Source: Comamonas testosteroni ATCC 11996 (GTDB lineage Bacteria; Pseudomonadota; Gammaproteobacteria; Burkholderiales; Burkholderiaceae_C). Taken from it: a stretch of 64,000 nucleotides of DNA. The position numbers and the translations under genes are program-made. The notes beneath the pieces were generated by a model that saw only the letters and a list, made by a program, of their open reading frames with translations, was not told the origin of the DNA and made no database searches. This document shows, piece after piece, positions 1 through 64,000 of this stretch. The stretch is taken from the NCBI RefSeq assembly GCF_000241525.1, contig NZ_AHIL01000041.1:124001-188000 (forward strand), given 5' to 3'. Every line of letters begins with the position of its first letter. Within the stretch, counting starts at the first letter, position 1.

Positions 1-89
1 TAGACCGCAGCATGGATATACCAGCCCAGCTTCATGCCGGCGCGGCGGCGTGCCTGCCGGTGCAGAGCGTCTTCAGAGATCGGGTTCAT
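1..89 (-). CDS. Small membrane protein, 3' part cut by window edge (2TM-domain-like)
   Basis: The first 29 codons of a leftward gene start at ATG 89 and run off the window. The visible N-terminus is polar, then has RRRAGMKLGWYIHAAV, which resembles the basic segment and first helix of small 2TM-domain proteins. An AAGGAAAAG ribosome-binding stretch lies just upstream. It reads in the same direction as the membrane-protein gene at 126-530. Too little is visible for a firm family call. Confidence 0.45.
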   Translation of the reverse strand, partial: MNPISEDALHRQARRRAGMKLGWYIHAAV

Positions 90-125
90 GTCTTTTCCTT
101 GTCGAGCGTGGAATGAGGGTGGGTT

Positions 126-530
126 TCAGGCCAATTGCTGCCACAGCAGATTGCCGAGCAGCCGGCCCGGAAGCAGCGTGAACAGTCCCGCGACGACGCA
201 GCTGCCGAAGTACAGCTTGCGCATGACGCTGCGGTGCTGGGCAATGCGTCGATGGGCCAGATGCCAGAAAGACAAGGCCAGGCCTCCCAGCGTCACGGGG
301 ATCAGCAGATGAACGGGCGTGAAGCCTGCCCAGTTGGGCAGCTTGAAGTCGCGTATGAACAATGCGGAGATGGCAGTGGCCAGCATGAGCAGCACAAAGC
401 CATAGCCTGCGATTCTGTGCAGCCAGGGCAGCGGGCTGGCATGGCGCCTGGCCCACAGGGCGATGGCTCCGGCAAGAGTGGCCGCGATGGCGGAACTCAT
501 GTGAAAGGCAATCAAGGGCGTGAGTTGCAT
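126..530 (-). CDS. DUF2306-like multi-pass membrane protein
   Basis: A 134-residue protein of unknown function. The chosen start, ATG 530, begins with MQLTPLIAFHMSSAIAAT, directly at the first hydrophobic helix. An upstream extension is polar and unlike a membrane-protein N-terminus. Four hydrophobic segments are visible (about residues 8-28, 40-58, 72-90 and 108-130), with histidines near the helix ends, as in DUF2306 proteins. It is probably co-transcribed with the partial gene at the window start. The family assignment rests on general pattern only. Confidence 0.6.
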   Translation of the reverse strand: MQLTPLIAFHMSSAIAATLAGAIALWARRHASPLPWLHRIAGYGFVLLMLATAISALFIRDFKLPNWAGFTPVHLLIPVTLGGLALSFWHLAHRRIAQHRSVMRKLYFGSCVVAGLFTLLPGRLLGNLLWQQLA

Positions 531-780
531 GGCTGGCTCCTGGTGGTTGCACATGACTGTGCAAGTCGGGCCTGCTGCCGACCAGCGCTTTGCGACGAAA
601 TGACCAGACACGGGAGCCAGCTGCACCTCAGCAGGTGTGAGTGGTGTACTGGTTTTGCTTGTGTTTGTTTGTGCGCGCACACATATCACGCAGCAGCGTC
701 AGGGCATGCAGCCTGCCTTGGATCCCGTTGAAATTTCAGGGTGTTTGATACCGGCAATGAGATTGATTACTAAAATTAAC

Positions 781-799
781 GATTCTGAAAATCATTCTC
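781..799. promoter_or_regulatory. Fur box upstream of TonB receptor
   Basis: GATTCTGAAAATCATTCTC matches 15 of 19 positions of the classical Fur consensus GATAATGATAATCATTATC and keeps its inverted symmetry. It ends 13 bp before the receptor start codon, so Fur-Fe(II) bound here would block expression of the receptor and of the PepSY gene overlapping it. Confidence 0.8.
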
Positions 800-812
800 A
801 ATAACTTCAATA

Positions 813-3002
813 ATGTTCCTGCTCCGACCGATTTCCCTGGCTGCCCTCGCACTGTGCAGCCAGCAGAGTGTTTTTGCCCAGACTTCCAGCGCTGAATCAG
901 AAGCTGCCCTGCAGACCGTGACCGTGGAGGCCAGCGCCGATGCTTCGGCCCAGGGTCTGGCCAAGCCTTTTGCGGGTGGGCAGGTGGCACGCGGCGCGCG
1001 TGTCGGCGTGCTCGGAAACCAGGACATGATGGAGACCCCGTTTTCCGCCACCAGCTATACCAGCGATCTGATTCAGGATCAGCAGGCCAAGAGCGTGGGC
1101 GATGTGCTGCTCAACGATGCGGGCGTGCGCTCGGCGCGCGGCTTCGGCAACTTCCAGCAGGCCTACTTTGTGCGCGGCTTTGTGCTGTATTCCGACGATG
1201 TGGCCTATAACGGCCTGTACGGTCTGGTGCCGCGCCAGTACATGGCGTCGGAGTTCGTGGAGCGTGTGGAAGTGTTTCGCGGAGCGAATGCCTTTCTCAG
1301 CGGTGCGGGTGCGGGCAGCGTCAGCGGCGGCGGTCTGGGCGGCCTGATCAATGTGGTGCCCAAGCGCGCCGGCAACGAGCCGCTCAATCGTGTGACCCTG
1401 GGCGGTGCCAGCGGCGGCCAGACCTACGCCGCTGCCGATGTGGCGCGCCGTTTCGGCCCCGATGATGCAGCCGGTGTACGCCTGAATCTTGCGCGTCGCA
1501 GCGGCGGCACCGGCGTGAGCAACGAGAAGGTCCACACCACTGTCGGTTCGCTGGGCCTGGACTGGCGCAGCAGCCGTGCACGCCTGTCGGCCGATCTGGG
1601 CTGGCAGGAGCACAAGCTGACGGCGCCGCGTCCATCGCTGACACCTTCGGGCAATCTGCCCATTCCGGCAGCTCCTGACAGCAAGACCAACTACGCCCAG
1701 CCCTGGACCTACTCCAACAGCCGCGACCTGTTCGGCACGGTGCGCGGGGAATACGACTTCAATGACCAATGGACCGGCTGGGCCGCTGTGGGCATGCGCC
1801 GGGGCAGCGAGGACAACGCGCTGTCGGGCCTGACGCTGTCCAGCGCGGCTGGCGATGCCACGGTCAACCGCTTCGACAACACCCGCAAGAACCGCGTCAA
1901 GACCGGCGAGCTGGGGCTGCGCGGCAAGTTCGAGACCGGCTCGGTCAAGCATTCGGTGGTGGCTTCCCTGTCGGCCTTCGATTCCAGCGAGCGCAATGCC
2001 TGGGGTTACAACTACGCAACCGGCCAGAGCAACAACATCTACAACCCGGTGGCCCTGCCTGCGCCTGGCTATACCGGACTGGGCGGCATACTGGGCAGCC
2101 CGCGCGAGACCGAGCGCATCAAGACCAGCAGCCTGGCGCTGGCCGATACCCTGGGCTTCATGGACGAGCGCCTGCTGCTGACAGTGGGCATGCGCTACCA
2201 GAGCATCAAGGTCGACGGTTTCGATGCCACGACGGGCGCAAGCTCGGGCAGCTACGACAAGAGCCGCGTGACTCCGGTGGCGGGCCTGGTGTTCAAGCTG
2301 ACCCCCGAGGTGTCGGCTTATGCCAACTACATTGAAGGTCTGGCCAAGGGCGGCAGCGCGCCCATGACCAACGGGGGCCAGGTCGTCAGCAATGCTGGCC
2401 AGGTGTTCGCTCCCTATGTCTCCCGCCAGAAGGAGGTGGGTCTCAAATACGACGGCGGCAATATCGGCGCCAGCGCCTCCTTCTTCACCACCAGCATGCC
2501 CAGCGCCTATGTGCAGAACAATGTCTACGGCGTGTTCGGCAAGCAGCGCAACCGCGGTCTGGAGTTCAATGTGTTCGGCGAGCCCGTCAAGGGCCTGCGC
2601 GTGCTCGGCGGCCTGACCCTGCTGGACGCCAAATACCTGACCACGGCGAGTGGCGCCAATGACGGCAAACGCGTGGTGGGTGTGCCCCGCAGCCAGGCCA
2701 ATATCGGCGCTGACTGGGATGTGCCGGGCGTGCGCGGCCTGGCATTGAACGCACGGCTGATGTATACCGGCGCGCAGTACGCCAATGCCGGCAACACCCA
2801 GCGCGTGCCGGCCTGGACCCGCTTTGACCTGGGCGCCCGCTATCTGATGGACGTCGGCGGCAAGCTGGTGACCCTGAATGCACGCGTGGACAACGTGGCC
2901 AACCGCAACTACTGGGCCTCGGTCGGCGGCTACGCCACCAACGGCTATCTGGTCCAGGGCGCGCCGCGTACCTTCTCGCTGACCGCCAGCGTGGACTTCT
3001 GA
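813..3002 (+). CDS. TonB-dependent siderophore receptor
   Basis: A 729-residue outer-membrane receptor that should import a ferric siderophore using TonB energy. Residues 1-22 form a signal peptide with cleavage after VFA. A plug domain follows at about 60-190 (DVLLNDAGVRSARGFGN and RVEVFRGANAFLSG are typical plug strands). A 22-strand-type beta barrel then runs to a C-terminal Phe (TASVDF). The Fur box just upstream and the overlapping PepSY gene support iron uptake. No Shine-Dalgarno is obvious, but the signal peptide fixes the start. The cognate siderophore cannot be read from sequence. Confidence 0.9.
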   Translation: MFLLRPISLAALALCSQQSVFAQTSSAESEAALQTVTVEASADASAQGLAKPFAGGQVARGARVGVLGNQDMMETPFSATSYTSDLIQDQQAKSVGDVLLNDAGVRSARGFGNFQQAYFVRGFVLYSDDVAYNGLYGLVPRQYMASEFVERVEVFRGANAFLSGAGAGSVSGGGLGGLINVVPKRAGNEPLNRVTLGGASGGQTYAAADVARRFGPDDAAGVRLNLARRSGGTGVSNEKVHTTVGSLGLDWRSSRARLSADLGWQEHKLTAPRPSLTPSGNLPIPAAPDSKTNYAQPWTYSNSRDLFGTVRGEYDFNDQWTGWAAVGMRRGSEDNALSGLTLSSAAGDATVNRFDNTRKNRVKTGELGLRGKFETGSVKHSVVASLSAFDSSERNAWGYNYATGQSNNIYNPVALPAPGYTGLGGILGSPRETERIKTSSLALADTLGFMDERLLLTVGMRYQSIKVDGFDATTGASSGSYDKSRVTPVAGLVFKLTPEVSAYANYIEGLAKGGSAPMTNGGQVVSNAGQVFAPYVSRQKEVGLKYDGGNIGASASFFTTSMPSAYVQNNVYGVFGKQRNRGLEFNVFGEPVKGLRVLGGLTLLDAKYLTTASGANDGKRVVGVPRSQANIGADWDVPGVRGLALNARLMYTGAQYANAGNTQRVPAWTRFDLGARYLMDVGGKLVTLNARVDNVANRNYWASVGGYATNGYLVQGAPRTFSLTASVDF

Positions 3003-4261
3003 TGCGCGCTCTGTGGACTGTGGTTCATCGCTGGGTCGGCCTGTTTCTCGCGGCCTTCCTGGTCATGACCGGTCTCACGGGGGCGGTGCTCTCGTGGGAT
3101 CATGAAATCGACGACTGGCTCAACGCCGACATGCTGCACACGCCGGGGCGCGGCCCGCTGCAGACGCCGCTGCAACTGGCCCAGGCCGTGCAGACAGCCG
3201 ATGCGCGCGCCGAGATCTCGTATATGAGCCTGGGCCTGCGCGAGGGCGAGGCGGCCTCCTTTCTGGTGCGCCCGCTGCTGGACCAGGGCACGGGCAAGCC
3301 CCATGTGCTGGGCTACAACACGGTGTTCGTGGACCCGGTGACGGGAGCCATCACCGGCCACCGAGACTCCAAGAGCCTGGCCCTGAGCTGGCGCAATCTC
3401 ATGCCCTGGCTGCGCCATCTGCATGAAAGCCTGCTCAGCCCCACGTTTGCGGGCAGCAACCGCTGGGGCTACTGGTTCATGGGCGGTCTCGCACTGTTGT
3501 GGCTGGCCGACAGCTTCTGGGCGCTGGTGCTGACCCTGCCGGTGAAGAAGAAGGCGGCTGCGGCCGGGGCGCAGGACGCCCCCGCCAAGGCTGGCGGCAA
3601 GTCCTGGTGGGCACGCTGGATGCCGTCCTGGCGCATACGCTGGGGCGCCGGTGCCTACAAGCTCAACTTCGATCTGCACCGCGCGGGTGCGCTGTGGATC
3701 TGGGGCGTGATCGTCATCGTGGCCTTTACATCGTTCTCGATCAATCTCTACCGCGAGGTGTTCTATCCCGTAATGAGCAAGGTCTCTACCACCACGCCCG
3801 GCCCCTACGAGACGCTCAAGCCGGCACCTTTGGGCAGCTTTATCGAGCCCAAGATCGGCTTTGCCACGGCCATCGAGATCGCGCGCCAGGAAGCGGTGAG
3901 GCTGGGTATCAAGACCGAGGCCGGAGGCATCTGGTATGGCGGGGATTTCCCGTTCTACAACGTGTCCTTCTTCGATCCCGACGACGAAACCGGGGCCATG
4001 GGCATGGGGTTGTCCAATGTCTATGTGAGCTCGGAAAGCGGTGAGGTGCTGGGCAGCTATCGCCCCTGGCACGGCACGGGGGCCGATGTGTTCGTGCAGC
4101 TGCAGCTGCCGCTGCACAGCGGCCGCATTCTGGGCACCTTCGGACGTGTGCTGATATCGGTGGTCGGCGTGATGGTGGCCATGCTGTCCATCACCGGCGT
4201 CATCATCTGGTGGAAAAAACGCCGTGCCCGGCGAACGGCCCTGGCAGCTGCCTCAGCCTGA
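3002..4261 (+). CDS. PepSY-associated inner-membrane protein
   Basis: A 419-residue inner-membrane protein of the PepSY_TM family. Four hydrophobic segments are visible: about residues 12-32, 160-185 (WGYWFMGGLALLWLADSFW), 225-247 and 383-405, the last followed by a basic tail. Its start overlaps the receptor stop by one base (TGATG), so the two are translationally coupled and share the Fur box. Family members next to siderophore receptors are thought to act as periplasmic or inner-membrane ferric-siderophore reductases. That role is inferred from context here. Confidence 0.85.
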   Translation: MRALWTVVHRWVGLFLAAFLVMTGLTGAVLSWDHEIDDWLNADMLHTPGRGPLQTPLQLAQAVQTADARAEISYMSLGLREGEAASFLVRPLLDQGTGKPHVLGYNTVFVDPVTGAITGHRDSKSLALSWRNLMPWLRHLHESLLSPTFAGSNRWGYWFMGGLALLWLADSFWALVLTLPVKKKAAAAGAQDAPAKAGGKSWWARWMPSWRIRWGAGAYKLNFDLHRAGALWIWGVIVIVAFTSFSINLYREVFYPVMSKVSTTTPGPYETLKPAPLGSFIEPKIGFATAIEIARQEAVRLGIKTEAGGIWYGGDFPFYNVSFFDPDDETGAMGMGLSNVYVSSESGEVLGSYRPWHGTGADVFVQLQLPLHSGRILGTFGRVLISVVGVMVAMLSITGVIIWWKKRRARRTALAAASA

Positions 4262-4265
4262 AACC

Positions 4266-4291
4266 ACAAAGCCACCCTGCGGTGGCTTTGT
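4266..4291. terminator. Hairpin between convergent PepSY and psiF genes
   Basis: ACAAAGCCACC and GGTGGCTTTGT form an 11-bp stem around CTGC, right after the PepSY stop. A second hairpin (GAGCGGC-AAA-GCCGCTC, 4312-4328) follows. There is no long T run on either side, so this is a plausible shared terminator of modest strength. Confidence 0.55.
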
Positions 4292-4335
4292 GCATTGCGC
4301 GCTGCGCGCGGGAGCGGCAAAGCCGCTCAGGCCCT

Positions 4336-4614
4336 TCAGTCCTTCTTCAGGCACTCGCTCATGAATGCCTTGCGCTCGTCGCCCTTTTTGCCCGCAGCGT
4401 CGACATTGCAGCTCTTCATGCGTTCCTGCTGGCGCTTCTTGCCGTCGGACAGGCAGGACTTCATGAACTCCTTGCGCTCATCGCCCTTCTTGCCGGTGGC
4501 TTCGGTGTTGCAGGTGCCCATGAGCTGCTGCTGGGCGGTTTTGGGTTTGTCGCCGGCAGCCATGCTCATGCTGCAGGCCAGGGACACGACAGCCAGGACC
4601 ACAAATTTTTTCAT
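4336..4614 (-). CDS. psiF: PsiF-repeat periplasmic protein
   Basis: A 92-residue protein with a signal peptide (residues 1-20, ending SMAA) and two copies of the PsiF repeat, each of the form MxxCNxxAxGKKGDERKxFMxxCL (about residues 32-55 and 67-89). The paired cysteines in each repeat suggest disulfides in the periplasm. PsiF was named for phosphate-starvation induction in E. coli; its molecular function is unknown. No Pho box was recognised in the roughly 180 bp upstream. Confidence 0.85.
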   Translation of the reverse strand: MKKFVVLAVVSLACSMSMAAGDKPKTAQQQLMGTCNTEATGKKGDERKEFMKSCLSDGKKRQQERMKSCNVDAAGKKGDERKAFMSECLKKD

Positions 4615-4827
4615 GATGGTGTGATTTTTGAAAAAACGCCGACAACCGGCGCGCAGCTATTGCAGCACAAGCGCGTGACTTTGCCCAGAAGCGCCGACCG
4701 TGTCTTGTAAAAGTTTGCGATTGTCTGTCGATTGGTGGCCGGAAAAGGTCTTGTGAGCGCGAGCGGGAAAATGGCGAGCGGATAATGGGCGGCTTTGCTT
4801 CAACCCTGCATCCAAAGGACGATTCGC

Positions 4828-5652
4828 GTGGATACTTTATTGCTGGTCAAGGCCGCCATCATGGGCATTGTGGAGGGGCTGACCGAGTTCTTGCCGATTT
4901 CCTCAACCGGCCACCTGATCCTGGCCGGTTCGCTGATGGGTTTTGTCGGCGGCAAGGCCAAGGTGTTTGAGATTGCGATCCAGACCGGGGCCATCTTTGC
5001 CGTGATGCTGGTGTACTGGCAGAAGATCCGGGACACGCTGGTGGAGCTGCCCAGCAGCCGCCAGGCGCAAAAGTTCGCGCTCAATGTCCTCATCGGCTTT
5101 TTGCCTGCCGTGGTGCTGGCACTGTTGTTCGGCAAATATGTGCAGGAACACCTGTTCACGCCGGTCATCGTGGCGACCACCTTCATCCTCGGCGGCTTCG
5201 TGATTCTGTGGGCCGAGAAGCGGCCCGCCGCCGCCACTCGCGTGCAGTCGGTGGACGATATGACGGCTCTCGATGCGCTCAAGGTCGGCCTGGTGCAGTG
5301 CTTTGCCCTGGTGCCCGGCACCAGCCGCAGCGGCTCCACCATCATCGGTGGCATGCTCATGGGCCTGTCGCGCAAGGCGGCCACGGACTTCTCGTTCTTT
5401 CTGGCCATGCCCACGCTGATCGGCGCGGGCGTCTACAGCCTCTACAAAGAGCGCGCGCTGCTGTCCATGGCGGATGTGCCGCTGTTTGCCGTGGGCCTGA
5501 TCTTCTCGTTCATCAGCGCCTGGCTGTGCGTGCGCTGGCTGCTGCGCTTTATCTCCACCAACAGCTTTGTGCCATTTGCCTGGTACCGCATCGTTTTCGG
5601 CATCATCGTGCTGGTGACGGCCTATACCGGCATCGTCGACTGGCACCATTGA
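4828..5652 (+). CDS. uppP: Undecaprenyl-diphosphatase UppP (BacA)
   Basis: A 274-residue integral membrane enzyme that dephosphorylates undecaprenyl diphosphate, recycling the lipid carrier for peptidoglycan and giving bacitracin tolerance. Both hallmark motifs are present: [18 protein letters not shown] near residues 14-31 and [10 protein letters not shown] at 163-172. I chose GTG 4828 because AAAGGA lies 9 bases upstream and the length then matches E. coli UppP (273 residues); an ATG at 4795 would add an unsupported 11 residues. A strong terminator follows. Confidence 0.93.
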
Positions 5653-5671
5653 GCTGCCTGGCGCTGCCCAC

Positions 5672-5708
5672 AAAAAAGCCGCTTGCGTGATAGCAAGCGG
5701 CTTTTTTT
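5672..5708 (+). terminator. Intrinsic terminator after uppP
   Basis: AAAAAAGCCGCTTGC and GCAAGCGGCTTTTTT form a 15-bp stem with loop GTGATA and a run of seven Ts. The A-rich left arm would also work for the convergent hydrolase gene. Confidence 0.9.
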
Positions 5709-5791
5709 AATAGCTAACAGCGCTTGTTCTGATTGAATTTCAGATAATTTTGATGATGAAATCGTTATCTGATAAGCGCAAGAAGCTATCT
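5709..5791. repeat. Imperfect inverted intergenic repeat (AGCGCTT/AGCTAT type)
   Basis: The left arm reads ATAGCT-AAC-AGCGCTT and the right arm AAGCGC-AAGA-AGCTAT, with an inner pair CAGATAA/TTATCTG, giving a long imperfect hairpin. Related fragments with AGCGC and AGCTAT blocks lie in the intergenic spaces near 7772-7795 and 59452-59475. I infer a dispersed palindromic element of this lineage. Confidence 0.5.
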
Positions 5792-6665
5792 ATTTATGAG
5801 TGCTTGCCGCGAGTTTCTGCAAAATGGTCTGCTCCATATTGAGCAGTGACGCCTCGATGGCGGCGGCTGTGGCCTCGGGGCGCTCCATGGGAAACAGATG
5901 ACCGCCGTCCAGCATGGTGATGCGCCCGCGGGTGATGCGCTGCGTCATCTCCATGCCCACCTGGCGCATCTCCACCGACGAGCGACCGCCGATGAAGGCC
6001 ACCGGGCAGCGCACGGGGTGACGCCTGAGCTGGTTGTTGAGATTGCTGGGCAGGGTGTTGTAGATGGCGGTCTCCACCTCGCGCCTGAACAGCAGGCTGC
6101 GCTTGCCCTGGTCGTCCTCCAGGCCGAGCTGCACATAGTCCTGCAGCACCTGCGGGTGCCACTGGGCAAACGCCTTCTTGCCGCGAAAGTACTCCAGCGC
6201 CTCTTCGTTGCTGGCCCAGGTGGTGCGCCGGCGCTGGCTGATCTTGCCGGGGGAGACAGAGGCCACGATCTGCGTCTGCTTGGCCAGGCCCACGGCGTTC
6301 GCCTTCCAGCCGCCCAGCAGGGGCGAGTCGATGAGCAGAACGCCGCGCGCCAGATCGGGGCGTTTGGAGGCGGCCTGAAAACTCAGAATGCCGCCCAGCG
6401 AGTGGCCCACCAGATAGACCGGCCGGCCATGCTGCTCGACCTGCTGCTCGATATATTCGATGAGCTCGTCCACCAGATGCGGCCAGTGGTTGGTGACCGG
6501 GCGCTGCGGGTCGTGGCCGAAGCGCTGCACGCCGCCAGCCTCGATACCGCGCTGGCGCAGCAGCGAAAACAGCAGGCGATAGGTACCTATGGGAAAGCTG
6601 TTGGCATGCGCGAAGACCACGGGCAGGGTGTTCGTCGTGCTGGTGCTGGTAGTGGGTTGGGACAT
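5790..6665 (-). CDS. Alpha/beta hydrolase
   Basis: A 291-residue alpha/beta-hydrolase fold enzyme. The oxyanion segment FAHANSFP is at residues 18-25 (HA replaces the common HG). The nucleophile elbow is GHSLGG (Ser89), the acid is probably in LLIDSPLL, and the catalytic His lies in DGGHLFPMERP near residue 256. There is no signal peptide, so it is cytoplasmic. The substrate is unknown. A terminator separates it from the Anbu gene upstream, so it is probably its own transcription unit. Confidence 0.85.
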   Translation of the reverse strand: MSQPTTSTSTTNTLPVVFAHANSFPIGTYRLLFSLLRQRGIEAGGVQRFGHDPQRPVTNHWPHLVDELIEYIEQQVEQHGRPVYLVGHSLGGILSFQAASKRPDLARGVLLIDSPLLGGWKANAVGLAKQTQIVASVSPGKISQRRRTTWASNEEALEYFRGKKAFAQWHPQVLQDYVQLGLEDDQGKRSLLFRREVETAIYNTLPSNLNNQLRRHPVRCPVAFIGGRSSVEMRQVGMEMTQRITRGRITMLDGGHLFPMERPEATAAAIEASLLNMEQTILQKLAASTHK

Positions 6666-6686
6666 GGCGCGGGACGGGCTGGACAG

Positions 6687-6709
6687 GAAAAACGCCCCGA
6701 AGGGGCGTT
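6687..6709 (-). terminator. Terminator after the Anbu gene
   Basis: Read leftward, AACGCCCC-TTC-GGGGCGTT followed by TTTCC forms an 8-bp GC-rich hairpin between the Anbu-type gene and the hydrolase. Confidence 0.75.
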
Positions 6710-6725
6710 GGATGCGTCGATCAGT

Positions 6726-7709
6726 TTAGCGCTTGGACAGGGCTGCCTGTCTTTGCATGCGAGCCTGCTCTTCTGCCGTCTGAAGGCGCTGGTATTCATC
6801 GGCCATGCTCAGGCCGGCCTGAGCCGGCACCACGGGCTGGCGCAGCGCGGCGGGGGGAATATTGCCTGCACCCAGCCCGTGGGCCGAGCGTGATGCAACG
6901 GGGGCTCCCACTTTGATCAGCGGATGGGCGCGCGGGCTGTGAATGCGGATCGGCGTATCGGTCTGGCCGCCGTCCCAGGCCGGATCGTCGATGCTGTCGA
7001 AGACATGGCGCAGGCGCTCGCCCCAGCTGTCGTGCAGCATGCGCAGATAGGGGTTGTCGGCGTCCAGGCAGACAATGCGGTCCGTGGCGAAGCGGTTGTT
7101 CTCGTAGACGATCAGATCCAGCGGCAGGCCCACCGAGAGGTTGGACTTGAGCGTGCTGTCCATGGACACCAGAGCGCACTTGGCGGCTTCGTCCAGCGGG
7201 GTCTCGGAGGTGATGACGCGGTCCAGCACGGGCTTGCCGTACTTGGATTCGCCGATCTGGAAGTAGGGCGTCTCGCCCGTGGCCTCGATGAAGTTGCCCG
7301 CCGAATAGACCTGGAACAGGCGCATGCGCTCGCCCTGGATCTGTCCGCCAAAAATCATGGAGACATTGAAGTCCACCCCGGCGCGCTGCAGGGCTGCGGC
7401 CTCGCGCTCATGCACATGGCGCACGGCAGCGCCCAGCACGCGCGCGGCATCGAACATGCTGCGCACATTCCAGATGGTCAGCATCTCGTCCGTGGTCGTG
7501 TCGTGCAGCTGAAAGCTCTCCAGCAGCTCGCGCACCGACTGGGTGATGGACAGATTGCCGGCCGATTGCAGCACCATGAAGCGCTCGCCCGGTTGCTCAT
7601 ACAGCATGACCTTGCGGAAGGTGCTGATCTGGTCGAGTCCGGCATTGGTGCGGGAGTCGGACAGAAACACCAGGCCGGCGTTGAGCTTGAGGGCGACGCA
7701 GTATGTCAT
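6726..7709 (-). CDS. Anbu-type proteasome-related Ntn hydrolase
   Basis: A 327-residue protein of the proteasome-type protease group called Anbu (ancestral beta subunit), a relative of HslV. The chosen start gives MTYCVALKLNAGLVFLSDSR, so Thr2 would be the N-terminal nucleophile after Met removal; the further upstream ATG 7757 would bury it. The SDSRTNAG segment and the GxGxF-type core fit the Ntn fold. About 80 C-terminal residues are low-complexity. Anbu is usually found with an alpha-E protein, an ATP-grasp protein and a transglutaminase-like protein; none is in this window. Function in the cell is unsettled. Confidence 0.88.
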   Translation of the reverse strand: MTYCVALKLNAGLVFLSDSRTNAGLDQISTFRKVMLYEQPGERFMVLQSAGNLSITQSVRELLESFQLHDTTTDEMLTIWNVRSMFDAARVLGAAVRHVHEREAAALQRAGVDFNVSMIFGGQIQGERMRLFQVYSAGNFIEATGETPYFQIGESKYGKPVLDRVITSETPLDEAAKCALVSMDSTLKSNLSVGLPLDLIVYENNRFATDRIVCLDADNPYLRMLHDSWGERLRHVFDSIDDPAWDGGQTDTPIRIHSPRAHPLIKVGAPVASRSAHGLGAGNIPPAALRQPVVPAQAGLSMADEYQRLQTAEEQARMQRQAALSKR

Positions 7710-7982
7710 GGGTGATAAAGACAATAATGAAAAACGTATGAATGCCAGGCACAGCAAGTGCTTTGTGCTTCAAAATAGATAGCTTAAAACGCAGGCTGCC
7801 ACGTGATTTTAGAAGGGTTTTAATAGTGCCGTTGGCGGCCCTGTCACTGTTGCCAATGCCCTGCCCAGGCCCGGCTGCGGGGCCCGGCTCAGGAAGTCCC
7901 TGAGATGCACGCCCGGGATGCGTGAGAAGATGCCGCCCCTTGATAGAACACTTGCTTACAGCTGGCTAGAAGAGGGACTCCC

Positions 7983-9908
7983 ATGCACGCATTCCGCAAC
8001 CTGTCGATACGGACCAAGCTCATGTCCAGCATGCTGGCCTGCCTGTTGCTGTTCGTGGCGATTTCCACGGCGCTGGGCTTTGTGCTGACGGGCACCAGCC
8101 TGCGCGAACGTGTGGTGGGGCAGGAGCTTCCGGCCGTGGTGGGGGAGATTCGCAACGACATCCTGCGCCAGATCGGCACGCCGCTGGCCATGGCCAGGTC
8201 GGTGGCTGGCAACAGCTTTGTGCTGGACTGGGAGGCCGCGGGCGAGCCCGAGGAGGGCAATGCCGCGTGGGCCAGATACGCTCAGGCCGTCAAGCAGCAG
8301 GCCGGGGCCTCATCGGTGTTCTGGGTGTCGGGCACCACGGGCCAGTATTTCGGCGAGCAGGGGCCGGTGCGCAAGCTCGCGCCCAAGGGCCAGGGTGACC
8401 AATGGTTCTACGACCTGCTGGCCGGCGACAAGTCGCAGGTGCTGGAGATCGACAAGGACGTCAGCTCCAGCGCCTACATGCTGTTCATCAATGTCCGCTT
8501 CGATGCGGGCCAGGGCAGGCAGGGCATTGCGGGCCTGGGCCTGTCGGTGGACGGGCTGGCCCAGGCCGTGCGTGCCTACAAGGTCGGTGAGTCCGGCTCG
8601 GTCTCCCTGGTGCGTGGCAACGGCAGCATTCTCGTGCACCGCGACCCGGCCCTGGTGGACGGCAAGCACTGGCTCAAGGACCGGCCCGGTTTCAGCATCG
8701 AGCTCAGCGCTGCGCTGCTGAACCGCGAGCGCTTTGCCCATTCCATGTACGAGGCGCCGTCGGGCCGCCAACTGATTGCTTCCTCCTATGTGCCCGAGCT
8801 GGACCTGTACGTGGTTGCCGAGCTGCCCGAGGCCCAGGTGCTGGGCGGCGTGCGGCGAACCATTGCGCTGACCTCGGCCGTGGCCGGCCTGGTGGGCGGC
8901 GGCATCGGCCTGCTGGTGATCTGGCTGGTGAGCCGGGCGATTGCGGCACCCGTGGGGCGCGCGGCGCGCATGCTGGAGGAGATTGCCGACGGCCATGGCG
9001 ACCTGAGCCGCCGCATGCCGGTGGAGAGCAATGACGAGGTGGGGGCGCTGGCCTCGGCCTTCAACCGCTTTGTCTCGTCACTGGAGCGCATGGTGGGGGC
9101 CGTACGCCAGGCCGCCGATTCGATTTCAGTGGCCAGCTCAGAGGTGGCCCAGGGCAACCAGGACCTGAGCCAGCGCACCGAACAGGCGGCCAGCGCCCTG
9201 CAGCAGACGGCGGCATCGCTGTCGGTGCTGACGGACAGCGTGCAGGCCAATACCGAGGCCACGCGCAGCGCGGGCGATCTGGCACAGTCGGCGCGCGGCG
9301 TGGCCGAGCGTGGCGGTGCGGCCTTCGAGCAGGTGGTGATGACCATGGAGGGCATCAATCACTCGTCGCGCAAGATTGCCGACATCATCGGCGTGATCGA
9401 CTCCATCGCCTTCCAGACCAACATCCTGGCGCTGAACGCAGCCGTCGAGGCCGCGCGTGCCGGCGAGCAGGGCCGGGGCTTTTCCGTGGTGGCAGCCGAG
9501 GTGCGCAGCCTGGCCCAGCGCTCGGCCGAGGCTGCAAAGGAAGTGCGCCAGCTCATCACTGACTCGGTGACCCAGGTGGGCAGTGGATCGCAGCAGGTAG
9601 CGCATGCGGGGGGCACCATGCGGGAGTTGCTGGAGGCCGTGGCCAGGGTGACGCGGATCATCGAGGAGATCAGCGATGCTTCGCAGACCCAGGGGCGCGG
9701 CATCGCCGAAATCAACCAGTCCGTGGCCGGGCTGGACGATGCCACGCAGCAGAACTCTGCCCTGGTCGAGCAGTCGGCTGCTGCTGCAGTCAGCCTGCGC
9801 GAGCAGGCTGCACGCCTGATGGGCGAGGTGTCTGCCTTCAAGCTGGGTGACAGGCCCCAGAGTCGCCCGTCCGTGCAGGAGCGGCAGCCGCAACTGCTGG
9901 AGGCCTGA
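7983..9908 (+). CDS. Methyl-accepting chemotaxis protein
   Basis: A 641-residue chemoreceptor. TM1 is at about residues 14-35. A periplasmic sensor of about 260 residues follows, with Cache-like features including [19 protein letters not shown]2 is at about 297-320, HAMP at about 322-375 and the signalling hairpin at about 395-620. The conserved tip is [20 protein letters not shown]. It should relay ligand binding to CheA/CheW. No C-terminal CheR-docking pentapeptide is present (the protein ends QLLEA). The start has AGAGGGA 7 bases upstream. The gene is monocistronic. Confidence 0.93.
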
Positions 9909-9911
9909 ACG

Positions 9912-9945
9912 CAAGCCGGGCCTGAAGAGATCAGGCCCGGGCTTG
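9912..9945. terminator. Shared hairpin between convergent mcp and mutS
   Basis: CAAGCCGGGCCTGA and TCAGGCCCGGGCTTG pair into a long GC-rich stem with loop AGAGA. Neither side has a T run, so efficiency is uncertain. Confidence 0.55.
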
Positions 9946-9970
9946 AGTGCGTAACGCCTGGAACGTGTTC

Positions 9971-12622
9971 TTAGGCGGCGCTGGTGCTCAGTTTCTTGAG
10001 CTGGTAGAGCACCTCCAGCGCTTCGCGCGGGCTCAGCGCATCGGGGTTGACGTCGGCCATGGCCTGATCCAGCGGGCTGAGGGCGGCGCTTGCGTCCACC
10101 AGTTCCGGCGCATCGAACAGATTGACCTGCAGCTCGTTCTCGCCGGCCTGGGATTCGAGTGCTTCCAGCGCATGGCGCGCATGGTTGAGAACGCCTGCGG
10201 GCATGCCGGCCAGCTTGGCCACCTGAATACCGTAGCTGCGGCTGGCGGGGCCGGCCTGGATCTCGTGCAGAAACACGATGTCGCTGCCCGACTCTGCGGC
10301 GCTGACATGCACGTTGACGGCGGCCTTGGCCTTGGCGGGCAGCTCGGTCAGCTCGAAGTAGTGCGTGGCAAACAGCGTGAACGCCTTGGTCTTGTCATGC
10401 AGCTGGCTGGCAATGCCGCTGGCCAGGGCCAGTCCGTCGAAGGTGCTGGTGCCGCGACCGATCTCGTCCATCAGCACCAGGGAGTGGGGCGTGGCCGAAT
10501 GCAGAATCTGCGCGGCCTCGGTCATCTCCATCATGAAGGTGGACTGGGCATTGGCCAGGTCGTCGGCGGCGCCGATGCGCGTGTGAATGGCATCGATGGG
10601 CCCCAGGCAGCAAGCGCTGGCGGGCACATAGCTGCCCATGCTGGCCAGCAGCACGATCAAGGCCACCTGGCGCATATAGGTCGATTTACCGCCCATGTTC
10701 GGGCCGGTAATGATCTGCATGCGCGTGTTGAGGTTCATGCGCGTGTGGTTGGCAATGAAGCTGCCGCTGGAGGTCTCGGCCATGCGTGCTTCCACCACGG
10801 GGTGGCGGCCGCCCTCGATCTCGATGCAGGGCTGGCTGACGAACTGCGGCTCGGCCCAGTTCAGTGTCAGAGAGCGCTCGGCCAGCGTGCACAGAACGTC
10901 CAGTGCGGCAATCGCCTGGGCCACGCGCGTGAGCTGGGGGACATGGGGCTGAAGCTGGTCGAGCAGCTGCTCGAAAAGGAACTTCTCGCGCTGCAGCGCT
11001 CGCTCCTGGGCCGACAAGGCCTTGTCCTCGAAGGCCTTGAGCTCGGGCGTGATGTAGCGCTCGGCGTTCTTGAGCGTCTGGCGGCGGCGAAAGCGCTCGG
11101 GTACCGCATCCTTGTAGCTGTTGGTGACCTCGATATAGAAGCCATGCACCTTGTTGAACTGCACGCGCAGGTTGGGAATGCCGGTGAGCAGCTTTTCCTT
11201 GGCCTCCAGCTCCAGCAGAAACTCGTCGCAGTTGTTCTGAATGGCGCGCAGCTCGTCGAGTTCCGCATCAAAGCCCGTGGCAATCACGCCGCCGTCGCGC
11301 ACCAGGGCTGCGGGCTCTTCATGAATAGCGCGCGCCAGCAGCTCGGCGCAGCCTTCGGGTGGCATCAGGTCGCTGAATATCTGCGTCAGATAGGCCGACG
11401 GAGCCTGTCCGGACTGCGCCAGCAGCTTCGCTTTTTCCAGCGTTTTGGACAGGCCCACCAGCTCGCGCGGGCGCACCTGGCGCAGGGCGATGCGGGCCGT
11501 GATGCGCTCCACATCGCTCACGCCCTTGAGCTCGGCACGCAGGGCTTGCCAGGGGGGCATGCCAGCCCCTGTGCCGCGCAGCACGCCAATCGCTTCCAGA
11601 CGCTGCATGGCTGCCTTGCGATTGCGCTCGGGCTCCAGCAGCCAGGTCTTGAGCAGGCGGCTGCCCATGCCGGTCATGCAGCTGTCCAGCAGCGAAAACA
11701 GCGTGGGCGAATCTTCGCCGCGCAGCGTCTTGACAAGCTCCAGATTGCGGCGCGTGGCCAGCGGCAGGGCAATCAGCTCGTCGTCGCGCTGCACCTGTAT
11801 GGCGTGGATGTGGGTCAGGTTGCGGCCCTGGGTGTGTTCGGCATAGGACAGCAGGGCGGCGCTGGCTCCATGGGCCAGCGGCAGACCTTCGGCCTCCCAG
11901 GCCTTGAGGCTGGCCGCGCCCAGCAGCTCCAGCAGCTTGCGCTCGCCCAGGCCCGAGTCAAACTGCCAGTCAGGGCGGGGCGACAGAGGGCAGCTGATGG
12001 AGCCGCTGTGCTTGACGGCAAACAATGCCTGCTCAAAGCGCTCGGTCACGCCTGCGCTGTAGATCACCTCGCTGGGCGCAATGCGCGACAGCCAGGCGCC
12101 GAGATCATCGGCCGCGCATTCGGCCATATGGATGCGGCCCTGGGTCACGGCCATCCAGGCCAGTCCCACGCGCTGGCGACCGGCGGTGTGCAGGGCCACC
12201 AGAATGGCTTCGCTCTTGTCGGAAAGCAGTTCGCTGTCCGTCAGCGTGCCGGGCGTGACCACGCGCACCACCTTGCGCTCCACCGGACCCTTGCCCACGC
12301 CGATCTCGCCGACCTGCTCGCAGATCGCCACCGACTCGCCCATCTTGATCAGGCGGCCCAGATAGTTTTCCAGGGCGTGGAAAGGCACGCCGGCCATGGG
12401 AATGGGCTGGCCTGCGGTCTGGCCGCGCGTGGTCAGCGTGATGTCCAGCAGGCGCGTGACTTTTTCGGCATCGCCAAAGAACAGCTCGTAAAAGTCACCC
12501 ATGCGGTAGAAAACCAGCGTGTCGGGGTGATCGGCTTTGAGCTTGAAGTACTGCTGCATCATAGGTGTATGTGCAGAGATATCGCCGCCGCTAAGTGCTT
12601 GATTTATCCAGGATTCACTCAT
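9971..12622 (-). CDS. mutS: DNA mismatch repair ATPase MutS
   Basis: An 883-residue MutS. The mismatch-binding motif MGDFYELFF supplies Phe44 and Glu46, and the Walker [10 protein letters not shown] has Lys646. The Walker B / signature region ([14 protein letters not shown]) and a C-terminal dimerisation region follow. MutS dimers bind mispairs and recruit MutL. The gene is the left chromosomal neighbour of the prophage: its start codon is only about 90 bp from the inferred attL, so its promoter lies in the narrow strip between. A LexA-box-like sequence is centred about 44 bp upstream of the start. Confidence 0.97.
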
Positions 12623-12657
12623 AACTATTATTTAAATCAATCACTTAGTTTGGTTTG

Positions 12658-12673
12658 CTGTTTTTATTTACAG
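12658..12673. promoter_or_regulatory. LexA-box-like site upstream of mutS
   Basis: CTGTTTTTATTTACAG has the exact CTGT-N8-ACAG form of proteobacterial SOS boxes, with an AT-rich spacer. It lies 36 bp upstream of the mutS start and about 130 bp upstream of the divergent integrase, so it could control either. Confidence 0.5.
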
Positions 12674-12712
12674 TGCATCAACGCCATGCCAAAACACATC
12701 TAAACTTCGCGC

Positions 12713-12727
12713 TTTGGCGTAGGTTTT
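12713..12727. other. Candidate attL core
   Basis: TTTGGCGTAGGTTTT here matches TTTGGCGTAGCTTTT at 49629-49643 in 14 of 15 positions, in direct orientation, next to the integrase on this side and outside the last phage gene on the other. The exact shared core is TTTGGCGTAG. Related GGCGTAG copies nearby make the exact crossover uncertain. Confidence 0.45.
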
Positions 12728-12788
12728 TGGCGTTGATTTTTATTAATCTACGCCGAGCTGGTTGGGGTCCTCTCGGGAAACCTACGCC
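12716..12788. repeat. GGCGTAG repeat cluster at integrase promoter
   Basis: Two direct copies (GGCGTAG at 12716, GGCGTTG at 12729) and two inverted copies (CTACGCC at 12748 and 12782) lie within 73 bp ahead of the integrase start. Two further copies lie at 49620 and 49632. This looks like a set of integrase arm- and core-binding sites overlapping the int promoter, allowing autoregulation. Confidence 0.5.
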
Positions 12789-12803
12789 GATCAGGAATGC
12801 GGC

Positions 12804-14093
12804 ATGGGGTTCGATGCGAAGAAGGCCAAGGCTCTGGCGGCTGGGGAGCACATTATTGTCGATGATGCTCCCGGCCTGCGACTTGTGGCTACAGCCACGC
12901 GCAAGACTTGGACATACAGATATAAGAGCCCCATCGATGGGCGCATGCGCCAGGTGGCCATGGGGCAATGGCCTGCCATGACCTACGCAGCAGCGCTAGG
13001 TGTGTGGGATGAGTTGCGCACCAGGCGCGATGCTGGCGAAGACTTGGCCAAGGAAAAGAAGCGCGCCGGCGCAGTGGCCAAAGCCAAAGCGCATCTCAAA
13101 GAGGCGCAGGGTATCTATACCGTCGAGCGCCTGATCGAGGACTATCTGCAGGGCCATGTGGAGCGGCATCGCAAGCTCAAGGGGCAGAAGGAGACGCGGC
13201 GCCTGATGTTGGGCTACAGCGATTTTCTGCTGCCCATGAAGCCAGAGGATGTGAAGCGCACACATGCGTTTGCTTTGCTGGAGAAGGTGGGGGCGCATAC
13301 GCCCGTCCTGGCCAACAATTTGCGCACGGAGCTGGGCGCGGCCTGGGACTATGCCCTCGATGCTGGCCGGATTTCTGAAGAGACCCCTAATTGGTGGCGA
13401 CTGATTCTCAAGGGCAAGCTTCGCAGTCGCGGAAAGATCGTCGATGGTGAGCATCAAGGCGTCAAGCTACGCGCGCTGCAGGGGCCGGAGGTCGTGGCGC
13501 TGATTCGGTTCTTGCCCAACTTGTCCAGCCTGCTGGATGATCTTTTTACTTTGTACTTGTGGACGGGCTGCCGTGGTTCGGAGCTGGTGCAGATGATGGG
13601 CCAGGAGGTCACTCAAGAGTCGGATGGCTGGTGGTGGACTATCCCGCGTAGCAAGCTCAAGATGGCTCGCAATGACTTGGCAACTGACCTGCGGGTGCCG
13701 TTGGTTGGGCGTGCCCTGGTGTTGGTGCGCCGTCGCATTGCAGCTTATGGAGCTGGCCATCTGTTCCCATCACAGCCTGGCTCGATGCTGCCTCATGTCG
13801 AGCAGAAGGTGCTAGGTGTTGCCGCGTGGTGCAGTCGGCCGGGAACAAATGGCCGCCTGGGTGCCAATGGGAAGATGAAGCTGGAGATTGATCCCTGGGC
13901 GCCTCATGACCTGCGCCGCACTGTTCGCACGACTCTGGCCATGCTGGGCTGCCCTGATGCTGTGGCCGAGGCGGTGCTGGGGCATTTGCCCAGCGGGATC
14001 GTCGGCGTGTACAACCGACACAGCTATGACAATGAGCGGCGGGAGTGGTTGACCAATCTGTCTGCGTACTGGGAACAAATAGTCCAGCAGTAG
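12804..14093 (+). CDS. int: Phage tyrosine integrase
   Basis: A 429-residue tyrosine recombinase that should insert and, with a directionality factor, excise the prophage. It has an N-terminal arm-binding domain of the DUF4102 type (residues 1-90), a core-binding domain (about 110-210) and a catalytic domain. The full catalytic set is visible: Arg257 (TGCRGSEL), His368 and Arg371 (HDLR), His394 (LGHL) and Tyr403 (VYNRHSY), with the usual 9-residue H-to-Y spacing. ATG 12804 has TCAGGA seven bases upstream; the in-frame ATG 12762 would add 14 residues inside the att repeats. A strong terminator follows. Confidence 0.93.
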   Translation: MGFDAKKAKALAAGEHIIVDDAPGLRLVATATRKTWTYRYKSPIDGRMRQVAMGQWPAMTYAAALGVWDELRTRRDAGEDLAKEKKRAGAVAKAKAHLKEAQGIYTVERLIEDYLQGHVERHRKLKGQKETRRLMLGYSDFLLPMKPEDVKRTHAFALLEKVGAHTPVLANNLRTELGAAWDYALDAGRISEETPNWWRLILKGKLRSRGKIVDGEHQGVKLRALQGPEVVALIRFLPNLSSLLDDLFTLYLWTGCRGSELVQMMGQEVTQESDGWWWTIPRSKLKMARNDLATDLRVPLVGRALVLVRRRIAAYGAGHLFPSQPGSMLPHVEQKVLGVAAWCSRPGTNGRLGANGKMKLEIDPWAPHDLRRTVRTTLAMLGCPDAVAEAVLGHLPSGIVGVYNRHSYDNERREWLTNLSAYWEQIVQQ

Positions 14094-14127
14094 CAGCCCG
14101 GTTGGTGAAGGTTTGGGAATCAGGTGC

Positions 14128-14155
14128 AAAGAGGCCCGCTTGAGCGGGCCTCTTT
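14128..14155. terminator. Bidirectional terminator after integrase
   Basis: AAAGAGGCCCGCT-TG-AGCGGGCCTCTTT is a 13-bp perfect stem between int and the convergent small gene at 14160-14243. Confidence 0.85.
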
Positions 14156-14159
14156 GGTC

Positions 14160-14243
14160 TTACGACTTGATTGCGATAACCAGCAGCGTCAGTGCAATAA
14201 GCACCCCGCCGATGGCCAGCATTGCGACTGAGAAATCACTCAT
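14160..14243 (-). CDS. 27-residue single-pass membrane miniprotein
   Basis: A very short gene starting ATG 14243 and ending TAA. The product has a polar start (MSDFSVAM) and then one hydrophobic helix with charge only at the end (ALTLLVIAIKS). GGAG lies 7 bases upstream of the ATG, and a 13-bp terminator follows the stop, so it has the signals of a real unit. Size and shape recall small membrane subunits such as KdpF, but there is no sequence basis for that name. It may modulate a host membrane protein in the lysogen. Confidence 0.55.
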   Translation of the reverse strand: MSDFSVAMLAIGGVLIALTLLVIAIKS

Positions 14244-14777
14244 GCCTTGCTCCATTCAGAAAACAGGTTGTCATCGAGACGAGCTCGACGGCCATGACTC
14301 TTGAGTTTTGTCGTTGATACTTCTTCGACGCTCTAAAGTCGTAGCTTGAAAAACCCTCTTCTGTTGTTAGCGACTAACGCAATGCGTTATCGAGAGCACT
14401 ACAATGGCAACCGGTACTTTGCTAGTAATACTCAAGGCTCACTCTAGAAGAGAGTCGACGGGTTAGCTTGCTATTGAAGAGGCCGCTCCTTGCCGGGAGC
14501 GGCTTTTTCATTTTCAAAAACGGCTTCTTGGTAGAAATCAGAAGTCGCAATTGAACAAGCTGTGGATATTCTATTCGGCCGCCAAGCGTCTGGCCTGATG
14601 AAACTACTGAATCAGTCATTTCGAGCGTCGCTTGACAGCTGAGAAAATGACTTCATCCCGCATGGATAAAGGCCCGTGGCGTAGATACGTACGCTGGCAG
14701 AACGGGTCGGAAATATGTAAAAAATTTGCGTGTTTGATGCAGGAGACAGTTGTTGCGCGCGCGCCATTGACGGTGAC
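14244..14777. other. 534-bp intergenic stretch; possible small RNA locus
   Basis: No convincing protein gene. It holds a perfect palindrome TAACGCA-A-TGCGTTA (14375-14389), which looks like an operator, and a strong rightward terminator at 14482-14508 that has no protein gene in front of it. A short rightward non-coding transcript ending there is possible; no clear -35/-10 pair was found. Confidence 0.35.
14482..14508 (+). terminator. Orphan intrinsic terminator
   Basis: GCCGCTCC-TTGCCG-GGAGCGGC followed by five Ts forms a compact GC-rich hairpin pointing rightward. The nearest upstream rightward gene (int) already has its own terminator. Confidence 0.8.
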
Positions 14778-15071
14778 TCAGAGGTTGGTGCTTGCAGGGC
14801 TTTGTGCAATGACCTGCGCCTTAATGCTTCGGGGCTTCTTCGCACCAGTGTTATCTGGTGGAAGCAAGTCCGAAAGCGGCAGTCCTGCCAACCAAGCATC
14901 AAGTTCGGAGCGCAGCCAGGCAACACGGCGGCGTCCAGGAAAGCGGCGGGCTTTGGGGGCAGTCCCGTCTTGGACCATTTGCTCAAACATGGAGACACCT
15001 ACGGAGCAGTAGGCTGCGGCCATTTCTTTGTCCAGGGCGGCTGGGGTGCAGTGGAATGCGATGGTGGCCAT
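14778..15071 (-). CDS. AlpA/excisionase-like DNA-binding protein
   Basis: A 97-residue protein with a MerR/AlpA-type winged helix at residues 13-62: MAAAYCSVGVSMFEQMVQDG is the helix-turn-helix, and RRRVAWLRSELDAWL is the wing-helix pattern typical of phage excisionases. It is the last substantial gene of the leftward early operon and lies close to int, so recombination directionality factor is the best guess. Transcriptional regulator is the alternative. It starts two bases after the upstream gene stop. Confidence 0.65.
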   Translation of the reverse strand: MATIAFHCTPAALDKEMAAAYCSVGVSMFEQMVQDGTAPKARRFPGRRRVAWLRSELDAWLAGLPLSDLLPPDNTGAKKPRSIKAQVIAQSPASTNL

Positions 15072-15073
15072 GG

Positions 15074-15598
15074 TCAGGCTCGCTTTCTTTGTTCTTGTTT
15101 GTGGGGTGTCAGGGTGGTCATGCTGTTGTCTGCCTGGTAGACCTCGCCGCCAGCAGACTTTGTGCGTGCAATCAGGCGTTGTGCAGCCTGGTGCACTTCG
15201 CGGGCAGTGAGCTGCTGCAGTTGAAACTCGTGCAGATCCACCATCTCTCGTATGGCGTCCAGTTCGTGGAAGTGGACGGCGCTGGGCCGCCAGTTGTCGG
15301 CATGTCCGCTGCGCGCCTGGTAGGAGGCGCAGGCATGCAGCGCGGCCGCAATGTGTTCTTGAAGGCCGCGCACAATGCCCAAGTGCTCGATCTCCTGTGC
15401 AATCAGCATGATGGAGTGCAGAACCACGTATTCGTTGTGAGTGGCCACGCCTTCACTGATGTGTGCAAAGGCCGTGCGCAGCGGTCCCATGGTCTCGGCA
15501 ACCTCGGCAGGCGTCAGCTTGCTGTTATGGCGGTTGAAGACCTGGCGCGGGTCACGCACATGGCGCGGCCCGGATCGGAAGAAGCTAGTGCGGCTCAT
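15074..15598 (-). CDS. Conserved phage early protein, unknown function
   Basis: A 174-residue soluble protein with no recognised domain. ATG 15598 has AGGAG seven bases upstream; a further upstream ATG (15685) would overlap the neighbouring gene and lacks a ribosome site. The middle is predicted helical and rich in His (HNEYVVLHS, HFHELD, DLHEFQ). It overlaps the zinc-ribbon gene by 4 bases (ATGA), so it is coupled in the leftward operon. Confidence 0.7.
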   Translation of the reverse strand: MSRTSFFRSGPRHVRDPRQVFNRHNSKLTPAEVAETMGPLRTAFAHISEGVATHNEYVVLHSIMLIAQEIEHLGIVRGLQEHIAAALHACASYQARSGHADNWRPSAVHFHELDAIREMVDLHEFQLQQLTAREVHQAAQRLIARTKSAGGEVYQADNSMTTLTPHKQEQRKRA

Positions 15599-15837
15599 GC
15601 TTGTGCTCCTGCCACTAGGTTGCGAAAAATGCCCTGCAAAGTAGCTGCGGGCAAGCTGCTTTGGGCGCTGATTGGAGTCTTCCACTCAGTTGGAGCTGGT
15701 CCTCTGTTGTAGTCGCTGAGGCAGGCAATACAGTACCCCTGTAGGTGCTTCTTTCTCGATGATGTGCGGCGGTAGAACTCCGTGGTGTTCGGCCACGATT
15801 CCCGGCACTTGGTGCAGATCTTTTCGTCGCTGTTCAT
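15595..15837 (-). CDS. Small Zn-ribbon-like protein
   Basis: An 80-residue protein with two knuckles, CTKCRESWP (residues 8-16) and CIACLSDYN (about 36-44), spaced like the zinc ribbon that precedes HNH nucleases. No HNH catalytic histidines follow, so it is probably a stand-alone zinc protein. Both ends overlap neighbours by 4 bases (ATGA), typical of a tightly coupled operon. Confidence 0.7.
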   Translation of the reverse strand: MNSDEKICTKCRESWPNTTEFYRRTSSRKKHLQGYCIACLSDYNRGPAPTEWKTPISAQSSLPAATLQGIFRNLVAGAQA

Positions 15838-18176
15838 TCGGCGTCCTCCAGCTCCGTCTGGTGGAAGCAGACACGCAGGGGCTTGCAACGTGGGGCGCGC
15901 TCGATGTCTACCTCCCACGCTTCAGCACCGACCTGCGCGGCGATGGTTCCGTAATAGCCGATCCAGGGCTTTTGCTTTTTGCCGGTGGCTGACTCATTGA
16001 CCTGCACACGCGTGCCAATTGCCAGTGTTGCCCCTTCCTTCACATCAGCACTGCCTTGGCCAGCGTCCACGGCCGCAGCCTGCGCGCCAGCAGGCTGCTG
16101 TGCGTCATCGTCCGGGTAGGGGAAATCGTCCTCGATCTCGGAGGCGGGCGGCAGACCATGAGCCGCCTCGGCGGCTACAGGGGCTGCTTTGTTGCCTTGC
16201 GCTTTAGCGCCTGATATGGGTGCCTGGGCGACAGCCACAGGCGCCCCCTCGATGCCCTGCGCGGCTGCGGCCGCGCCTGATCCTTCCAACTCCTGCAACG
16301 CTTCAGCGATCTGGGCAGACGCATGCGCAGCGCTGGTTTTCGGCACTTCGCCGGCCCGCGCAGCGGGCTTCTTGCCTTTTTTGGCATTGCCTCGCCCGCC
16401 ATCACCGCCAGCGCGCGCAGCGGGGTGTTGGGGTAGATCGGCCTTTGGGGCGTCAGGTTGAGGGGTGGCAGCGGCCTTTCGGGCGGCTTCGGCCGCGCGC
16501 ATATTGGCTTTGGCCTTGGCTTTTGCGGCCTCCACGTCCACGCCGCAGGCCTCGGCCATGGCCAGCAGCTCGGTATTGGGTGCTGGTCGCCAGTCGTTCG
16601 TATCGAGGTCGTAGCGGTTCCAGAAGCTACGGTCATGCAGGGCGATGATGCAACCGGTCAGCAGGTGGGGGCTGTTCCAGTCGTTGGCAGCTTGCCTGAT
16701 GGCTTCCTTGGGGACGACCTTTCCCAGATCCAGCAGCTTGCACAGCAGCTTGGCATCGTCACCATTGATCTGCCCTGCCAGGCGCCGCGCAGCCAGACGG
16801 TTGCCGGCCTTGGCCATGGGCGTGAGGAGTAGATCGACCTCCTGTTCTTCTTGCTGTAGCCGCTTGACTATTGCCTGCAACACGTCCATGCGCCAGGCGC
16901 GTTCGTAGTCGTCCTGGGCTTGTTTTTTGGCTTCCTTCTCAGCGCGCGCAGCTTGCTCGACAGCCTCGGCCGCCAGCTTCTCCTCGGCCTCGACGTGGCC
17001 GGCCATCTGCAGCAGCTGTTGCGCCTGCTCGGGCGTCACGCAGGCAATGAGTTCCTTGGGGTTGTCTGGGTTGGTGACCATGGTGGGCTTGATGCCCGAC
17101 TGCTCCATGACCTTGGCGCCGATGGCCTTGCGCAGAGTCTTGCCCTCGATGGGGCAGTCCCGCTGGCTGTCCAGACGCTTGTAGCCAGGCACTCCGGTGA
17201 AGTCGCTGTAGTAGCTGCCGATCAGTTGCTTAGATTCCCTTTCGTCCAGCACTTCGCAGCCGCGTTCCTGGGCTTGCTTGCGCAGTTGCTCAGCGTGGGC
17301 CTGTTCCTTGTTGCGGTAGCAAGGCGGGTTTGTGCACACGTCTGCACCCTTGCTTTCTTCGTCCTGGTCGGCACCAGTGCGATGCGGGCAGGTGGTGCAT
17401 GCGCCTGCAGAAGGGCAGAGGTCTGCGTCCTTGCGGCTGAACGGGGCTTTGCGCAAGTCCAGCATGTAATTAGTCTTGACGTGGCTCTGCACATCCCGCG
17501 CACTGGGCTTCTCATCGCGGTAGTTCGTCTCCAGTGCCCAATCCAGGGCTTCGCGCTGCAGGTCAAAGGTCGCAATGCGGGCGATGGGTAGGGCGCAGCT
17601 GTAGTCCAGCTCGCCTTGGCGCATGGCATCGCGGCCCTCGGGGCACAGGTTCAGGATCTTCAGGCGGGCATAGACGTAGGCCCGGCTCTTGCCGATTTTT
17701 TCGGCCACCTGGTCGGCATTCATGCCGTTGTTGTCCATCAGCACTTGGTAGCCCTCGGCTTCCTCCAGTGCTGTTACGTCTTCGCGCTGCAGGTTCTCGA
17801 TGACCTGGGCTTCCAGCGCCTGGGCATCCGTCATGAGGCGGATCATGGCCGGAATCTCTGCCACGGCCGCTATCTGGCTGGCGCGCCAGCGACGCTCGCC
17901 ACAGACCAGCTCGTACTCGGCTGGCTGGCGTTTCTCCGCCCTGGCCCAAGCCATTTCATCGCTGATGCGCTCCACGGGGAGAGGGCGTACCAAGATGGGT
18001 TGATGCACGCCTGATGCCTTGATGCTGTCGGCCAGCTCAGCGAGCTTCTCGGGGTCGAAGTGCTTGCGGGGATTCGTCAGGCTCCGGGCGATGCTAAGCA
18101 CGGGGATATGTGCCATGCGCTCGCCAGCGCCTGGCGTGGGCAGGGCCTGGGTGACGGTGTCCTGGGTATCGGTCAT
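15834..18176 (-). CDS. Large ParB-family protein with CTPase motif and Cys-rich insert
   Basis: A 780-residue ParB/Spo0J-like protein, more than twice the length of chromosomal ParB. The N-terminal ParB domain (about 22-135) keeps the CTP-binding GERRWRA box (93-99) and an ENLQRED motif (128-134). A KorB/Spo0J-type helix-turn-helix follows (about 151-180). Cysteines 254, 260, 263, 281 and 286 form a possible zinc cluster. The rest is helical, then low-complexity Ala/Pro/Lys, then a folded-looking C-terminal domain (about 715-775). GGAG lies upstream. No ParA is encoded nearby. A role in DNA clamp loading, regulation or partition is inferred. Confidence 0.8.
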   Translation of the reverse strand: MTDTQDTVTQALPTPGAGERMAHIPVLSIARSLTNPRKHFDPEKLAELADSIKASGVHQPILVRPLPVERISDEMAWARAEKRQPAEYELVCGERRWRASQIAAVAEIPAMIRLMTDAQALEAQVIENLQREDVTALEEAEGYQVLMDNNGMNADQVAEKIGKSRAYVYARLKILNLCPEGRDAMRQGELDYSCALPIARIATFDLQREALDWALETNYRDEKPSARDVQSHVKTNYMLDLRKAPFSRKDADLCPSAGACTTCPHRTGADQDEESKGADVCTNPPCYRNKEQAHAEQLRKQAQERGCEVLDERESKQLIGSYYSDFTGVPGYKRLDSQRDCPIEGKTLRKAIGAKVMEQSGIKPTMVTNPDNPKELIACVTPEQAQQLLQMAGHVEAEEKLAAEAVEQAARAEKEAKKQAQDDYERAWRMDVLQAIVKRLQQEEQEVDLLLTPMAKAGNRLAARRLAGQINGDDAKLLCKLLDLGKVVPKEAIRQAANDWNSPHLLTGCIIALHDRSFWNRYDLDTNDWRPAPNTELLAMAEACGVDVEAAKAKAKANMRAAEAARKAAATPQPDAPKADLPQHPAARAGGDGGRGNAKKGKKPAARAGEVPKTSAAHASAQIAEALQELEGSGAAAAAQGIEGAPVAVAQAPISGAKAQGNKAAPVAAEAAHGLPPASEIEDDFPYPDDDAQQPAGAQAAAVDAGQGSADVKEGATLAIGTRVQVNESATGKKQKPWIGYYGTIAAQVGAEAWEVDIERAPRCKPLRVCFHQTELEDAE
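16013..16026. repeat. Degenerate copy of the CACGTG-core palindrome
   Basis: TGCACACGCGTGCC matches TGCACACGTGTGCA at 12 of 14 positions and lies in the 3' end of the ParB-family gene. Weakest member of the set. Confidence 0.3.
17333..17346. repeat. parS-like palindrome copy A (13/14)
   Basis: TGCACACGTCTGCA lies inside the ParB-family gene, covering its ADVCT residues. One mismatch from the palindrome TGCACACGTGTGCA. Confidence 0.55.
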
Positions 18177-18640
18177 GCTGCAGCTCCTTCAGTCCGAGCC
18201 ATCCAGTGGGCGCGCATGCGGTCCACGTCATGGATGGCATTGGTGCGCCAGTCATCGCCATGTGTCAGGTAGTGGGTCAGCATCCAGTGCAGGACGGCAG
18301 CCTGCTCCTCTTCGGCTTTGCGTGGGACGTCATGTCCACCCATGCGCAAGGCCTCTGCAAAAGTTACGCACTGAAAGCACATCAGTCCGAGGATCTTTTT
18401 CAGCTCTGCTGTAAGGGGTGGAATTACAGGTGCCGCTGCTTTTTCCGGGGGAGCCATGCCGTACAGGAACCCTTTCACTGCCGGTTGCTTGCCCAGCCAC
18501 CCCACGGCATCGATGGCCAGCGCGTGGGCTGCTGTCTCAAGGCGCATGCCGGGGCGAGGGCTTGGAATGTCCACGTGCACTTGGGCGTGTCCATCGGGCA
18601 GGTTTTCGATGACCAGGGTGATGCGATTCAGATCAGGCAT
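18173..18640 (-). CDS. Phage early protein, unknown function
   Basis: A 155-residue soluble protein. The N-terminal half begins with alternating beta strands (NRITLVIENLPDGHAQVHVD) and the C-terminal half is helical with several His and Trp (HWMLTHYLTHGDDWRTNAIH). AAGGAGG lies 7 bases upstream of ATG 18640. It overlaps the ParB-family start by 4 bases, so the pair is coupled and may act together. No family recognised. Confidence 0.7.
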   Translation of the reverse strand: MPDLNRITLVIENLPDGHAQVHVDIPSPRPGMRLETAAHALAIDAVGWLGKQPAVKGFLYGMAPPEKAAAPVIPPLTAELKKILGLMCFQCVTFAEALRMGGHDVPRKAEEEQAAVLHWMLTHYLTHGDDWRTNAIHDVDRMRAHWMARTEGAAA

Positions 18641-18986
18641 GTGCTGCCTCCTTGGGTGGGGTTGCATTGGCCTGCGTGGCGCGGCCGTGGACTTGGATGT
18701 GGCTGGACATGCCCAGCGTGGTGCGCAGCTGGGCGATGGGTGCCCAGACCGTGACGCGCATGCCTTTTTTCATGGAGCGAGCTGCACGGTCGGCATCGCC
18801 GCGCAGAGCGGCCGGGTAGACCTGCTCGGCCCGAACCGGGGCGGTGCAACTGCCGTCTGACTGCATGACCAGGCAGAGCACGGGCATGGGGGTGTTGTCA
18901 TCACCCATGGGGCGGGTGCGGACCTCAGCGTCCTGCAGCAGCACGCCGCTGAGCTGGATATGGGTGTCGGTCAATGCGTTGGGCAT
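18633..18986 (-). CDS. OB-fold-like (single-strand DNA-binding-like) phage protein
   Basis: A 117-residue, beta-rich protein. The order IQLSGVLLQDAEVRTRP, then PVLCLVMQSD, then MRVTVWAPIAQLRTTLG resembles an OB fold of the SSB/PriB type, with a disordered tail. This is a pattern-based guess. GGAG lies 7 bases before ATG 18986. The start overlaps the stop of the 49-residue gene upstream by one base and its end overlaps the next gene, so it belongs to the leftward early operon. Confidence 0.55.
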   Translation of the reverse strand: MPNALTDTHIQLSGVLLQDAEVRTRPMGDDNTPMPVLCLVMQSDGSCTAPVRAEQVYPAALRGDADRAARSMKKGMRVTVWAPIAQLRTTLGMSSHIQVHGRATQANATPPKEAAHA

Positions 18987-19135
18987 CACAGCACTCCAGC
19001 GTCAATTGCCACGCGCAGTGCGGCCAGGGCCAAAGCCACTGCACAGATTGCAGCCGAGCGAATGTAGGCCCTTCGGTTGCGTTTGAGCATGCGGGGTGTG
19101 GGTGCCCCGTCCAGTTGAATGATGGGTGTGCTCAT
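18986..19135 (-). CDS. 49-residue single-pass membrane protein
   Basis: A short gene starting ATG 19135 with GAGG 6 bases upstream. The product has a basic middle (RMLKRNRRAYIRS) followed by one hydrophobic helix (AAICAVALALAALRVAI) near the C-terminus. Its TGA overlaps the ATG of the OB-like gene by one base, so coupled translation supports reality. Function unknown. Confidence 0.6.
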   Translation of the reverse strand: MSTPIIQLDGAPTPRMLKRNRRAYIRSAAICAVALALAALRVAIDAGVL

Positions 19136-19143
19136 GTCCGACC

Positions 19144-19518
19144 TCAAAATGGATAGGGGCTGCTCTCTTCGATCAACTCGCGGACAAAGCCGGTGTACTG
19201 CTTTGCTCGGTCGTAGCTGTCATAGGCGCAGTGATTGATGGCCTCGTGCGCGTCGTCCTCAATGCGGTGGCGCAGTCGGTCGCAGGCCAGCCGGCACATC
19301 GCGTCCAGGTCTAGCGCTGGGCGTGGTGCAGCAGTCAACGGAGCAATCAGTCGAAAGACTTGGGTATCCGTCCTGTTAGGCAGATCGACGGTCATGCGGA
19401 CGGTCACTTCGGGCAATTGACGAGGGCGCAGCGCGACATCGACGGCTTGGATGTACTTCATGTCCTCCAGACCCAGCACGCGCAGCAGGGCCTTGTTGGT
19501 GTTGTGGATGGTCTTCAC
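19144..19518 (-). CDS. Phage early protein, unknown function
   Basis: A 124-residue acidic protein. I chose GTG 19518 because GGAGGG lies 7 bases upstream and the GTG overlaps the previous stop by 4 bases; the longer frame to 19758 reads through an overlapping gene. The N-terminal half is beta-rich (EVTVRMTVDLPNRT), the C-terminal half helical. No family recognised. Confidence 0.65.
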   Translation of the reverse strand: MKTIHNTNKALLRVLGLEDMKYIQAVDVALRPRQLPEVTVRMTVDLPNRTDTQVFRLIAPLTAAPRPALDLDAMCRLACDRLRHRIEDDAHEAINHCAYDSYDRAKQYTGFVRELIEESSPYPF

Positions 19519-19652
19519 GCTGCGGCCCTCCGTGCGCTGATGGGATGGGCATTGCCGAAGCGAGCCATAGCACGCGCGATGGCATCGCAGCCGCCCGTGG
19601 CCAGGGTGGTGCGGCGCTTGCGACCACAGGTGACGATGTAGCGGGTCAGCAT
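19515..19652 (-). CDS. 45-residue basic phage protein
   Basis: A small Arg-rich protein starting ATG 19652 with GGAGG 6 bases upstream. It overlaps both neighbours (its stop with GTG 19518, its start with the stop of the 107-residue gene), as expected for genuine coupled genes in this operon. Function unknown; the many Arg residues could suit nucleic-acid contact. Confidence 0.55.
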   Translation of the reverse strand: MLTRYIVTCGRKRRTTLATGGCDAIARAMARFGNAHPISARRAAA

Positions 19653-19969
19653 GTGGGGCCTCCATTTGGAAAATGACGTGCCCGAAACGCTTCCTCCCAG
19701 AGCTGGCATGCGAGTTTGGCGGCTTTTTCAACGCCCAAGTGCAGCAGCAAGCCGCCATCTATGGCGTGCTTCTCGTCTGATTTGGCCGAGAATTCGAGTG
19801 CAGTGCAGGCATCAAGAATCGCGTTGCGGTACGGTCCAGGGCGCAGTGCATCGCGCTTCTTTTGCAGCAATGCGAAAGACTCGCGGCCTTGCCATGCGCA
19901 TTTGAGCCAGATGAGGTTTTCCGTGAACCGCTTTGATGTGCACACGTGTGCACTGTGTGTGTTTGACAT
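19646..19969 (-). CDS. First gene of leftward early operon, unknown function
   Basis: A 107-residue mainly helical protein. ATG 19969 has GGAG 7 bases upstream; ATG 19987 has none. It is the first gene after the leftward promoter and OL operators, so it would be the earliest leftward product after derepression. Its codons 7-11 (AHVCT) carry an exact copy of the palindrome TGCACACGTGTGCA. No family recognised. Confidence 0.65.
   Translation of the reverse strand: MSNTHSAHVCTSKRFTENLIWLKCAWQGRESFALLQKKRDALRPGPYRNAILDACTALEFSAKSDEKHAIDGGLLLHLGVEKAAKLACQLWEEAFRARHFPNGGPTC
19939..19952. repeat. parS-like palindrome copy B (exact)
   Basis: TGCACACGTGTGCA, extended to a 16-bp palindrome by flanking G and C. 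Inside the 5' end of the first leftward gene. Confidence 0.6.
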
Positions 19970-20008
19970 TCCCCAACTCCTCGACATGTCTATGAAGGCA
20001 ATGTTTGC

Positions 20009-20022
20009 ATCACTCGTGTGAT
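20009..20022. promoter_or_regulatory. Operator OL-a
   Basis: ATCACTCGTGTGAT, 11 of 12 arm positions of the inverted consensus ATCACT-NN-AGTGAT, between the leftward promoter and its first gene. Confidence 0.75.
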
Positions 20023-20036
20023 TTGATGCGGCGCCA

Positions 20037-20066
20037 ATAATCACACGAGTGATCTTTGCTTGTCAA
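20037..20066 (-). promoter_or_regulatory. Leftward early promoter PL
   Basis: Read leftward: TTGACA (complement of 20061-20066), an 18-bp spacer, then GATTAT (complement of 20037-20042). Operator OL-b fills the spacer and OL-c overlaps the -35, so repressor binding would directly exclude RNA polymerase. Confidence 0.75.
20040..20053. promoter_or_regulatory. Operator OL-b
   Basis: ATCACACGAGTGAT, placed between -35 and -10 of PL. It matches the same half-sites as the operators beside the repressor gene. Confidence 0.78.
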
Positions 20067-20078
20067 CACACTAGTGAT
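20065..20078. promoter_or_regulatory. Operator OL-c (weaker)
   Basis: AACACACTAGTGAT has one perfect half-site (AGTGAT) and a degenerate partner, overlapping the -35 of PL. Confidence 0.6.
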
Positions 20079-20859
20079 GATTTCGAGCGTGAGTGTTGGA
20101 GGTGTTGGTCTGCTCTGCTTGGGGGGGGGCGACTGGATGCTCTATGCGGGAACCCAGATTCCTCTCATCAAGCCGCTTGATTTGGATTTGAGTGTTTCAA
20201 ATCCAGTTGAATATCCAACTTGGGAATTTAGTCCTAAACAATTAATGTGCACTGATGGCTTTTGCTTGTATACGGAGTATGCAAAGTATGTGCATTATTT
20301 ACTTTGTTCGTTATACGCTTTGTTCGTTATTTGCTTCCTTCGGCATTTGCTTCGTTCGTTGTTTGCTTTCTTTGCTATACGCTTTGTTTCATTGGTGCAT
20401 TATTCAAAATGGAATTAACTTTAGGAAAACCAAGTGGATTCGAAATGTGGGGAAAGAAATGAATCTCAAGCTGCTTGAAGTGGGAGGCTTGTGCAGGTGG
20501 GTGTGCTTGCCGTATCAAGGCGCTTGATGCAGGGGTACACGATAGTGCGCGGTGTCCGTGATGCAGGTGTCTGCGTGCTTGAAAAGCGCGGCGTTAGGTG
20601 CCGAGTTGGTGTGTGTGAGTGTCGTTCTGCGCTCTATTGAGTAGCTGCTTCCAAGAGTGCATGGGGGGTTTTGCAGCAAAAGTTCCAAGAGCGGCTGTCT
20701 GTTGTCCAGGCGGGGGCTTTTTCGCGTGCGAAATTGATTGCGCACCAGTCAGGGTGACTAAGGGGTGTTGCGGTGCGGGGCTCTGAGATATGTGATTTCA
20801 AGTGGCTTGATGGTCTACCTTCCAGGGGCGCGGGGTAGCCTGCCTTTGCTTGTTGGCGC
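20079..20859. other. AT-rich non-coding island between OL and the repressor gene
   Basis: About 780 bp without a gene I can support. It contains a hairpin (TGGATTTGA-GTGTT-TCAAATCCA, 20183-20205), the 16-bp repeat array at 20301-20396, and a short inverted repeat AGTCA-GGG-TGACT (20748-20760). The part from about 20140 to 20470 is much more AT-rich than the rest of the prophage. Candidate functions are a replication origin or a binding array for a phage protein. Confidence 0.45.
20301..20396. repeat. Six tandem 16-bp repeats
   Basis: Six adjoining 16-mers with no spacers: ACTTTGTTCGTTATAC, GCTTTGTTCGTTATTT, GCTTCCTTCGGCATTT, GCTTCGTTCGTTGTTT, GCTTTCTTTGCTATAC and GCTTTGTTTCATTGGT. The consensus is near GCTTTGTTCGTTATTT. 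The array is bracketed by GTGCATTATT at 20290-20299 and 20395-20404. The period is not a multiple of three, which argues against a coding repeat and for iterons or a protein-binding array. Confidence 0.75.
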
Positions 20860-20883
20860 AAAAAAAGCGCCTTTCGGCGCTTT
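20860..20883 (-). terminator. Terminator after the repressor gene
   Basis: Read leftward, AAAGCGCC-GAAA-GGCGCTTT with a further T run forms an 8-bp stem with a GAAA tetraloop, 19 bp after the repressor stop. Confidence 0.88.
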
Positions 20884-20901
20884 GAGTGGTGAGGGCAGTT
20901 C

Positions 20902-21567
20902 TCAGGGAAGTCGACCAAAGGATGCGTCAACCACTACGCCAACGATGGCGTCGCCTTCAAGCATTTTTAAGAATCGGTGTGGCCAGTCGGGGTTGATGGC
21001 TTCAAGATAAGGCTCGCCATCGACAAGCGTGTATAGCTTAAAAGTTGCCTCGTGCTCTGCCTCGCGGCGCGCAATGACAAACTGACCAGGCTTCGCCTCT
21101 AGATGAGGGTTGACATGTAGCAGCATCCCATCAGGGAACGAATGTGGACCAGACTTTGAGGTCATCGAGCTTCCACGAACTCGCAGAAGATACCCGCATT
21201 CGCCAAGGTCGTATGGTGAGTATCCATATTCTTCGGCTTGCCAAGCTTCAACGCCCTCGCAGCTGCCTGTCCATTTTCCAGCTTGCACCAACGACACGAT
21301 TGGATATCTCCCTTTTCCCTTGATATTCGGTCCGGGCTCGATATTACTGGATATATACAGGTGCTTGTCAATGCCTGTTTGAAGATAATCTGGGGTTGTG
21401 CCCAAAATATCTGCAATTTTTACGATGCTGGCTCCATATCCGCGCAAATCGCGTTCGATATTGCCGATGCCGCCCTGGCTGGAGAAGCCAGCTTCTGTAG
21501 CAAGTTGAGCCTGCGTGAGGCCCTTGGCTTGTCGCAAGCGCTTGAGTCGTTGGCCTAGTGTTTCCAT
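20902..21567 (-). CDS. CI-type repressor with LexA-like S24 peptidase domain
   Basis: A 221-residue lysogeny repressor. Residues 6-62 form an XRE helix-turn-helix (LTQAQLATEAGFSSQGGIGN). The C-terminal domain (about 88-215) is the S24 autoprotease: the nucleophile Ser lies in VRGSSMTSKSGPHSFPDG and the general-base Lys probably in ATFKLYT. It should dimerise on the ATCACT-NN-AGTGAT operators and self-cleave with RecA after DNA damage, linking induction to SOS. It is divergent from the Cro-like gene, with OR between them. Confidence 0.92.
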   Translation of the reverse strand: METLGQRLKRLRQAKGLTQAQLATEAGFSSQGGIGNIERDLRGYGASIVKIADILGTTPDYLQTGIDKHLYISSNIEPGPNIKGKGRYPIVSLVQAGKWTGSCEGVEAWQAEEYGYSPYDLGECGYLLRVRGSSMTSKSGPHSFPDGMLLHVNPHLEAKPGQFVIARREAEHEATFKLYTLVDGEPYLEAINPDWPHRFLKMLEGDAIVGVVVDASFGRLP

Positions 21568-21578
21568 AGTTAGATTTC

Positions 21579-21592
21579 ATCACTTGTGTGAA
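21579..21592. promoter_or_regulatory. Operator OR-a
   Basis: ATCACTTGTGTGAA, close to the repressor start. A half-site ATCACTTTGGTATG continues directly after it (21592-21605). Confidence 0.7.
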
Positions 21593-21613
21593 TCACTTTG
21601 GTATGTTTTGTTG

Positions 21614-21641
21614 TTGCTGGATCTATCACTTGAGTGATAAT
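21614..21641 (+). promoter_or_regulatory. Rightward early promoter PR
   Basis: TTGCTG (21614-21619), a 16-bp spacer and GATAAT (21636-21641). Operator OR-b overlaps the -10, so repressor shuts off the Cro-like gene and replication genes. The transcript would start within a few bases of ATG 21650, leaving almost no leader. Confidence 0.6.
21625..21638. promoter_or_regulatory. Operator OR-b
   Basis: ATCACTTGAGTGAT has perfectly inverted half-sites (ATCACT / AGTGAT) and is the best match of the five. Confidence 0.8.
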
Positions 21642-21649
21642 GCGAGGCA

Positions 21650-21889
21650 ATGAATGCACTGAACACTGCTATCGAGAGGGCTCAAGGCGTTTGCCGTCTG
21701 GCTGACGCGATTGGTGTCGGCCAGTCGGTCATTAGCAATTGGCGCAAGCGTGGGACGCTGCCTGATCCAGTGAGCTGCGTTCGGATAGAGAAGCAGTTCG
21801 GTGTGTCGCGCAAAGAGTTGAGGCCGTTTGACTGGCCTGATATCTGGCCCGAGCTGGAGACCTCTTCGCAGGAGTCATCCCTTGGTTGA
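21650..21889 (+). CDS. YdaS/Cro-like DNA-binding protein
   Basis: A 79-residue protein with a helix-turn-helix at about residues 15-38 (LADAIGVGQSVISNWRKRG) of the YdaS type found opposite phage repressors. As the first gene under PR, it should repress the CI promoter and favour lytic growth. Only AGG at 3 bases precedes ATG 21650, and the predicted transcript starts close to the ATG, so translation may be near-leaderless. A terminator-like hairpin follows. Confidence 0.82.
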   Translation: MNALNTAIERAQGVCRLADAIGVGQSVISNWRKRGTLPDPVSCVRIEKQFGVSRKELRPFDWPDIWPELETSSQESSLG

Positions 21890-21909
21890 CGGCCTGAACT
21901 TCACCCACC

Positions 21910-21945
21910 GCCCAGATCGGAGCTGTACAGCTGCCGGGCGTTTTG
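21910..21945 (+). terminator. tR1-like terminator after the Cro-like gene
   Basis: Nested pairing: CGCCC with GGGCG around the 12-bp palindrome AGCTGTACAGCT (21921-21932), followed by TTTTGTC. The position matches the lambda tR1 site between cro and cII. Confidence 0.6.
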
Positions 21946-22096
21946 TCTCCTCGCTCCATCAAGGTGCTGCACACGCGGGAAGGTGTGTGCGGCTTGTTGT
22001 GCTGCGGGCGGTGGGCTTTTTTATTCATGGACGCAGTGTCGTTGCTGCGGGTGCGGGCCGAAAGCCTGAAATTTTTCTGTTTCAAGGGGGTGGGCT

Positions 22097-22618
22097 GTGA
22101 CCTGCTATCTGTCTCCCAATGCATGGCGCGATGTGCTCTACAACGCGGTGCGCAACACCCCCGGCGGCGTCTCGGCCGCTGCCACTTTTCTGACCATGCG
22201 TCGTGGTCGCAGCATTCACCCTGAAACCCTGCGCGCCCGTCTGCGTGGCGTTGATGGCGAGTGGATCAACCTGGAGATGCTGGAGCTGCTGACGGAATGG
22301 ATGCAGGAATGCCGGGATCCTGGTGCCCTCAAGTGGCTGACCACCCTGAACCAGCAATATGGAATGGTGGCCATGACCTTGCCCCCTGCACCTCCTGGTG
22401 GCTGGCCCTGCGAGGCCGAGGCCATCCAGAAGAAGCTGCTGCAGCTGGGCGTCGAGGGTGGATCTTTGACCGCCCTGGGTATGCGAGTCACCGAGGACAA
22501 GCGCGTGGAGCCGGCCGAGGCCGAGCAGATGTGCGCCCAGATCATGGGAGAGGTTGAGCTGCTCCTGCGCCTGCACCGCAATGTGCGCCGCGCTGCCGGC
22601 CTGGAGGTGGATCTATGA
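22097..22618 (+). CDS. CII-like phage regulatory protein (CP76 family)
   Basis: A 173-residue protein resembling the Phage_CP76 / regulatory CII group: an N-terminal segment DVLYNAVRNTPGGVSAAATFL, a long central helix, and a C-terminal helical hairpin. It starts at GTG 22097 with AAGGGGG upstream. Its place directly after the Cro-like gene fits a lysis-lysogeny regulator or an accessory replication protein. It overlaps the next gene by 4 bases. Confidence 0.7.
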   Translation: MTCYLSPNAWRDVLYNAVRNTPGGVSAAATFLTMRRGRSIHPETLRARLRGVDGEWINLEMLELLTEWMQECRDPGALKWLTTLNQQYGMVAMTLPPAPPGGWPCEAEAIQKKLLQLGVEGGSLTALGMRVTEDKRVEPAEAEQMCAQIMGEVELLLRLHRNVRRAAGLEVDL

Positions 22619-22917
22619 GGCCCGCAGGAGAAATCAGCCTGGCTATCGAGCAGGCCGTGGAGAAGCTCTGGACGCCTGAGCGCAGCCCGACCCTGGCCGA
22701 GATTGCCGCTCATTTGATGACGGTGGGCGTGGCTTTCAACGCCATCCGCAACACGGTCCCAAAGATGAAGCGCTATGGCCGCCTTGTGATTAGTGGGCAG
22801 CGCAAGGTGCCTAGACGCAATCGACCGGCAGCCGAGTACGCGCTGCCGCATCAAGTTCATGCCGCCAATGAGGCGGATTTCGTCGGCCTTTCGCAGGCCA
22901 TGCAGCTCTGGGGGTAA
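22615..22917 (+). CDS. Small winged-helix-like phage protein
   Basis: A 100-residue protein with a helix-turn-helix-like middle (SPTLAEIAAHLMTVGVAFNA) followed by a basic segment (KMKRYGRLVISGQRKVPRR). It is translationally coupled (ATGA) to the CII-like gene and precedes the helicase, so it may be a replication accessory such as an origin or helicase-loading factor. No family recognised. Confidence 0.6.
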   Translation: MRPAGEISLAIEQAVEKLWTPERSPTLAEIAAHLMTVGVAFNAIRNTVPKMKRYGRLVISGQRKVPRRNRPAAEYALPHQVHAANEADFVGLSQAMQLWG

Positions 22918-22997
22918 GGAATGGTTGTAGTGCACGTCGCTGGTGTTAGGGACGCCGGCGTGTCGATGTTCTGTCAGGGATGGCAAGGGGGTGCTGC

Positions 22998-25742
22998 ATG
23001 AACCAGCACCGCGAACCTTTGCCGCCCATCCAGTTCGGCCCGCTGCGTGAGGCGCTGCTGGCCAATGCAGAGAATCTGGTGCCGCGCTGGCTGCCTGGTG
23101 GGCAGTTTGACGGGCATGAGTACCGGTGCGCCGACTTGAGCGGCGGGCATGGTCACAGCTGCAGCGTCAATGTGAAGTCGGGCAGCTGGGGCGACTTTGC
23201 CACGGGCGACCAGGGCAATGACCTGATAGGCCTCTATGCCGCAATCCATGACCTGAGTAATGCCAAGGCTGCCATTCAGGTGGCGCGTGAGGAAAAGCTG
23301 GAGAGTGTGGCGGGGCTGGTGAAGCAGGCCAGCGGTGCAGCTGTGGTGCCCGCTGCCAACCCGCGCCCAGCACCCGCGCCCAAAGCTGACAAGACTCGCG
23401 ACCAGGAGGAGTGGAGCACGCTGCGGCCGGTGCCAGGCAATGCGCAACAGCCGACGTTTTGGCACAAGCATCGCCAGTTGGAAGACCTGGAGCACAAAGC
23501 TGAATACCGCGTGGGCGCAGATTTGCACGGTTTTGTGATGCGGTACCGCACCAGCGATGGCGGCAAGGATACTTTGCCTCACACGTTTTGCAGTAGTGCC
23601 CGCGATGGGACTCGTGCCTGGAAGTGGAAGACCTGGGACGAGCCTCGGCCGTTGTATTTCCCCAGTCACGAGTTGCCCAATGGGCGCACGGTCATTCTGG
23701 TTGAGGGTGAGCTGAAGGCGGACGTGCTGCAGCAATTGCTGGATGCGGTAGCCCCAGGCATTTACTGCGTGGCCAGCTGGCCCAGTGGCAGCAAGGCGTG
23801 GAAGAAAACAGGTTGGGACTGGCTTGCCGGGGCCACGGTGCTGCTGTGGCCTGACTGCGATGCGCAGCGTGAGAGGTTGACCAAGGCTGAGCAGGCCGAG
23901 GTGAAGGACAAGCCCGAGGCGAAGGAAGCCTTGCAACTGACAAAGGCTTTGCTGCCGGCACATAAGCAGCCGGGCATGGGCGCGATGCTGGGCATTGGTG
24001 CCCATCTGGTGGCTGAGCAAGGCTGCACTGTGCAGCTGTTGCCCATTCCTGAGCCAGGCGCGAAGCCCAGCGGCTGGGACTGCAAGGACGCCATCAAGGA
24101 TGAAGGCTGGACGGGCGAGGATGTGCTGGCCTTCTTTGGCCGGGCGCAGCCTTTGCCTGTCGTCGATGCGTCTGCAGACGCGCCTGTTCAGGCTGATGCC
24201 CCTGCGGCAGCGGCCGGTAACGGCGGCAAGCCCCCAAAACGCGATTCCCCCGTTGGCACAGACGGCGGCGGGTCTGAGCCGCCATCGGGCGACCCCGACG
24301 ACCGGGACTGGCTGTGGCAGTTCTACGACCGCAGGAAGCACCGCTGGGATCTGCGTCGTAGCCTGGTGGTGGCCGCTTTGCAGAATGATCCTCAGCTCAA
24401 GGGCTGCGTGGCATTCAATGAGCTGAGCAAGAGCACCAGCGTGCGCAAGGCCTGGCCGTGGCCGCATGCCAAAGCGGGTGGGCTTGAGGCCGATAGCACC
24501 TTGCTGCTGGGCATGTACTTGAATGATGTGTATGGCGTGGGCGATGTCTCTACCCAGAACATCAAGGACGGGATTGCTACGGTGGCCTATACGGAGCGCT
24601 ATCACCCGGTGCGTGAATGGCTGTCGGGCCTGGAGTGGGATGGAAAGCCGCGCCTGGACAAATGGCTTATCCATGTGCTGGGTGAGTCCCCCGAGACGCT
24701 GAAGGCGCCAATGAATGAATATCTGGCGCTTGTCGGCCGCTACTGGGTGATGGGCATGGTCTGGCGGGTGATGGAGCCCGGTTGCAAGTTTGACTATATG
24801 CCTGTGCTTGAGGGCAAGGGTGGCTTGCGCAAGTCCACCTTGGGTCGCTTGTTGGCGGGCCGGCCTGAGTGGTTCAGCGACACCAAGTTTGACCTGAGCA
24901 GGGGCAAAGAAGCCTATGAACAGGTGCGCGGCAAGTGGCTGTATGAGATTCAGGAAATGTCAAGCTTCTCCAAGGCGGACGTGAATGACATCAAGGCCTT
25001 TGTGTCGTCGATGGTGGACAACTACCGGGTGGCCTACGGTGACCAGGCGCAGGAGTTCCCGCGCCAGTGTGTGCTGGTGGGCTCGACCAACGATAAGAAG
25101 TATCTGCGCGACCGCACGGGCAATCGTCGTTTCTGGCCTGTGCCGGTGCGCCACAAGATCAAGACCGAGTGGATTGAGAAGTGGCGCGACCAGCTGATGG
25201 CCGAGGCCTATGCGCTCTATCAGAAGGGAGGCGTGCGCTACACGCCGACCGAGGAGGAAGAAGAGCGCCTGTTTGTACCGATGCAGGAAAGCCGCCAGCA
25301 GGAGTCGGCCGTCGATGCCGAGCTGTTCAAGCTGCTGACCCGTCCTGCCACTGCTGATGCGCGATTCATCAACAGCGATGCCGAACGTATCGCGATCAAT
25401 ACCCTGATCAAGGCCCTAGGCGTTGACATTGGCAAGGCTACCTCTGTCTTGAAGGGGCAGATCGAGGCCTGGCTTGAAAGCAATGGCTGGCAGTTCAAAG
25501 GCCGCCAGCGCGTCAACGGCCAGCTGGAGTCGGGGGTGTACTTCCGCCCCGATGTGTGGCCACCGGCCGAGGAGGACGCTGCGTCCGCGTCATGGACCCA
25601 GCAATCGGATGTGGCTGCTTCACCTGAAGCCGCCTCTGCTGGCGGAACGACCACCTTTGAGGCCCCACCTTTACCTGCTGGCATTGGCGCAGCTGGTGGC
25701 GGCGGATATGGGCCTATGGACGGAGACGATGAACCGTTCTAA
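22998..25742 (+). CDS. VapE-type primase/helicase replication protein
   Basis: A 914-residue replication protein. The N-terminal third has a primase/zinc-like beginning and a TOPRIM-like segment (ILVEGELKADVLQQLL and VLLWPDCDAQ, about residues 225-290). A disordered Ala/Pro linker follows, then a VapE/superfamily-3-type ATPase with Walker A EGKGGLRKST (Lys612), Walker B-like WLYEIQEMSSF, sensor VGSTNDKKYLRD and arginine-finger motif RTGNRRFWPV. It should unwind and prime phage DNA. ATG 22998 has AAGGGGG upstream; the start at 22980 lacks one. Confidence 0.88.
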   Translation: MNQHREPLPPIQFGPLREALLANAENLVPRWLPGGQFDGHEYRCADLSGGHGHSCSVNVKSGSWGDFATGDQGNDLIGLYAAIHDLSNAKAAIQVAREEKLESVAGLVKQASGAAVVPAANPRPAPAPKADKTRDQEEWSTLRPVPGNAQQPTFWHKHRQLEDLEHKAEYRVGADLHGFVMRYRTSDGGKDTLPHTFCSSARDGTRAWKWKTWDEPRPLYFPSHELPNGRTVILVEGELKADVLQQLLDAVAPGIYCVASWPSGSKAWKKTGWDWLAGATVLLWPDCDAQRERLTKAEQAEVKDKPEAKEALQLTKALLPAHKQPGMGAMLGIGAHLVAEQGCTVQLLPIPEPGAKPSGWDCKDAIKDEGWTGEDVLAFFGRAQPLPVVDASADAPVQADAPAAAAGNGGKPPKRDSPVGTDGGGSEPPSGDPDDRDWLWQFYDRRKHRWDLRRSLVVAALQNDPQLKGCVAFNELSKSTSVRKAWPWPHAKAGGLEADSTLLLGMYLNDVYGVGDVSTQNIKDGIATVAYTERYHPVREWLSGLEWDGKPRLDKWLIHVLGESPETLKAPMNEYLALVGRYWVMGMVWRVMEPGCKFDYMPVLEGKGGLRKSTLGRLLAGRPEWFSDTKFDLSRGKEAYEQVRGKWLYEIQEMSSFSKADVNDIKAFVSSMVDNYRVAYGDQAQEFPRQCVLVGSTNDKKYLRDRTGNRRFWPVPVRHKIKTEWIEKWRDQLMAEAYALYQKGGVRYTPTEEEEERLFVPMQESRQQESAVDAELFKLLTRPATADARFINSDAERIAINTLIKALGVDIGKATSVLKGQIEAWLESNGWQFKGRQRVNGQLESGVYFRPDVWPPAEEDAASASWTQQSDVAASPEAASAGGTTTFEAPPLPAGIGAAGGGGYGPMDGDDEPF

Positions 25743-25896
25743 CCCTTCTTCTTTTTACATGGTGGCAGCGCCTGAATCGCGCTGCACCGCCCACGTGGCT
25801 GGAGGCGAGATTCGCGTCCACGTGGTGGCCTGGGTGATGGTGCGCCCGGCCTGCGGTGCAGTGGCGGGGATGGACTGCTATGCGCCTATGAGTTGA
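25729..25896 (+). CDS. Putative 55-residue phage protein
   Basis: A short frame from ATG 25729, overlapping the end of the replication gene by 14 bases, with GGAC 8 bases upstream. The product has several Cys and Val-rich stretches (EIRVHVVAWVMVRPACGA). Coupled initiation is plausible, but no homology is recognised. ATG 25759 is an alternative start without a ribosome site. Confidence 0.4.
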   Translation: MNRSNPSSFYMVAAPESRCTAHVAGGEIRVHVVAWVMVRPACGAVAGMDCYAPMS

Positions 25897-25900
25897 TTTT

Positions 25901-26113
25901 GTTCAGTTGTTCAGGCTGTTCAGGCATTTGCCTAGTGCCATATAGCAATCACTACCCCTCTCTTTTGGGGTTGAAGCTGCTGCATTGCCTAGTTGATGAC
26001 TGTTCAGCCTGGATGACTGAGACAAGCGCATGCCGGGGCGCATAGGCACAGGCGCGCGTGCGCTCGGGCAAATCCGCAATTCCCTCTTATCAATTAACTG
26101 AACAGGGTGAACA
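25901..26113. repeat. Cluster of GTTCAG direct and inverted repeats
   Basis: GTTCAG occurs at 25901, 25909 and 25918 (spacings of 8 and 9) and again at 26002. The inverted form CTGAAC/TGAACA occurs at 26098 and 26108, just before the next start codon. This 218-bp gap holds no gene; the arrangement suggests a regulator-binding region ahead of the late-control genes. Confidence 0.4.
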
Positions 26114-26114
26114 G

Positions 26115-26459
26115 ATGAACAAAGATGTTAGGGCATCAGTCAAAGTGGGTGGTCAGGGCCAGTGGTCTGATCATGAGAAGTGGTTGATTGAGCAGGGGCA
26201 GCAGCGCATCAAGACTTTGATGCCTGAGGTGTACAAGACCATTTGCCGGTATGCAGAGAAGGACTCGAATGTGTGGCGCATCGTGCGCTTGGGCCTGGTT
26301 GGTCGGCCCGATCAGTTCTGGGCCTGCGAGGCTGGGCACGTGGCCGGCGCACCCTTCACTCAATTCAAGCGGGCTGTCGAGGTGTCGCGCTTGATTGCCC
26401 GCTTCGGTTGTGCACACGTGTGCATGATCGCGGGCCATGGTGATCTGGGAGGAACCTGA
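26115..26459 (+). CDS. Phage protein upstream of late regulator, unknown function
   Basis: A 114-residue protein from ATG 26115 (AGGGTGA upstream). It contains HEKWLIEQGQQRIKTLMPEV and then a helical body. It lies directly before the Q-like gene with a 2-base gap, so it is probably co-expressed. Its codons for CAHVCM carry an exact TGCACACGTGTGCA palindrome. No family recognised. Confidence 0.65.
   Translation: MNKDVRASVKVGGQGQWSDHEKWLIEQGQQRIKTLMPEVYKTICRYAEKDSNVWRIVRLGLVGRPDQFWACEAGHVAGAPFTQFKRAVEVSRLIARFGCAHVCMIAGHGDLGGT
26411..26424. repeat. parS-like palindrome copy C (exact)
   Basis: TGCACACGTGTGCA inside the gene at 26115-26459, read in the frame giving AHVC. Confidence 0.6.
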
Positions 26460-26461
26460 CC

Positions 26462-26887
26462 ATGGCGCGGATCGAGCACATCAAGCGCCGCCTGGATAAC
26501 TGGGCGCTGTGGCGGGCACGGCGCGACAACAACGGGCTGGGCTTCCCATCGCAGAACATCCTGGCCGTGTGGGGTGCCAGTGTTGAGCAGCCGCAAAAGA
26601 ACCGCGAGTCAGTCATGCCGGTGCTGCACCTGGAGGCTGAGGAGACGGATAAGGCGGTGGAGTCGTTGAAGGGTGGCAAGTCCCATCTGTATGACACGCT
26701 GTACTGCATCTATGTCCGTGACCTCGGTATCACGGGCACGGCCCGCCGTATCGGCCGTGCACCATCCACGGTGCATGCGCAGCTGGACGCAGCAGACCGC
26801 GCCATTGATGCCTGGTTGGTGGCGTTGGCTCAAGAGAAAGAGCGCAGACGCTCCCACATGCAGCCCCAAGGGAGTTTTTCCACATAG
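26462..26887 (+). CDS. Late-gene regulator (antiterminator Q-like)
   Basis: A 141-residue basic protein with a C-terminal sigma-70-region-4-like helix-turn-helix (YDTLYCIYVRDLGITGTARR, then IGRAPSTVHAQLDAADRAI). Such proteins sit just before the late operon in many phages and activate or antiterminate late transcription (Q/ArpU type). The position, followed by a terminator and then the packaging genes, supports that role. The exact mechanism is inferred. Confidence 0.7.
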   Translation: MARIEHIKRRLDNWALWRARRDNNGLGFPSQNILAVWGASVEQPQKNRESVMPVLHLEAEETDKAVESLKGGKSHLYDTLYCIYVRDLGITGTARRIGRAPSTVHAQLDAADRAIDAWLVALAQEKERRRSHMQPQGSFST

Positions 26888-26952
26888 AGAGTTGCAGTAC
26901 ATTTGCGGCAAGCTAGTGCTCGGTGCCCCTAACCACTGAGTACTTGCCCGGG

Positions 26953-26984
26953 AACCCCGCCAGTTTGCGCTGTGCGGGGTTTTC
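26953..26984 (+). terminator. Terminator at start of late operon (tR'-like)
   Basis: AACCCCGC and GCGGGGTTTT pair around a 13-base loop. It lies between the regulator and all late genes, where a Q-type antiterminator would have to act. Confidence 0.75.
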
Positions 26985-27075
26985 TTTTGGGCGCGCTTGA
27001 GCCGGAATCCTCAATCCCCAACAGCTCGCTGAGGTACGAGCGATAAAAACCAACCGGCACCACAGAGGTGGAGTA

Positions 27076-27150
27076 ATGCCGGGCCTTCCCATTACCGCGA
27101 TGCATAGAGCGCTAGGGGCCGTGTGTCTGGGTGAGCGACACAGCATTTGA
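27076..27150 (+). CDS. Possible 24-residue leader peptide or miniprotein
   Basis: ATG 27076 to TGA 27150, preceded by GAGGTGGAG at good spacing. The peptide (MPGLPITAMHRALGAV...) has no recognised features. Reported because the ribosome site is strong; it may be chance. Confidence 0.25.
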   Translation: MPGLPITAMHRALGAVCLGERHSI

Positions 27151-27234
27151 GGTTGGCACTTGAATGCGAGACCACTCAACGGTTGCGCCATCAACGCTGG
27201 AGCCGTAACCAGCAAATATTCAGGAGACATCACC

Positions 27235-27609
27235 GTGCCGTCAGCTGCCCCGCGTCCTTGCTCTCATCCTGGCTGTGGCGTGCTGGTCCGCGATGGCACG
27301 GGCAGATGTCCAAAGCACCCGAAGCAAACCTGGTCGAAGAAGCCCACGGCCGCGAAGCGCATCACGGGCAGGCCACTGCAGCGCCTGCGAGCTGATTTGT
27401 TCGCCCGCGAGCCGCTGTGTCGTGAATGCCGACGCAAAGACGTTGTCAAGCTGGCAACCCAGCGCGACCACATCAAGTCTCTTGAAGAGGGCGGCACCGA
27501 CACGGAGGACAACGTCCAGCCCCTGTGTGACGACTGCCACGACATCAAGTCCAAGGCCGAGCGGGCGCGCGGCGTCAAACGGTCATGGGCCGGATATCGC
27601 TGCGAATGA
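27235..27609 (+). CDS. HNH endonuclease (packaging-associated)
   Basis: A 124-residue HNH nuclease. The zinc-ribbon N-terminus (CSHPGCGVLVRDGTGRCPKH) is followed by the HNH core: CRECRRK, QRDHIKSLEEGGTD, NVQPLCDDCHDIK. GTG 27235 was chosen for the AGGAG 8 bases upstream. In HK97-like phages an HNH protein encoded next to terminase is needed for cos cleavage, and this one lies immediately before the small subunit. Confidence 0.88.
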   Translation: MPSAAPRPCSHPGCGVLVRDGTGRCPKHPKQTWSKKPTAAKRITGRPLQRLRADLFAREPLCRECRRKDVVKLATQRDHIKSLEEGGTDTEDNVQPLCDDCHDIKSKAERARGVKRSWAGYRCE

Positions 27610-27747
27610 GATGAATTCTCATTTGTAGGCGCGGGCAGGGGGAGGGGGTGAAAAAAGTTCACCCCGAACCGACCGGAAACCGAGCCCCCAGTCTTTTTTT
27701 TGCGCGCGCAGGTTTAGGAGGGGGGGGTACCCCCGATAGGAGGAATC
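27610..27747. other. Candidate cos region
   Basis: A 138-bp gap between the HNH and terminase small-subunit genes, the usual place of cos in HK97-type phages. It contains G-rich runs, a TGCGCGCGCA palindrome near 27699-27708 and GGGGGTACCCCC around 27724-27735. The cut position cannot be read from sequence. Confidence 0.4.
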
Positions 27748-28311
27748 ATGGCCCAACGTGGACCAATGCCAAAGCCGCTTGCTCTTCGTGTTTTGGAAGG
27801 CAATGCAGGAAAGCGTCCGCTGAATCTGGCGGATGGCGTCAATCCGAAAATCGAAATCCCGGCTCCGCCGAGACACCTCAGCCGTGAAGCGCGCAAAGAG
27901 TGGAAGCGGATCACTCCGTTGCTGGAGGAGCTGGGCCTGATCAGCGGCTTGGACCGCACAGCTCTTGCGCTGTACTGCCAGGCAGCCGGCCGCCTGGCCG
28001 AGCTGGAGGAAGCATTCAACGGCCAGGTCAACCGCCTGATGGATCAGCGCGGGCTGGAATATCCAGATGCGGTGTATGAGGCCAGCCATGCGGTGACACC
28101 GAGCGGCTATGCCCAGCAGAGCGTCATGGTGCAGCTCATCAAGAGTCACCGTGAGCAGGTCAATCGCTATCTGCAGCACTTCGGTATGAGCCCGGCGGCC
28201 CGTGGCCGTGTATCACCCAGCAACTACGTGCAGCCAACGCTGCCCGGCATCGATGCGCCACCGCAGGCGCCAACTGGCTTCGCCGCTTTCACCTTGGTGG
28301 GAGGCCGCTAA
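27748..28311 (+). CDS. terS: Terminase small subunit (P27 family)
   Basis: A 187-residue DNA-recognition subunit of the packaging motor. It begins MAQRGPMPKPLALRVLEGN, the typical P27-family start, followed by HLSREARKEWKRITPLLEEL. TAGGAGG lies just upstream. It should bind the cos/pac region directly upstream and load the large subunit encoded 17 bp downstream. Confidence 0.92.
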   Translation: MAQRGPMPKPLALRVLEGNAGKRPLNLADGVNPKIEIPAPPRHLSREARKEWKRITPLLEELGLISGLDRTALALYCQAAGRLAELEEAFNGQVNRLMDQRGLEYPDAVYEASHAVTPSGYAQQSVMVQLIKSHREQVNRYLQHFGMSPAARGRVSPSNYVQPTLPGIDAPPQAPTGFAAFTLVGGR

Positions 28312-28328
28312 CACCGTGATTCACTTGC

Positions 28329-30059
28329 ATGACCAGCAAATACATCGAAGCTGCACAGCGCTATATGCGCAATGTGCTCAGCGGAGCTGTGCCTGCGTGT
28401 AAGTGGACTCGGCTGGCTGTAGAGCGTCAACGCGATGACCTGGCGCGTGCCCCGAGTTCATCGTGGCCCTACATCTTTGACCATGCCCGCGCATCGCGCC
28501 CCTGCGAGTTCATTGAGCTGCTGCCCCACATCAAGGGAAAGTGGGCACGTGAAGGGCGCCTGATCGAGCTTGAAGACTGGCAGTGCTTCATCATCACCAC
28601 GGTCTTCGGTTGGATCCACAAGAAAGTGGACCCCAAAACTCAGGCAGAGACCTGGGTGCGCCGTTACCGTGAAGGCTATGTGGAGGTGCCGCGCAAAAAC
28701 GCGAAGTCCACGCTGTCCAGCGGACTCGCGCTCTATATGCTCAGCGCCGATGGTGAGCATGGCGCCGAGGTCTACAGCGCTGCCACCACGCGCGACCAGG
28801 CGCGGATCGTGTTTGATGACAGCCGGGCCATGGCCGAGCGCGTGTCGGACCTGCGCACGTATCTGGGCGTGGCCTTCATGCAGCACAGCATCACGGTGGC
28901 GCACACGGCCAGCAAATACACGCCGCTGGCAGCCGAGGGTTCCACGCTGGACGGTTTGAATGTGCACTTCGCCGTCATCGATGAGTTGCATGCGCACAAG
29001 ACACGTGCCGTGTATGACGTGATTGATTCGGCTCGCGGCTCGCGTGAGCAGTCGCTGCTGTGGAATATCACAACAGCGGGCACTGACATTGGTGGCATCT
29101 GCTACGAGCGCCGTACGCACACTGTCAAGGTGCTTGAGCACGTCATTGATGACCCGGCCCTGTTCGGGATCATCTACACCATCGACTCTGCCGACGATCC
29201 CTACGCGCCAAGCAGCTGGGCCAAGGCCAATCCGAACTACGGGCACTCGGTGCTTGAGGATGACATGGCCGCAGCTGCCCGCAAGGCCAAGGCTATGCCC
29301 AGCGCGCTCAACAACTTCCTGACCAAGCGTCTCAACGTATGGGTCAACGGTGAGAGCGCCTGGATGGACATGAGGGCTTGGGAAGATCGCACGCTACCGG
29401 GCATCAGCCTGGAAGCAATTCCGCGTGACGTCCCTGTGTGGCTGGGTCTGGACCTTGCAGAGAAGGTTGACTTCGCCGCGCTGGTCGCCGTGTATCAGAT
29501 GAATGGCTGCTGGCACGTGTGCCCGCGCCTGTATCTGAATGAGGTGGCGGTCGCTGCAAGCACTAACGCCTACCTCAGCGGCTGGGTGCATCAGGGCCAC
29601 GTTGAAGTCACTGACGGAAACATCACCGACTTCGATGTCATTGCCAACGACATCCGCGAACTGTGCGGGCGGCTGAATGTGCAAGAGGTGGCTTACGACC
29701 CGGCGCTATCTCGCTACTTCGCGCGGCAGCTGCTGGATGAAGGCCTGCCTTTGGTCGAAATCACTCAGCGCAGCATGTTCTTCACTGGACCGCTGATTGA
29801 GGTGGAGAACCTGGTCCATGAGGAGCGGCTGGTACACGACGGCAACCCCGTCATGAACTGGATGATGAGCAATCTTGTCGTCAAGGTCAGCAAATTCAAC
29901 GAACTACGGGCTCCAACAAAAGAGCGTCCGGAAAACAAGATCGATGGTGTGCTCGCCATGCTTATGGCGCTCGGGCGTGCGCTTTCGATTCCGGTGGTCG
30001 ATACCAAGACCCAGCAGGCCAAAGCCTTCTGGGACTCCTTTGCAGAAGAGACGACATGA
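28329..30059 (+). CDS. terL: Terminase large subunit
   Basis: A 576-residue packaging ATPase and nuclease. The Walker A-like motif VPRKNAKST has Lys126 and the Walker B is FAVIDELHAH (Asp218, Glu219). The C-terminal RNase-H-like nuclease has Asp residues in WLGLDLAEKVDFAALVAV and near NKIDGVLAMLMALG. It cuts concatemers and pumps DNA into the prohead through the portal. The last four bases overlap the portal start. Confidence 0.95.
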   Translation: MTSKYIEAAQRYMRNVLSGAVPACKWTRLAVERQRDDLARAPSSSWPYIFDHARASRPCEFIELLPHIKGKWAREGRLIELEDWQCFIITTVFGWIHKKVDPKTQAETWVRRYREGYVEVPRKNAKSTLSSGLALYMLSADGEHGAEVYSAATTRDQARIVFDDSRAMAERVSDLRTYLGVAFMQHSITVAHTASKYTPLAAEGSTLDGLNVHFAVIDELHAHKTRAVYDVIDSARGSREQSLLWNITTAGTDIGGICYERRTHTVKVLEHVIDDPALFGIIYTIDSADDPYAPSSWAKANPNYGHSVLEDDMAAAARKAKAMPSALNNFLTKRLNVWVNGESAWMDMRAWEDRTLPGISLEAIPRDVPVWLGLDLAEKVDFAALVAVYQMNGCWHVCPRLYLNEVAVAASTNAYLSGWVHQGHVEVTDGNITDFDVIANDIRELCGRLNVQEVAYDPALSRYFARQLLDEGLPLVEITQRSMFFTGPLIEVENLVHEERLVHDGNPVMNWMMSNLVVKVSKFNELRAPTKERPENKIDGVLAMLMALGRALSIPVVDTKTQQAKAFWDSFAEETT

Positions 30060-31303
30060 ACATCATCCGCCGATCCCTACTGCACGCCGCTGGCTGGGTG
30101 CTCAAGGGCACGGACCTAACGCTCAACAACCCTCAAGGCTGGGGAGCATTGGGTGCCGGCCGCACCTGGGCCAACATCAATGTCAGCGATGCCACGCAGT
30201 TGCAGATCACCACGGCCTGGTCCGCTATCCGCCTGATTGCGGAAACCGTTGGCACCTTGCCGCTGCACCTGTACAGGACTACGGCCAAAGGCCGAGAGAG
30301 AGCCAAAGACGATCCACGATACGCGCTTGTGCGCTGGCAGCCTTGCGATTACCTCACGGCTCCCGAATGGAAGGAGTCCATGGTGGTCAGCCTGGCGACG
30401 ATGGGGCAGGCCTACAACCCGGTCACTCGATTTGAGAGCACGGGTCGCATCATTGAGATCCAGCCCGTGCACAAAAGCCGGGTGCAGCCTGAAGTACAGC
30501 GCGACGGCAGCCTTATCTACTGGCTGACCGATCGCAACGGCCAGCGACGTGCGCTCAAGCGGCGCGATGTTATGCCTGTGCGCGGCTTTGGTGGTGTGGG
30601 GCAGCTTGAAGGATATGCACCGCACCAAGTGCACGGCAATAGCTTGGGCTTGTCCGTGGCGCTGGAGAAGTATGCGGCTGAGTTTTTCGGCAGCGGTGGT
30701 CAGCCTCTGGGCATCATCACTGGCGACTATGCCCCTGGCGAGATGACGCGGGATCAGTTCCGAAAGAGCGTCTCGAAGTACATCCGGGAGTCACGCGAGA
30801 AGGGCGAGCATCCGTTCTTCACGGACGGCACCAAGTACACGCCTATCAGCACGACGAACAACGACTCGCAGTTCATCGAAGCGCGCAAGCTCCAGATTGC
30901 AGAAGTGGCCCGGATCTACCGAGTGCCGCTGCACATGCTGATGGAGACGGACAAGGCCAGCTACAACAACACGGAGCAGGCCAACAAGCACTTTCTGGAT
31001 TACACGCTGCTGTCGTACCTGACCCGCATCGAGGCCAGCCTCAACAGCTGCCTGCTGGAAGCCAGCGAGCGTTCGGCGGGCATGTATTTCGAGTTCGACG
31101 TCAACAACCTGCTTCGGGGCGACAGCACTGCGCGTGCTGACCAATATCTCAAGCTGCGGCAAGCCTCGGCCATCACTGCCAACGAAATCCGCGAACGGGA
31201 GAACCTGCCGCGTGTCGATGGTGCTGATGACCTTATGGCGCCGCTCAACATGGCGCCGCTGGATCTGCTGCGCCAACAGATTGACCAGAAAGGAGACTCC
31301 TGA
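30056..31303 (+). CDS. Phage portal protein (HK97 family)
   Basis: A 415-residue portal subunit forming the dodecameric DNA channel at one capsid vertex. Typical segments are TTAWSAIRLIAETVGTLPLH near residue 45, the stem/wing region, and RIYRVPLHMLMETDKASYNN near residue 285, followed by FLDYTLLSYLTRIEASLN. Start and stop overlap terL and the protease, in the standard terL-portal-protease-capsid order. Confidence 0.94.
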   Translation: MNIIRRSLLHAAGWVLKGTDLTLNNPQGWGALGAGRTWANINVSDATQLQITTAWSAIRLIAETVGTLPLHLYRTTAKGRERAKDDPRYALVRWQPCDYLTAPEWKESMVVSLATMGQAYNPVTRFESTGRIIEIQPVHKSRVQPEVQRDGSLIYWLTDRNGQRRALKRRDVMPVRGFGGVGQLEGYAPHQVHGNSLGLSVALEKYAAEFFGSGGQPLGIITGDYAPGEMTRDQFRKSVSKYIRESREKGEHPFFTDGTKYTPISTTNNDSQFIEARKLQIAEVARIYRVPLHMLMETDKASYNNTEQANKHFLDYTLLSYLTRIEASLNSCLLEASERSAGMYFEFDVNNLLRGDSTARADQYLKLRQASAITANEIRERENLPRVDGADDLMAPLNMAPLDLLRQQIDQKGDS

Positions 31304-31932
31304 TGGATCGCATCACTGCACCCATTGAAATCAAGGAGGCAAAGGCTGACGGGAGTTTTACCGGCTACGCAGCGGTCTTCAATAACGTGGATCTAGGGCG
31401 AGATGTGATCCTGCCTGGCGCCTTCACCAATGTGAAGACCACTCGTGATGGCCAAGTGCGTATTGCCATGCATCACAACCTCAACCAGCTGGCAGGCAAA
31501 GCCAAGTTTGAGCAAGACGACTATGGCCTGTTCGTCGAAGGCCAGCTGGCTCTAGGCGTTGGCTACGTGCGCGATGCGTATGAGCTCATGAAAGCCGGCG
31601 TGCTCGATGGCCTCAGCGTCGGCTTTGACATCCCCTACGGCGGATCCTCTTGGGAAGACCGCGATGGTGACTACGTGCGAATCATCAAAGAGGCCGAGCT
31701 GTGGGAATTCAGCCTGGTGCCCTTCGGCATGAACCCTGCCGCGTTGGTCGATTCCGTAAAAAGCATTCGAGATTTCGAGGCGCAGCTGCGTGGCCTCGGA
31801 TACAGCCAGCGCGAGGCCAAGGCCTTGGCTGCTGGCGGCTTCAAGTCGCTAGGCCACCGTGATGGTGGCCCGGACAGCGAGACGCTGGCAGACGAAATCA
31901 AGGCACTCACGCAAGCATTTACCTGGAACTGA
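31303..31932 (+). CDS. HK97-family prohead protease
   Basis: A 209-residue serine protease that trims scaffold and capsid during head maturation. The catalytic His is in RIAMHHNLNQ (His57/58) and the nucleophile Ser105 in LDGLSVGFD; EFSLVPFGMNPAA is the conserved segment after the active site. It overlaps the portal stop by one base and precedes the capsid gene by 3 bases. Confidence 0.93.
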   Translation: MDRITAPIEIKEAKADGSFTGYAAVFNNVDLGRDVILPGAFTNVKTTRDGQVRIAMHHNLNQLAGKAKFEQDDYGLFVEGQLALGVGYVRDAYELMKAGVLDGLSVGFDIPYGGSSWEDRDGDYVRIIKEAELWEFSLVPFGMNPAALVDSVKSIRDFEAQLRGLGYSQREAKALAAGGFKSLGHRDGGPDSETLADEIKALTQAFTWN

Positions 31933-31935
31933 ACT

Positions 31936-33345
31936 ATGCAACTCACTCGTAAACATCTCACGGTCGCATTCCTGGCCGGCATGGCGGTCCTGGCCGTCGC
32001 ATCTCTGGCTGGCATTCCGCTGGTCTCCCACGACACATGGGCCGCTCTGGCAGCCGCTGGAGCCATGCCTATGGCTCTGACGGGCGAGACTGGCGGCGAC
32101 ATCCAAAAGGCCTTGGGCCAACTCACCGATGTGGCTAAGGCCGCTCAGCAGGCGGTCGCCGATATGAAGAAGGCGCATACCGAGCTGGATGGCCGAGTCG
32201 GCAAAATGCACGAAGAACTCAAGGCTGCTGGCGTTGACGCCACAACCAAGGCTGCATTCCAGGACGCGGTCCAGAAGGTGGACAAGGTTGAGAAGTCGGT
32301 CGAAAAGCTCACCGAAGAGCTGACCGACCTGGCCCGCAAATCTGCCAACCTGCTCGGCGGTGGCGGTCAGCAGCGCAAGAGCCTGGGCCAACTGGCCGGC
32401 GAATCCGATGTCTGCAAGTCCTATCGCGGCGGCACGGCTGAGCTCATTACCATGAATGCCCCGCTGTTCGGCAAGGCGGCTGTGACCAGCTCAGCAGCCA
32501 GCGCGGGCGCGTTCATCGAACCCGATCGCCGCGGCCTGCTGGTGGATCCGGCTATTCCGCTCACTGTGCGTGACCTCTTTATGGCGGTCTCGATCTCCAC
32601 CAACGCGGTGGAGTGGGTTCAGGAGAAGCTGTTCACCAACAATGCCGGTCCCCAAAACGGTGAAGGCACTGCCAAAAACGAATCGGGCATTACGTTTGAG
32701 AAGAAGTCGAGCTCGGTCGAAACCATCGCACACTGGATCCCTATCAGCCGCCAAGTGCTAGCCGATGTGCCGCAGCTGCAAGGCCTGATCGATGGTCGTA
32801 TGCGCGAAGGCCTGAAGATCAAGGAAGATGAAGATCTGCTCTTCGGTGACGGGCTGAATGGTCATCTCTTGGGTCTCGTTCCCCAGGCCACGGACTACAG
32901 TGCTGCGGGCCTGCCCGCTCCTGCGGCTGGCGGTCCGGCAACAACAATGCTCGACCACCTACGCTGGTCTCATCTGCAGGTGGCCAAGGCGCTGTACCCG
33001 GCCACCTTCTCGGTGCTGAGCCTGGAGGACTGGGCCACCATCCAGCTGCTGAAGACCAATGACGGTGCCTACATCTTTGGTACACCCACCGATGGTGCCG
33101 CGCCGCGTGTGTGGGGCAAACGTGTGGTGGAAAGCTACGGTCTGCCCACAGGTCAGTTTCTCAGTGGCAGCGGCTTCGCAGCCACCATCTACGACCGTGA
33201 GGAAGTCACTGTGCGTGTGGCAGAGCAGCACGCTGACTTCTTCATCAAGAACATGGTGGCCCTGCTGGTGGAAGAGCGCTTGGCCTTCACTGTCGAGCGC
33301 CCCAAGGCCATTGTTGCCGGCACATTCCCTGCACCTGCTCCCTGA
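31936..33345 (+). CDS. HK97-fold major capsid protein with delta domain
   Basis: A 469-residue capsid precursor. A coiled-coil scaffold-like delta domain occupies about residues 55-150, then the HK97 fold begins near residue 170 (GAFIEPDRRGLLVDPA) and runs through ISRQVLADVPQLQGLIDGRM. The adjacent protease should remove the delta domain. Oddly, residues 8-30 are a hydrophobic, signal-like stretch (LTVAFLAGMAVLAVASLAG) ahead of the delta domain, which is unusual for a capsid protein. No strong ribosome site precedes ATG 31936. Confidence 0.92.
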   Translation: MQLTRKHLTVAFLAGMAVLAVASLAGIPLVSHDTWAALAAAGAMPMALTGETGGDIQKALGQLTDVAKAAQQAVADMKKAHTELDGRVGKMHEELKAAGVDATTKAAFQDAVQKVDKVEKSVEKLTEELTDLARKSANLLGGGGQQRKSLGQLAGESDVCKSYRGGTAELITMNAPLFGKAAVTSSAASAGAFIEPDRRGLLVDPAIPLTVRDLFMAVSISTNAVEWVQEKLFTNNAGPQNGEGTAKNESGITFEKKSSSVETIAHWIPISRQVLADVPQLQGLIDGRMREGLKIKEDEDLLFGDGLNGHLLGLVPQATDYSAAGLPAPAAGGPATTMLDHLRWSHLQVAKALYPATFSVLSLEDWATIQLLKTNDGAYIFGTPTDGAAPRVWGKRVVESYGLPTGQFLSGSGFAATIYDREEVTVRVAEQHADFFIKNMVALLVEERLAFTVERPKAIVAGTFPAPAP

Positions 33346-33375
33346 TCGAGGCGCAGCTCTCTCAACTTAAACCGC

Positions 33376-33400
33376 AAAGGCCGGCCTCGCGCTGGCCTTT
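33376..33400 (+). terminator. Hairpin after the capsid gene (attenuator-like)
   Basis: AAAGGCC and GGCCTTT pair across an 11-base spacer, 30 bp after the capsid stop. There is no long T run; a partial terminator or RNA-processing site could favour capsid over downstream connectors. Confidence 0.45.
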
Positions 33401-33416
33401 GCCTTTGGAGAATGAA

Positions 33417-33800
33417 ATGGAATATGAGATCGGAAAGACGTTCAAAAGCGGCGACAAGCTGCTGAAGCCTGGTGATCCTTTGCCTGCCGCCATGGACAAG
33501 ATCACTCTGGACCACTACAAGCGCCACGGCATGGTGCGCGAAGTCAAGCCGCAGGAATCCAAGCCCGACGCATCGAAACGTCGCACGACAACACCGCGCC
33601 AGAAGGAAATCAAGTCTGCAGGCCCAGGTGATAGCAATCAATCCGCAGGTCAGTCTGATCTGTCTGCTGGTAATGAACAGGTGCGCAGCGGCAGTGATGG
33701 CCAGGCAGACGGCACTGTGCACACGTCTGCACAGGAACCCGGCGACTCTTCTGCTGCCGCCCCTGCATCTGATTCGAGCGCCGCTCAACCCGAGGCTTGA
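33417..33800 (+). CDS. Head-region protein with disordered tail
   Basis: A 127-residue protein. Residues 1-50 look folded (EYEIGKTFKSGDKLLKPGDPLP); the remainder is low-complexity Ser/Ala/Gln/Pro. ATG 33417 has GGAG 6 bases upstream. Its position between capsid and connector suggests a head decoration or completion protein. Codons for VHTSA carry the one-mismatch palindrome at 33718-33731. Confidence 0.6.
   Translation: MEYEIGKTFKSGDKLLKPGDPLPAAMDKITLDHYKRHGMVREVKPQESKPDASKRRTTTPRQKEIKSAGPGDSNQSAGQSDLSAGNEQVRSGSDGQADGTVHTSAQEPGDSSAAAPASDSSAAQPEA
33718..33731. repeat. parS-like palindrome copy D (13/14)
   Basis: TGCACACGTCTGCA, identical to copy A, inside the low-complexity tail of the gene at 33417-33800. 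Confidence 0.55.
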
Positions 33801-33802
33801 TC

Positions 33803-34162
33803 ATGGCCATTGAGCTTGTCACATTGGCTCAGGCCAAGGCCCATCTGCGTGTCAGGCACGATCACGAAGACAGCGATATCCAGCTCAAGCTCAATGCAGC
33901 CACTCGCATGGCCATCGTCTATCTGGACCGTGATGTGTACGAAAGCCAGGCGGCGCTTGATGCAGCAATTGCAGCTGGAGCGGCGCGGCCATACCCGCTT
34001 CTGGTAACAGATGACGACATGGATATGGTCCGGGCCGGCATTCTTTTGACGCTAGGCGACTTGTTCGCAAACCGCGAAGAGGTAGTGACTGGGACTATCA
34101 CCTCCCAGTTGCCTACGGGTGCCAAAGCATGTTTGCGGCCTCTGCGCCGCTTGGGAGCTTGA
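33803..34162 (+). CDS. Head-tail connector protein (gp6-like)
   Basis: A 119-residue helical protein of the HK97 gp6 / adaptor group: LVTLAQAKAHLRV is the characteristic start, followed by DSDIQLKLNAATRMAIVYLDR and a helix VRAGILLTLGDLFANRE. It forms the ring beneath the portal. GAGG lies 7 bases upstream of ATG 33803. Confidence 0.85.
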   Translation: MAIELVTLAQAKAHLRVRHDHEDSDIQLKLNAATRMAIVYLDRDVYESQAALDAAIAAGAARPYPLLVTDDDMDMVRAGILLTLGDLFANREEVVTGTITSQLPTGAKACLRPLRRLGA

Positions 34163-34164
34163 CC

Positions 34165-34347
34165 ATGGCCTGTGCAGATTGCGAAGCCCGCCGGCAGTGG
34201 ATGCTGAAGTGGGGGAAGGAGAGTCTGAATCGTGCGAAACAAATCCTCGGTATCGCTGACGCGCCAGCTCCTGCAGAGCCAGCAGCAACTGGTGATGCAG
34301 ATCCAGGCTCAGACGCAGGCGGTCAATCGCCTGGCCCAGTCGATTGA
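34165..34347 (+). CDS. 60-residue phage protein with N-terminal CxxC
   Basis: A small protein starting ACADCEARRQWMLKWGKES, then a Pro/Ala/Gly-rich tail. GGGAG lies 7 bases before ATG 34165. The CxxC may hold metal. The last 116 bases overlap, in another frame, the coiled-coil gene at 34232. Function unknown. Confidence 0.6.
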   Translation: MACADCEARRQWMLKWGKESLNRAKQILGIADAPAPAEPAATGDADPGSDAGGQSPGPVD

Positions 34348-34432
34348 GCAACTGGCCGAAGTCATTGCTCTGGACTATGCGGAGCAGGATCTGCCCACCA
34401 ATGTGGGTCTTGATGGGAGGGCACTCGGATGA
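34232..34432 (+). CDS. 66-residue coiled-coil protein overlapping its neighbour
   Basis: Starts at GTG 34232 with GGAGAG 8 bases upstream and ends overlapping the head-closure start by 4 bases. The product is almost entirely a Gln-rich coiled coil (RQLLQSQQQLVMQIQAQTQA, then VNRLAQSIEQLAEV). More than half of it shares DNA with 34165-34347 in a different frame; both have proper start signals. Confidence 0.6.
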   Translation: MRNKSSVSLTRQLLQSQQQLVMQIQAQTQAVNRLAQSIEQLAEVIALDYAEQDLPTNVGLDGRALG

Positions 34433-34773
34433 TTCGCGCTGGCTCTCTCAATCATCTGCTCAGCCTGCAGCAGCGGCAGACCGGGCGGGACCCGGACACA
34501 GGTGCAGTCATCAATGAGGTCTGGATAGAGATCGGAAAGCTCTGGGCCAGCATTGAGCCCCTGAGCGGCCGGGCATTCATTGCCGCTGCTGCAGCCCAGA
34601 GCGAAATATCGGCTCACATCATCACTTACCGAGATCCGCGTGTGAAACGTGGAATGCGCTTTGTCAGCGATGACGGCAGCATCTATCCCATCGCGGCCGC
34701 ACTTCCTGACAAGAAGAATGGTCGCGAGTATCAGACCCACCCAGTCAGTGAGGGCGTGAACGATGGCAAATGA
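34429..34773 (+). CDS. Phage head closure protein
   Basis: A 114-residue beta-barrel head-completion (gp16/SPP1-like) protein: MIRAGSLNHLLSLQQRQ is the typical start, followed by EVWIEIGKLWASIEPLSGR. It plugs the connector after packaging. It overlaps both neighbouring genes by a few bases. Confidence 0.85.
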   Translation: MIRAGSLNHLLSLQQRQTGRDPDTGAVINEVWIEIGKLWASIEPLSGRAFIAAAAAQSEISAHIITYRDPRVKRGMRFVSDDGSIYPIAAALPDKKNGREYQTHPVSEGVNDGK

Positions 34774-35236
34774 CATCAAATTCACTTTGAGCGGCGCGGG
34801 TGAGCTGCGCAAGCGATTGCTTGCGTTGCCGCGCGAGCTGCAGCTCAAGCCTGGCCGGTCGGCGCTGGGTCAGGCTGCAAGCGTGGTGCGCAGGCAAGCC
34901 AAGATCAATGCAGAGAGCATTGATGATGCTGAAACGGGTCGCAAGATCTCGGACAACATCATTCAGCGATTTCGCAGCCGCCACTACAAGCGCACAGGCG
35001 ACCTGATGATCAGCGTGGGCGTCGGCACTGAAAAGGGCCGTATCCCCAAGGGGAACCCCGACACAGGCCCCAAGGGCAACACACCGCACTGGCATTTGAT
35101 TGAACTGGGCACTGAGGTGGCAAAGCCCGAACCGTTCCTGGTGCCGGCGGCCCAGGCCACGGCAGAGCAGGCGATCAACTTGTTCGGCACGGATCTGGAC
35201 AAGCAGATCACCAAGATCGTGAGCAAGCTGAAATGA
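34763..35236 (+). CDS. HK97 gp10-family tail/neck morphogenesis protein
   Basis: A 157-residue protein of the HK97-gp10 group. It has FTLSGAGELRKRLLALPREL at the start and the conserved C-terminal segment HWHLIELGTEVAKPEPFLVPA. It takes part in neck or tail completion. It overlaps the head-closure gene by 11 bases and the next gene by 4. Confidence 0.85.
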   Translation: MANDIKFTLSGAGELRKRLLALPRELQLKPGRSALGQAASVVRRQAKINAESIDDAETGRKISDNIIQRFRSRHYKRTGDLMISVGVGTEKGRIPKGNPDTGPKGNTPHWHLIELGTEVAKPEPFLVPAAQATAEQAINLFGTDLDKQITKIVSKLK

Positions 35237-35601
35237 CAGTGCCTTTTTACCGTGTGGCGAAGGCGTCGCCTGCCGTGCTCGCTCTGCTGGGTGACCCGGA
35301 GCCTCGGATCTATCCCTGGGGCGAAAACGACGATGAAGAGCGTGTCTACCCCTATGTGACGTACCGCACCGACTTGCTGCCCAGCAACGTCATGGCCGGC
35401 CGTGCCTGCGCCGATGAGGGGCAGCTCTCAATCGACATCTGGGCAGAGTCTGCCCAATCAGCGAAGGCGGTGCGGGATGCTCTGCGCAGCGCGATTGAGC
35501 TGAACTGCTACATCAACACCATTCGCGACATGGGGCGTGACCCCTCAACGCGTACCTACCGCATCAGCCTGGACGTGAGCTGGTGGGTTCGCCGTACCTG
35601 A
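35233..35601 (+). CDS. Tail completion protein (DUF3168)
   Basis: A 122-residue protein resembling the tail-terminator / DUF3168 family: an N-terminal helix with ASPAVLALLGDPEPRIYPWG, a central beta sheet and ISLDVSWWVRR at the end. It should cap the tail tube where it joins the head. Confidence 0.82.
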   Translation: MTVPFYRVAKASPAVLALLGDPEPRIYPWGENDDEERVYPYVTYRTDLLPSNVMAGRACADEGQLSIDIWAESAQSAKAVRDALRSAIELNCYINTIRDMGRDPSTRTYRISLDVSWWVRRT

Positions 35602-35649
35602 TTTTTTCACCCATCCCGCCACGCGCGGAAACCACCGAAAGGAACCGCC

Positions 35650-36150
35650 ATGCCTATGTTGCCCCAAGGCACGCAGCTCTATGCGCTCATGCCCAAAGAC
35701 GCAGGCGCTGCTGAAGTTATCAAAGTCGCTTGCGCGCTGACCGTCGATACCGGCGAGGACGAGCGTGACGAGCACGATGACACTTGCCTGGAAGAGATGG
35801 AGTCGAAATCCACCTTTCCCGGGTTGACTACCCCTGGCGATGCCACGTTCACGGTGCGCATCGATCCCGCTGATCCGAGCCATGTCAAGCTCTGGTCCTT
35901 GTACAAGGCGCGCACCAAAGTGCTCTGGGCCATGGGCTGGGGCGACGGCGTGGACATCGATCCCACTGGCCCCGCCGCTGCTAATGAAGACTGGGAGCTG
36001 CCTGAGACACGTACCTGGAGTACCTGGCGCGGCCATATCTCGGGCATGAACTTCACGGGCTTCGAAGCAGGCGGGGCACCCGTGCAGGGCTCTGTCAAGA
36101 TCAAGCGCTCCACTGCGGCTGAATGGCTGGTGAAGGGCCGCGCACCATGA
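35650..36150 (+). CDS. Major tail tube protein
   Basis: A 166-residue tail tube subunit with [17 protein letters not shown] at the N-terminus, [20 protein letters not shown] in the middle, and beta-rich [16 protein letters not shown]. It follows the tail terminator and precedes the two tail chaperone frames, as expected. AAAGGAA lies 8 bases upstream. Its stop overlaps the chaperone start (ATGA). Confidence 0.85.
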
Positions 36151-36605
36151 ATATTCAGGACTTGATGAACCGTGGTGGCTTTGTCGATTCCGCGCCCGTC
36201 CACAAGGAAATCAAGTGGCTGGATAAGGACGGCACGATCCACATCGACCATATTTGGGTCGTGCGTCAGCCTTTCGGCGTGATGGAAAGTTTCGCAGGCA
36301 AAGGGGAGCCTGACCGCAGTCAGGGTGCCAAGATGATCAGCCTCTCTGTCCGTTTGGGCATTGAAAAGCCCTCTGAGCAGCTGACTTATGACCAAGCATA
36401 CAGCTTGTGGCCCTCGCTGGCCTGGGCCATGGTGGTCGCTATCAATGAGGTCAATGCCCCAAAAAACTCTCCGCCGCCGATGAATTCCTCCACGAGCTCG
36501 TCCTCGCAGGCATCGGCGGCTGGACAGTTGCGCAAGCCAAGGCGAACCTCAGCTACGAAGAAGTCCTTGCCTGGCAAGAGTACCGGCGGCTCCACGGCCC
36601 TTTGA
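36147..36605 (+). CDS. Tail assembly chaperone, short form (gpG-like)
   Basis: A 152-residue tail assembly chaperone read in the zero frame. Residues up to about 105 form the folded part; beyond the slippery site the zero-frame tail is Ser/Pro/Lys low-complexity ([15 protein letters not shown]), as is common after a G-type frameshift. ATG 36147 overlaps the tube stop and has AAGGG upstream. It coats the tape measure together with the longer frameshifted form. Confidence 0.82.
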
Positions 36606-36781
36606 CTCTTGCCAAGCACATCGCCAATGCTGGGGCCACGGTGTCGCTCACTGTCAGCAGCACTGTGCCCCGCAAGCGTGGCAGCAAGTCACCCGCGTTC
36701 TCTGACTTCCTTCCTCAGTGGGGGGAGCGGTCGGCGAGCGGTGCAGTGCTGACGCTGGAGGAGGCAATGAAGCTTCTGTGA
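36147..36781 (+). CDS. Tail assembly chaperone, -1 frameshift product (gpG-T-like)
   Basis: A 211-residue fusion made by -1 slippage at A AAA AAC (36461-36467). Translation joins 36147-36467 to 36467-36781. The new frame stays open for 104 codons with a protein-like sequence ([18 protein letters not shown], then [19 protein letters not shown]) and ends 48 bp before the tape-measure gene. The T-like domain contacts the tail tube protein and recruits it to the tape measure. The T frame has no start of its own in a sensible place, which supports frameshifting. Confidence 0.85.
36461..36467 (+). promoter_or_regulatory. Programmed -1 frameshift site A AAA AAC
   Basis: In the zero frame the codons are CCA AAA AAC, so the heptamer is exactly X XXY YYZ. 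It lies 46 codons before the zero-frame stop. No downstream pseudoknot was worked out. Confidence 0.88.
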
Positions 36782-36829
36782 TTTCCTATATGCCGCCTTC
36801 GAGCGGCGATCCTTATGGGCGCTTGAAAC

Positions 36830-39451
36830 ATGGCACGGCAACTTGGCACACTGACAATCGATCTGATCGCCAAAATCGGTGGCTTTGTCAAAGGCATGAC
36901 CGATGCTGAGCGCGCCGCAGATCGCAAGTCCCGAGAGATGGAGCAAAAGCTCAAGGCTCGGGCTCAAAGCGTAGAAAAGGCATGGGCCGGTATTGGCACG
37001 GTACTCACTGCAACCATCGCGGGAATCAGCGTTACAGGGGCGGTGCAAGGGGTAGTCAACCTGGCCAAGGAAACGGCCAATGCTGCCAAAGAGGTTGAGA
37101 CGCTGTCGCGTATCTCTGGAACGTCTACCACTCGCTTTCAAGAGTTGGCTTATGGTGCCCAGCAGGTTGGCGTGAGCGGCGAGAAAATGGCCGACATCTT
37201 CAAGGATGTGCAGGACAAGTTTGGCGATTTTGCGCAGACCGGCGGCGGCGAAATGAAGGACTTCTTCGAGAAGATCGCTCCCAAGGTCGGTGTGACTATC
37301 GACCAGTTCCGCAAACTCTCCGGTGCTGATGCCTTGCAGCTGTACTACAACAGTTTGGCCAAGGCCAACCTGTCCCAGCAGGACATGGTTTTCTACCTGG
37401 AGGCTGTGGCCAATGATGCTACGGCCTTGCAGCCTTTGCTGCAAAACAACGGCAAAGCCTGGAATGAGTTGGCTGCCGAGGCGCAAAAATATGGCTTGGT
37501 GCTCAATCAGGACGCGCTGGCGGCCAGTGCTGCATATCGTGATGAGACACGAAAGCTTGAAGCCAATCTGCAAGGCATCAAGAATGCTGTGGCTGTGGAG
37601 GTGCTCCCGGCGCTTACTCAGCTCAATAGCCAACTAGCTGATGAAAGCACGCGGCAGGCCTTTGCAACGCTCATGAGCTGGGTTGTCGATCTGACCAATG
37701 TGGTAGTGAAAGCTTCCGCCAATATCGTCGCTTTCATCAACACGAAAAACAAGCTTGGTGCGCTTCTTGGAACGGATGACTTCGGCAAGATGAAGGCTTC
37801 CGCATCGGAGGCCTCTGCCCATGTCGAACGTTTGACCGGCACACTGGAGCGTCACCAGGAAGCTCTCAGCAGAGATCCGGGGAATGCGCGGCTGCAGCGT
37901 AATGTAAGCAAGACGCGCGATCTGCTTTTTCAGGCGCAGAACGCGGCAGTGGATGCATCGGATGCCCTAAAGAACTGGGCAAATCAAAAGGATGTTCAAG
38001 TCCCTAAGGTTGAGCTCCCGGAGCCTCCGAAGCCCAAAGGACCCTATTCCCCGGTAACGCCGCCGAAACCTGATGGAGGCAAAGGCAAGTCCCAAGCCGA
38101 AAAAGATCAGGAGGCCGCAGAAAAGTTCTTGCAGTCCTTGCGAGATCAGGCTTTCAAGATTGAGGAGAGATCGGCATACGAGCAGCTCTTCTACGATATC
38201 CAAAGCAAAAGCTTGAAGCTCTCAGAGTCTCAGCTCAGCAAAGCGACTGGCCTTGCAACGGCCATCGATATGTCTAAGGAGGCAGAGCGCCAGCGTGCGG
38301 TCGAAGTGGAGCGCAGCAATGTGCTCTATGAGGCGCAGAACCGTCTGATCGCCAAAGAGCAGCAACTGCAGTTGGAGCTTCTGACCTACGGGATGGGTGA
38401 TAAGTCTGCCGCAGAGCTGCACGAAAAGATCTCGCTGATGCAGCAGCACCAGGCAGAGCTGAGAAAGCTGCAGCAAGACCAGGCCAGCGCAGTCATCGGT
38501 GCGGATACTGAGAAAGAGCGTCAACGCATCCAGGCCGCGTTTGCTGAGCGTATTCGGATCACGCAGACCGCCCAGCAGCAGGAGCTGCAGCTGTATGAAG
38601 ACTTCCTGCAGCAAAAGCGCGAGCGCGAGGGAAATTGGCTGCTCGGTGCTCAGTCGGGTCTCGCAACGTATCTGGAAAACGCCCGCGACATGTACTCGCA
38701 GGCGCAGGGTATCGCATCCAGGGCCTTCACTGGCATGGAGGACATGCTGGTCAACTTCGTCAAGACCGGCAAGATGGATGTGGGGAGCCTGTTCGCTTCA
38801 ATTGGCGAAGAAGTGCTACGCATGCTGATCCGCATGGGCATCCAGATGGTGGCCAATAAGCTGCTGGGCGATACGTTGCAGGCGGCTGGTGTAGCCACTT
38901 CTCTGGCTGCTGGTGCTGCGACTGCTGCAGCTTGGGCGCCGGCTGCTGCCATGGCTTCGCTCGCATCGTTTGGTGCGAATGCGGCGCCTGCCAGTGCGGG
39001 CATTGCCAGCACGGTGGCCCTGAGCCAAGGTCTGGCCATGATCCCCGGCTTTGACCAGGGTGGCTATACCGGTCCTGGTGCACGGCTGCAGATCGCGGGC
39101 TGGGTGCATGCGGGCGAGGGCGTTCTCAACCAGGACGACATGGCCGCGCTCGGTGGGCCTGCAGCATTCGAGGCATTCCGTCGCAGCCTGCACGGCATGC
39201 CGGGCTATGCCAGCGGGGGCGTTGTTGGTGCGCCGCGTATTGCAACGCGTGCTGACTATGCGGCGCAGCTTGCAGGCAGCGCACCCATCGTCAATGTCAT
39301 CGAGGACGCCAGCAAGGCCGGCCAGATCGAGCAGACGCAAAACGCTGATGGCAGCTACAGCACGAACGTGTTTGTTCGCAATATCCGCAGCGGCGGCGAG
39401 GAAGCAACTGCGCTGGAAACAACTTACGGGCTGACGCGCCGAGGACGATAG
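36830..39451 (+). CDS. Tail tape measure protein
   Basis: An 873-residue protein that sets tail length. The N-terminal part is LGTLTIDLIAKIGGFVKGM with long helices. Hydrophobic segments follow at about residues 58-80 and near 680-720 (VATSLAAGAATAAAWAPAAA), with extended coiled coil between about 400 and 600. The C-terminal FDQGGYTGPG and GWVHAGEGVLNQ are classical tape-measure motifs. At roughly 1.5 angstrom per residue the tail would be near 130 nm. No strong ribosome site is seen. Confidence 0.93.
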   Translation: MARQLGTLTIDLIAKIGGFVKGMTDAERAADRKSREMEQKLKARAQSVEKAWAGIGTVLTATIAGISVTGAVQGVVNLAKETANAAKEVETLSRISGTSTTRFQELAYGAQQVGVSGEKMADIFKDVQDKFGDFAQTGGGEMKDFFEKIAPKVGVTIDQFRKLSGADALQLYYNSLAKANLSQQDMVFYLEAVANDATALQPLLQNNGKAWNELAAEAQKYGLVLNQDALAASAAYRDETRKLEANLQGIKNAVAVEVLPALTQLNSQLADESTRQAFATLMSWVVDLTNVVVKASANIVAFINTKNKLGALLGTDDFGKMKASASEASAHVERLTGTLERHQEALSRDPGNARLQRNVSKTRDLLFQAQNAAVDASDALKNWANQKDVQVPKVELPEPPKPKGPYSPVTPPKPDGGKGKSQAEKDQEAAEKFLQSLRDQAFKIEERSAYEQLFYDIQSKSLKLSESQLSKATGLATAIDMSKEAERQRAVEVERSNVLYEAQNRLIAKEQQLQLELLTYGMGDKSAAELHEKISLMQQHQAELRKLQQDQASAVIGADTEKERQRIQAAFAERIRITQTAQQQELQLYEDFLQQKREREGNWLLGAQSGLATYLENARDMYSQAQGIASRAFTGMEDMLVNFVKTGKMDVGSLFASIGEEVLRMLIRMGIQMVANKLLGDTLQAAGVATSLAAGAATAAAWAPAAAMASLASFGANAAPASAGIASTVALSQGLAMIPGFDQGGYTGPGARLQIAGWVHAGEGVLNQDDMAALGGPAAFEAFRRSLHGMPGYASGGVVGAPRIATRADYAAQLAGSAPIVNVIEDASKAGQIEQTQNADGSYSTNVFVRNIRSGGEEATALETTYGLTRRGR

Positions 39452-39919
39452 ATGGCATTCACTTCAAACATTGACTGGCCGCAGGGCTTCCCCTGCGTGC
39501 TGCGTGATGGGCATACAACCCGACACGTCAAGCCATTTGTGCGAACCCCTATGGCATCGGGGCGGTCTCGGCAGCGCCGCAAATTTAAGAGTGTGCCGAG
39601 TATGCACACGTGTGCATGGCTGATGACGGAGGCGCAAGCACTGTCCTTTGAGGCGTGGTTTGTTGAGACGCTGATCGATGGTACGGAGTGGTTCAACATG
39701 CCGCTCAGGACGCCCATGGGGCCGGGGAAGCTGCTTTGCCGATTCGCGGACATGTATGAAGGCCCGGATTTGGTGGGGATCGACCGCTGGCAGATCTCCG
39801 CTCCGATTGAGGTGTGGGCGCGGCCGCTGCTGCCGCCTGGCTGGGGCTTGCTGCCGGAGTTGGTGATCGGCTCCAGCATCATCGACCGGGCGGTGAATCA
39901 AGAATGGCCGGAGGGGTAG
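39452..39919 (+). CDS. Distal/minor tail protein, unknown family
   Basis: A 155-residue protein starting one base after the tape-measure stop. It has many Trp/Phe and a C-terminal beta region (RWQISAPIEVWARPLLPPGW). In this position lambdoid phages encode minor tail proteins such as M; homology is not claimed. Codons for MHTCA carry an exact palindrome. Confidence 0.65.
   Translation: MAFTSNIDWPQGFPCVLRDGHTTRHVKPFVRTPMASGRSRQRRKFKSVPSMHTCAWLMTEAQALSFEAWFVETLIDGTEWFNMPLRTPMGPGKLLCRFADMYEGPDLVGIDRWQISAPIEVWARPLLPPGWGLLPELVIGSSIIDRAVNQEWPEG
39603..39616. repeat. parS-like palindrome copy E (exact)
   Basis: TGCACACGTGTGCA, extended to 16 bp by flanking A and T. Read in the frame MHTCA, different from copies B and C. 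Confidence 0.6.
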
Positions 39920-39921
39920 AC

Positions 39922-40413
39922 ATGGCAACCAGTACAGCCTTGAAGCTGCTCTATGCCGGCGACGATGTGACGACCGTGCGCATCTGTACTCTGGACATCG
40001 AGCTGCCGGGTGGCGAGCACATACGTCTAGCGCACAGCTATGAAGATCTCACGCTGGGGGTGGACGGGGTGCCGCAGCTCTTTGAGGCCTGCGGCCTGGA
40101 GATCTCCCTGCCGGAGCGCAGCACCATCGGAAACCAGTCTCTGCGCTTTGGCCTGGGAGTGGTCGATGGTCGCGCGCACCGCTTGATCAGTGATGCGCTC
40201 GACTCTGGCCAGCCTTCGTATGTGGTCTACCGCGAGTATGTGTCGACCGACACATCGGCGCCGGCGGCTGCACCGAAGCGCATGCTGATCCAGGGAGGCG
40301 ATCTGAATAGCAATGCTCTGCAGATTGAGGCCAGTTACTTCGATCTGCTCAATCTGGCCTGGCCGCGTGATCGCTACACGGCGGACAAGGCGCCTGGCGT
40401 CAAGTACCAATGA
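39922..40413 (+). CDS. DUF1833-like minor tail protein
   Basis: A 163-residue protein resembling DUF1833 tail proteins: LPGGEHIRLAHSYEDLTLG, FEACGLEISLPERS and a beta-rich C-terminal half. ATG 39922 has GGAGGGG 5 bases upstream. It overlaps the NlpC/P60 gene by 4 bases. It is probably part of the tail tip, analogous to lambda L. Confidence 0.72.
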   Translation: MATSTALKLLYAGDDVTTVRICTLDIELPGGEHIRLAHSYEDLTLGVDGVPQLFEACGLEISLPERSTIGNQSLRFGLGVVDGRAHRLISDALDSGQPSYVVYREYVSTDTSAPAAAPKRMLIQGGDLNSNALQIEASYFDLLNLAWPRDRYTADKAPGVKYQ

Positions 40414-40886
40414 GGCAGTTCCTGCGGACGCGCTATGTGCGAGGCGGGCGTGGCCCCGTGGACTACGACTGCTGGGGCCTGGTGCGCGATGCGCGCACGG
40501 CCCTGTTCGGTCGGGCCTTGCTGCCGACCCTGCAGGATGCCTGGCCGGGTGAGCTGCGCGGCATCACGCGGGCAGTCGAGCGGGTCATAGCCTTGCATGG
40601 CTTCGCGCCGTGCAGCCCTCGGGCAGGCGCGGTTGCCACGGCCTGGAGGGCCAGCCTGTGCGTGCATGTGGGGCTGGTGGTCGAGGTGGACGGCCAGCTG
40701 CGAATACTCGAAACCGATGAGCCCGATGGGCCATGTCTGACTGCTCTCAACCGATTTCAGGCCCGCTACACGCGGGTTTTGTTTTATGACGATCAAGATT
40801 TACCCCGGACAGATGCCGAGTCAGCCTGTGGAGTCGCACCCTTGGGCGGGCACGATTGCGGGCTGGTTCGCGGCGGTGGGCATTGA
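40410..40886 (+). CDS. NlpC/P60-type tail peptidase
   Basis: A 158-residue papain-like protein. The catalytic Cys21 is in VDYDCWGLVRDAR and His86 in CVHVGLVVEVDG, matching tail proteins such as lambda K that cut peptidoglycan or process the tail tip. The last 33 codons overlap the next gene in another frame and span a terminator-like hairpin. These terminal residues (DAESACGVAPLGGHDCG) look non-homologous, so the functional protein may end near residue 125. Confidence 0.8.
   Translation: MRQFLRTRYVRGGRGPVDYDCWGLVRDARTALFGRALLPTLQDAWPGELRGITRAVERVIALHGFAPCSPRAGAVATAWRASLCVHVGLVVEVDGQLRILETDEPDGPCLTALNRFQARYTRVLFYDDQDLPRTDAESACGVAPLGGHDCGLVRGGGH
40762..40785 (+). terminator. Terminator-like hairpin inside NlpC, directly before J
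   Basis: CCCGC-TACAC-GCGGG-TTTTGTTTT ends exactly at the ATG of the tip-protein gene. It looks like a complete small intrinsic terminator lying within coding sequence. Confidence 0.55.
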
Positions 40887-43470
40887 CTATGCGGCGCGCG
40901 AGATCCAGCCCATCACGCTGCACCTGAATGGCGTGCTGCTGCCGGTGGAGGCCTGGGCCCAGACGGTGATCAGCAATGAAGACCAGGTTGATATCCGCCC
41001 CATCCCTCACGGCGGCGTCTTCAAGCTGGTGGGCAGCATCTTCAACTTCTTCTTTGGCTGGCTGCTCCCATCGACTAGCAACCAGCGCTATGACACGCCG
41101 CAAGGCAAGCAGCTGAGCTCGGCCGAGGGTAAGGCGAACACGGCAAAGCTCAATGGCGTGGTGCCTGAGCTGCTGGGCCAGTTCATTCGCTACCCGGACT
41201 ATCTGACCCCGCCGCGCCGCTACTTCAGCACGCCGCGTGAGCAATGGCTGGAGATGTTGCTCTGTGTCGGCCCCGGCCAGTACCAGATCGACCCGGCCAC
41301 GGTCAAGATCGGCAACACGCCACTGAGCACGCTGGAGGGCGCAGAGTTCACGGTGCATGGGCCTGGTGCCGATATCGGCGGCATCACCCAGCATGAAAAC
41401 TGGTACAGCTGCCCGGAGGTGGGCGGCACCAGCGCCGGAACGGCGGGGCTTGAGCTGAGCGCCATTGATTCGGGCAACGTCAATCCTACGGCTGGCAGCT
41501 ATGCGCTCAATGGCGCGCAGATCACGGCCGACGTGGATTGGCCCAATGCCTGGGGCTCTGGCACCGCCATGTCGCTGATGTTTGAGCAAGACGTGACGGT
41601 CGCCACGGTGCTGATGACGGGCGAGGAGGGTGGCTCCTACAACACCTTCACAGCCGACTGGAGCGAGATTGCGCCATCGCTGTGGATGCTGCTCACGGCT
41701 TCAGGTGCGCTCACTGGCTCGCTGCGAGTGGAATCCGTGGCCGGCAACATGATCACCCTGGCTGAGCCTGTCAGCGACGGTGACGGGGGCTTTACCTATA
41801 GGCTCATCAGCGGCCTGCCCGATGGGGTCATATCGCTGGCCGTGTGCCGGGCAGGGCGTACCTACACGGCCGCGTCAGTGGCCGGCCAGGTGCTGACGCT
41901 TGCACCCAGCGAAGGCGGCAGCTGGGCGGGCTTTGTGCCGCGCACAGTGCCGGCGGCTAAGGCAAGCTTTACCGTGCAGGCCGACACCGTCTACGGCGAG
42001 CAGGCTGGCCCCTTTGTAAGCTGCCCGGCCGCTGAGGTCTCCACCACGCTGGAGGTCGATATCTTCTTCAGCCAGGGCCTTTGCTATGTCTCCGACAAGG
42101 GGGAGGTGCAGGGTAGATCCGTGGGGGTGGAGATCCAGTACCGCGACTACGCCGCCGGCGGCGCCTGGCAGAGCGTGGTCAAGTGGTACACCGATGCCAC
42201 CATGGACCAGATCGGTTTCACCGAGCGTATCGCCTTGCCTTATGCCATGCGGCCGCAGGTGCGCGTGCGGCGCCGGGGTGCCAAGAGCACTAGCACGCAG
42301 GTGCACGATGAGGTGCAGTGGTATGCCATGCGCACGCGGTTGCCAACCCGCACCAGCTACCCGGACTGGACCACGCTGAGCGTGCGGGTGCGGGGCCTGG
42401 GGCAGATCGCAGCCAGGTCGGAGAACCAGGTCAACCTGGTGGCTACACGCATGCTGCCCGTGCTTCAAGGCGATGGCTCCTGGAGCGCAGAACAGCCTAC
42501 ACGGGATATCTCGGCCGCTCTGCGGCACATCAGCAGCACGGTGGGCTATGGCCTGGACAGCATCGACATGGCGGAGCTGCAGCACCTGCATGGCATCTGG
42601 ATGACTCGCGGTGAAACGGCAGACCATGTGTTTGACGAAACCACAGTGCTCGCCGCCCTGCAGGCAGTGCTGGCCGCTGGCATGTCCGAGCTGACGATTG
42701 ATGACGGCCTGCTGCGCTCTGTGCGCGCGGGTGTGCGTACGGTCGAAGACGGCCATGCCTACAGCGCGCAGAACACCATGGAGGGCATTGCGCGGTCATT
42801 CACCGGCATTCGGCCTGACGACAACGATGGCGTGGAGGTGGAGTTCAGCGACGCCGGCGACAACTGGAACACCAAGACGGTGAACTGTGTGCTGCCTGGC
42901 TCGCTGGGCATCAAGCTGGAAAAGCTCAAAGTACTGGGGGTGACAGACCGCACGCGCGCCTGGCGCATCGGCATGCGCCGCGCCCGGCAGCAGCGGTATG
43001 AGCGCTGGACTTACAGCTTTACCACGGAGCTGGACGCGCTGAACAACAGCTACGGCGACTTTGTCAGCCTAGTCGATGACATCCCCGGCTTCGGCCAGTC
43101 GGCCCTGCTCACTGGCATCAGCAATGCCAGCGGCCAGGCCCGGCTGGAGGTGACCGAGCCGCTGCGCTGGGATAGCGCAGATTCGTATGTCGTGGCGTTT
43201 CGCAGGCCTGACGGCACGCTGGCCGGGCCATGGCCAGCAGCTCAAGGGGCAAGCGCCTATGAAGTGCTGGCCCCGATCCCGGCTGGGGAGTGGCCGCAGA
43301 TCAAGCTGCCGGAGCCTCCCCATGTGTATTTCGGGCCGGTCACCCGCTGGAGCTTCCCGGCCATCGTCAAGAAGGTCAGCCCCAGCGGTACCGATGGAGC
43401 CAGCATGCAGTGCGTGAACTACGACGCCCGCCTGTTCGATGACGACAACAACGCGCCACCGCCAATTTGA
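40786..43470 (+). CDS. Host-specificity tail tip protein (TipJ/J-like)
   Basis: An 894-residue central tip protein. It opens with LHLNGVLLPVEAWAQTVISN, has a hydrophobic loop FKLVGSIFNFFFGWLLPS (about residues 83-100), and contains fibronectin-like and baseplate-hub segments (LPTRTSYPDWTTLSVRVRG). The C-terminal part resembles phage J-family receptor-contact domains. The start overlaps the NlpC gene by 101 bases and follows a terminator-like hairpin without a clear ribosome site, so translation may depend on coupling. A true terminator follows. Confidence 0.88.
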   Translation: MTIKIYPGQMPSQPVESHPWAGTIAGWFAAVGIDYAAREIQPITLHLNGVLLPVEAWAQTVISNEDQVDIRPIPHGGVFKLVGSIFNFFFGWLLPSTSNQRYDTPQGKQLSSAEGKANTAKLNGVVPELLGQFIRYPDYLTPPRRYFSTPREQWLEMLLCVGPGQYQIDPATVKIGNTPLSTLEGAEFTVHGPGADIGGITQHENWYSCPEVGGTSAGTAGLELSAIDSGNVNPTAGSYALNGAQITADVDWPNAWGSGTAMSLMFEQDVTVATVLMTGEEGGSYNTFTADWSEIAPSLWMLLTASGALTGSLRVESVAGNMITLAEPVSDGDGGFTYRLISGLPDGVISLAVCRAGRTYTAASVAGQVLTLAPSEGGSWAGFVPRTVPAAKASFTVQADTVYGEQAGPFVSCPAAEVSTTLEVDIFFSQGLCYVSDKGEVQGRSVGVEIQYRDYAAGGAWQSVVKWYTDATMDQIGFTERIALPYAMRPQVRVRRRGAKSTSTQVHDEVQWYAMRTRLPTRTSYPDWTTLSVRVRGLGQIAARSENQVNLVATRMLPVLQGDGSWSAEQPTRDISAALRHISSTVGYGLDSIDMAELQHLHGIWMTRGETADHVFDETTVLAALQAVLAAGMSELTIDDGLLRSVRAGVRTVEDGHAYSAQNTMEGIARSFTGIRPDDNDGVEVEFSDAGDNWNTKTVNCVLPGSLGIKLEKLKVLGVTDRTRAWRIGMRRARQQRYERWTYSFTTELDALNNSYGDFVSLVDDIPGFGQSALLTGISNASGQARLEVTEPLRWDSADSYVVAFRRPDGTLAGPWPAAQGASAYEVLAPIPAGEWPQIKLPEPPHVYFGPVTRWSFPAIVKKVSPSGTDGASMQCVNYDARLFDDDNNAPPPI

Positions 43471-43507
43471 GTAGCAGGCCGCCTGGCCGTAGAGATCTTC
43501 AACACCC

Positions 43508-43537
43508 GCCCGCTTGGTTCGCCCAGCGGGCTTTTTG
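43508..43537 (+). terminator. Terminator after the tip protein
   Basis: GCCCGCT and AGCGGGC pair around a 10-base loop and are followed by TTTTTGTTT, 16 bp before the tailspike start. Confidence 0.85.
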
Positions 43538-43552
43538 TTTCTGTGAGGGCGC

Positions 43553-45250
43553 ATGACCACTTACAACACCCACAATCCTCTGGGTAGCCAAGACCCACGC
43601 GACCTGTTCGATAACGCGCAGAACATGGACCGCGCGGTGAACTCTCAGACTGCGGAAGAATGGATCGACCGCCTCGGGAAGCCGCGTAAGACCTGGCATG
43701 GCATCGAGAAAACGGCTAAGCTCGATATTGCGCAGGCGGTATCAGAAGCAACCGTCGAGGCAGGAAGCTACCGTGATCAGGCACAAGTGGCTCGCGATGA
43801 TGCAATTGCTGCAGCAGCGGCCAGCGGCCCACTCAAGTTCTACGTCACCTATGCCCAAGCTGAGGCGGACAGAGCCAACATACCCCTTGATGGTTTGGTC
43901 GAAATCGCACGGGATGAAACCAAGAATGGCGCGCGCACGAGGTACTTCAACCGTGTATCAGGGCTGGATTTTGCAGTCAATCTAGATCAGTTGAGACTTG
44001 ATCTTATCGACCCTGCAATGGGGGCGATGATCGTTGCGTTTCTCGATGGCCGCACAGTCAAAGACAAGTTGCTCGATGAAATCAACATCAAGGACTATGG
44101 CGACGTTGGAAACGGACAGATAGCCGATGCCGCGTTGGCAGCTGCGATAGCTGCAGCCAATGGTCCCGGTCTTATCCGATTTCCAGCTGGCAACTACGTT
44201 TTCACCAGCAAGAAGACCCTTACATCGGCGAACATCGGCTTGCGATTTGTGGGCGATGGCGAAAGAACAACGATCATCACGAAGCAGTTCAATGGTGACT
44301 TGTTCGAGCTCGATGCCTGCCCATACCACAGCGTCAGCGAGATGACCTTGGACGGACAATACGGCACTTACACAGGCCGTGCCGCACTGGTAAAAGCAAA
44401 CTCCCATTACCCACGCTATGAGAACTTCACGACAAAGGGATTCTCTGGCGAGCACATCGCCTTTGAGGCAAGCGCCGGCTTTGGAGCAGGAGTGAACAAC
44501 CATACGGCCCTAGCTGGCTCTGGTCAGGGAGCAATTGTTGGCCTGAAGCTTTTGGGCAAGGACACGGGCTACAGCGTTCGCAGGATCACCAACCCGAACT
44601 ATGCAGGCTCCATCGATCTTGCCGCTGGTTGCGACAACGTGTTCATCACGTCTGGTCAGGTCACTAAGGTCGACACATCCAATGACTGCGGCCACCTATT
44701 CATCCAAGGAGTTCGCTGGGGAAATGCAGGGGTCCGAGTCGATATTTATGGAAACACCTTTGTCACCGGATGCTCATTTGCGCAGTCTGTGCGCCTTATG
44801 CCTGGATGGGACGGCGTTTTTGTAGGAAATAGGCAGGACGGTGGGTCTGCGCCATATTTTGAGAATCTTGCATTCTCTGGACTTGTCTATCACAGCGCGC
44901 CGGATGGATCAACATTCCTTGCAAAAGCATCGTTAATCGCTAACATGCCAGGATCAATAGAAGTTGCTGGCGTAAATAGCGTTGGAGATACAGATTACAC
45001 ATTTAATCCAACGGCATCACCAACTCACTTAATATTCGACACAGCCTTTAGTGCCAATAGGAGTATTTCTCTTCCTACTTTAAATGTTGCATATGGGCAG
45101 AAATTACGGATAACACGGTCTGCTGCAAATGTTGGAGGGCCATGGACACTTGAAGTAGGAAGTACTGGAAAAACCATGGTCTATAACACATGGTGTGATT
45201 TGATATTTAATGGCAGCTTTTGGGCTGTTACTGCATCAGGAAATATTTAA
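43553..45250 (+). CDS. Tailspike with pectate-lyase-like beta-helix
   Basis: A 565-residue receptor-binding protein. The N-terminal 110 residues are a helical tail-attachment part rich in Ala (AQVARDDAIAAAAASG). Residues about 180-450 form a right-handed beta-helix beginning INIKDYGDVGNGQIADAALAAAIAAA, the standard pectate-lyase-superfamily entry. The C-terminal 110 residues are beta-rich. The last 400 bp are clearly more AT-rich than neighbouring genes, suggesting a swapped receptor-binding domain. It probably binds or cuts surface polysaccharide. Confidence 0.85.
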   Translation: MTTYNTHNPLGSQDPRDLFDNAQNMDRAVNSQTAEEWIDRLGKPRKTWHGIEKTAKLDIAQAVSEATVEAGSYRDQAQVARDDAIAAAAASGPLKFYVTYAQAEADRANIPLDGLVEIARDETKNGARTRYFNRVSGLDFAVNLDQLRLDLIDPAMGAMIVAFLDGRTVKDKLLDEINIKDYGDVGNGQIADAALAAAIAAANGPGLIRFPAGNYVFTSKKTLTSANIGLRFVGDGERTTIITKQFNGDLFELDACPYHSVSEMTLDGQYGTYTGRAALVKANSHYPRYENFTTKGFSGEHIAFEASAGFGAGVNNHTALAGSGQGAIVGLKLLGKDTGYSVRRITNPNYAGSIDLAAGCDNVFITSGQVTKVDTSNDCGHLFIQGVRWGNAGVRVDIYGNTFVTGCSFAQSVRLMPGWDGVFVGNRQDGGSAPYFENLAFSGLVYHSAPDGSTFLAKASLIANMPGSIEVAGVNSVGDTDYTFNPTASPTHLIFDTAFSANRSISLPTLNVAYGQKLRITRSAANVGGPWTLEVGSTGKTMVYNTWCDLIFNGSFWAVTASGNI

Positions 45251-45277
45251 ATCAATATTTACCTGCGGTTTTTATCG

Positions 45278-45298
45278 GCCACCTTCGGGTGGCTTTTT
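45278..45298 (+). terminator. Terminator after the tailspike
   Basis: GCCACC-TTCG-GGTGGC followed by five Ts; a UUCG tetraloop hairpin. Confidence 0.88.
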
Positions 45299-45315
45299 CG
45301 TGCCAGGGAGGGCGA

Positions 45316-45609
45316 ATGGACGATTACGGAAACGAGCTGCCTGCATTGACAAGGCTGCAGATCAACGACCGGTTTGATAAAGGAAGCGAGCGTATGGCAG
45401 CCATAGAGAGAGAGCTGGGCAAGACCCGGCAGGAACTTCACGAACTTAAGCAGCAGCTTTCCGACCTGCTGGAATTCTTCACGGCTATGCGCGGAGCCTT
45501 CAAGGTTCTGAACTGGTTGGGGAAGCTGGCAAAGCCAGTGGCGTATGTGGTCATGCTGGGCACGGCGTTGCTTGGATTCTGGACTGCGGTCCGTGCGCGA
45601 GGTGGCTGA
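45316..45609 (+). CDS. Coiled-coil single-TM protein, holin candidate
   Basis: A 97-residue protein. Residues 20-50 form a coiled coil (MAAIERELGKTRQELHEL) and residues 73-92 one transmembrane helix (PVAYVVMLGTALLGFWTAV). ATG 45316 has GGGAGG upstream and the stop overlaps the endolysin start (TGATG). No other membrane protein lies in the lysis cassette before the endolysin, so it is the best holin or antiholin candidate. The family is not recognised. Confidence 0.65.
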   Translation: MDDYGNELPALTRLQINDRFDKGSERMAAIERELGKTRQELHELKQQLSDLLEFFTAMRGAFKVLNWLGKLAKPVAYVVMLGTALLGFWTAVRARGG

Positions 45610-46079
45610 TGAGCTGGAAATCGAAATTCATCGCTATCGTTGGAGCCGGCGCAGCCGCCCTAGCTGTTCCCCTCGTTCAGCACTATGAGGGCACCGTGTT
45701 CAGCACCTATCGCGACCCGGTAGGCATCGTCACGGCGTGCACTGGTCACACAGGGCCCGAGCTCAAGATGGGGCAGACCTACACGCGTGAGCAGTGCGAG
45801 GAGATGCTCTACAAGGATTTGGCCAAGCACGCAAACGCCCTGAGCTGCGTGCGTACCCCACTGACGGACGGCCAGCGCGCGGCCTTTCTGAGCTTCGCCT
45901 TTAATGTGGGGGATGACGCCTTCTGCCGTAGCACCCTGGTGCGCAAGGCCAATGCGGGCGACATCAATGGCGCCTGCGCAGAGCTCAGCCGCTGGACCTA
46001 TGCCAGCGGAAAGCAGCTGCCGGGCCTGGTTCGGCGCCGTGCTGCTGAGCGACAACTTTGCGAGCAGGGGTTGGCATGA
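45609..46079 (+). CDS. Endolysin: GH24 lysozyme with SAR-type N-terminus
   Basis: A 156-residue T4-type lysozyme that cleaves the MurNAc-GlcNAc bond. The catalytic triad is Glu27, Asp36, Thr42 with the usual 9 and 6 spacings (HYEGTVFSTYRDPVGIVT). Residues 7-24 are a weakly hydrophobic Ala/Gly-rich helix without a cleavage site, matching a signal-anchor-release endolysin that is exported by Sec and then freed from the membrane. The stop overlaps the Rz start. Confidence 0.92.
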   Translation: MSWKSKFIAIVGAGAAALAVPLVQHYEGTVFSTYRDPVGIVTACTGHTGPELKMGQTYTREQCEEMLYKDLAKHANALSCVRTPLTDGQRAAFLSFAFNVGDDAFCRSTLVRKANAGDINGACAELSRWTYASGKQLPGLVRRRAAERQLCEQGLA

Positions 46080-46525
46080 CTGGCCGAGCCAAGGTCCTGG
46101 TGCTGGTCGTGCTGCTGGCCATGGCCTTTTCCGCTGGCTGGTGGGTCAATGCCCAGCGCGCAGAGGCCCGCATATCACTCCTGAAAAAAGAGCATGCAGA
46201 GCAGAAGATGCGAGCTAGCGCATCGGCCCTGACTTCCTATTTGCGCATGGAGAAAACCAAGGATGACGCAATCAAGTCTGCCAAGGCTCGGTCCGAGATC
46301 CTGCTGGCTGATGCTGGTCGTGCTGCCGCTGCTGCTGACGGCCTGCGCAAGCAACTCGCCGGAGTGCCTTCCCGTATCGCAGCCGCTTCCCGCGCCGCCG
46401 TTGATGAGTACGCCGCAACCGCAGGAGAGCTACTCAGTTCGTGCACAGCGGAATATCAATGGATGGCAAGACAAGCTGATGGACACGCATCTGATGCGCG
46501 AATGATCCACGATGCATGGCCTTAG
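46076..46525 (+). CDS. Rz-type i-spanin
   Basis: A 149-residue inner-membrane spanin subunit: an N-terminal helix VLVLVVLLAMAFSAGWWV, then a long helical periplasmic domain rich in Ala/Lys/Glu. It resembles DUF2514 Rz proteins. It should pair with the nested lipoprotein to fuse inner and outer membranes at lysis. ATG 46076 overlaps the endolysin stop by 4 bases. Confidence 0.85.
   Translation: MTGRAKVLVLVVLLAMAFSAGWWVNAQRAEARISLLKKEHAEQKMRASASALTSYLRMEKTKDDAIKSAKARSEILLADAGRAAAAADGLRKQLAGVPSRIAAASRAAVDEYAATAGELLSSCTAEYQWMARQADGHASDARMIHDAWP
46263..46505 (+). CDS. Rz1-type o-spanin lipoprotein nested in Rz
   Basis: An 80-residue lipoprotein read wholly inside the Rz gene in another frame. 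Residues 1-27 are a signal sequence with lipobox LTAC (Cys28), and the mature part is Pro-rich (SQPLPAPPLMSTPQPQ), as in lambda Rz1. It would sit in the outer membrane facing the Rz C-terminus. AAGG lies just before ATG 46263. The exact start is uncertain by a few codons. Confidence 0.82.
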   Translation: MTQSSLPRLGPRSCWLMLVVLPLLLTACASNSPECLPVSQPLPAPPLMSTPQPQESYSVRAQRNINGWQDKLMDTHLMRE

Positions 46526-46655
46526 GCGCCACCAGATCGCTACTGCAATTTGGCATGTTTTCTTCGGAAAGCCGGACGACGCTGCCGGCTCCCGTAATGT
46601 TCCCTGAGCTCCCCCTAACTAGAATGAAAGAATGTTCATAAAAAAATGAAGAGAT

Positions 46656-48644
46656 ATGAAGTACCGGGCAGACATTGATGGGCTACGTGCTATAGCAGTC
46701 TTAAGCGTTCTACTGTTCCATGCAGGTTTCACATCATTCAGTGGGGGATACGTTGGGGTTGATGTTTTTTTTGTGATCAGTGGGTATCTGATTACAAAGC
46801 TGATAAAGGATCAGGTTGAGGCCGGCTCTTTCTCGTTCGGGGATTTCTATCTTCGGCGTGCTCGCAGATTGCTCCCTGCGATGATGGTCACATTCTTGCT
46901 GACTGCAGTCACGGCTATTTTGCTATTTGCTCCACCATACCTCGAGCGCTTCGGGGGAGAGCTGATCCATGCAATGGCAAGCATCTCGAACTTCTATTTC
47001 TGGCTGGAGTCGGATTATTTTGATGCGGCTGCACGGTTGAAGCCGCTGTTGCATACATGGTCGCTTGCGATCGAAGAGCAGTTCTATCTGCTGTGGCCGC
47101 TGATGCTCGTTCTTGCTCTAAAGGTTCGTGGCAAGTGGCTAGCTCCGGTGCTTCTGGTGACAATCAGTGCGGTAAGCCTGCTGATGAACGATGCCGCGGT
47201 CGGTTCACAGTCGCTGTATCTAAAGGACTTCAGCAACACCAGCTTAGGGAATTTTTTCGCATCCACCGACCTTCCAGGAGGCAAGGCTGCGATCTACTTT
47301 TTGCTGCCGTTTCGGGTTTTTGAATTCGGCTTTGGAGCCATCATCGTGTGGCTTGAGATGTTCCAGCCGAAGAGGAAAATTCTTCTGGATGTGCTGATGC
47401 TCGCAGGCCTTGCTATGGTCGGCTATGCAATTTTTGCCTATGACGAGCACACGCTGTTCCCATGGTTTAATGCGATTCTTCCATGCTTTGGAACGGCCCT
47501 GATGATCTATTCTGGCCGTGATAGTTTGGTCGGACGCTTAGTAGGGAATCCCGCTGCAGTTGGCATTGGGAAAATAAGCTATTCGGTGTATCTCGTCCAC
47601 TGGCCAATCATTGTCTTTACAGAATACTGGCTGATTGATCCTCCAAGCCAAGGTGTCCGTTTTGGCCTATGTGCAGCGTCCATAGTCGTCGGCTGGTTGA
47701 TGTACTCCTTTGTTGAGACACCTCTGAGGCACTCGAAGACAAAACCGGTTTCCGGGATGGTCAGTGCAGGCGATGCAGTCTTTGCCTTGACTATTTTTGC
47801 AAGCGCTGCGATCTTTTTTGTTGTAGGTAGCAGTATCTGGAAATTCGACGGCTGGAAGTGGCGTGTTGACGAGAAGTATGCATATTCTGGAGAGGAATAT
47901 CACACTAAATTCTGGGGAGGTATTGGCTACACCTCCAATGAATTTATAAAAGTTGGTGTCGATTCACAGAAAAAGTTCATATTCTTTGGTGATAGCTATG
48001 GTATGCAATACACCAAGGCGATGGATGAATTTTCCAAGGATAATCAAGTTGGTTTCAATGCATTATTTGATCACGGTTGCCTAATAGCACCGGGGGCCGT
48101 GACATTAGTAAATGGCACAGAAGATCAATCATGTACAGCTGAATATCCAAAAATAAAGGCTGCCATGACTGATAACCCAGCTCATGATGTTATCTTTGCT
48201 TCAAGTTGGAGTGGATATAGAGGGGCCATTCTTGAAGCTGGGGAGACTAAGCCGCGCGAAGACTATGCACAGTTCTTGAAGGACAAGATTCTCCAGCTAA
48301 AGTTGGATGGAGGAGATCAGCGCCGCTATTTCATCATCGGCAGCCCAAATCCATCCTATAGCGCTATCACATGCTTAGGCTCTAGCACCCTCATCCCGCG
48401 CAATTGCAAAGAGCGAATTGCCAGGAATGATGATCCGACAAATGTCGCCCTGAAGGCGTTGGCGAAGCCAGGAGGCAACGTGTATTTCATCGATCCAAAC
48501 GACGTGCTCTGTGATAACGACACCTGCATGGCGATAAAGGATGGCATGCCTCTGTACTCTGATGGGTGGCATCTTTCTGTGAAGGGTGCAGAAATCGTGC
48601 TCCCGTACATCATGTCGATGGTGGGCAAAGCCGCTGGGACCTGA
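46656..48644 (+). CDS. O-acetyltransferase (acyltransferase-3 plus SGNH domain), lysogenic conversion gene
   Basis: A 662-residue OafA-type membrane enzyme. It starts RADIDGLRAIAVLSVLLFHAG with GGYVGVDVFFVISGYL, the acyltransferase-3 signature, and has about ten membrane helices up to residue 400. A periplasmic SGNH domain follows, with GDSYG near residue 446 and the catalytic Asp-His pair in SDGWHLSVKG. It should acetylate LPS or another surface glycan. AT content is higher than the surrounding prophage. Position after the lysis genes is typical of a moron that changes the phage receptor. Confidence 0.88.
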   Translation: MKYRADIDGLRAIAVLSVLLFHAGFTSFSGGYVGVDVFFVISGYLITKLIKDQVEAGSFSFGDFYLRRARRLLPAMMVTFLLTAVTAILLFAPPYLERFGGELIHAMASISNFYFWLESDYFDAAARLKPLLHTWSLAIEEQFYLLWPLMLVLALKVRGKWLAPVLLVTISAVSLLMNDAAVGSQSLYLKDFSNTSLGNFFASTDLPGGKAAIYFLLPFRVFEFGFGAIIVWLEMFQPKRKILLDVLMLAGLAMVGYAIFAYDEHTLFPWFNAILPCFGTALMIYSGRDSLVGRLVGNPAAVGIGKISYSVYLVHWPIIVFTEYWLIDPPSQGVRFGLCAASIVVGWLMYSFVETPLRHSKTKPVSGMVSAGDAVFALTIFASAAIFFVVGSSIWKFDGWKWRVDEKYAYSGEEYHTKFWGGIGYTSNEFIKVGVDSQKKFIFFGDSYGMQYTKAMDEFSKDNQVGFNALFDHGCLIAPGAVTLVNGTEDQSCTAEYPKIKAAMTDNPAHDVIFASSWSGYRGAILEAGETKPREDYAQFLKDKILQLKLDGGDQRRYFIIGSPNPSYSAITCLGSSTLIPRNCKERIARNDDPTNVALKALAKPGGNVYFIDPNDVLCDNDTCMAIKDGMPLYSDGWHLSVKGAEIVLPYIMSMVGKAAGT

Positions 48645-48714
48645 GGCGGCTACTCTAAGCGACTCATAAAGTGAAAGCCTCCCCTAGTACTTCGGTGGTG
48701 GATGCAAGAGGGAC

Positions 48715-48969
48715 TCAGTACCCCTCAATTAGAGGCAACTCAGTTCCATCGATCGCAATCATCACGCCCGTGGTGTTGGGGTCGATTTCTATTGGGACGC
48801 CCCACAGCTCATTGGGCTTGCCGAAGGAGTTGACGATGTTGAACTGCCGCAGCTCTTCCGGCGGCATCTTGATCAGCTTGGGATAGGCGTTGTTGTGTGC
48901 CTTCCAGTGCCGGAGGAAAGTGTGGCAAACGCGCTTGTGGACTGTGTGGATCGGGGATACATCGGTCAT
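48715..48969 (-). CDS. 84-residue phage protein, unknown function
   Basis: Starts ATG 48969. It has KRVCHTFLRHWKAHNNAYPK and then a beta-rich C-terminus (GVPIEIDPNTTGVMIAIDG). It is the last gene of a leftward cluster whose promoter region contains a LexA box. The ribosome site is weak and no family is recognised. Confidence 0.5.
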   Translation of the reverse strand: MTDVSPIHTVHKRVCHTFLRHWKAHNNAYPKLIKMPPEELRQFNIVNSFGKPNELWGVPIEIDPNTTGVMIAIDGTELPLIEGY

Positions 48970-49019
48970 GACGGGATTGTTACCGATTCGTCGCGCCGAC
49001 TGATTTGTGTACCAGGGCG

Positions 49020-49223
49020 TTAGAACGGGGCGGGCGACCTCACCACGCTTGCCGGGCCCGGCCCGAAATACACCAAGCCATCCTCGATGGTGACGACAAG
49101 CACCCATCCGGGGTGGACTGCTTCTGTGATGTAGTCGCTGGTGCTGCCAGGCAGGATACGCTCATTGGGGAAGCCATATCTGCCCGCTGTGTGCAACAGG
49201 GTCGGGTGGCTAGGGTTGTGCAT
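49020..49223 (-). CDS. 67-residue phage protein, unknown function
   Basis: Starts ATG 49223, overlapping the end of the upstream gene by 14 bases, and ends 51 bp before the 84-residue gene. A beta-rich core (GWVLVVTIEDGLVYFGPG) is visible. No clear ribosome site, so translational coupling is likely if it is real. Confidence 0.42.
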   Translation of the reverse strand: MHNPSHPTLLHTAGRYGFPNERILPGSTSDYITEAVHPGWVLVVTIEDGLVYFGPGPASVVRSPAPF

Positions 49224-49542
49224 CGTGCGTGTGCCCCAGTTCAGGCCCGGGCACGCACCACCAGCTTTGTCTTATGTGTCGATGGTTGACATTCCACTCC
49301 TGCCCGCTCAGCCGCAGGCCGCCGCCATTGATCAGCATGAGGTGGCAGTGCTCAAGCGGCTTGATCAGCTCTGGCACAGTGGGTGCATCCGGTCCGGGCA
49401 GCAGATAGGCCTTGCATAGAGGCATGCCGACCACTGGCAGCTTTGAGTGCATATACAACCAGCCATACACGCCATTGGCCTTTGCGACCTCTGGCGCCAG
49501 CCGCGAGCCGTCTAAGTACAGTTGATAAATAGTGCACCACAT
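49210..49542 (-). CDS. First gene of LexA-box operon, unknown function
   Basis: A 110-residue protein from ATG 49542 (or 113 residues from ATG 49551). It has LAPEVAKANGVYGWLYMHS, a conserved-looking PLCKAYLLPGPDAPTVPELI, and several Trp/Cys near the end. Both start codons lie at or inside the LexA-box palindrome, so the transcript probably begins almost at the ATG. An SOS-induced accessory function is inferred from the box only; no family recognised. Confidence 0.55.
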   Translation of the reverse strand: MWCTIYQLYLDGSRLAPEVAKANGVYGWLYMHSKLPVVGMPLCKAYLLPGPDAPTVPELIKPLEHCHLMLINGGGLRLSGQEWNVNHRHIRQSWWCVPGPELGHTHDAQP

Positions 49543-49543
49543 A

Positions 49544-49559
49544 CTGTGCATTTATACAG
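49544..49559. promoter_or_regulatory. LexA box at the right end of the prophage
   Basis: CTGTGCATTTATACAG has the exact CTGT-N8-ACAG form and lies in a larger perfect inverted repeat CATACTGT...ACAGTATG (49540-49563). It overlaps the start of the leftward 110-residue gene and should silence it until SOS. Confidence 0.75.
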
Positions 49560-49563
49560 TATG

Positions 49564-49869
49564 TGAAAAAGTTTTCTTGTTTTTTAGAGCTGCTTACTGA
49601 GTCGGGGCTAGGGATTTTCGGCGTAGGATTTGGCGTAGCTTTTCGTCGATCTGAGCAAATCTCAGAGGTGTGCGAACCAATGCATCATCGGCGTATGCGC
49701 CGAGAGGTCAGTCATGTCTGGGGAGTAGGGCAGCGACGGGGATTCTGTGCTTTTCTGGGTCATCGCTTCAGCGGTATGCAAAACAGGGGGCGCCGCGCCG
49801 GTGCTGGGCGGGCGCCGAATGCTGCATTATCCGTGATGCCCAATAGCAGGGGGCATGGCTGTTTTTTGG
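49564..49869. other. Right junction region, no gene supported
   Basis: About 306 bp between the LexA box and the sterol desaturase gene. It contains the candidate attR and a hairpin CGGCG-TATG-CGCCG near 49692-49705. A rightward frame exists but has no ribosome site and lacks protein-like composition. Confidence 0.45.
49629..49643. other. Candidate attR core
   Basis: TTTGGCGTAGCTTTT pairs with the candidate attL at 12713-12727 (14 of 15). A further CGGCGTAGG copy sits 10 bp upstream at 49619. Confidence 0.42.
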
Positions 49870-50943
49870 CTATTTGGCAGAGGCGGTCTGCACGCCTTGC
49901 TCGGATTGAGAGCTGGAGCCTTGATCGTCGTCATGAATGGGGCGGTAGCCCGGGCCGAAGGACACATCGCCCAGCCGCCAGCCTGCGCGGCAGCTCACCG
50001 CGCCCCAGAAGCGCTTCAGGGTGTACCACTGCATGGCGATCAGGCCGCGCTCGTTGTCGGCATCCACTTCCGGGTCACTCACGCCCGTGGGGCGTAGTTC
50101 CTCGTCGTGATAGAGGGCGGTGCCGAACAACTGATCCCACCAGGGAAGAACCTGGCCGAAGTTGCAATTGTGGCGCTCGGGCCGCTCTGCATCGCGCAGC
50201 ATATGGTGGTTGCGGTGAAAGCGTGGGCCGACCAGCAGGCGCTCGCCCATTTTGCCCAGCCAGCCCAGACGCAGCGCTACATTGGCATGGGAGAAGTTCT
50301 GCACCAGCTCGCTGAGCAGACCCAGCATGGCGAACTCGGATGGCTCCACACCCATGGCCAGACCTACGCTGGCCAGCACAAAGCTTTGCAGCATGCCGTC
50401 CAGATAGTTGCTGCGGTCGTTGCTCCAGCAGCTCATCTGGCGCTGACTGTGGTGCATGCTGTGCATGGCCCACCACCAGGGAATGACGTGCTGTGCGCGG
50501 TGCATCCAGTAATACGTGAGGTCGTAGACCACGTAATACACGGCAAACAAGACATAGGGGTGGTCTTCAAACCAGGGCAGCCAGGCCTTGAGGCCGCTGG
50601 CTTCCGAGGTGGACGGGCCCCCGCCCAGCATATGGGCGACCGGCATGAGGATCAAAAAGCTGAACAGCGGAAACAGGCCCAGCAGCATGAGCAGGGTGTA
50701 GTTGCGATCCACCGTGGTGTGGCGGCGGTCGGCCCAGCGTTCGGCGGGAAGCAGGCTCTCCAGCGGCCGCATCACACAGCCGATCAGAAACAGCTGCAGC
50801 AGCGCGATCAGGATGCCGGCGGCTATCTCGCGCGGATCGCCCGCTGCCTCGGCAATATGGAGTGCGTTGACCACGGGAGTCACCGCATGCACGGATACCC
50901 AGTCAATGGCCAGCGCCCAGTGCTGGCTGAAGAAGTCCATCAT
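49870..50943 (-). CDS. Sterol desaturase / fatty acid hydroxylase family protein
   Basis: A 357-residue membrane di-iron enzyme. The histidine clusters HRAQH, HSMHHS and HRNHH are all present in order, with hydrophobic segments at about residues 40-60, 85-105 and 130-150 and around residue 195. Family members hydroxylate or desaturate lipids. The 50 C-terminal residues are polar and variable. This is the first host gene right of the prophage; no operon partner is evident. Confidence 0.88.
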   Translation of the reverse strand: MMDFFSQHWALAIDWVSVHAVTPVVNALHIAEAAGDPREIAAGILIALLQLFLIGCVMRPLESLLPAERWADRRHTTVDRNYTLLMLLGLFPLFSFLILMPVAHMLGGGPSTSEASGLKAWLPWFEDHPYVLFAVYYVVYDLTYYWMHRAQHVIPWWWAMHSMHHSQRQMSCWSNDRSNYLDGMLQSFVLASVGLAMGVEPSEFAMLGLLSELVQNFSHANVALRLGWLGKMGERLLVGPRFHRNHHMLRDAERPERHNCNFGQVLPWWDQLFGTALYHDEELRPTGVSDPEVDADNERGLIAMQWYTLKRFWGAVSCRAGWRLGDVSFGPGYRPIHDDDQGSSSQSEQGVQTASAK

Positions 50944-51087
50944 ATTGTTGTGCCCGTTTATCGTCGGGCAGATTCTGGACCGGGAGTTTGTGGATTCTGT
51001 GGAGAGACGTACACCTCCAGCACTTGTCCACTGATTGTGGGCGCGGCCCCCAAGCAGTGTTTATTGCCTGGGGGCGGCCTGGCGGCA

Positions 51088-51123
51088 TAAAAAAAGGGCC
51101 CGGTCCACCGGACCAGGCCCTTT
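51088..51123 (-). terminator. Terminator after suhB
   Basis: Read leftward, AAAGGGCCTGGTCC-GGT-GGACCGGGCCCTTT followed by a T run makes a 14-bp stem with one mismatch. Confidence 0.88.
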
Positions 51124-51149
51124 CCGCAGTCGTGGGGCGACCGCCTTTT

Positions 51150-52070
51150 TTATTCTGCGCTCTTCTGGCCTTCTTCGGCCACCGCTTCGGTGTCTTCTTC
51201 GGCGGGGGCTTCGAATTCGCCAGTCTTGACAGCCTGACGCACAGCCGCTTTTTCACCAGCGGTGGCGAACTTGCTGAACTTGCCCAGCACGGGAATCAGC
51301 GAGCCATAGATACGTGGGTTGGCGGCCAGGATTTCGCGTTGTTCCAGGAAGTCGGCTTCGCCTGTGAAGTTCCCCACCAGACCACCGGCTTCGCTGACCA
51401 GCAGAGAGCCGGCAGCCACGTCCCAGATGGACAGGCCGGATTCAAAGAAGCCGTCGGCAAAGCCGGCAGCCACATAGGCCAGATCCAGGGCGGCGGAGCC
51501 GGGGCGACGAACGCCGGCCGTGCGCTGCATGACTTCGCCCAGCATCAGCATGTATTGCTTGAAGTTGTCGCCACGGCGGAAGGGGAAGCCTGTGGAGATC
51601 AGGCAATCACGCAGCTGGGTGCGCTTGGAGACGCGGATGCGGCGCTCGTTCAGATAGGCACCACGGCCCTTGGTGGCCGTGAACAGGTCGTTGCGGCTGG
51701 GGTCATAGATCACGGCGTGCTCGATCTTGCCCTTGTAGGCCAGGGCAATGCTCACGCAGTACACGGGGAAGCCGTGGATGAAGTTGGTGGTGCCGTCCAG
51801 GGGATCGATGATCCAGACATGGTCGGAGTTCTTGGCACCGTGCTCGCTGCCCGATTCTTCGGCCAGGATGGAATGCTGGGGGTAGGCGTTGAGCAGCGTC
51901 TCGATGATGATGCGCTCGGCCGCCTGGTCTACCTCGGTCACAAAGTCGTTCACCTGCTTTTGCGCAACGCGCACCGATTCCACATCCAGTGCGGCACGGT
52001 TGATGAGGGCGCCAGCGGCGCGAGCAGCCTTGATGGCCACGTTGAGCATGGGGTGCAGGGAGTTCGACAT
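51150..52070 (-). CDS. suhB: Inositol-1-monophosphatase family protein SuhB
   Basis: A 306-residue Mg-dependent phosphatase. Metal ligands are in the EES segment (ILAEESGSE), DPLDGTTNF and the C-terminal [12 protein letters not shown]. SuhB hydrolyses myo-inositol phosphate and in E. coli also joins rRNA transcription antitermination complexes. An acidic C-terminal tail of about 30 residues is extra. ATG 52070 fits the family start. Divergent from trmJ across 257 bp. Confidence 0.92.
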
Positions 52071-52327
52071 AAATTGTGAGTGCGTTGGCGATGCAGCCCG
52101 GAGCAAAACTGGGCTGAACTACGCGGGTAAGAACGTAAAAGCCGCGACCGGCGATGCGGGGCGGCGACAATGGGCGCAATTCTACCCAGCCTGCGCTTTT
52201 TTTGCTTGTTCGTCCCGGCGACCCGAGGGTCTTCTCTGCGGCGCTTGCGGATGCGAGAGAGAACAGGTGGCGTAGTCTGCTGTCTTATCAAGGCCACAAG
52301 TGGGGCCTTTTGCATTGTTCTGCGTTG

Positions 52328-53128
52328 ATGAAAACCCGATTCGTACTGATTGAAACCAGCCATGCCGGCAATGTGGGCGCAGCTGCCCGAGCGCTCAAGA
52401 CCATGGGCTTCGACGACCTGGTGCTGGTGCGCCCGCGCTACAAGAACGTGCTGCGCAAGGAAGAAACCATTCAGCGTGCCAGTGGCGCACTGGATGTGCT
52501 GGACAAGGCTCGCGTGGTCGACACCCTGGAGGAAGCCCTGGACGGCATCAGCCATATGTGCGCGACGGCCATGACGCCACGCGACTTCGGCCCGCCTACA
52601 CGCACTCCGCGCGAGCATTTCGATTTGCTCCTCAAAGGTGAGCTGGATGTGCGCTCTGTGCCTGCAGTGGATGGCGATTTGACGGATAGCGCCGCCACGC
52701 CGGGCGCAGTCTGCAACCAGAAGGGCGTGGCCTTCTTGTTCGGCTGTGAGCGCTTTGGCATGAGCAACGACGATGTCTACCGCTGCGATGTGGCGCTGTC
52801 GATTCCGTCCAATCCGCAGTTCGGCTCGCTCAATCTGGGCTCGGCCATTCAGGTCGTTGCCTATGACTGGCGGGTGGCACTGGGTGGCTTTCCAGTGGTG
52901 GAGCACACGCCCGAGGCGCATCGCGCCGACATGGCCCAGGTGAAGGGCATGCTGGGCCACTGGGAGCAGGCTCTGGCCCATATCGGCTTTCTGGACCCGG
53001 CTGCGCCCAAGAAGCTCATGCCCCGGCTTAACCAGCTTTTCAACCGCGCGCAGCTGACCCAGGAAGAAATCCATATTCTTCGCGGTGTTGCCAAAGCCAT
53101 GCTGCAGAGCCAGCCACCAACCCGCTAG
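52328..53128 (+). CDS. trmJ: tRNA (cytidine/uridine-2'-O)-methyltransferase TrmJ
   Basis: A 266-residue SPOUT methyltransferase that modifies tRNA position 32 using SAM. The N-terminal VLIETSHAGNVGAAARALK, the knot segment FLFGCERFGMSNDDV and SIPSNPQFGSLNLGSAIQ are diagnostic. A C-terminal helical extension (about 205-260) supports dimerisation. ATG 52328 is used; a longer frame upstream is not protein-like. Confidence 0.93.
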   Translation: MKTRFVLIETSHAGNVGAAARALKTMGFDDLVLVRPRYKNVLRKEETIQRASGALDVLDKARVVDTLEEALDGISHMCATAMTPRDFGPPTRTPREHFDLLLKGELDVRSVPAVDGDLTDSAATPGAVCNQKGVAFLFGCERFGMSNDDVYRCDVALSIPSNPQFGSLNLGSAIQVVAYDWRVALGGFPVVEHTPEAHRADMAQVKGMLGHWEQALAHIGFLDPAAPKKLMPRLNQLFNRAQLTQEEIHILRGVAKAMLQSQPPTR

Positions 53129-53164
53129 ACTTCACAAGCTAAACATTCCTCACGTTGTTATTTG

Positions 53165-54001
53165 ATGCTTGATCGCCTGCGCTCCGACATCCAGTGCATT
53201 CTTGACCGCGACCCTGCGGCCCGCAGCACCTGGGAGGTCATCACCTGTTATCCGGGGCTGCACGCCATCTGGCTGCAGCGCCCTGCGCACTGGTGCTGGA
53301 CGCATGGCTTCAAATGGCTGGGCCGCTTCATCTCGCATATGGGGCGCTGGTTCACCGGCATTGAAATCCATCCCGGTGCCGTCATTGGTCGCGAGGTCTT
53401 CATCGATCACGGCATGGGTGTCGTGATCGGTGAAACCGCCGTTGTGGGCGATGGCTGCACCATCTATCACGGCGTCACCTTGGGCGGTACCTCGCTGTAC
53501 AAGGGCGCCAAGCGCCACCCTACGCTGGGCAAGAACGTGGTGGTCAGTGCCGGCGCCAAGGTGCTGGGCGGCTTTGAGGTAGGCGATGGTGCCAAGATAG
53601 GCAGCAATGCCGTGGTCATCAAGCCAGTGCCTGCAGGTGCCACGGCCGTGGGCATTCCGGCGCGCATCATTCCCAGCAAGACCGGGCACAGTGCCGATGT
53701 GACCGAGCATGAGCTGGCTCCCAAGGTCGATGCCAAGGCGCAAACGGCCGCCGTGATTGACGAGGATTGCGGCAAGAGCGGCTTCACCGCCTATGGCGTG
53801 ACGGCCGAAGTCGACCCCGTGGCCCAGGCCATGCGCTCTCTGTCCGAAGGCGCTGCCGGCCATGAAAAGCAGATTGCACTGCTGTGGGCCGCTATCGAGA
53901 AGCTTTCGATTCAAGGCCATGTCAAGGACTGTGTGCCTTGCGAGTCCGAACGACCCGAGGCCTTCCAGAAGGACAAGATCGATCAGATCCTGGGTAAGTA
54001 A
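53165..54001 (+). CDS. cysE: Serine O-acetyltransferase
   Basis: A 278-residue left-handed beta-helix enzyme making O-acetylserine for cysteine synthesis. It has the short N-terminal helical part of the EpsC type, then hexapeptide repeats with the catalytic segment [12 protein letters not shown] and [16 protein letters not shown]. After the helix (about residue 180) there is an extra tail of roughly 95 residues containing [17 protein letters not shown], which is longer than usual. A strong terminator follows. Confidence 0.92.
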
Positions 54002-54048
54002 ACACAAGTGCTTGTCCATGAATCGCTGATGCTTGTGCCCTGCCAGTG

Positions 54049-54076
54049 AAAGCCAACGCCTGTCGTTGGCTTTTTT
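54049..54076 (+). terminator. Terminator after cysE
   Basis: AAAGCCAACG-CCTGT-CGTTGGCTTTTTT; ten-base stem with six Ts. Confidence 0.92.
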
Positions 54077-54163
54077 CATGGTGCTTGCCCGTAGTCGATT
54101 TGAGGGGCGAAAGCCTTGCCCATCCGGCCGAGACTGCTTGTCAACTCAAACCCGAGGCAAGCA

Positions 54164-54826
54164 ATGATGAATGTGGAACAGGCCATGCAGCAGCGCCATT
54201 CGGTGCGTGCTTTTTTGCCAAGGACGGTGGATGCGGCGCTGGTCAGGGATTTGCTGGCGCAGGCCGGACAGGCGGCTTCAGGCGGCAACCTCCAGCCCTG
54301 GCGTGTGATAGCGCTGACGGGGGACAGTCTTCAAGGCTTGCGCCAGGCCATGCCTGCGGCGACCCCCAACTCCGACCCGCCCCTGGTCTATCCACCCCAG
54401 CTGTGGGAGCCCTATCGCAGCCGCCGCTTTGACAATGGCGAGGATCTCTATCGCTCCTTGGGCATAGGGCGTGAGGACAGGAATGGGCGGCTGCTGCAGC
54501 TAGCCCGGAACACTCATATGTTTGGGGCGCCTGTGGGCGTGTTCGTCGCGGTTGAGAGCCGCATGCTGCATGCGCAGTGGGTGGATCTGGGAATCTATCT
54601 GCAATCGCTGATGCTGCTGGCGACCGGAAAGGGGCTGGCCACCTGCGCCCAGGGTTTCTGGCGCAATTACAGCGATTTTGTGAGCCAGCATCTGGCGCTG
54701 CCGCAGGGCTACCGGATCGCTTTTGGCATGGCACTGGGCTATGAGGACAGCGGGGCACCCATCAACCAGTGGCGCTCCACCCGAGCCGAGCTTGGGGACT
54801 GGTGCGAGATGCGGGGTTTTGAATGA
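54164..54826 (+). CDS. Nitroreductase family protein, copy 1
   Basis: A 220-residue FMN-dependent oxidoreductase. The FMN phosphate-binding start QQRHSVRAFLP, SGGNLQPWRV and a C-terminal LGYEDSGAPINQWRS are typical. ATG 54164 has GAGG upstream. It is highly similar throughout to the gene at 56366-57025 (shared LWEPYRSRRF and QWVDLGIYLQS), pointing to a local duplication. Substrate unknown; likely quinones or nitroaromatics. Confidence 0.9.
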   Translation: MMNVEQAMQQRHSVRAFLPRTVDAALVRDLLAQAGQAASGGNLQPWRVIALTGDSLQGLRQAMPAATPNSDPPLVYPPQLWEPYRSRRFDNGEDLYRSLGIGREDRNGRLLQLARNTHMFGAPVGVFVAVESRMLHAQWVDLGIYLQSLMLLATGKGLATCAQGFWRNYSDFVSQHLALPQGYRIAFGMALGYEDSGAPINQWRSTRAELGDWCEMRGFE

Positions 54827-54907
54827 AAACTGACTTCAATCCAGGATGAGTCAGTGCTGGATGCTTCTCTTCATGCAGTAGCGGGAAAGATGCCGGAGTG
54901 CAGGGGC

Positions 54908-54945
54908 GAAGCCGGGCTCCAATGCGGCAGCCCGGCTTCCTTTTT
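54908..54945. terminator. Shared terminator between nitroreductase 1 and the solute-binding gene
   Basis: GAAGCCGGGCT and AGCCCGGCTTC pair around a 10-base loop, followed by CTTTTTC. Confidence 0.85.
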
Positions 54946-54960
54946 CTCAATGCCGGCCGC

Positions 54961-56181
54961 CTACTTCCACAGAGCGCACTTGCTCTCCTCCTTGGTAGTG
55001 AAGACCTGGTCGCCGGGCAGGGTCTTGAGCACCTTGAAGTAATCCCATGCCTTCTTTGATTCGGCCGGCGTCTTGACCTGCAGCAGATACATATCGTGAG
55101 CGTAGCGGCCGTCGGGGCGGATCATGCCCTTGGCATAGAAGTCCGATAGCGGCGTGGCCTTGAAGCCGGCCATGATCTTGTCGGCATCCGTCGTGCCCAG
55201 CTTCTCGGCCAGCTTCAGATACTGCATGGCGGCCGAGTAGTTGGCTGCCTGCAGCGAGGTGGGCATCTTCTTGAACTTGGCAAAGAAACGATCCGAGAAC
55301 TTGCGGCTCTCGGGATTCAGATCCCAATGCCAGCTGTCGGTGAACATCAGGCCTTCCGTGGCTTTGAGGCCCAGGCTGTGGATGTCGGAGCTGAACAGCA
55401 GCAGGCCGGCCAGCTTCATGGTCTTGGTCAGGCCGAACTCGCGTGCCGACTTGATGGCATTGATGGTGTCGCCACCTGCATTGGCCAGGCCCAGAATCTG
55501 GGCCTTGGAGTTCTGGGCCTGAAGCAGGAAGGAAGAGAAGTCGGCTGTGTTCAGCGGGTGTCTGACGTTGCCCAGCACCTTGCCGCCAGAGGCATTGACC
55601 ACGCGGGTGGTGTCGGCCTCCAGCGCCTGGCCAAAGGCGTAGTCGGCCGTCAGAAAGAACCAGCTCTTGCCACCCAGCTCCACCACTGCCTTGCCCGTGC
55701 CCTTGGCCAGCGCCACGGTGTCATAGGCATAGTGCACAAAATAGGGGCTGCACTGATCGTTGGTCAGGGCCGAAGTGCCCGCGCCGTTGATGATGTAGAC
55801 CTTTTTCTTCTCATCGGCCACCTTGCCCATGGCCAGACCGGCACTGGAGGTGGTGCCGCCGATCAGCATGTTCATGCCCTGGGTGTCGAACCACTCGCGC
55901 GCCTTGCTGGCTGCGATATCGGCCTTGTTCTGGTGGTCGGCCGTCAGTACCTCGACGGGCTTGCCCAGCAGCTTGCCGCCAAAGTCGTCCACGGCCATCT
56001 GCACGGCCAGGGCTCCGCCCTTGCCGTCCACATCGGCATAGAGGCCCGACATGTCGGTGATGAAGCCGATGCGAATCTTGTCCTGCGCCTGAGCGCCCGC
56101 AGCGGTCAGCAGGCATCCCAGTGCCAGTGTCAATGTTCTTGGGGAAAAAACGGTAGCGGAGCAAACAGAGCGAGGCTTCAT
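54961..56181 (-). CDS. ABC transporter substrate-binding protein (branched-chain amino acid type)
   Basis: A 406-residue periplasmic binding protein of the Leu/Ile/Val-type family. The signal peptide ends GAQAQ near residue 31, and the mature protein begins DKIRIGFITDMSGLYADVDG, the classical family start. ATG 56181 has AGGAG 9 bases upstream. No permease or ATPase gene is adjacent, so it is an orphan component. The ligand cannot be told; such orphans in Comamonadaceae often bind aromatic or organic acids. Confidence 0.9.
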   Translation of the reverse strand: MKPRSVCSATVFSPRTLTLALGCLLTAAGAQAQDKIRIGFITDMSGLYADVDGKGGALAVQMAVDDFGGKLLGKPVEVLTADHQNKADIAASKAREWFDTQGMNMLIGGTTSSAGLAMGKVADEKKKVYIINGAGTSALTNDQCSPYFVHYAYDTVALAKGTGKAVVELGGKSWFFLTADYAFGQALEADTTRVVNASGGKVLGNVRHPLNTADFSSFLLQAQNSKAQILGLANAGGDTINAIKSAREFGLTKTMKLAGLLLFSSDIHSLGLKATEGLMFTDSWHWDLNPESRKFSDRFFAKFKKMPTSLQAANYSAAMQYLKLAEKLGTTDADKIMAGFKATPLSDFYAKGMIRPDGRYAHDMYLLQVKTPAESKKAWDYFKVLKTLPGDQVFTTKEESKCALWK

Positions 56182-56365
56182 CAGAGTCATCTCCTGAGGT
56201 GGTGAGTGCCCAGTCACTGCGACGGGCAGCCAGCATGGTCGCAGCTAGAGCAGGGCGCGCCATCAGGGCAAGCACCGGGGCGGCTGTGACAAGGTATCCA
56301 CGGCGACTCGGGAAAATGCCGCAAGCTTCTACACTGCACACCAGCGATTCAGGAAAGAAGAAGAG

Positions 56366-57025
56366 ATGGATATTCGTCAAGCATTGCAGCAGCGTCGTTC
56401 GGTGCGCGCCTTTCTGCCGCAGGCCGTGGCTGCAGCCACGGTGCGGGACTTGCTGGAGACAGCAGCTCAGGCGCCGTCCGGCGGCAATATGCAGCCCTGG
56501 CGTGTGACCGCCGTGGGCGGACAGGCGCTCAAGGATTTGTGCGCCAAGGCCAGACAGACCGAGGCCGTGCAGCGCCCCGGCCTGTCCTATCCACCTGGTT
56601 TGTGGGAGCCCTACCGCAGTCGCCGCTTTGAAAACGGCGAAGATCTGTACCGCGCAATCAATATCGGCCGCGAGGACAAGGCCGCACGTCTGGCCCAACT
56701 GGCCAGGAACGGCCAGATGTTCGGTGCGCCCGTGGGCATTTTCGTGGCCGTGGAGGAGCGCATGGGCTATGCGCAATGGGTGGATCTGGGCATCTATCTG
56801 CAGTCCTTCATGCTGCTGGCCGTGGAAAAAGGTCTGGCCACCTGCGCCCAGGGCTTCTGGCGCATGTACAACGACATGCTGATCGAACAGCTGGCATTGC
56901 CGGATGGCTACCAGATTGCCTTTGGCATTGCCCTGGGCTACGAAGATGTCAGCGCGCCCATCAACCAGTGGCGCGCAAGCCGTGCTGCCAGCAACGAATG
57001 GCTGGTGCTGCAGGGGCTGGATTGA
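56366..57025 (+). CDS. Nitroreductase family protein, copy 2
   Basis: A 219-residue FMN oxidoreductase, paralogue of the gene at 54164-54826: QQRRSVRAFLP, SGGNMQPWRV, LWEPYRSRRFENGEDLYR and LGYEDVSAPINQWRAS all match. It is divergent from the solute-binding protein gene, with about 185 bp between starts that should hold both promoters. A purine-rich AAGAAGAAGAG precedes ATG 56366. Confidence 0.9.
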   Translation: MDIRQALQQRRSVRAFLPQAVAAATVRDLLETAAQAPSGGNMQPWRVTAVGGQALKDLCAKARQTEAVQRPGLSYPPGLWEPYRSRRFENGEDLYRAINIGREDKAARLAQLARNGQMFGAPVGIFVAVEERMGYAQWVDLGIYLQSFMLLAVEKGLATCAQGFWRMYNDMLIEQLALPDGYQIAFGIALGYEDVSAPINQWRASRAASNEWLVLQGLD

Positions 57026-57109
57026 ACGGCGGATTAGACGCTTGAGGGTCAGGATAGTTAAACAGCTTCAATGGTGCGCAAATTGTGGCAAAACCAGCCT
57101 ATACTGCGT

Positions 57110-57212
57110 GCAGCTCCGGGGTGTGCGAAAGCGCTGAGATGCCAGACACTGTGAAAACAGTGCAGGCGAACCCGACGAACTTGATCCGGTTCATACCGGC
57201 GGAAGAAGAGCG
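57110..57212 (+). ncRNA. TPP riboswitch (thi box)
   Basis: The conserved core is clear: CTCCGGGGTG at the start, GCGCTGAGATG, and ACCCGACGAACTTGATCCGG leading into TTCATACCGGCGGAAGAAG. It lies about 270 bp upstream of thiC. Thiamine pyrophosphate binding should favour the terminator at 57287-57322. Confidence 0.95.
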
Positions 57213-57286
57213 GGACCCTGACGCAGGGCCGGTGGATTGACAGGACAACTGGCACGAGTGCCAAGCCTGAAAGCCATAGGCACAGC

Positions 57287-57322
57287 AAACCCCAGGCGCC
57301 TCGCGCACTGGGGTTTTGTCTT
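57287..57322 (+). terminator. Riboswitch-controlled terminator of thiC leader
   Basis: AAACCCCAG and CTGGGGTTTT pair around a 12-base loop, followed by GTCTTTTC. It sits between the aptamer and thiC, so the switch probably acts by transcription termination. Confidence 0.8.
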
Positions 57323-57396
57323 TTCTGGACAGCCGGTGCGTGAAGAGCCAGGCCGAAATTGCAGAATTTCGGCGGCACAGACCGGATACCCCATAG

Positions 57397-59418
<2,022 letters not shown>

Positions 59419-59479
59419 TCTGAGATGGTGTGAGGCTGCAGCGCCTGGTCATCAAGCGCTGGCAGCTATTCAATGAAAA

Positions 59480-59506
59480 GCGCAGCCCCTGGCTGCGCGT
59501 TTTTTT
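59480..59506 (+). terminator. Terminator after thiC
   Basis: GCGCAGCC-CCT-GGCTGCGC followed by GTTTTTTT. Confidence 0.92.
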
Positions 59507-59539
59507 GGGGGGCGAGTGAGGCTTGGCTGAGCCCGAAGG

Positions 59540-59989
59540 TCAGATCACGTATTCGGGGCGACCGGCTGCAACCCAGGCCTGATATCGGGCATTGATCTTC
59601 GGCGCAATGCGGTGGAACTGCTCCCAGTCGTCGCTCACGCCATACATGGTCTGTTCGTCGACACCGAACTCCTCGAAATAGTCATCCACAAACCTGCTGT
59701 CGTGGTCCTCGCCTCGGTAATAGGCCACGGCGAAGGCATTGCCCTCTTCATTCAGCTCCTGGTTCGTGAACTTCTCGTCGAGCACGCGCAGCAGAAACTG
59801 GGCGCCGCTCAGCTTCTCGCTCTTCAGCAGCTCGATTTCCTCTTCGGCTTCTTCGATCAGCTCCTGGCTGGCGTAGTCGTTGCGGATCAGCCAGGCCAGA
59901 AACATGCCGATATGCGTGGCGCCCGCGGCCTGCGGAAGATCGGCCGGAAAATCCCCGCCGTAGTGCCAGGACGCGTCGTCGTACTTCAT
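59540..59989 (-). CDS. Conserved acidic protein, unknown function
   Basis: A 149-residue, strongly acidic protein beginning MKYDDASWHYGGDFPADLPQ, followed by THIGMFLAWLIRN. This opening pattern is known in small uncharacterised cytoplasmic proteins, some of which resemble contact-dependent immunity proteins. The second Met is favoured over the first (59992) by AGGAG spacing. It is first in a row with two other unrelated small leftward genes. Confidence 0.6.
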   Translation of the reverse strand: MKYDDASWHYGGDFPADLPQAAGATHIGMFLAWLIRNDYASQELIEEAEEEIELLKSEKLSGAQFLLRVLDEKFTNQELNEEGNAFAVAYYRGEDHDSRFVDDYFEEFGVDEQTMYGVSDDWEQFHRIAPKINARYQAWVAAGRPEYVI

Positions 59990-60061
59990 CATCTCTCCTT
60001 GTATATGGCTGCAAGGCAGCGTCCCGCATCAGGGTCATTGCTTCTTGCGCTGGACGGGATC

Positions 60062-60775
60062 TTATCGGCCGCAGCTTGGTGCGCAGGGCTGGTCCGGGCA
60101 CTCCGGCACGGCATTCTTCTCGATCAGATGCATATGGAAGACATGTTTTCTGTCTCTGGACCATGCGCCATGAATATGTTGCCATGAGGGCGGGTCCGCA
60201 CGCGGCAGCTTGCGCTCCAGGTAGTAGATGGCCTGGTCGTCGCCGGAGAATCCGGAGTTCAGAATCCGCCAGCGCAAAGGGTTGGCACCACGCAGAGGTT
60301 TGCCGTCGCAATAGATTTGTTCGCCGTCGCTGGCATAGAGATCATTGTCCGGCACCACCTGCAGATGGCGGCTGCGGGTACAGTTTTTCATTCTTCTGCC
60401 CCAGTACCACGCTGCCTGGGCATCGGAGCCGTAGCCGCCGCCCAGGTCGCGAAAAGTCATAGGGTCGCTGCCCGCAAGCGGCTTGAGCGAGGTTTCGTAT
60501 TCGAAATAGATACTGCTGCGATCCTGCCAATATATGCCCAGCTGGCGAAAGCTGTTCCGGTCGATATTCGGCAGCCGGCTCCAGGCGTGGAAGATGCTGC
60601 AGGCATCTCTGGCAATGAATGGCTGATTTTCAAAAATCTCGAAGCTCGCCGCGTCGGCGGTCGCCAGCTTGCGTCCCTGATGCCAGACCTTGGCATCCCG
60701 CAAGGTCCAGAGCTCGCTGCCGTAAGTGCCAATCACTTTCTGCCCGGGCAGATCGGCCAGTTTTTTCCAGCTCAT
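60062..60775 (-). CDS. DKNYY-like repeat protein
   Basis: A 237-residue protein with repeated units of the type D...IYY (DDQAIYYLERKLPRADPPSW, SDAQAAWYWGRRMKN, DRSSIYFEY), resembling DKNYY family proteins. No signal peptide. Such proteins often occur near toxin or immunity loci, but no toxin gene is visible here. Function unknown. Confidence 0.6.
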   Translation of the reverse strand: MSWKKLADLPGQKVIGTYGSELWTLRDAKVWHQGRKLATADAASFEIFENQPFIARDACSIFHAWSRLPNIDRNSFRQLGIYWQDRSSIYFEYETSLKPLAGSDPMTFRDLGGGYGSDAQAAWYWGRRMKNCTRSRHLQVVPDNDLYASDGEQIYCDGKPLRGANPLRWRILNSGFSGDDQAIYYLERKLPRADPPSWQHIHGAWSRDRKHVFHMHLIEKNAVPECPDQPCAPSCGR

Positions 60776-60790
60776 TGTTGCGGCCTGTGC

Positions 60791-61357
60791 TTATTCATGG
60801 AGAGATCCCGCGACCTTGTGGATTCGGGTGAGCAGGCGCCGCCGGATCAAACCGCTGACAGGTCGGATCAACCACCAGTAGGGGGTGAAGCTGCGCAGGG
60901 CGCTGCCATCGGTGCAATGCACCCGGGTTTGCGTCACCAGCTTCGTCCGGCCTTCGGGCGTCGGTTCCGTGCTGAAGTTGAGCACCAGCTTGGCCAGGTT
61001 GGCCTCGGTATAGCGGGCAAACTGCGCTCTAGGTTCCTGCAGCCGGACCAGACCGTAGTCGCGCTGCCAGAACCGTCCCAGGAGACCGAAGGCCAGCTCT
61101 CGGTCCGCGTCGCGACCCAGGGGCATGAAGTCGTCGAGGCTGAAAGCCGGGCGCTGGCTCAGCTCGCTTGCTGCCCCCAGCCTGCCAAGCAGACGGTCGG
61201 GCAGCTCGCGCAGCCGGATAAAGCCCTTGGCCCACGGGTCTTCCGTTGTGCCAGGGTGCATGACCGCATCCAGCAATATTTTGGGAGGCAGGTCCGAGAT
61301 GAGGGTATGGCGTTCCTGGAACTGGAAGGCGGGAAGGTATTGATCGATCAGTTGCAT
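60791..61357 (-). CDS. SRPBCC-like protein
   Basis: A 188-residue protein with the look of a START/SRPBCC lipid-binding fold: RHTLISDLPPKILLDAVMHP, a central beta sheet (KLVLNFSTEPTPEGRTKLV), and a long C-terminal helix (TPYWWLIRPVSGLIRRRLL). It may bind a small hydrophobic ligand. Sixteen bp separate it from the gene at 60062-60775, so they may be co-transcribed. The family call is pattern-based. Confidence 0.6.
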   Translation of the reverse strand: MQLIDQYLPAFQFQERHTLISDLPPKILLDAVMHPGTTEDPWAKGFIRLRELPDRLLGRLGAASELSQRPAFSLDDFMPLGRDADRELAFGLLGRFWQRDYGLVRLQEPRAQFARYTEANLAKLVLNFSTEPTPEGRTKLVTQTRVHCTDGSALRSFTPYWWLIRPVSGLIRRRLLTRIHKVAGSLHE

Positions 61358-61488
61358 CTTGGGTCAGGCGAATTTATCGAGTCCAGCGCACAAGGCGCAC
61401 CGCAGCAGGCACGCGATCCTCTTTCGGGCTCAGAAGCGCTGATTGTCCGGCGATGGGCACCAGTCTGCGCCAACTGGTTGTCGAAATG

Positions 61489-61519
61489 AAAAAGGCAAGC
61501 CGCAGGGCCTGCCTTTTTG
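61489..61519. terminator. Bidirectional terminator after the metalloprotease gene
   Basis: AAAAAGGCA and TGCCTTTTT pair around a 12-base loop; it can act for the leftward metalloprotease gene. Confidence 0.85.
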
Positions 61520-61552
61520 CTCCGTAATGGAGCAGAGTATGCAGCGTTCGGC

Positions 61553-64000
61553 TTAGAAAGGGTAGCTGGGAACGCCCCCCGTCAGATCCACCCAGCGGCC
61601 CAGCTCCAGCTGGTTGCCCTTGCCCGGCACCATGGCGTAGAACTCGGGGCCGAGTTGGGCCATGCCGTGCGCGGCAATCGAGCTCAGGGCGATAGGGCTC
61701 AGAGGAATGCCGTAATGGGCAAAGACCTGGCGCATGTCGCGGCCGATGATGCGGCTGGACAACACATAGAGCAGCTCATGGTTGCTGATGTTCCGGCTGG
61801 CATAGTCTTTCATGCCCAGCGCGTTCTTGTTGGCACTCCAGTAGGCGTCGTTGTAGATCAGGCGCTCGCCGCGACCCAGCAGGCCCAGGAAGTCGATTAC
61901 ATCGGCAGGCTGCGGCTGGGCCTGGCCCAGGCGCTCCCGGGTGTAGATGAAGGCCAGCTGGAAATGCACGGCGCGCATGGCGTTGTCGGACTTGTTGGCC
62001 TTGGTCCAGAAGCGCTGGAACATATCGGCCTGCAGAGCATCGCCGGTCTTGCCCGTGGCGCGTGCCGCCTGGATGTCCAGATAGAGCTTTTTGTGGTCTA
62101 TGCGCTCGCCGCTATTGTTCTCGGCGCCGTTGGTGATGGCGTACTGGCGCAGGGCACTGGCATTGGCCAGGATGTTGTTGTCGCATTCCACGGGGCAGCC
62201 ACCGCCGTCGTCGGTCAGCAGCGTCATATGGCGCATCACCGTGTTGTGACCCAGCTCATGCCACCAGCCCCAACCGGGGGCAAGGCCTGCGGCACCATCT
62301 GAGGGATTGCCCGAGCATAGAAAACCGCATGCCGCGAGCCAGCCGACAAAATGCTGCACGCCCGGTGCGCGCTGGATGCTGCCGCTGCAGTCCCAGCCCA
62401 GCGTCGCGCAGACATTGTTCACATTGGCACTGGCACTCATATTGTTGTAGCCGTTGGCCAGATGGTTGCTGTCGAAGATCATGCCCTTGAGTCGCTCCAC
62501 GACATAGGCGCGCGGATGGTGGCTGCCGATGGCGCTTTGGGCGTAGCCAATGGTCTGCTGTACCTCGCCCCCCACCATCTTGGAGGTCTGCCAGCCAAAG
62601 TCGCCGCGTTGCAGCGCCTGCACGGCCTCGTCGATCTCCTGTGCGCCGGGATTGCGCGTGAAGTCGAAATGCGCGTACTTGACGCTGCCACGAACGCGCA
62701 GCTTGACCACGCTGCCGGCCTTGGCCCCAGAGTAGTTGAGAAACAGCGGGCCGCCCCAGGCGGTGCTGTAGCTCAGCGTCTGGCCCGGGCTCAGGCGGGC
62801 CTGGTGGCCATCGGGAAAGCGCGGTCGGGTGTAGTTTTCCTGCGCCAGGGGATTGCCACGCGTGCGGATATTGCCGACCCGCAGCGCCAGTGCCGCATCC
62901 GCGGCATCCTCGATCTGCACCTGCACGGTCTTGCCCGGCACGGCGCCGCGGCCTATGGCTGTGCGGCCATCGGTCTGGGCAATGGTGACCTCGATGGTTT
63001 CCCAGCTGTCGCTGGTGGCCAGGCTGGTCGAGGCCTTGGGCATCCAGTCGGCAAAATTCAGCGGCGTGCTTTCATGCTCGCGCACGGCATAGCTCAGCGT
63101 ATCGGCCGCCATGGTGCGCAGAAAAGTATTGGCATCCGAGCGTCTAACCTGCGCGTAGTCCACCTGCTGGCGTGCCAGGTCGGCCCAGAGCACGAGGCGG
63201 CGATGCGCCGCCATATAGGGTTTGAGATAGTAGTTGTCGGCAAACAGATTGATGCCCTGGCCTTCCTGGCCGAGCAGATCGTTGCGGATGCCGTCGAGAG
63301 CGCCGATCAGGCTGGTGTCCGCAGAGAAGTCGGCACTGCTGCCGTTTTTCAGGGCTGCGAGCGCGGACTCATGCGCTCCCAGTCTATCGGCCGCCTGGCG
63401 CTGCTGGGCAGCGGTCCTGCCTCCGATCTGGTAGCCATCGGCGGGTGCCCAGTAATTGCCGGCGTAGCCGCCCAGCTCCATGCCCATGGCCTGAAGCACC
63501 TGCCGGCCGCCGGCCGAGTCGCCCCAGTTGCTGTGCAGATAGATCACGCCCTTGCCGGCCTGCAGGTAACGGCTGACCTGGTTGCTCAGCGACGCCGAGA
63601 ACGGCGTGTCCTGGCCGAAGACAAAGACATCGATGCTTTCCCAGCAACTGTTGGCGGGGTCGGTGATGGCGCAGCTCACCATCTCGGCCTTGCTGCCCAG
63701 GCGGGCGACCAGGTTAGTGACCGAGGCCTGGCTGTAGTTCTGCGTCGCCATGCGCAGTGTGGCTGGCAGCGGGCCCTGTGCCTGGCCGGTGGCCAGCCAG
63801 GTGAAGCTGCGTCTGAACAGAGGCAGCTGCGTCTGATTGGCGCCCGAGGCCGTGGCGAGCTGCCCCATCAGATCTTTGCCATAAGCCAGCGCACGGCCAT
63901 TCTGGGCCGTTGCTATGCTGGCCAGCACGTTGCCGTTGTTGGCCACCAGCAGTGGGCTGGCGCTGGTCGACAGCAGGGGGCTGATGCGCTGGCTGTTGTT
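61553..64000 (-). CDS. ImpA-family metalloprotease, 5' part outside window
   Basis: At least 816 residues are visible; the frame stays open to the window edge, so the N-terminus with any signal peptide is missing. The zinc site HELGHNTVMRH is present, with a downstream Glu/Asp-rich segment (DDGGGCPVECDNN). The protein resembles Pseudomonas ImpA-type secreted peptidases that cut mucin-like O-glycoproteins. Its C-terminus is complete (GGVPSYPF). Extracellular action on glycoproteins is inferred from the family. Confidence 0.82.
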   Translation of the reverse strand, partial: NNSQRISPLLSTSASPLLVANNGNVLASIATAQNGRALAYGKDLMGQLATASGANQTQLPLFRRSFTWLATGQAQGPLPATLRMATQNYSQASVTNLVARLGSKAEMVSCAITDPANSCWESIDVFVFGQDTPFSASLSNQVSRYLQAGKGVIYLHSNWGDSAGGRQVLQAMGMELGGYAGNYWAPADGYQIGGRTAAQQRQAADRLGAHESALAALKNGSSADFSADTSLIGALDGIRNDLLGQEGQGINLFADNYYLKPYMAAHRRLVLWADLARQQVDYAQVRRSDANTFLRTMAADTLSYAVREHESTPLNFADWMPKASTSLATSDSWETIEVTIAQTDGRTAIGRGAVPGKTVQVQIEDAADAALALRVGNIRTRGNPLAQENYTRPRFPDGHQARLSPGQTLSYSTAWGGPLFLNYSGAKAGSVVKLRVRGSVKYAHFDFTRNPGAQEIDEAVQALQRGDFGWQTSKMVGGEVQQTIGYAQSAIGSHHPRAYVVERLKGMIFDSNHLANGYNNMSASANVNNVCATLGWDCSGSIQRAPGVQHFVGWLAACGFLCSGNPSDGAAGLAPGWGWWHELGHNTVMRHMTLLTDDGGGCPVECDNNILANASALRQYAITNGAENNSGERIDHKKLYLDIQAARATGKTGDALQADMFQRFWTKANKSDNAMRAVHFQLAFIYTRERLGQAQPQPADVIDFLGLLGRGERLIYNDAYWSANKNALGMKDYASRNISNHELLYVLSSRIIGRDMRQVFAHYGIPLSPIALSSIAAHGMAQLGPEFYAMVPGKGNQLELGRWVDLTGGVPSYPF

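Follow-up and report, generated by a model that had tools for sequence, protein, structure and literature searches.

The prophage and its ParB-family gene

The window, a 64,000-nucleotide stretch of DNA from Comamonas testosteroni ATCC 11996, contains a prophage whose features are collected in Table 1. No tRNA or tmRNA was found in the window, and a comparison of positions 12001-13100 with the window beyond 44000 for att sites gave no shared stretch of at least 16 bp.

Table 1. Features of the prophage, parts of its ParB-family protein, and palindromic sites
Feature	Position	Strand	Description
Tyrosine integrase, arm DNA-binding domain	12762..14093	+	Pfam; longest frame
ParB-family gene (parB)	15834..18176	-	780 aa; Pfam ParB_N 5e-25, HTH_ParB 3.6e-15
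ParB domains	residues 20-130; 132-218		ParB_N CTPase fold; HTH_ParB (Pfam, alignments)
ParB further parts	C260/C263/C281/C286		Cys cluster, followed by a long low-confidence stretch
ParB C-terminus	residues 723-778		small predicted beta-rich part
Site inside parB	17332..17347	.	GTGCACACGTCTGCAC; exact GTRCASRCGYSTGYAC match; encodes G-A-D-V-C-T
Leftward (ParB) operon site	19938..19953	.	GTGCACACGTGTGCAC; near operon start
Promoter-like pair	20037..20066	-	TTGACA, 18, GATTAT; ahead of leftward operon
CI-like S24 repressor	20902..21567	-	Pfam
VapE-like primase/helicase	22980..25742	+	Pfam, PHROGs
VapE/terminase-gene site	26410..26425	.	GTGCACACGTGTGCAT; between VapE gene and terminase genes
Major head protein	31936..33345	+	PHROGs
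Post-capsid site	33717..33732	.	GTGCACACGTCTGCAC; in ORF downstream of major capsid gene
Tail-gene site	39602..39617	.	ATGCACACGTGTGCAT; in minor tail gene

The ParB-family protein (P0001) combines the ParB_N CTPase fold with an HTH_ParB domain, which places it in the ParB/Spo0J CTPase-clamp superfamily. It also has CTP-binding boxes such as GERR, which the first-pass annotation had described, and EN.QR. By strict patterns made for this analysis, boxes I, II, and III occur in 61/75, 60/75, and 62/75 family proteins, respectively. The nearest solved relatives in the PDB, by sequence and by fold, are ParB, Noc, and KorB. Among NCBIfam models, TIGR03734 (PRTRC system ParB) scores best, over the N-terminal part of the protein; at 140.4 bits it stays below the curated cut-off of 278.6, and membership of that family was rejected. 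The full-length structure model has a mean pLDDT of 58.8, with better values for the N-terminal domains, and because of this weakness its C-terminal half was used for no conclusion.

A 16-bp palindrome in the prophage

The exact 14-bp palindrome TGCACACGTGTGCA lies at 19939-19952, 26411-26424, and 39603-39616, and a one-mismatch form, TGCACACGTCTGCA, at 17333-17346 and 33718-33731; all five positions agree with those first reported. The complete word spans 16 bp, GTRCASRCGYSTGYAC, with a variable centre. CACGTG had been put forward as a shared centre, but relatives carry GACGTC, GGCGTC, or GGCGCC instead, so that it is dispensable and was rejected as a common core. When up to two mismatches are allowed, the window holds six matches against 0.57 ± 0.71 expected, and none of 100 shuffles reaches six. 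Genome-wide (5.41 Mb, 63 contigs), the five places above are the only matches with at most one mismatch, and all are on the prophage contig, which bears out the earlier view that the palindrome belongs to the prophage and not the host; a reversed control pattern gave no match at the same tolerance. The host parS differs from the prophage word, and the chromosomal parS was set aside as an alternative target, its exact pattern occurring at two places, both beside the host parAB.

The sixth match, TGCACACGCGTGCC at 16003-16016 (initially placed at 16013), is probably due to chance and was dropped as a genuine site. Among seven close relatives it is found only in L128, the identical one, and the six non-identical ones (L129-L134) have no counterpart with up to two mismatches.

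The palindrome is read in two frames, as had been noticed: three sites read A-D/H-V-C and two read H-T-C/S-A, the ORF starts behind these frames being mechanical. The copy inside parB is kept by selection on DNA rather than protein, in keeping with the original suggestion. It is exact in 34 of 36 family members against 0.24 expected from synonymous positions; once the set is thinned to 70% identity, the figures are 18 of 20 and 0.14. Codon conservation at this site is the highest of 279 windows, narrowly (0.76 vs 0.75), and the codons for Asp and Cys there do not stand out. There is next to no likelihood that the repeats stem from chance, composition, or protein-coding constraint. Although the in-parB copy encodes a conserved stretch that takes in one position of the Cys cluster, this explanation is refuted by the shuffles, the Markov controls, and the genome-wide counts, it is opposed by the synonymous tests, and in the phages Aval and VarioGold there are sites between annotated genes.

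Several of the sites stand at recurrent places of the prophage map. Counted from the -10-like hexamer in the promoter-like pair, the operon site is 84-99 bp further downstream, and relatives have one at a similar map position; the match to a promoter is itself not above chance (1 in the region vs 1.5 expected by shuffling). Next to this pair are ATCAC-n-GTGAT palindromes at 20009, 20040, and, with one mismatch, 20065. The VapE/terminase-gene site ends 36 bases ahead of a Q-like gene (26462-26887). The post-capsid site is 371 bases past the major capsid gene, and in five relatives, too, a site follows immediately after the capsid gene. In the tail-gene site the outermost base on either side departs from the consensus, and two relatives, G029 and G021, have a site at the same place. 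The map places thus recur among relatives despite differing capsid proteins. Regular spacing, earlier read as fitting a sliding clamp, did not hold up: of three phages tested, VarioGold alone is evenly spaced (p 0.012, against 0.38 for Aval and 0.30 for the Comamonas circle), and even spacing was rejected as evidence for a clamp.

The palindrome and ParB in other phages

The word and the protein occur together well beyond this prophage. Of 40 viral records chosen by GTGCAGACGTCTGCAC alone, all 30 kb or longer, 36 have a gene for a large ParB of the family, as do 7 of 10 records picked by the predicted site GTACAGRCGYCTGTAC. Of 149 related genomes, 18 have a large ParB; at least three exact generic sites are present in 11 of these and in none of the remaining 131 (Fisher 2e-12; a large ParB is one with an A2 score of at least 183 bits, a threshold set after seeing the data), and in 10 of the 18 at least three sites lie on the ParB contig itself. 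Around the gene, the generic site is absent from 3 of 19 ParB regions (G017, G063, and G074) and single in 4; the generic pattern was derived from these same 19 regions, so that region counts are not independent. The region of G017 is likely a remnant, as phage queries match only ParB and a TerL fragment in it. Searching for palindromes de novo yielded no convincing word in G017, G063, G074, or, taken alone, G051, and in G034, G020, and G061 the cluster from this search was, by itself, no bigger than the top Markov cluster for at least one of the two word lengths. A scan of the genome contigs returned 17 stretches, none confirmed as a relative. For the Gordonia phage Dogfish, which has a ParB-like gene, a candidate word was rejected, the only clusters being GC-rich and slightly above the Markov best (6 vs up to 4; 8 vs up to 7).

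The pairing also bears on the idea that a different phage protein reads the palindrome and that ParB is merely linked to it. Such a reader is conceivable, since 9 of 28 ParB-less viral records carry at least two copies of the word, as do the genomes G032, G037, G038, and G059, which lack a large ParB; some of these have other outer bases, and a near-identical core can therefore have a different reader. In G156 there are 20 near-exact copies, most of them flanked by TTGCA as outer bases, together with a ParB_N protein that the A2 ParB profile does not match. Against this reading, no window-prophage ORF other than ParB has a detectable match in the regions of G020, G051, and G058, and in that of G034 ParB is accompanied only by one ORF antisense to parB, yet these regions hold 3, 1, 1, and 3 exact generic sites, respectively. 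The ParB-site word is not that of the operator-like palindromes next to the window repressor, and the site changes where ParB changes: relatives with a different recognition helix have a different word, and a third-base change from G to A accompanies an altered recognition helix. We consider a reader other than ParB very improbable. The GTA-type helix is known from few proteins, so shared ancestry is possible. Many other viruses carry the same pair of ParB and word, with variation in the protein accompanied by variation in the word, and the predicted pairs are the window protein with GTGCASACGTSTGCAC and the G034-type protein with GTACAGRCGYCTGTAC. Restriction to the prophage, phages picked by DNA, the helix and site differences, and selection within parB strongly support the link between palindrome and ParB drawn in the first-pass annotation.

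A proposed ParA-less clamp and its possible roles

The best overall explanation, which we hold with high confidence, is that the palindromes are recognition sites of the prophage's own ParA-less, KorB-like ParB-family CTPase clamp. The computation supports the pairing of site and protein, the selection on DNA, and the lack of a ParA match on the contig: the ParA-family profile PF13614 has five matches in the genome, all on other contigs. DNA binding, CTP use, and clamp sliding by ParB are probable by homology. ParB would most likely bind the 16-bp GTRCASRCGYSTGYAC as a dimer, close as a CTP clamp, and then leave the site and slide along the phage DNA. Its production would come mainly upon induction or infection, as the repressor-operator-like palindromes in the leftward promoter region suggest. 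ParB would load at roughly five points of the map: within its own gene, where its operon begins, ahead of the Q-like late regulator, close to the capsid gene, and in the tail genes.

RK2 KorB is the closest parallel. It shares the ParB CTPase fold and HTH, solved KorB chains are among the matches to the window protein, its OB operators are 16-bp sites of which some are distant from promoters (PMC11790492, in the part available), and the prophage likewise has several dispersed candidate sites on its own replicon. Unlike KorB, the window protein is phage-borne and has a Cys cluster and a long extension. Chromosomal ParB-parS and Noc-NBS also use a 16-bp perfect or near-perfect palindrome, and the HTH residues G-K-S-R are conserved (162-165 in P0001, 170-173 in Caulobacter ParB); the outer arms are GTRCA in the prophage vs TGTTT or TATTT in those systems (PMC7383237, in the part available). 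The equivalents of Q162, N178, and R204, mapped from the alignment, are A154, A170, and L196. In contrast to Noc, with Q-K-K-R, the window protein has R165, R171, N176, and S193, and the site is not NBS. It also differs from chromosomal ParB in the lack of a ParA-binding motif and in its dispersed sites.

A rival reading is true partition, in which the phage could persist as a circular plasmid segregated by ParB and its sites, possibly helped by a host ParA. In its favour, Comamonas odontotermitis WLL carries a complete member of the family as a circular replicon of 36,925 bp, and Yong-DA (ON073792) has five dispersed copies of a similar word, GTTCAGACGTCTGAAC, one of them in parB; Yong-DA differs in its annotated ParA, replication protein, and short ParB. 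We regard partition as unlikely, as the motif (L/F/I)G(K/R)G(L/F/I) occurs in none of 75 distinct family proteins in the sequence parts compared, the prophage contig offers no PF13614 partner, the annotations of Aval, VarioGold, and the circular Comamonas member include no ParA, family members carry an integrase, and the sites are dispersed, not clustered. The ParABS class does not fit on the first two counts. VarioGold encodes a 98-aa P-loop ATPase, not annotated as ParA.

The role of the ParA-less clamp is proposed with less confidence. A regulatory function is quite possible, though we put it somewhat below even: as in the dispersed-site clamp of RK2 KorB, ParB might damp the early operon and tune early-to-late expression. 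A point against the explanation is that several sites fall within genes. Sites of the repressor-bound stoperator type were also set aside, stoperators being defined as asymmetric and transcription-oriented (PMC4351075, in the part available) and the prophage sites being palindromic or nearly so. A close alternative is that the same pair mainly coats, compacts, shields, or organises replicating phage DNA in lytic growth, with secondary effects on transcription. We view this alternative as a tentative possibility, less favoured than not. It is consistent with the position of parB in a leftward operon behind the region of repressor-operator-like palindromes, with sites over early and late regions alike, many of them intragenic, with the contig lacking a ParA match, and with the same-strand genes of VarioGold, among which are an SSB-like gene and one for a nucleotide kinase. 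However, two sites adjoin regulatory points, the operon start and the Q-like gene, as fits a regulator, and spacing is not even in general.

More broadly, and still speculatively, there may be a widespread, undescribed group of ParA-less phage ParB clamps with their own site sets, often with one copy inside parB, that form a lytic phage chromatin setting early-to-late expression and shielding or organising the replicating genome. A literature search found no published description of such clamps with dispersed sites. Orphan prophage ParB proteins have been catalogued, their DNA targets not being named in the available part of that source (PMC12704722); a concrete target word is now proposed for a large group of them, along with several naturally occurring variants of both the site and the recognition helix. 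A candidate type of reader is also offered for the dispersed palindromes of other phages, such as the Cluster O mycobacteriophages, which encode a ParB-like protein and have many dispersed, dyad-symmetric copies of TGTTCGGNNNCCGAACA. For these a dimeric binding protein was predicted and a role beyond transcription initiation argued; in the available part of the source, the protein is unnamed and the palindrome left unconnected to the ParB-like protein (PMC4351075). The Cluster O system differs in its sequence, its 3-bp spacer, its 34 copies in Corndog, and its lack of an integrase (PMC4351075, in the same part).

The prophage, its ParB-family protein, and the palindrome

The palindrome TGCACACGTGTGCA occurs in the window as three exact copies and two copies with one change, all confirmed by pattern search at the positions that the first-pass annotation had claimed. 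When the whole 5.41-Mb genome was searched at one mismatch or fewer, only these five places were returned; the first-pass annotation had seen none in the host flanks. The prophage includes repressor, CII-like, VapE-like, Q-like, terminase, head, and tail genes; its exact ends were looked for and not found. Near its right end lies an acyltransferase-3 plus SGNH protein, whose gene is a candidate for lysogenic conversion by modifying surface sugars.

Features of the prophage in window coordinates
Feature	Position	Strand	Remark
Integrase	12762-14093		left extent of prophage
ParB-family gene	15834-18176	minus	780 aa; ParB_N and HTH_ParB domains, as claimed for a ParB-family protein with a helix-turn-helix
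TGCACACGTGTGCA, exact	19939, 26411, 39603
TGCACACGTGTGCA, one change	17333, 33718
Leftward promoter-like pair	20066-20037		one match found, 1.5 expected by shuffling
ATCAC-n-GTGAT palindromes	near 21579-21638		beside repressor start
Acyltransferase-3 plus SGNH protein	46656-48644
Prophage right extent	about 49 kb

The prophage ParB is distinct from the host ParB on contig C62, which has two canonical parS sites and a match to the ParA family next to it. Its nearest solved relatives, by sequence and by the fold of the N-terminal region, are ParB, Noc, and KorB chains. By homology, the protein would load at the 16-bp word, bind CTP, and slide on DNA.

Co-occurrence of the word family and the large ParB

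Across relatives the site varies as a set of related 16-bp words. Dispersed exact or one-mismatch copies are present in the sequenced family phages Aval and VarioGold and in all seven IMG/VR relatives of the window protein (54-100% identity). Near-palindromes were sought de novo in the DNA around large ParB genes of related genomes (G-numbers); near relatives gave the same word as the window prophage, G072 and VarioGold gave GTGCAGACGTCTGCAC, G080 gave GTGCAGGCGTCTGCAC, and G034 and G020 gave GTACAG[AG]CGCCTGTAC. At one or both word lengths, the best Markov cluster equalled or exceeded the clusters in G034, G020, and G061, and the word there was therefore recognized from its resemblance to the rest. 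The union pattern GTRCASRCGYSTGYAC, derived from the very ParB regions in which it was counted, matches exactly in 16 of 19 regions and at least twice in 12, with means of 0.0 to 0.1 matches in Markov controls (ten per region); the G017, G063, and G074 regions contain no match.

Counting the word in related genomes and phages, a check proposed in the first-pass annotation, revealed that copies track the large ParB, defined by a score of at least 183 bits against the A2 profile of this family (chromosomal ParBs reach at most 149 bits). At least three copies of the 16-bp pattern occur in 11/18 genomes with the large ParB and 0/131 others (Fisher 2e-12), the threshold having been set after the data were seen and some counted copies lying elsewhere in the genome than the ParB contig; 10 of the 18 have at least three on that contig itself. 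Exact 14-mers are present in 10 of 149 related genomes, including all five with the best-scoring large ParB, where the copies are located on the ParB contig. Some genomes outside the large-ParB set hold single or double copies, and a reversed control pattern likewise gives one or two in some of them.

When 49 viral records were selected for the 14-mer, at least two copies were found in 20/21 ParB-bearing versus 9/28 ParB-less records (p 5e-6); one of these nine, G152, has site flanks in common with relatives that do encode ParB and is possibly a fragment without its ParB gene. The strongest association test is the prospective one, in which records were chosen by the site word alone: an A2-matched ParB is encoded in 36 of 40 records of at least 30 kb selected solely by GTGCAGACGTCTGCAC (open frames of 526-920 aa; E 1e-133 to 1e-44) and in 7 of 10 selected by GTACAGRCGYCTGTAC. 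For a rough baseline, tblastn at 1e-5 matches the window protein to 90 of the 50,697 phage records in INPHARED; because the collection differs and the method is less sensitive, the Fisher value derived from this baseline is not to be read literally. In three of 10 regions examined by tblastn at 1e-6 (G020, G051, and G058), ParB is the sole window-prophage ORF with a match, and in G034 there is one other, antisense to parB; the phage in G020 has terminase, portal, and tail families of its own. Counter-evidence comes from a few ParB-less records that hold several copies; in some, the outer bases are TTGCA, and G156 encodes a ParB_N protein of a different sort.

No description of the palindrome-ParB pairing was found in searches of open-licence published papers, among them passages of PMC12704722, PMC9658991, PMC7383237, PMC4351075, PMC11790492, and PMC11541004, in the last of which ParB appears in the reference list only.

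Selection on DNA, predicted recognition, and site placement

The copy within parB spans codons for [GS]-A-D/G-V-C-T, and 63 of the 68 genes examined align there. The protein permits the word in 36 of these, and it is exact in 34, where the codon use of the individual genes predicts 0.24; the counts are 30/32 (0.21 expected) after sequences >90% identical are dropped and 18/20 (0.14 expected) after those >70% identical are dropped. Since the other 27 proteins rule out the word, the in-gene copy is not universal. In 62 of the 68 sequences, the alanine codon at the site is identical in 0.86 of pairs (at most 0.69 at the other 43 alanine positions). The threonine codon, by contrast, extends past the word at its third base and scores 0.24 against a median of 0.51. 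The five-codon window ranks top of all 279 by a narrow margin (0.76 vs 0.75). The synonymous conservation supports the proposed selection on DNA at this copy; conservation of the aspartate and cysteine codons is unexceptional.

In alignment with Caulobacter ParB, the window helix keeps G-K-S-R but has other residues in place of Q162, N178, and R204, which contact parS according to PMC7383237. Proteins with GTG-arm sites mostly have the helix Rx[YH][VI]YxRLK, the four GTA-arm proteins examined have RxHV[YF]E[ST]LR, and G051 pairs a GTA-type helix with a mixed site. In these few proteins, the differences run in the direction expected if reader and site change together.

Sites recur within parB, in the repressor-parB and VapE-terminase intervals, just after the capsid gene, and in tail genes, although not every phage has the full set. 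In Aval, VarioGold, G029, G021, and G004, 8 to 32 bases separate the post-capsid site from the gene or from where the tblastn match ends; the capsid proteins of the last three are only 37-38% identical to the best query, yet the site is present. Of the phages tested for even spacing of the copies, VarioGold alone shows it. In the window, the first site lies 84-99 bp past the -10-like hexamer of the leftward promoter-like pair, and another lies 36 bases ahead of the Q-like gene. ATCAC-n-GTGAT palindromes overlap or flank the promoter-like pair and recur beside the repressor start, so ParB should be made once the repressor is lost.

From the sequence evidence, we tentatively favor a KorB-like regulator as the main role of the ParB-family protein, and a lytic-phase DNA organizer or shield is only slightly less likely. 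A partition protein is improbable: the absence of ParA counts against it, although a circular Comamonas member of the family keeps this reading alive. The ParA-type family PF13614 has five matches in the genome and none on the prophage contig, and none of the 75 distinct family proteins contains the ParA-binding motif in the definition of PMC12704722.

Other records

The Comamonas odontotermitis record NZ_CP083453 (L228) is a complete family phage in the form of a circular replicon of 36,925 bp that is catalogued as a plasmid; an integrase is annotated, and ParA and a replication initiator are absent from the annotation. The 27-kb viral record G156 (L224-L225) holds TTGCACACGTGTGCAA in twenty copies, exact or near, and several of them appear by eye to lie immediately ahead of ribosome-binding sites; its ParB_N protein is unmatched by the A2 profile, and the palindromes may form an operator system of their own. 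In G037 (C1:4224083 and 4227523) and G032 (L200-L201), where no large ParB was found, clusters of generic sites or palindromes perhaps mark phages that either lost the ParB gene or rely on another reader. G059, a genome without the large ParB, has two palindromes nearly in tandem (L202 13067-13095). The match to the window protein in MZ361826 (Hydrogenophilus phage vB_LmoS_C996) overlaps an internalin-like annotation, and the record is perhaps mislabelled. ON073792 (L227, Aphanizomenon phage Yong-DA), labelled a phage, resembles a ParA-ParB replicon and carries five copies of GTTCAGACGTCTGAAC, one of them within parB.
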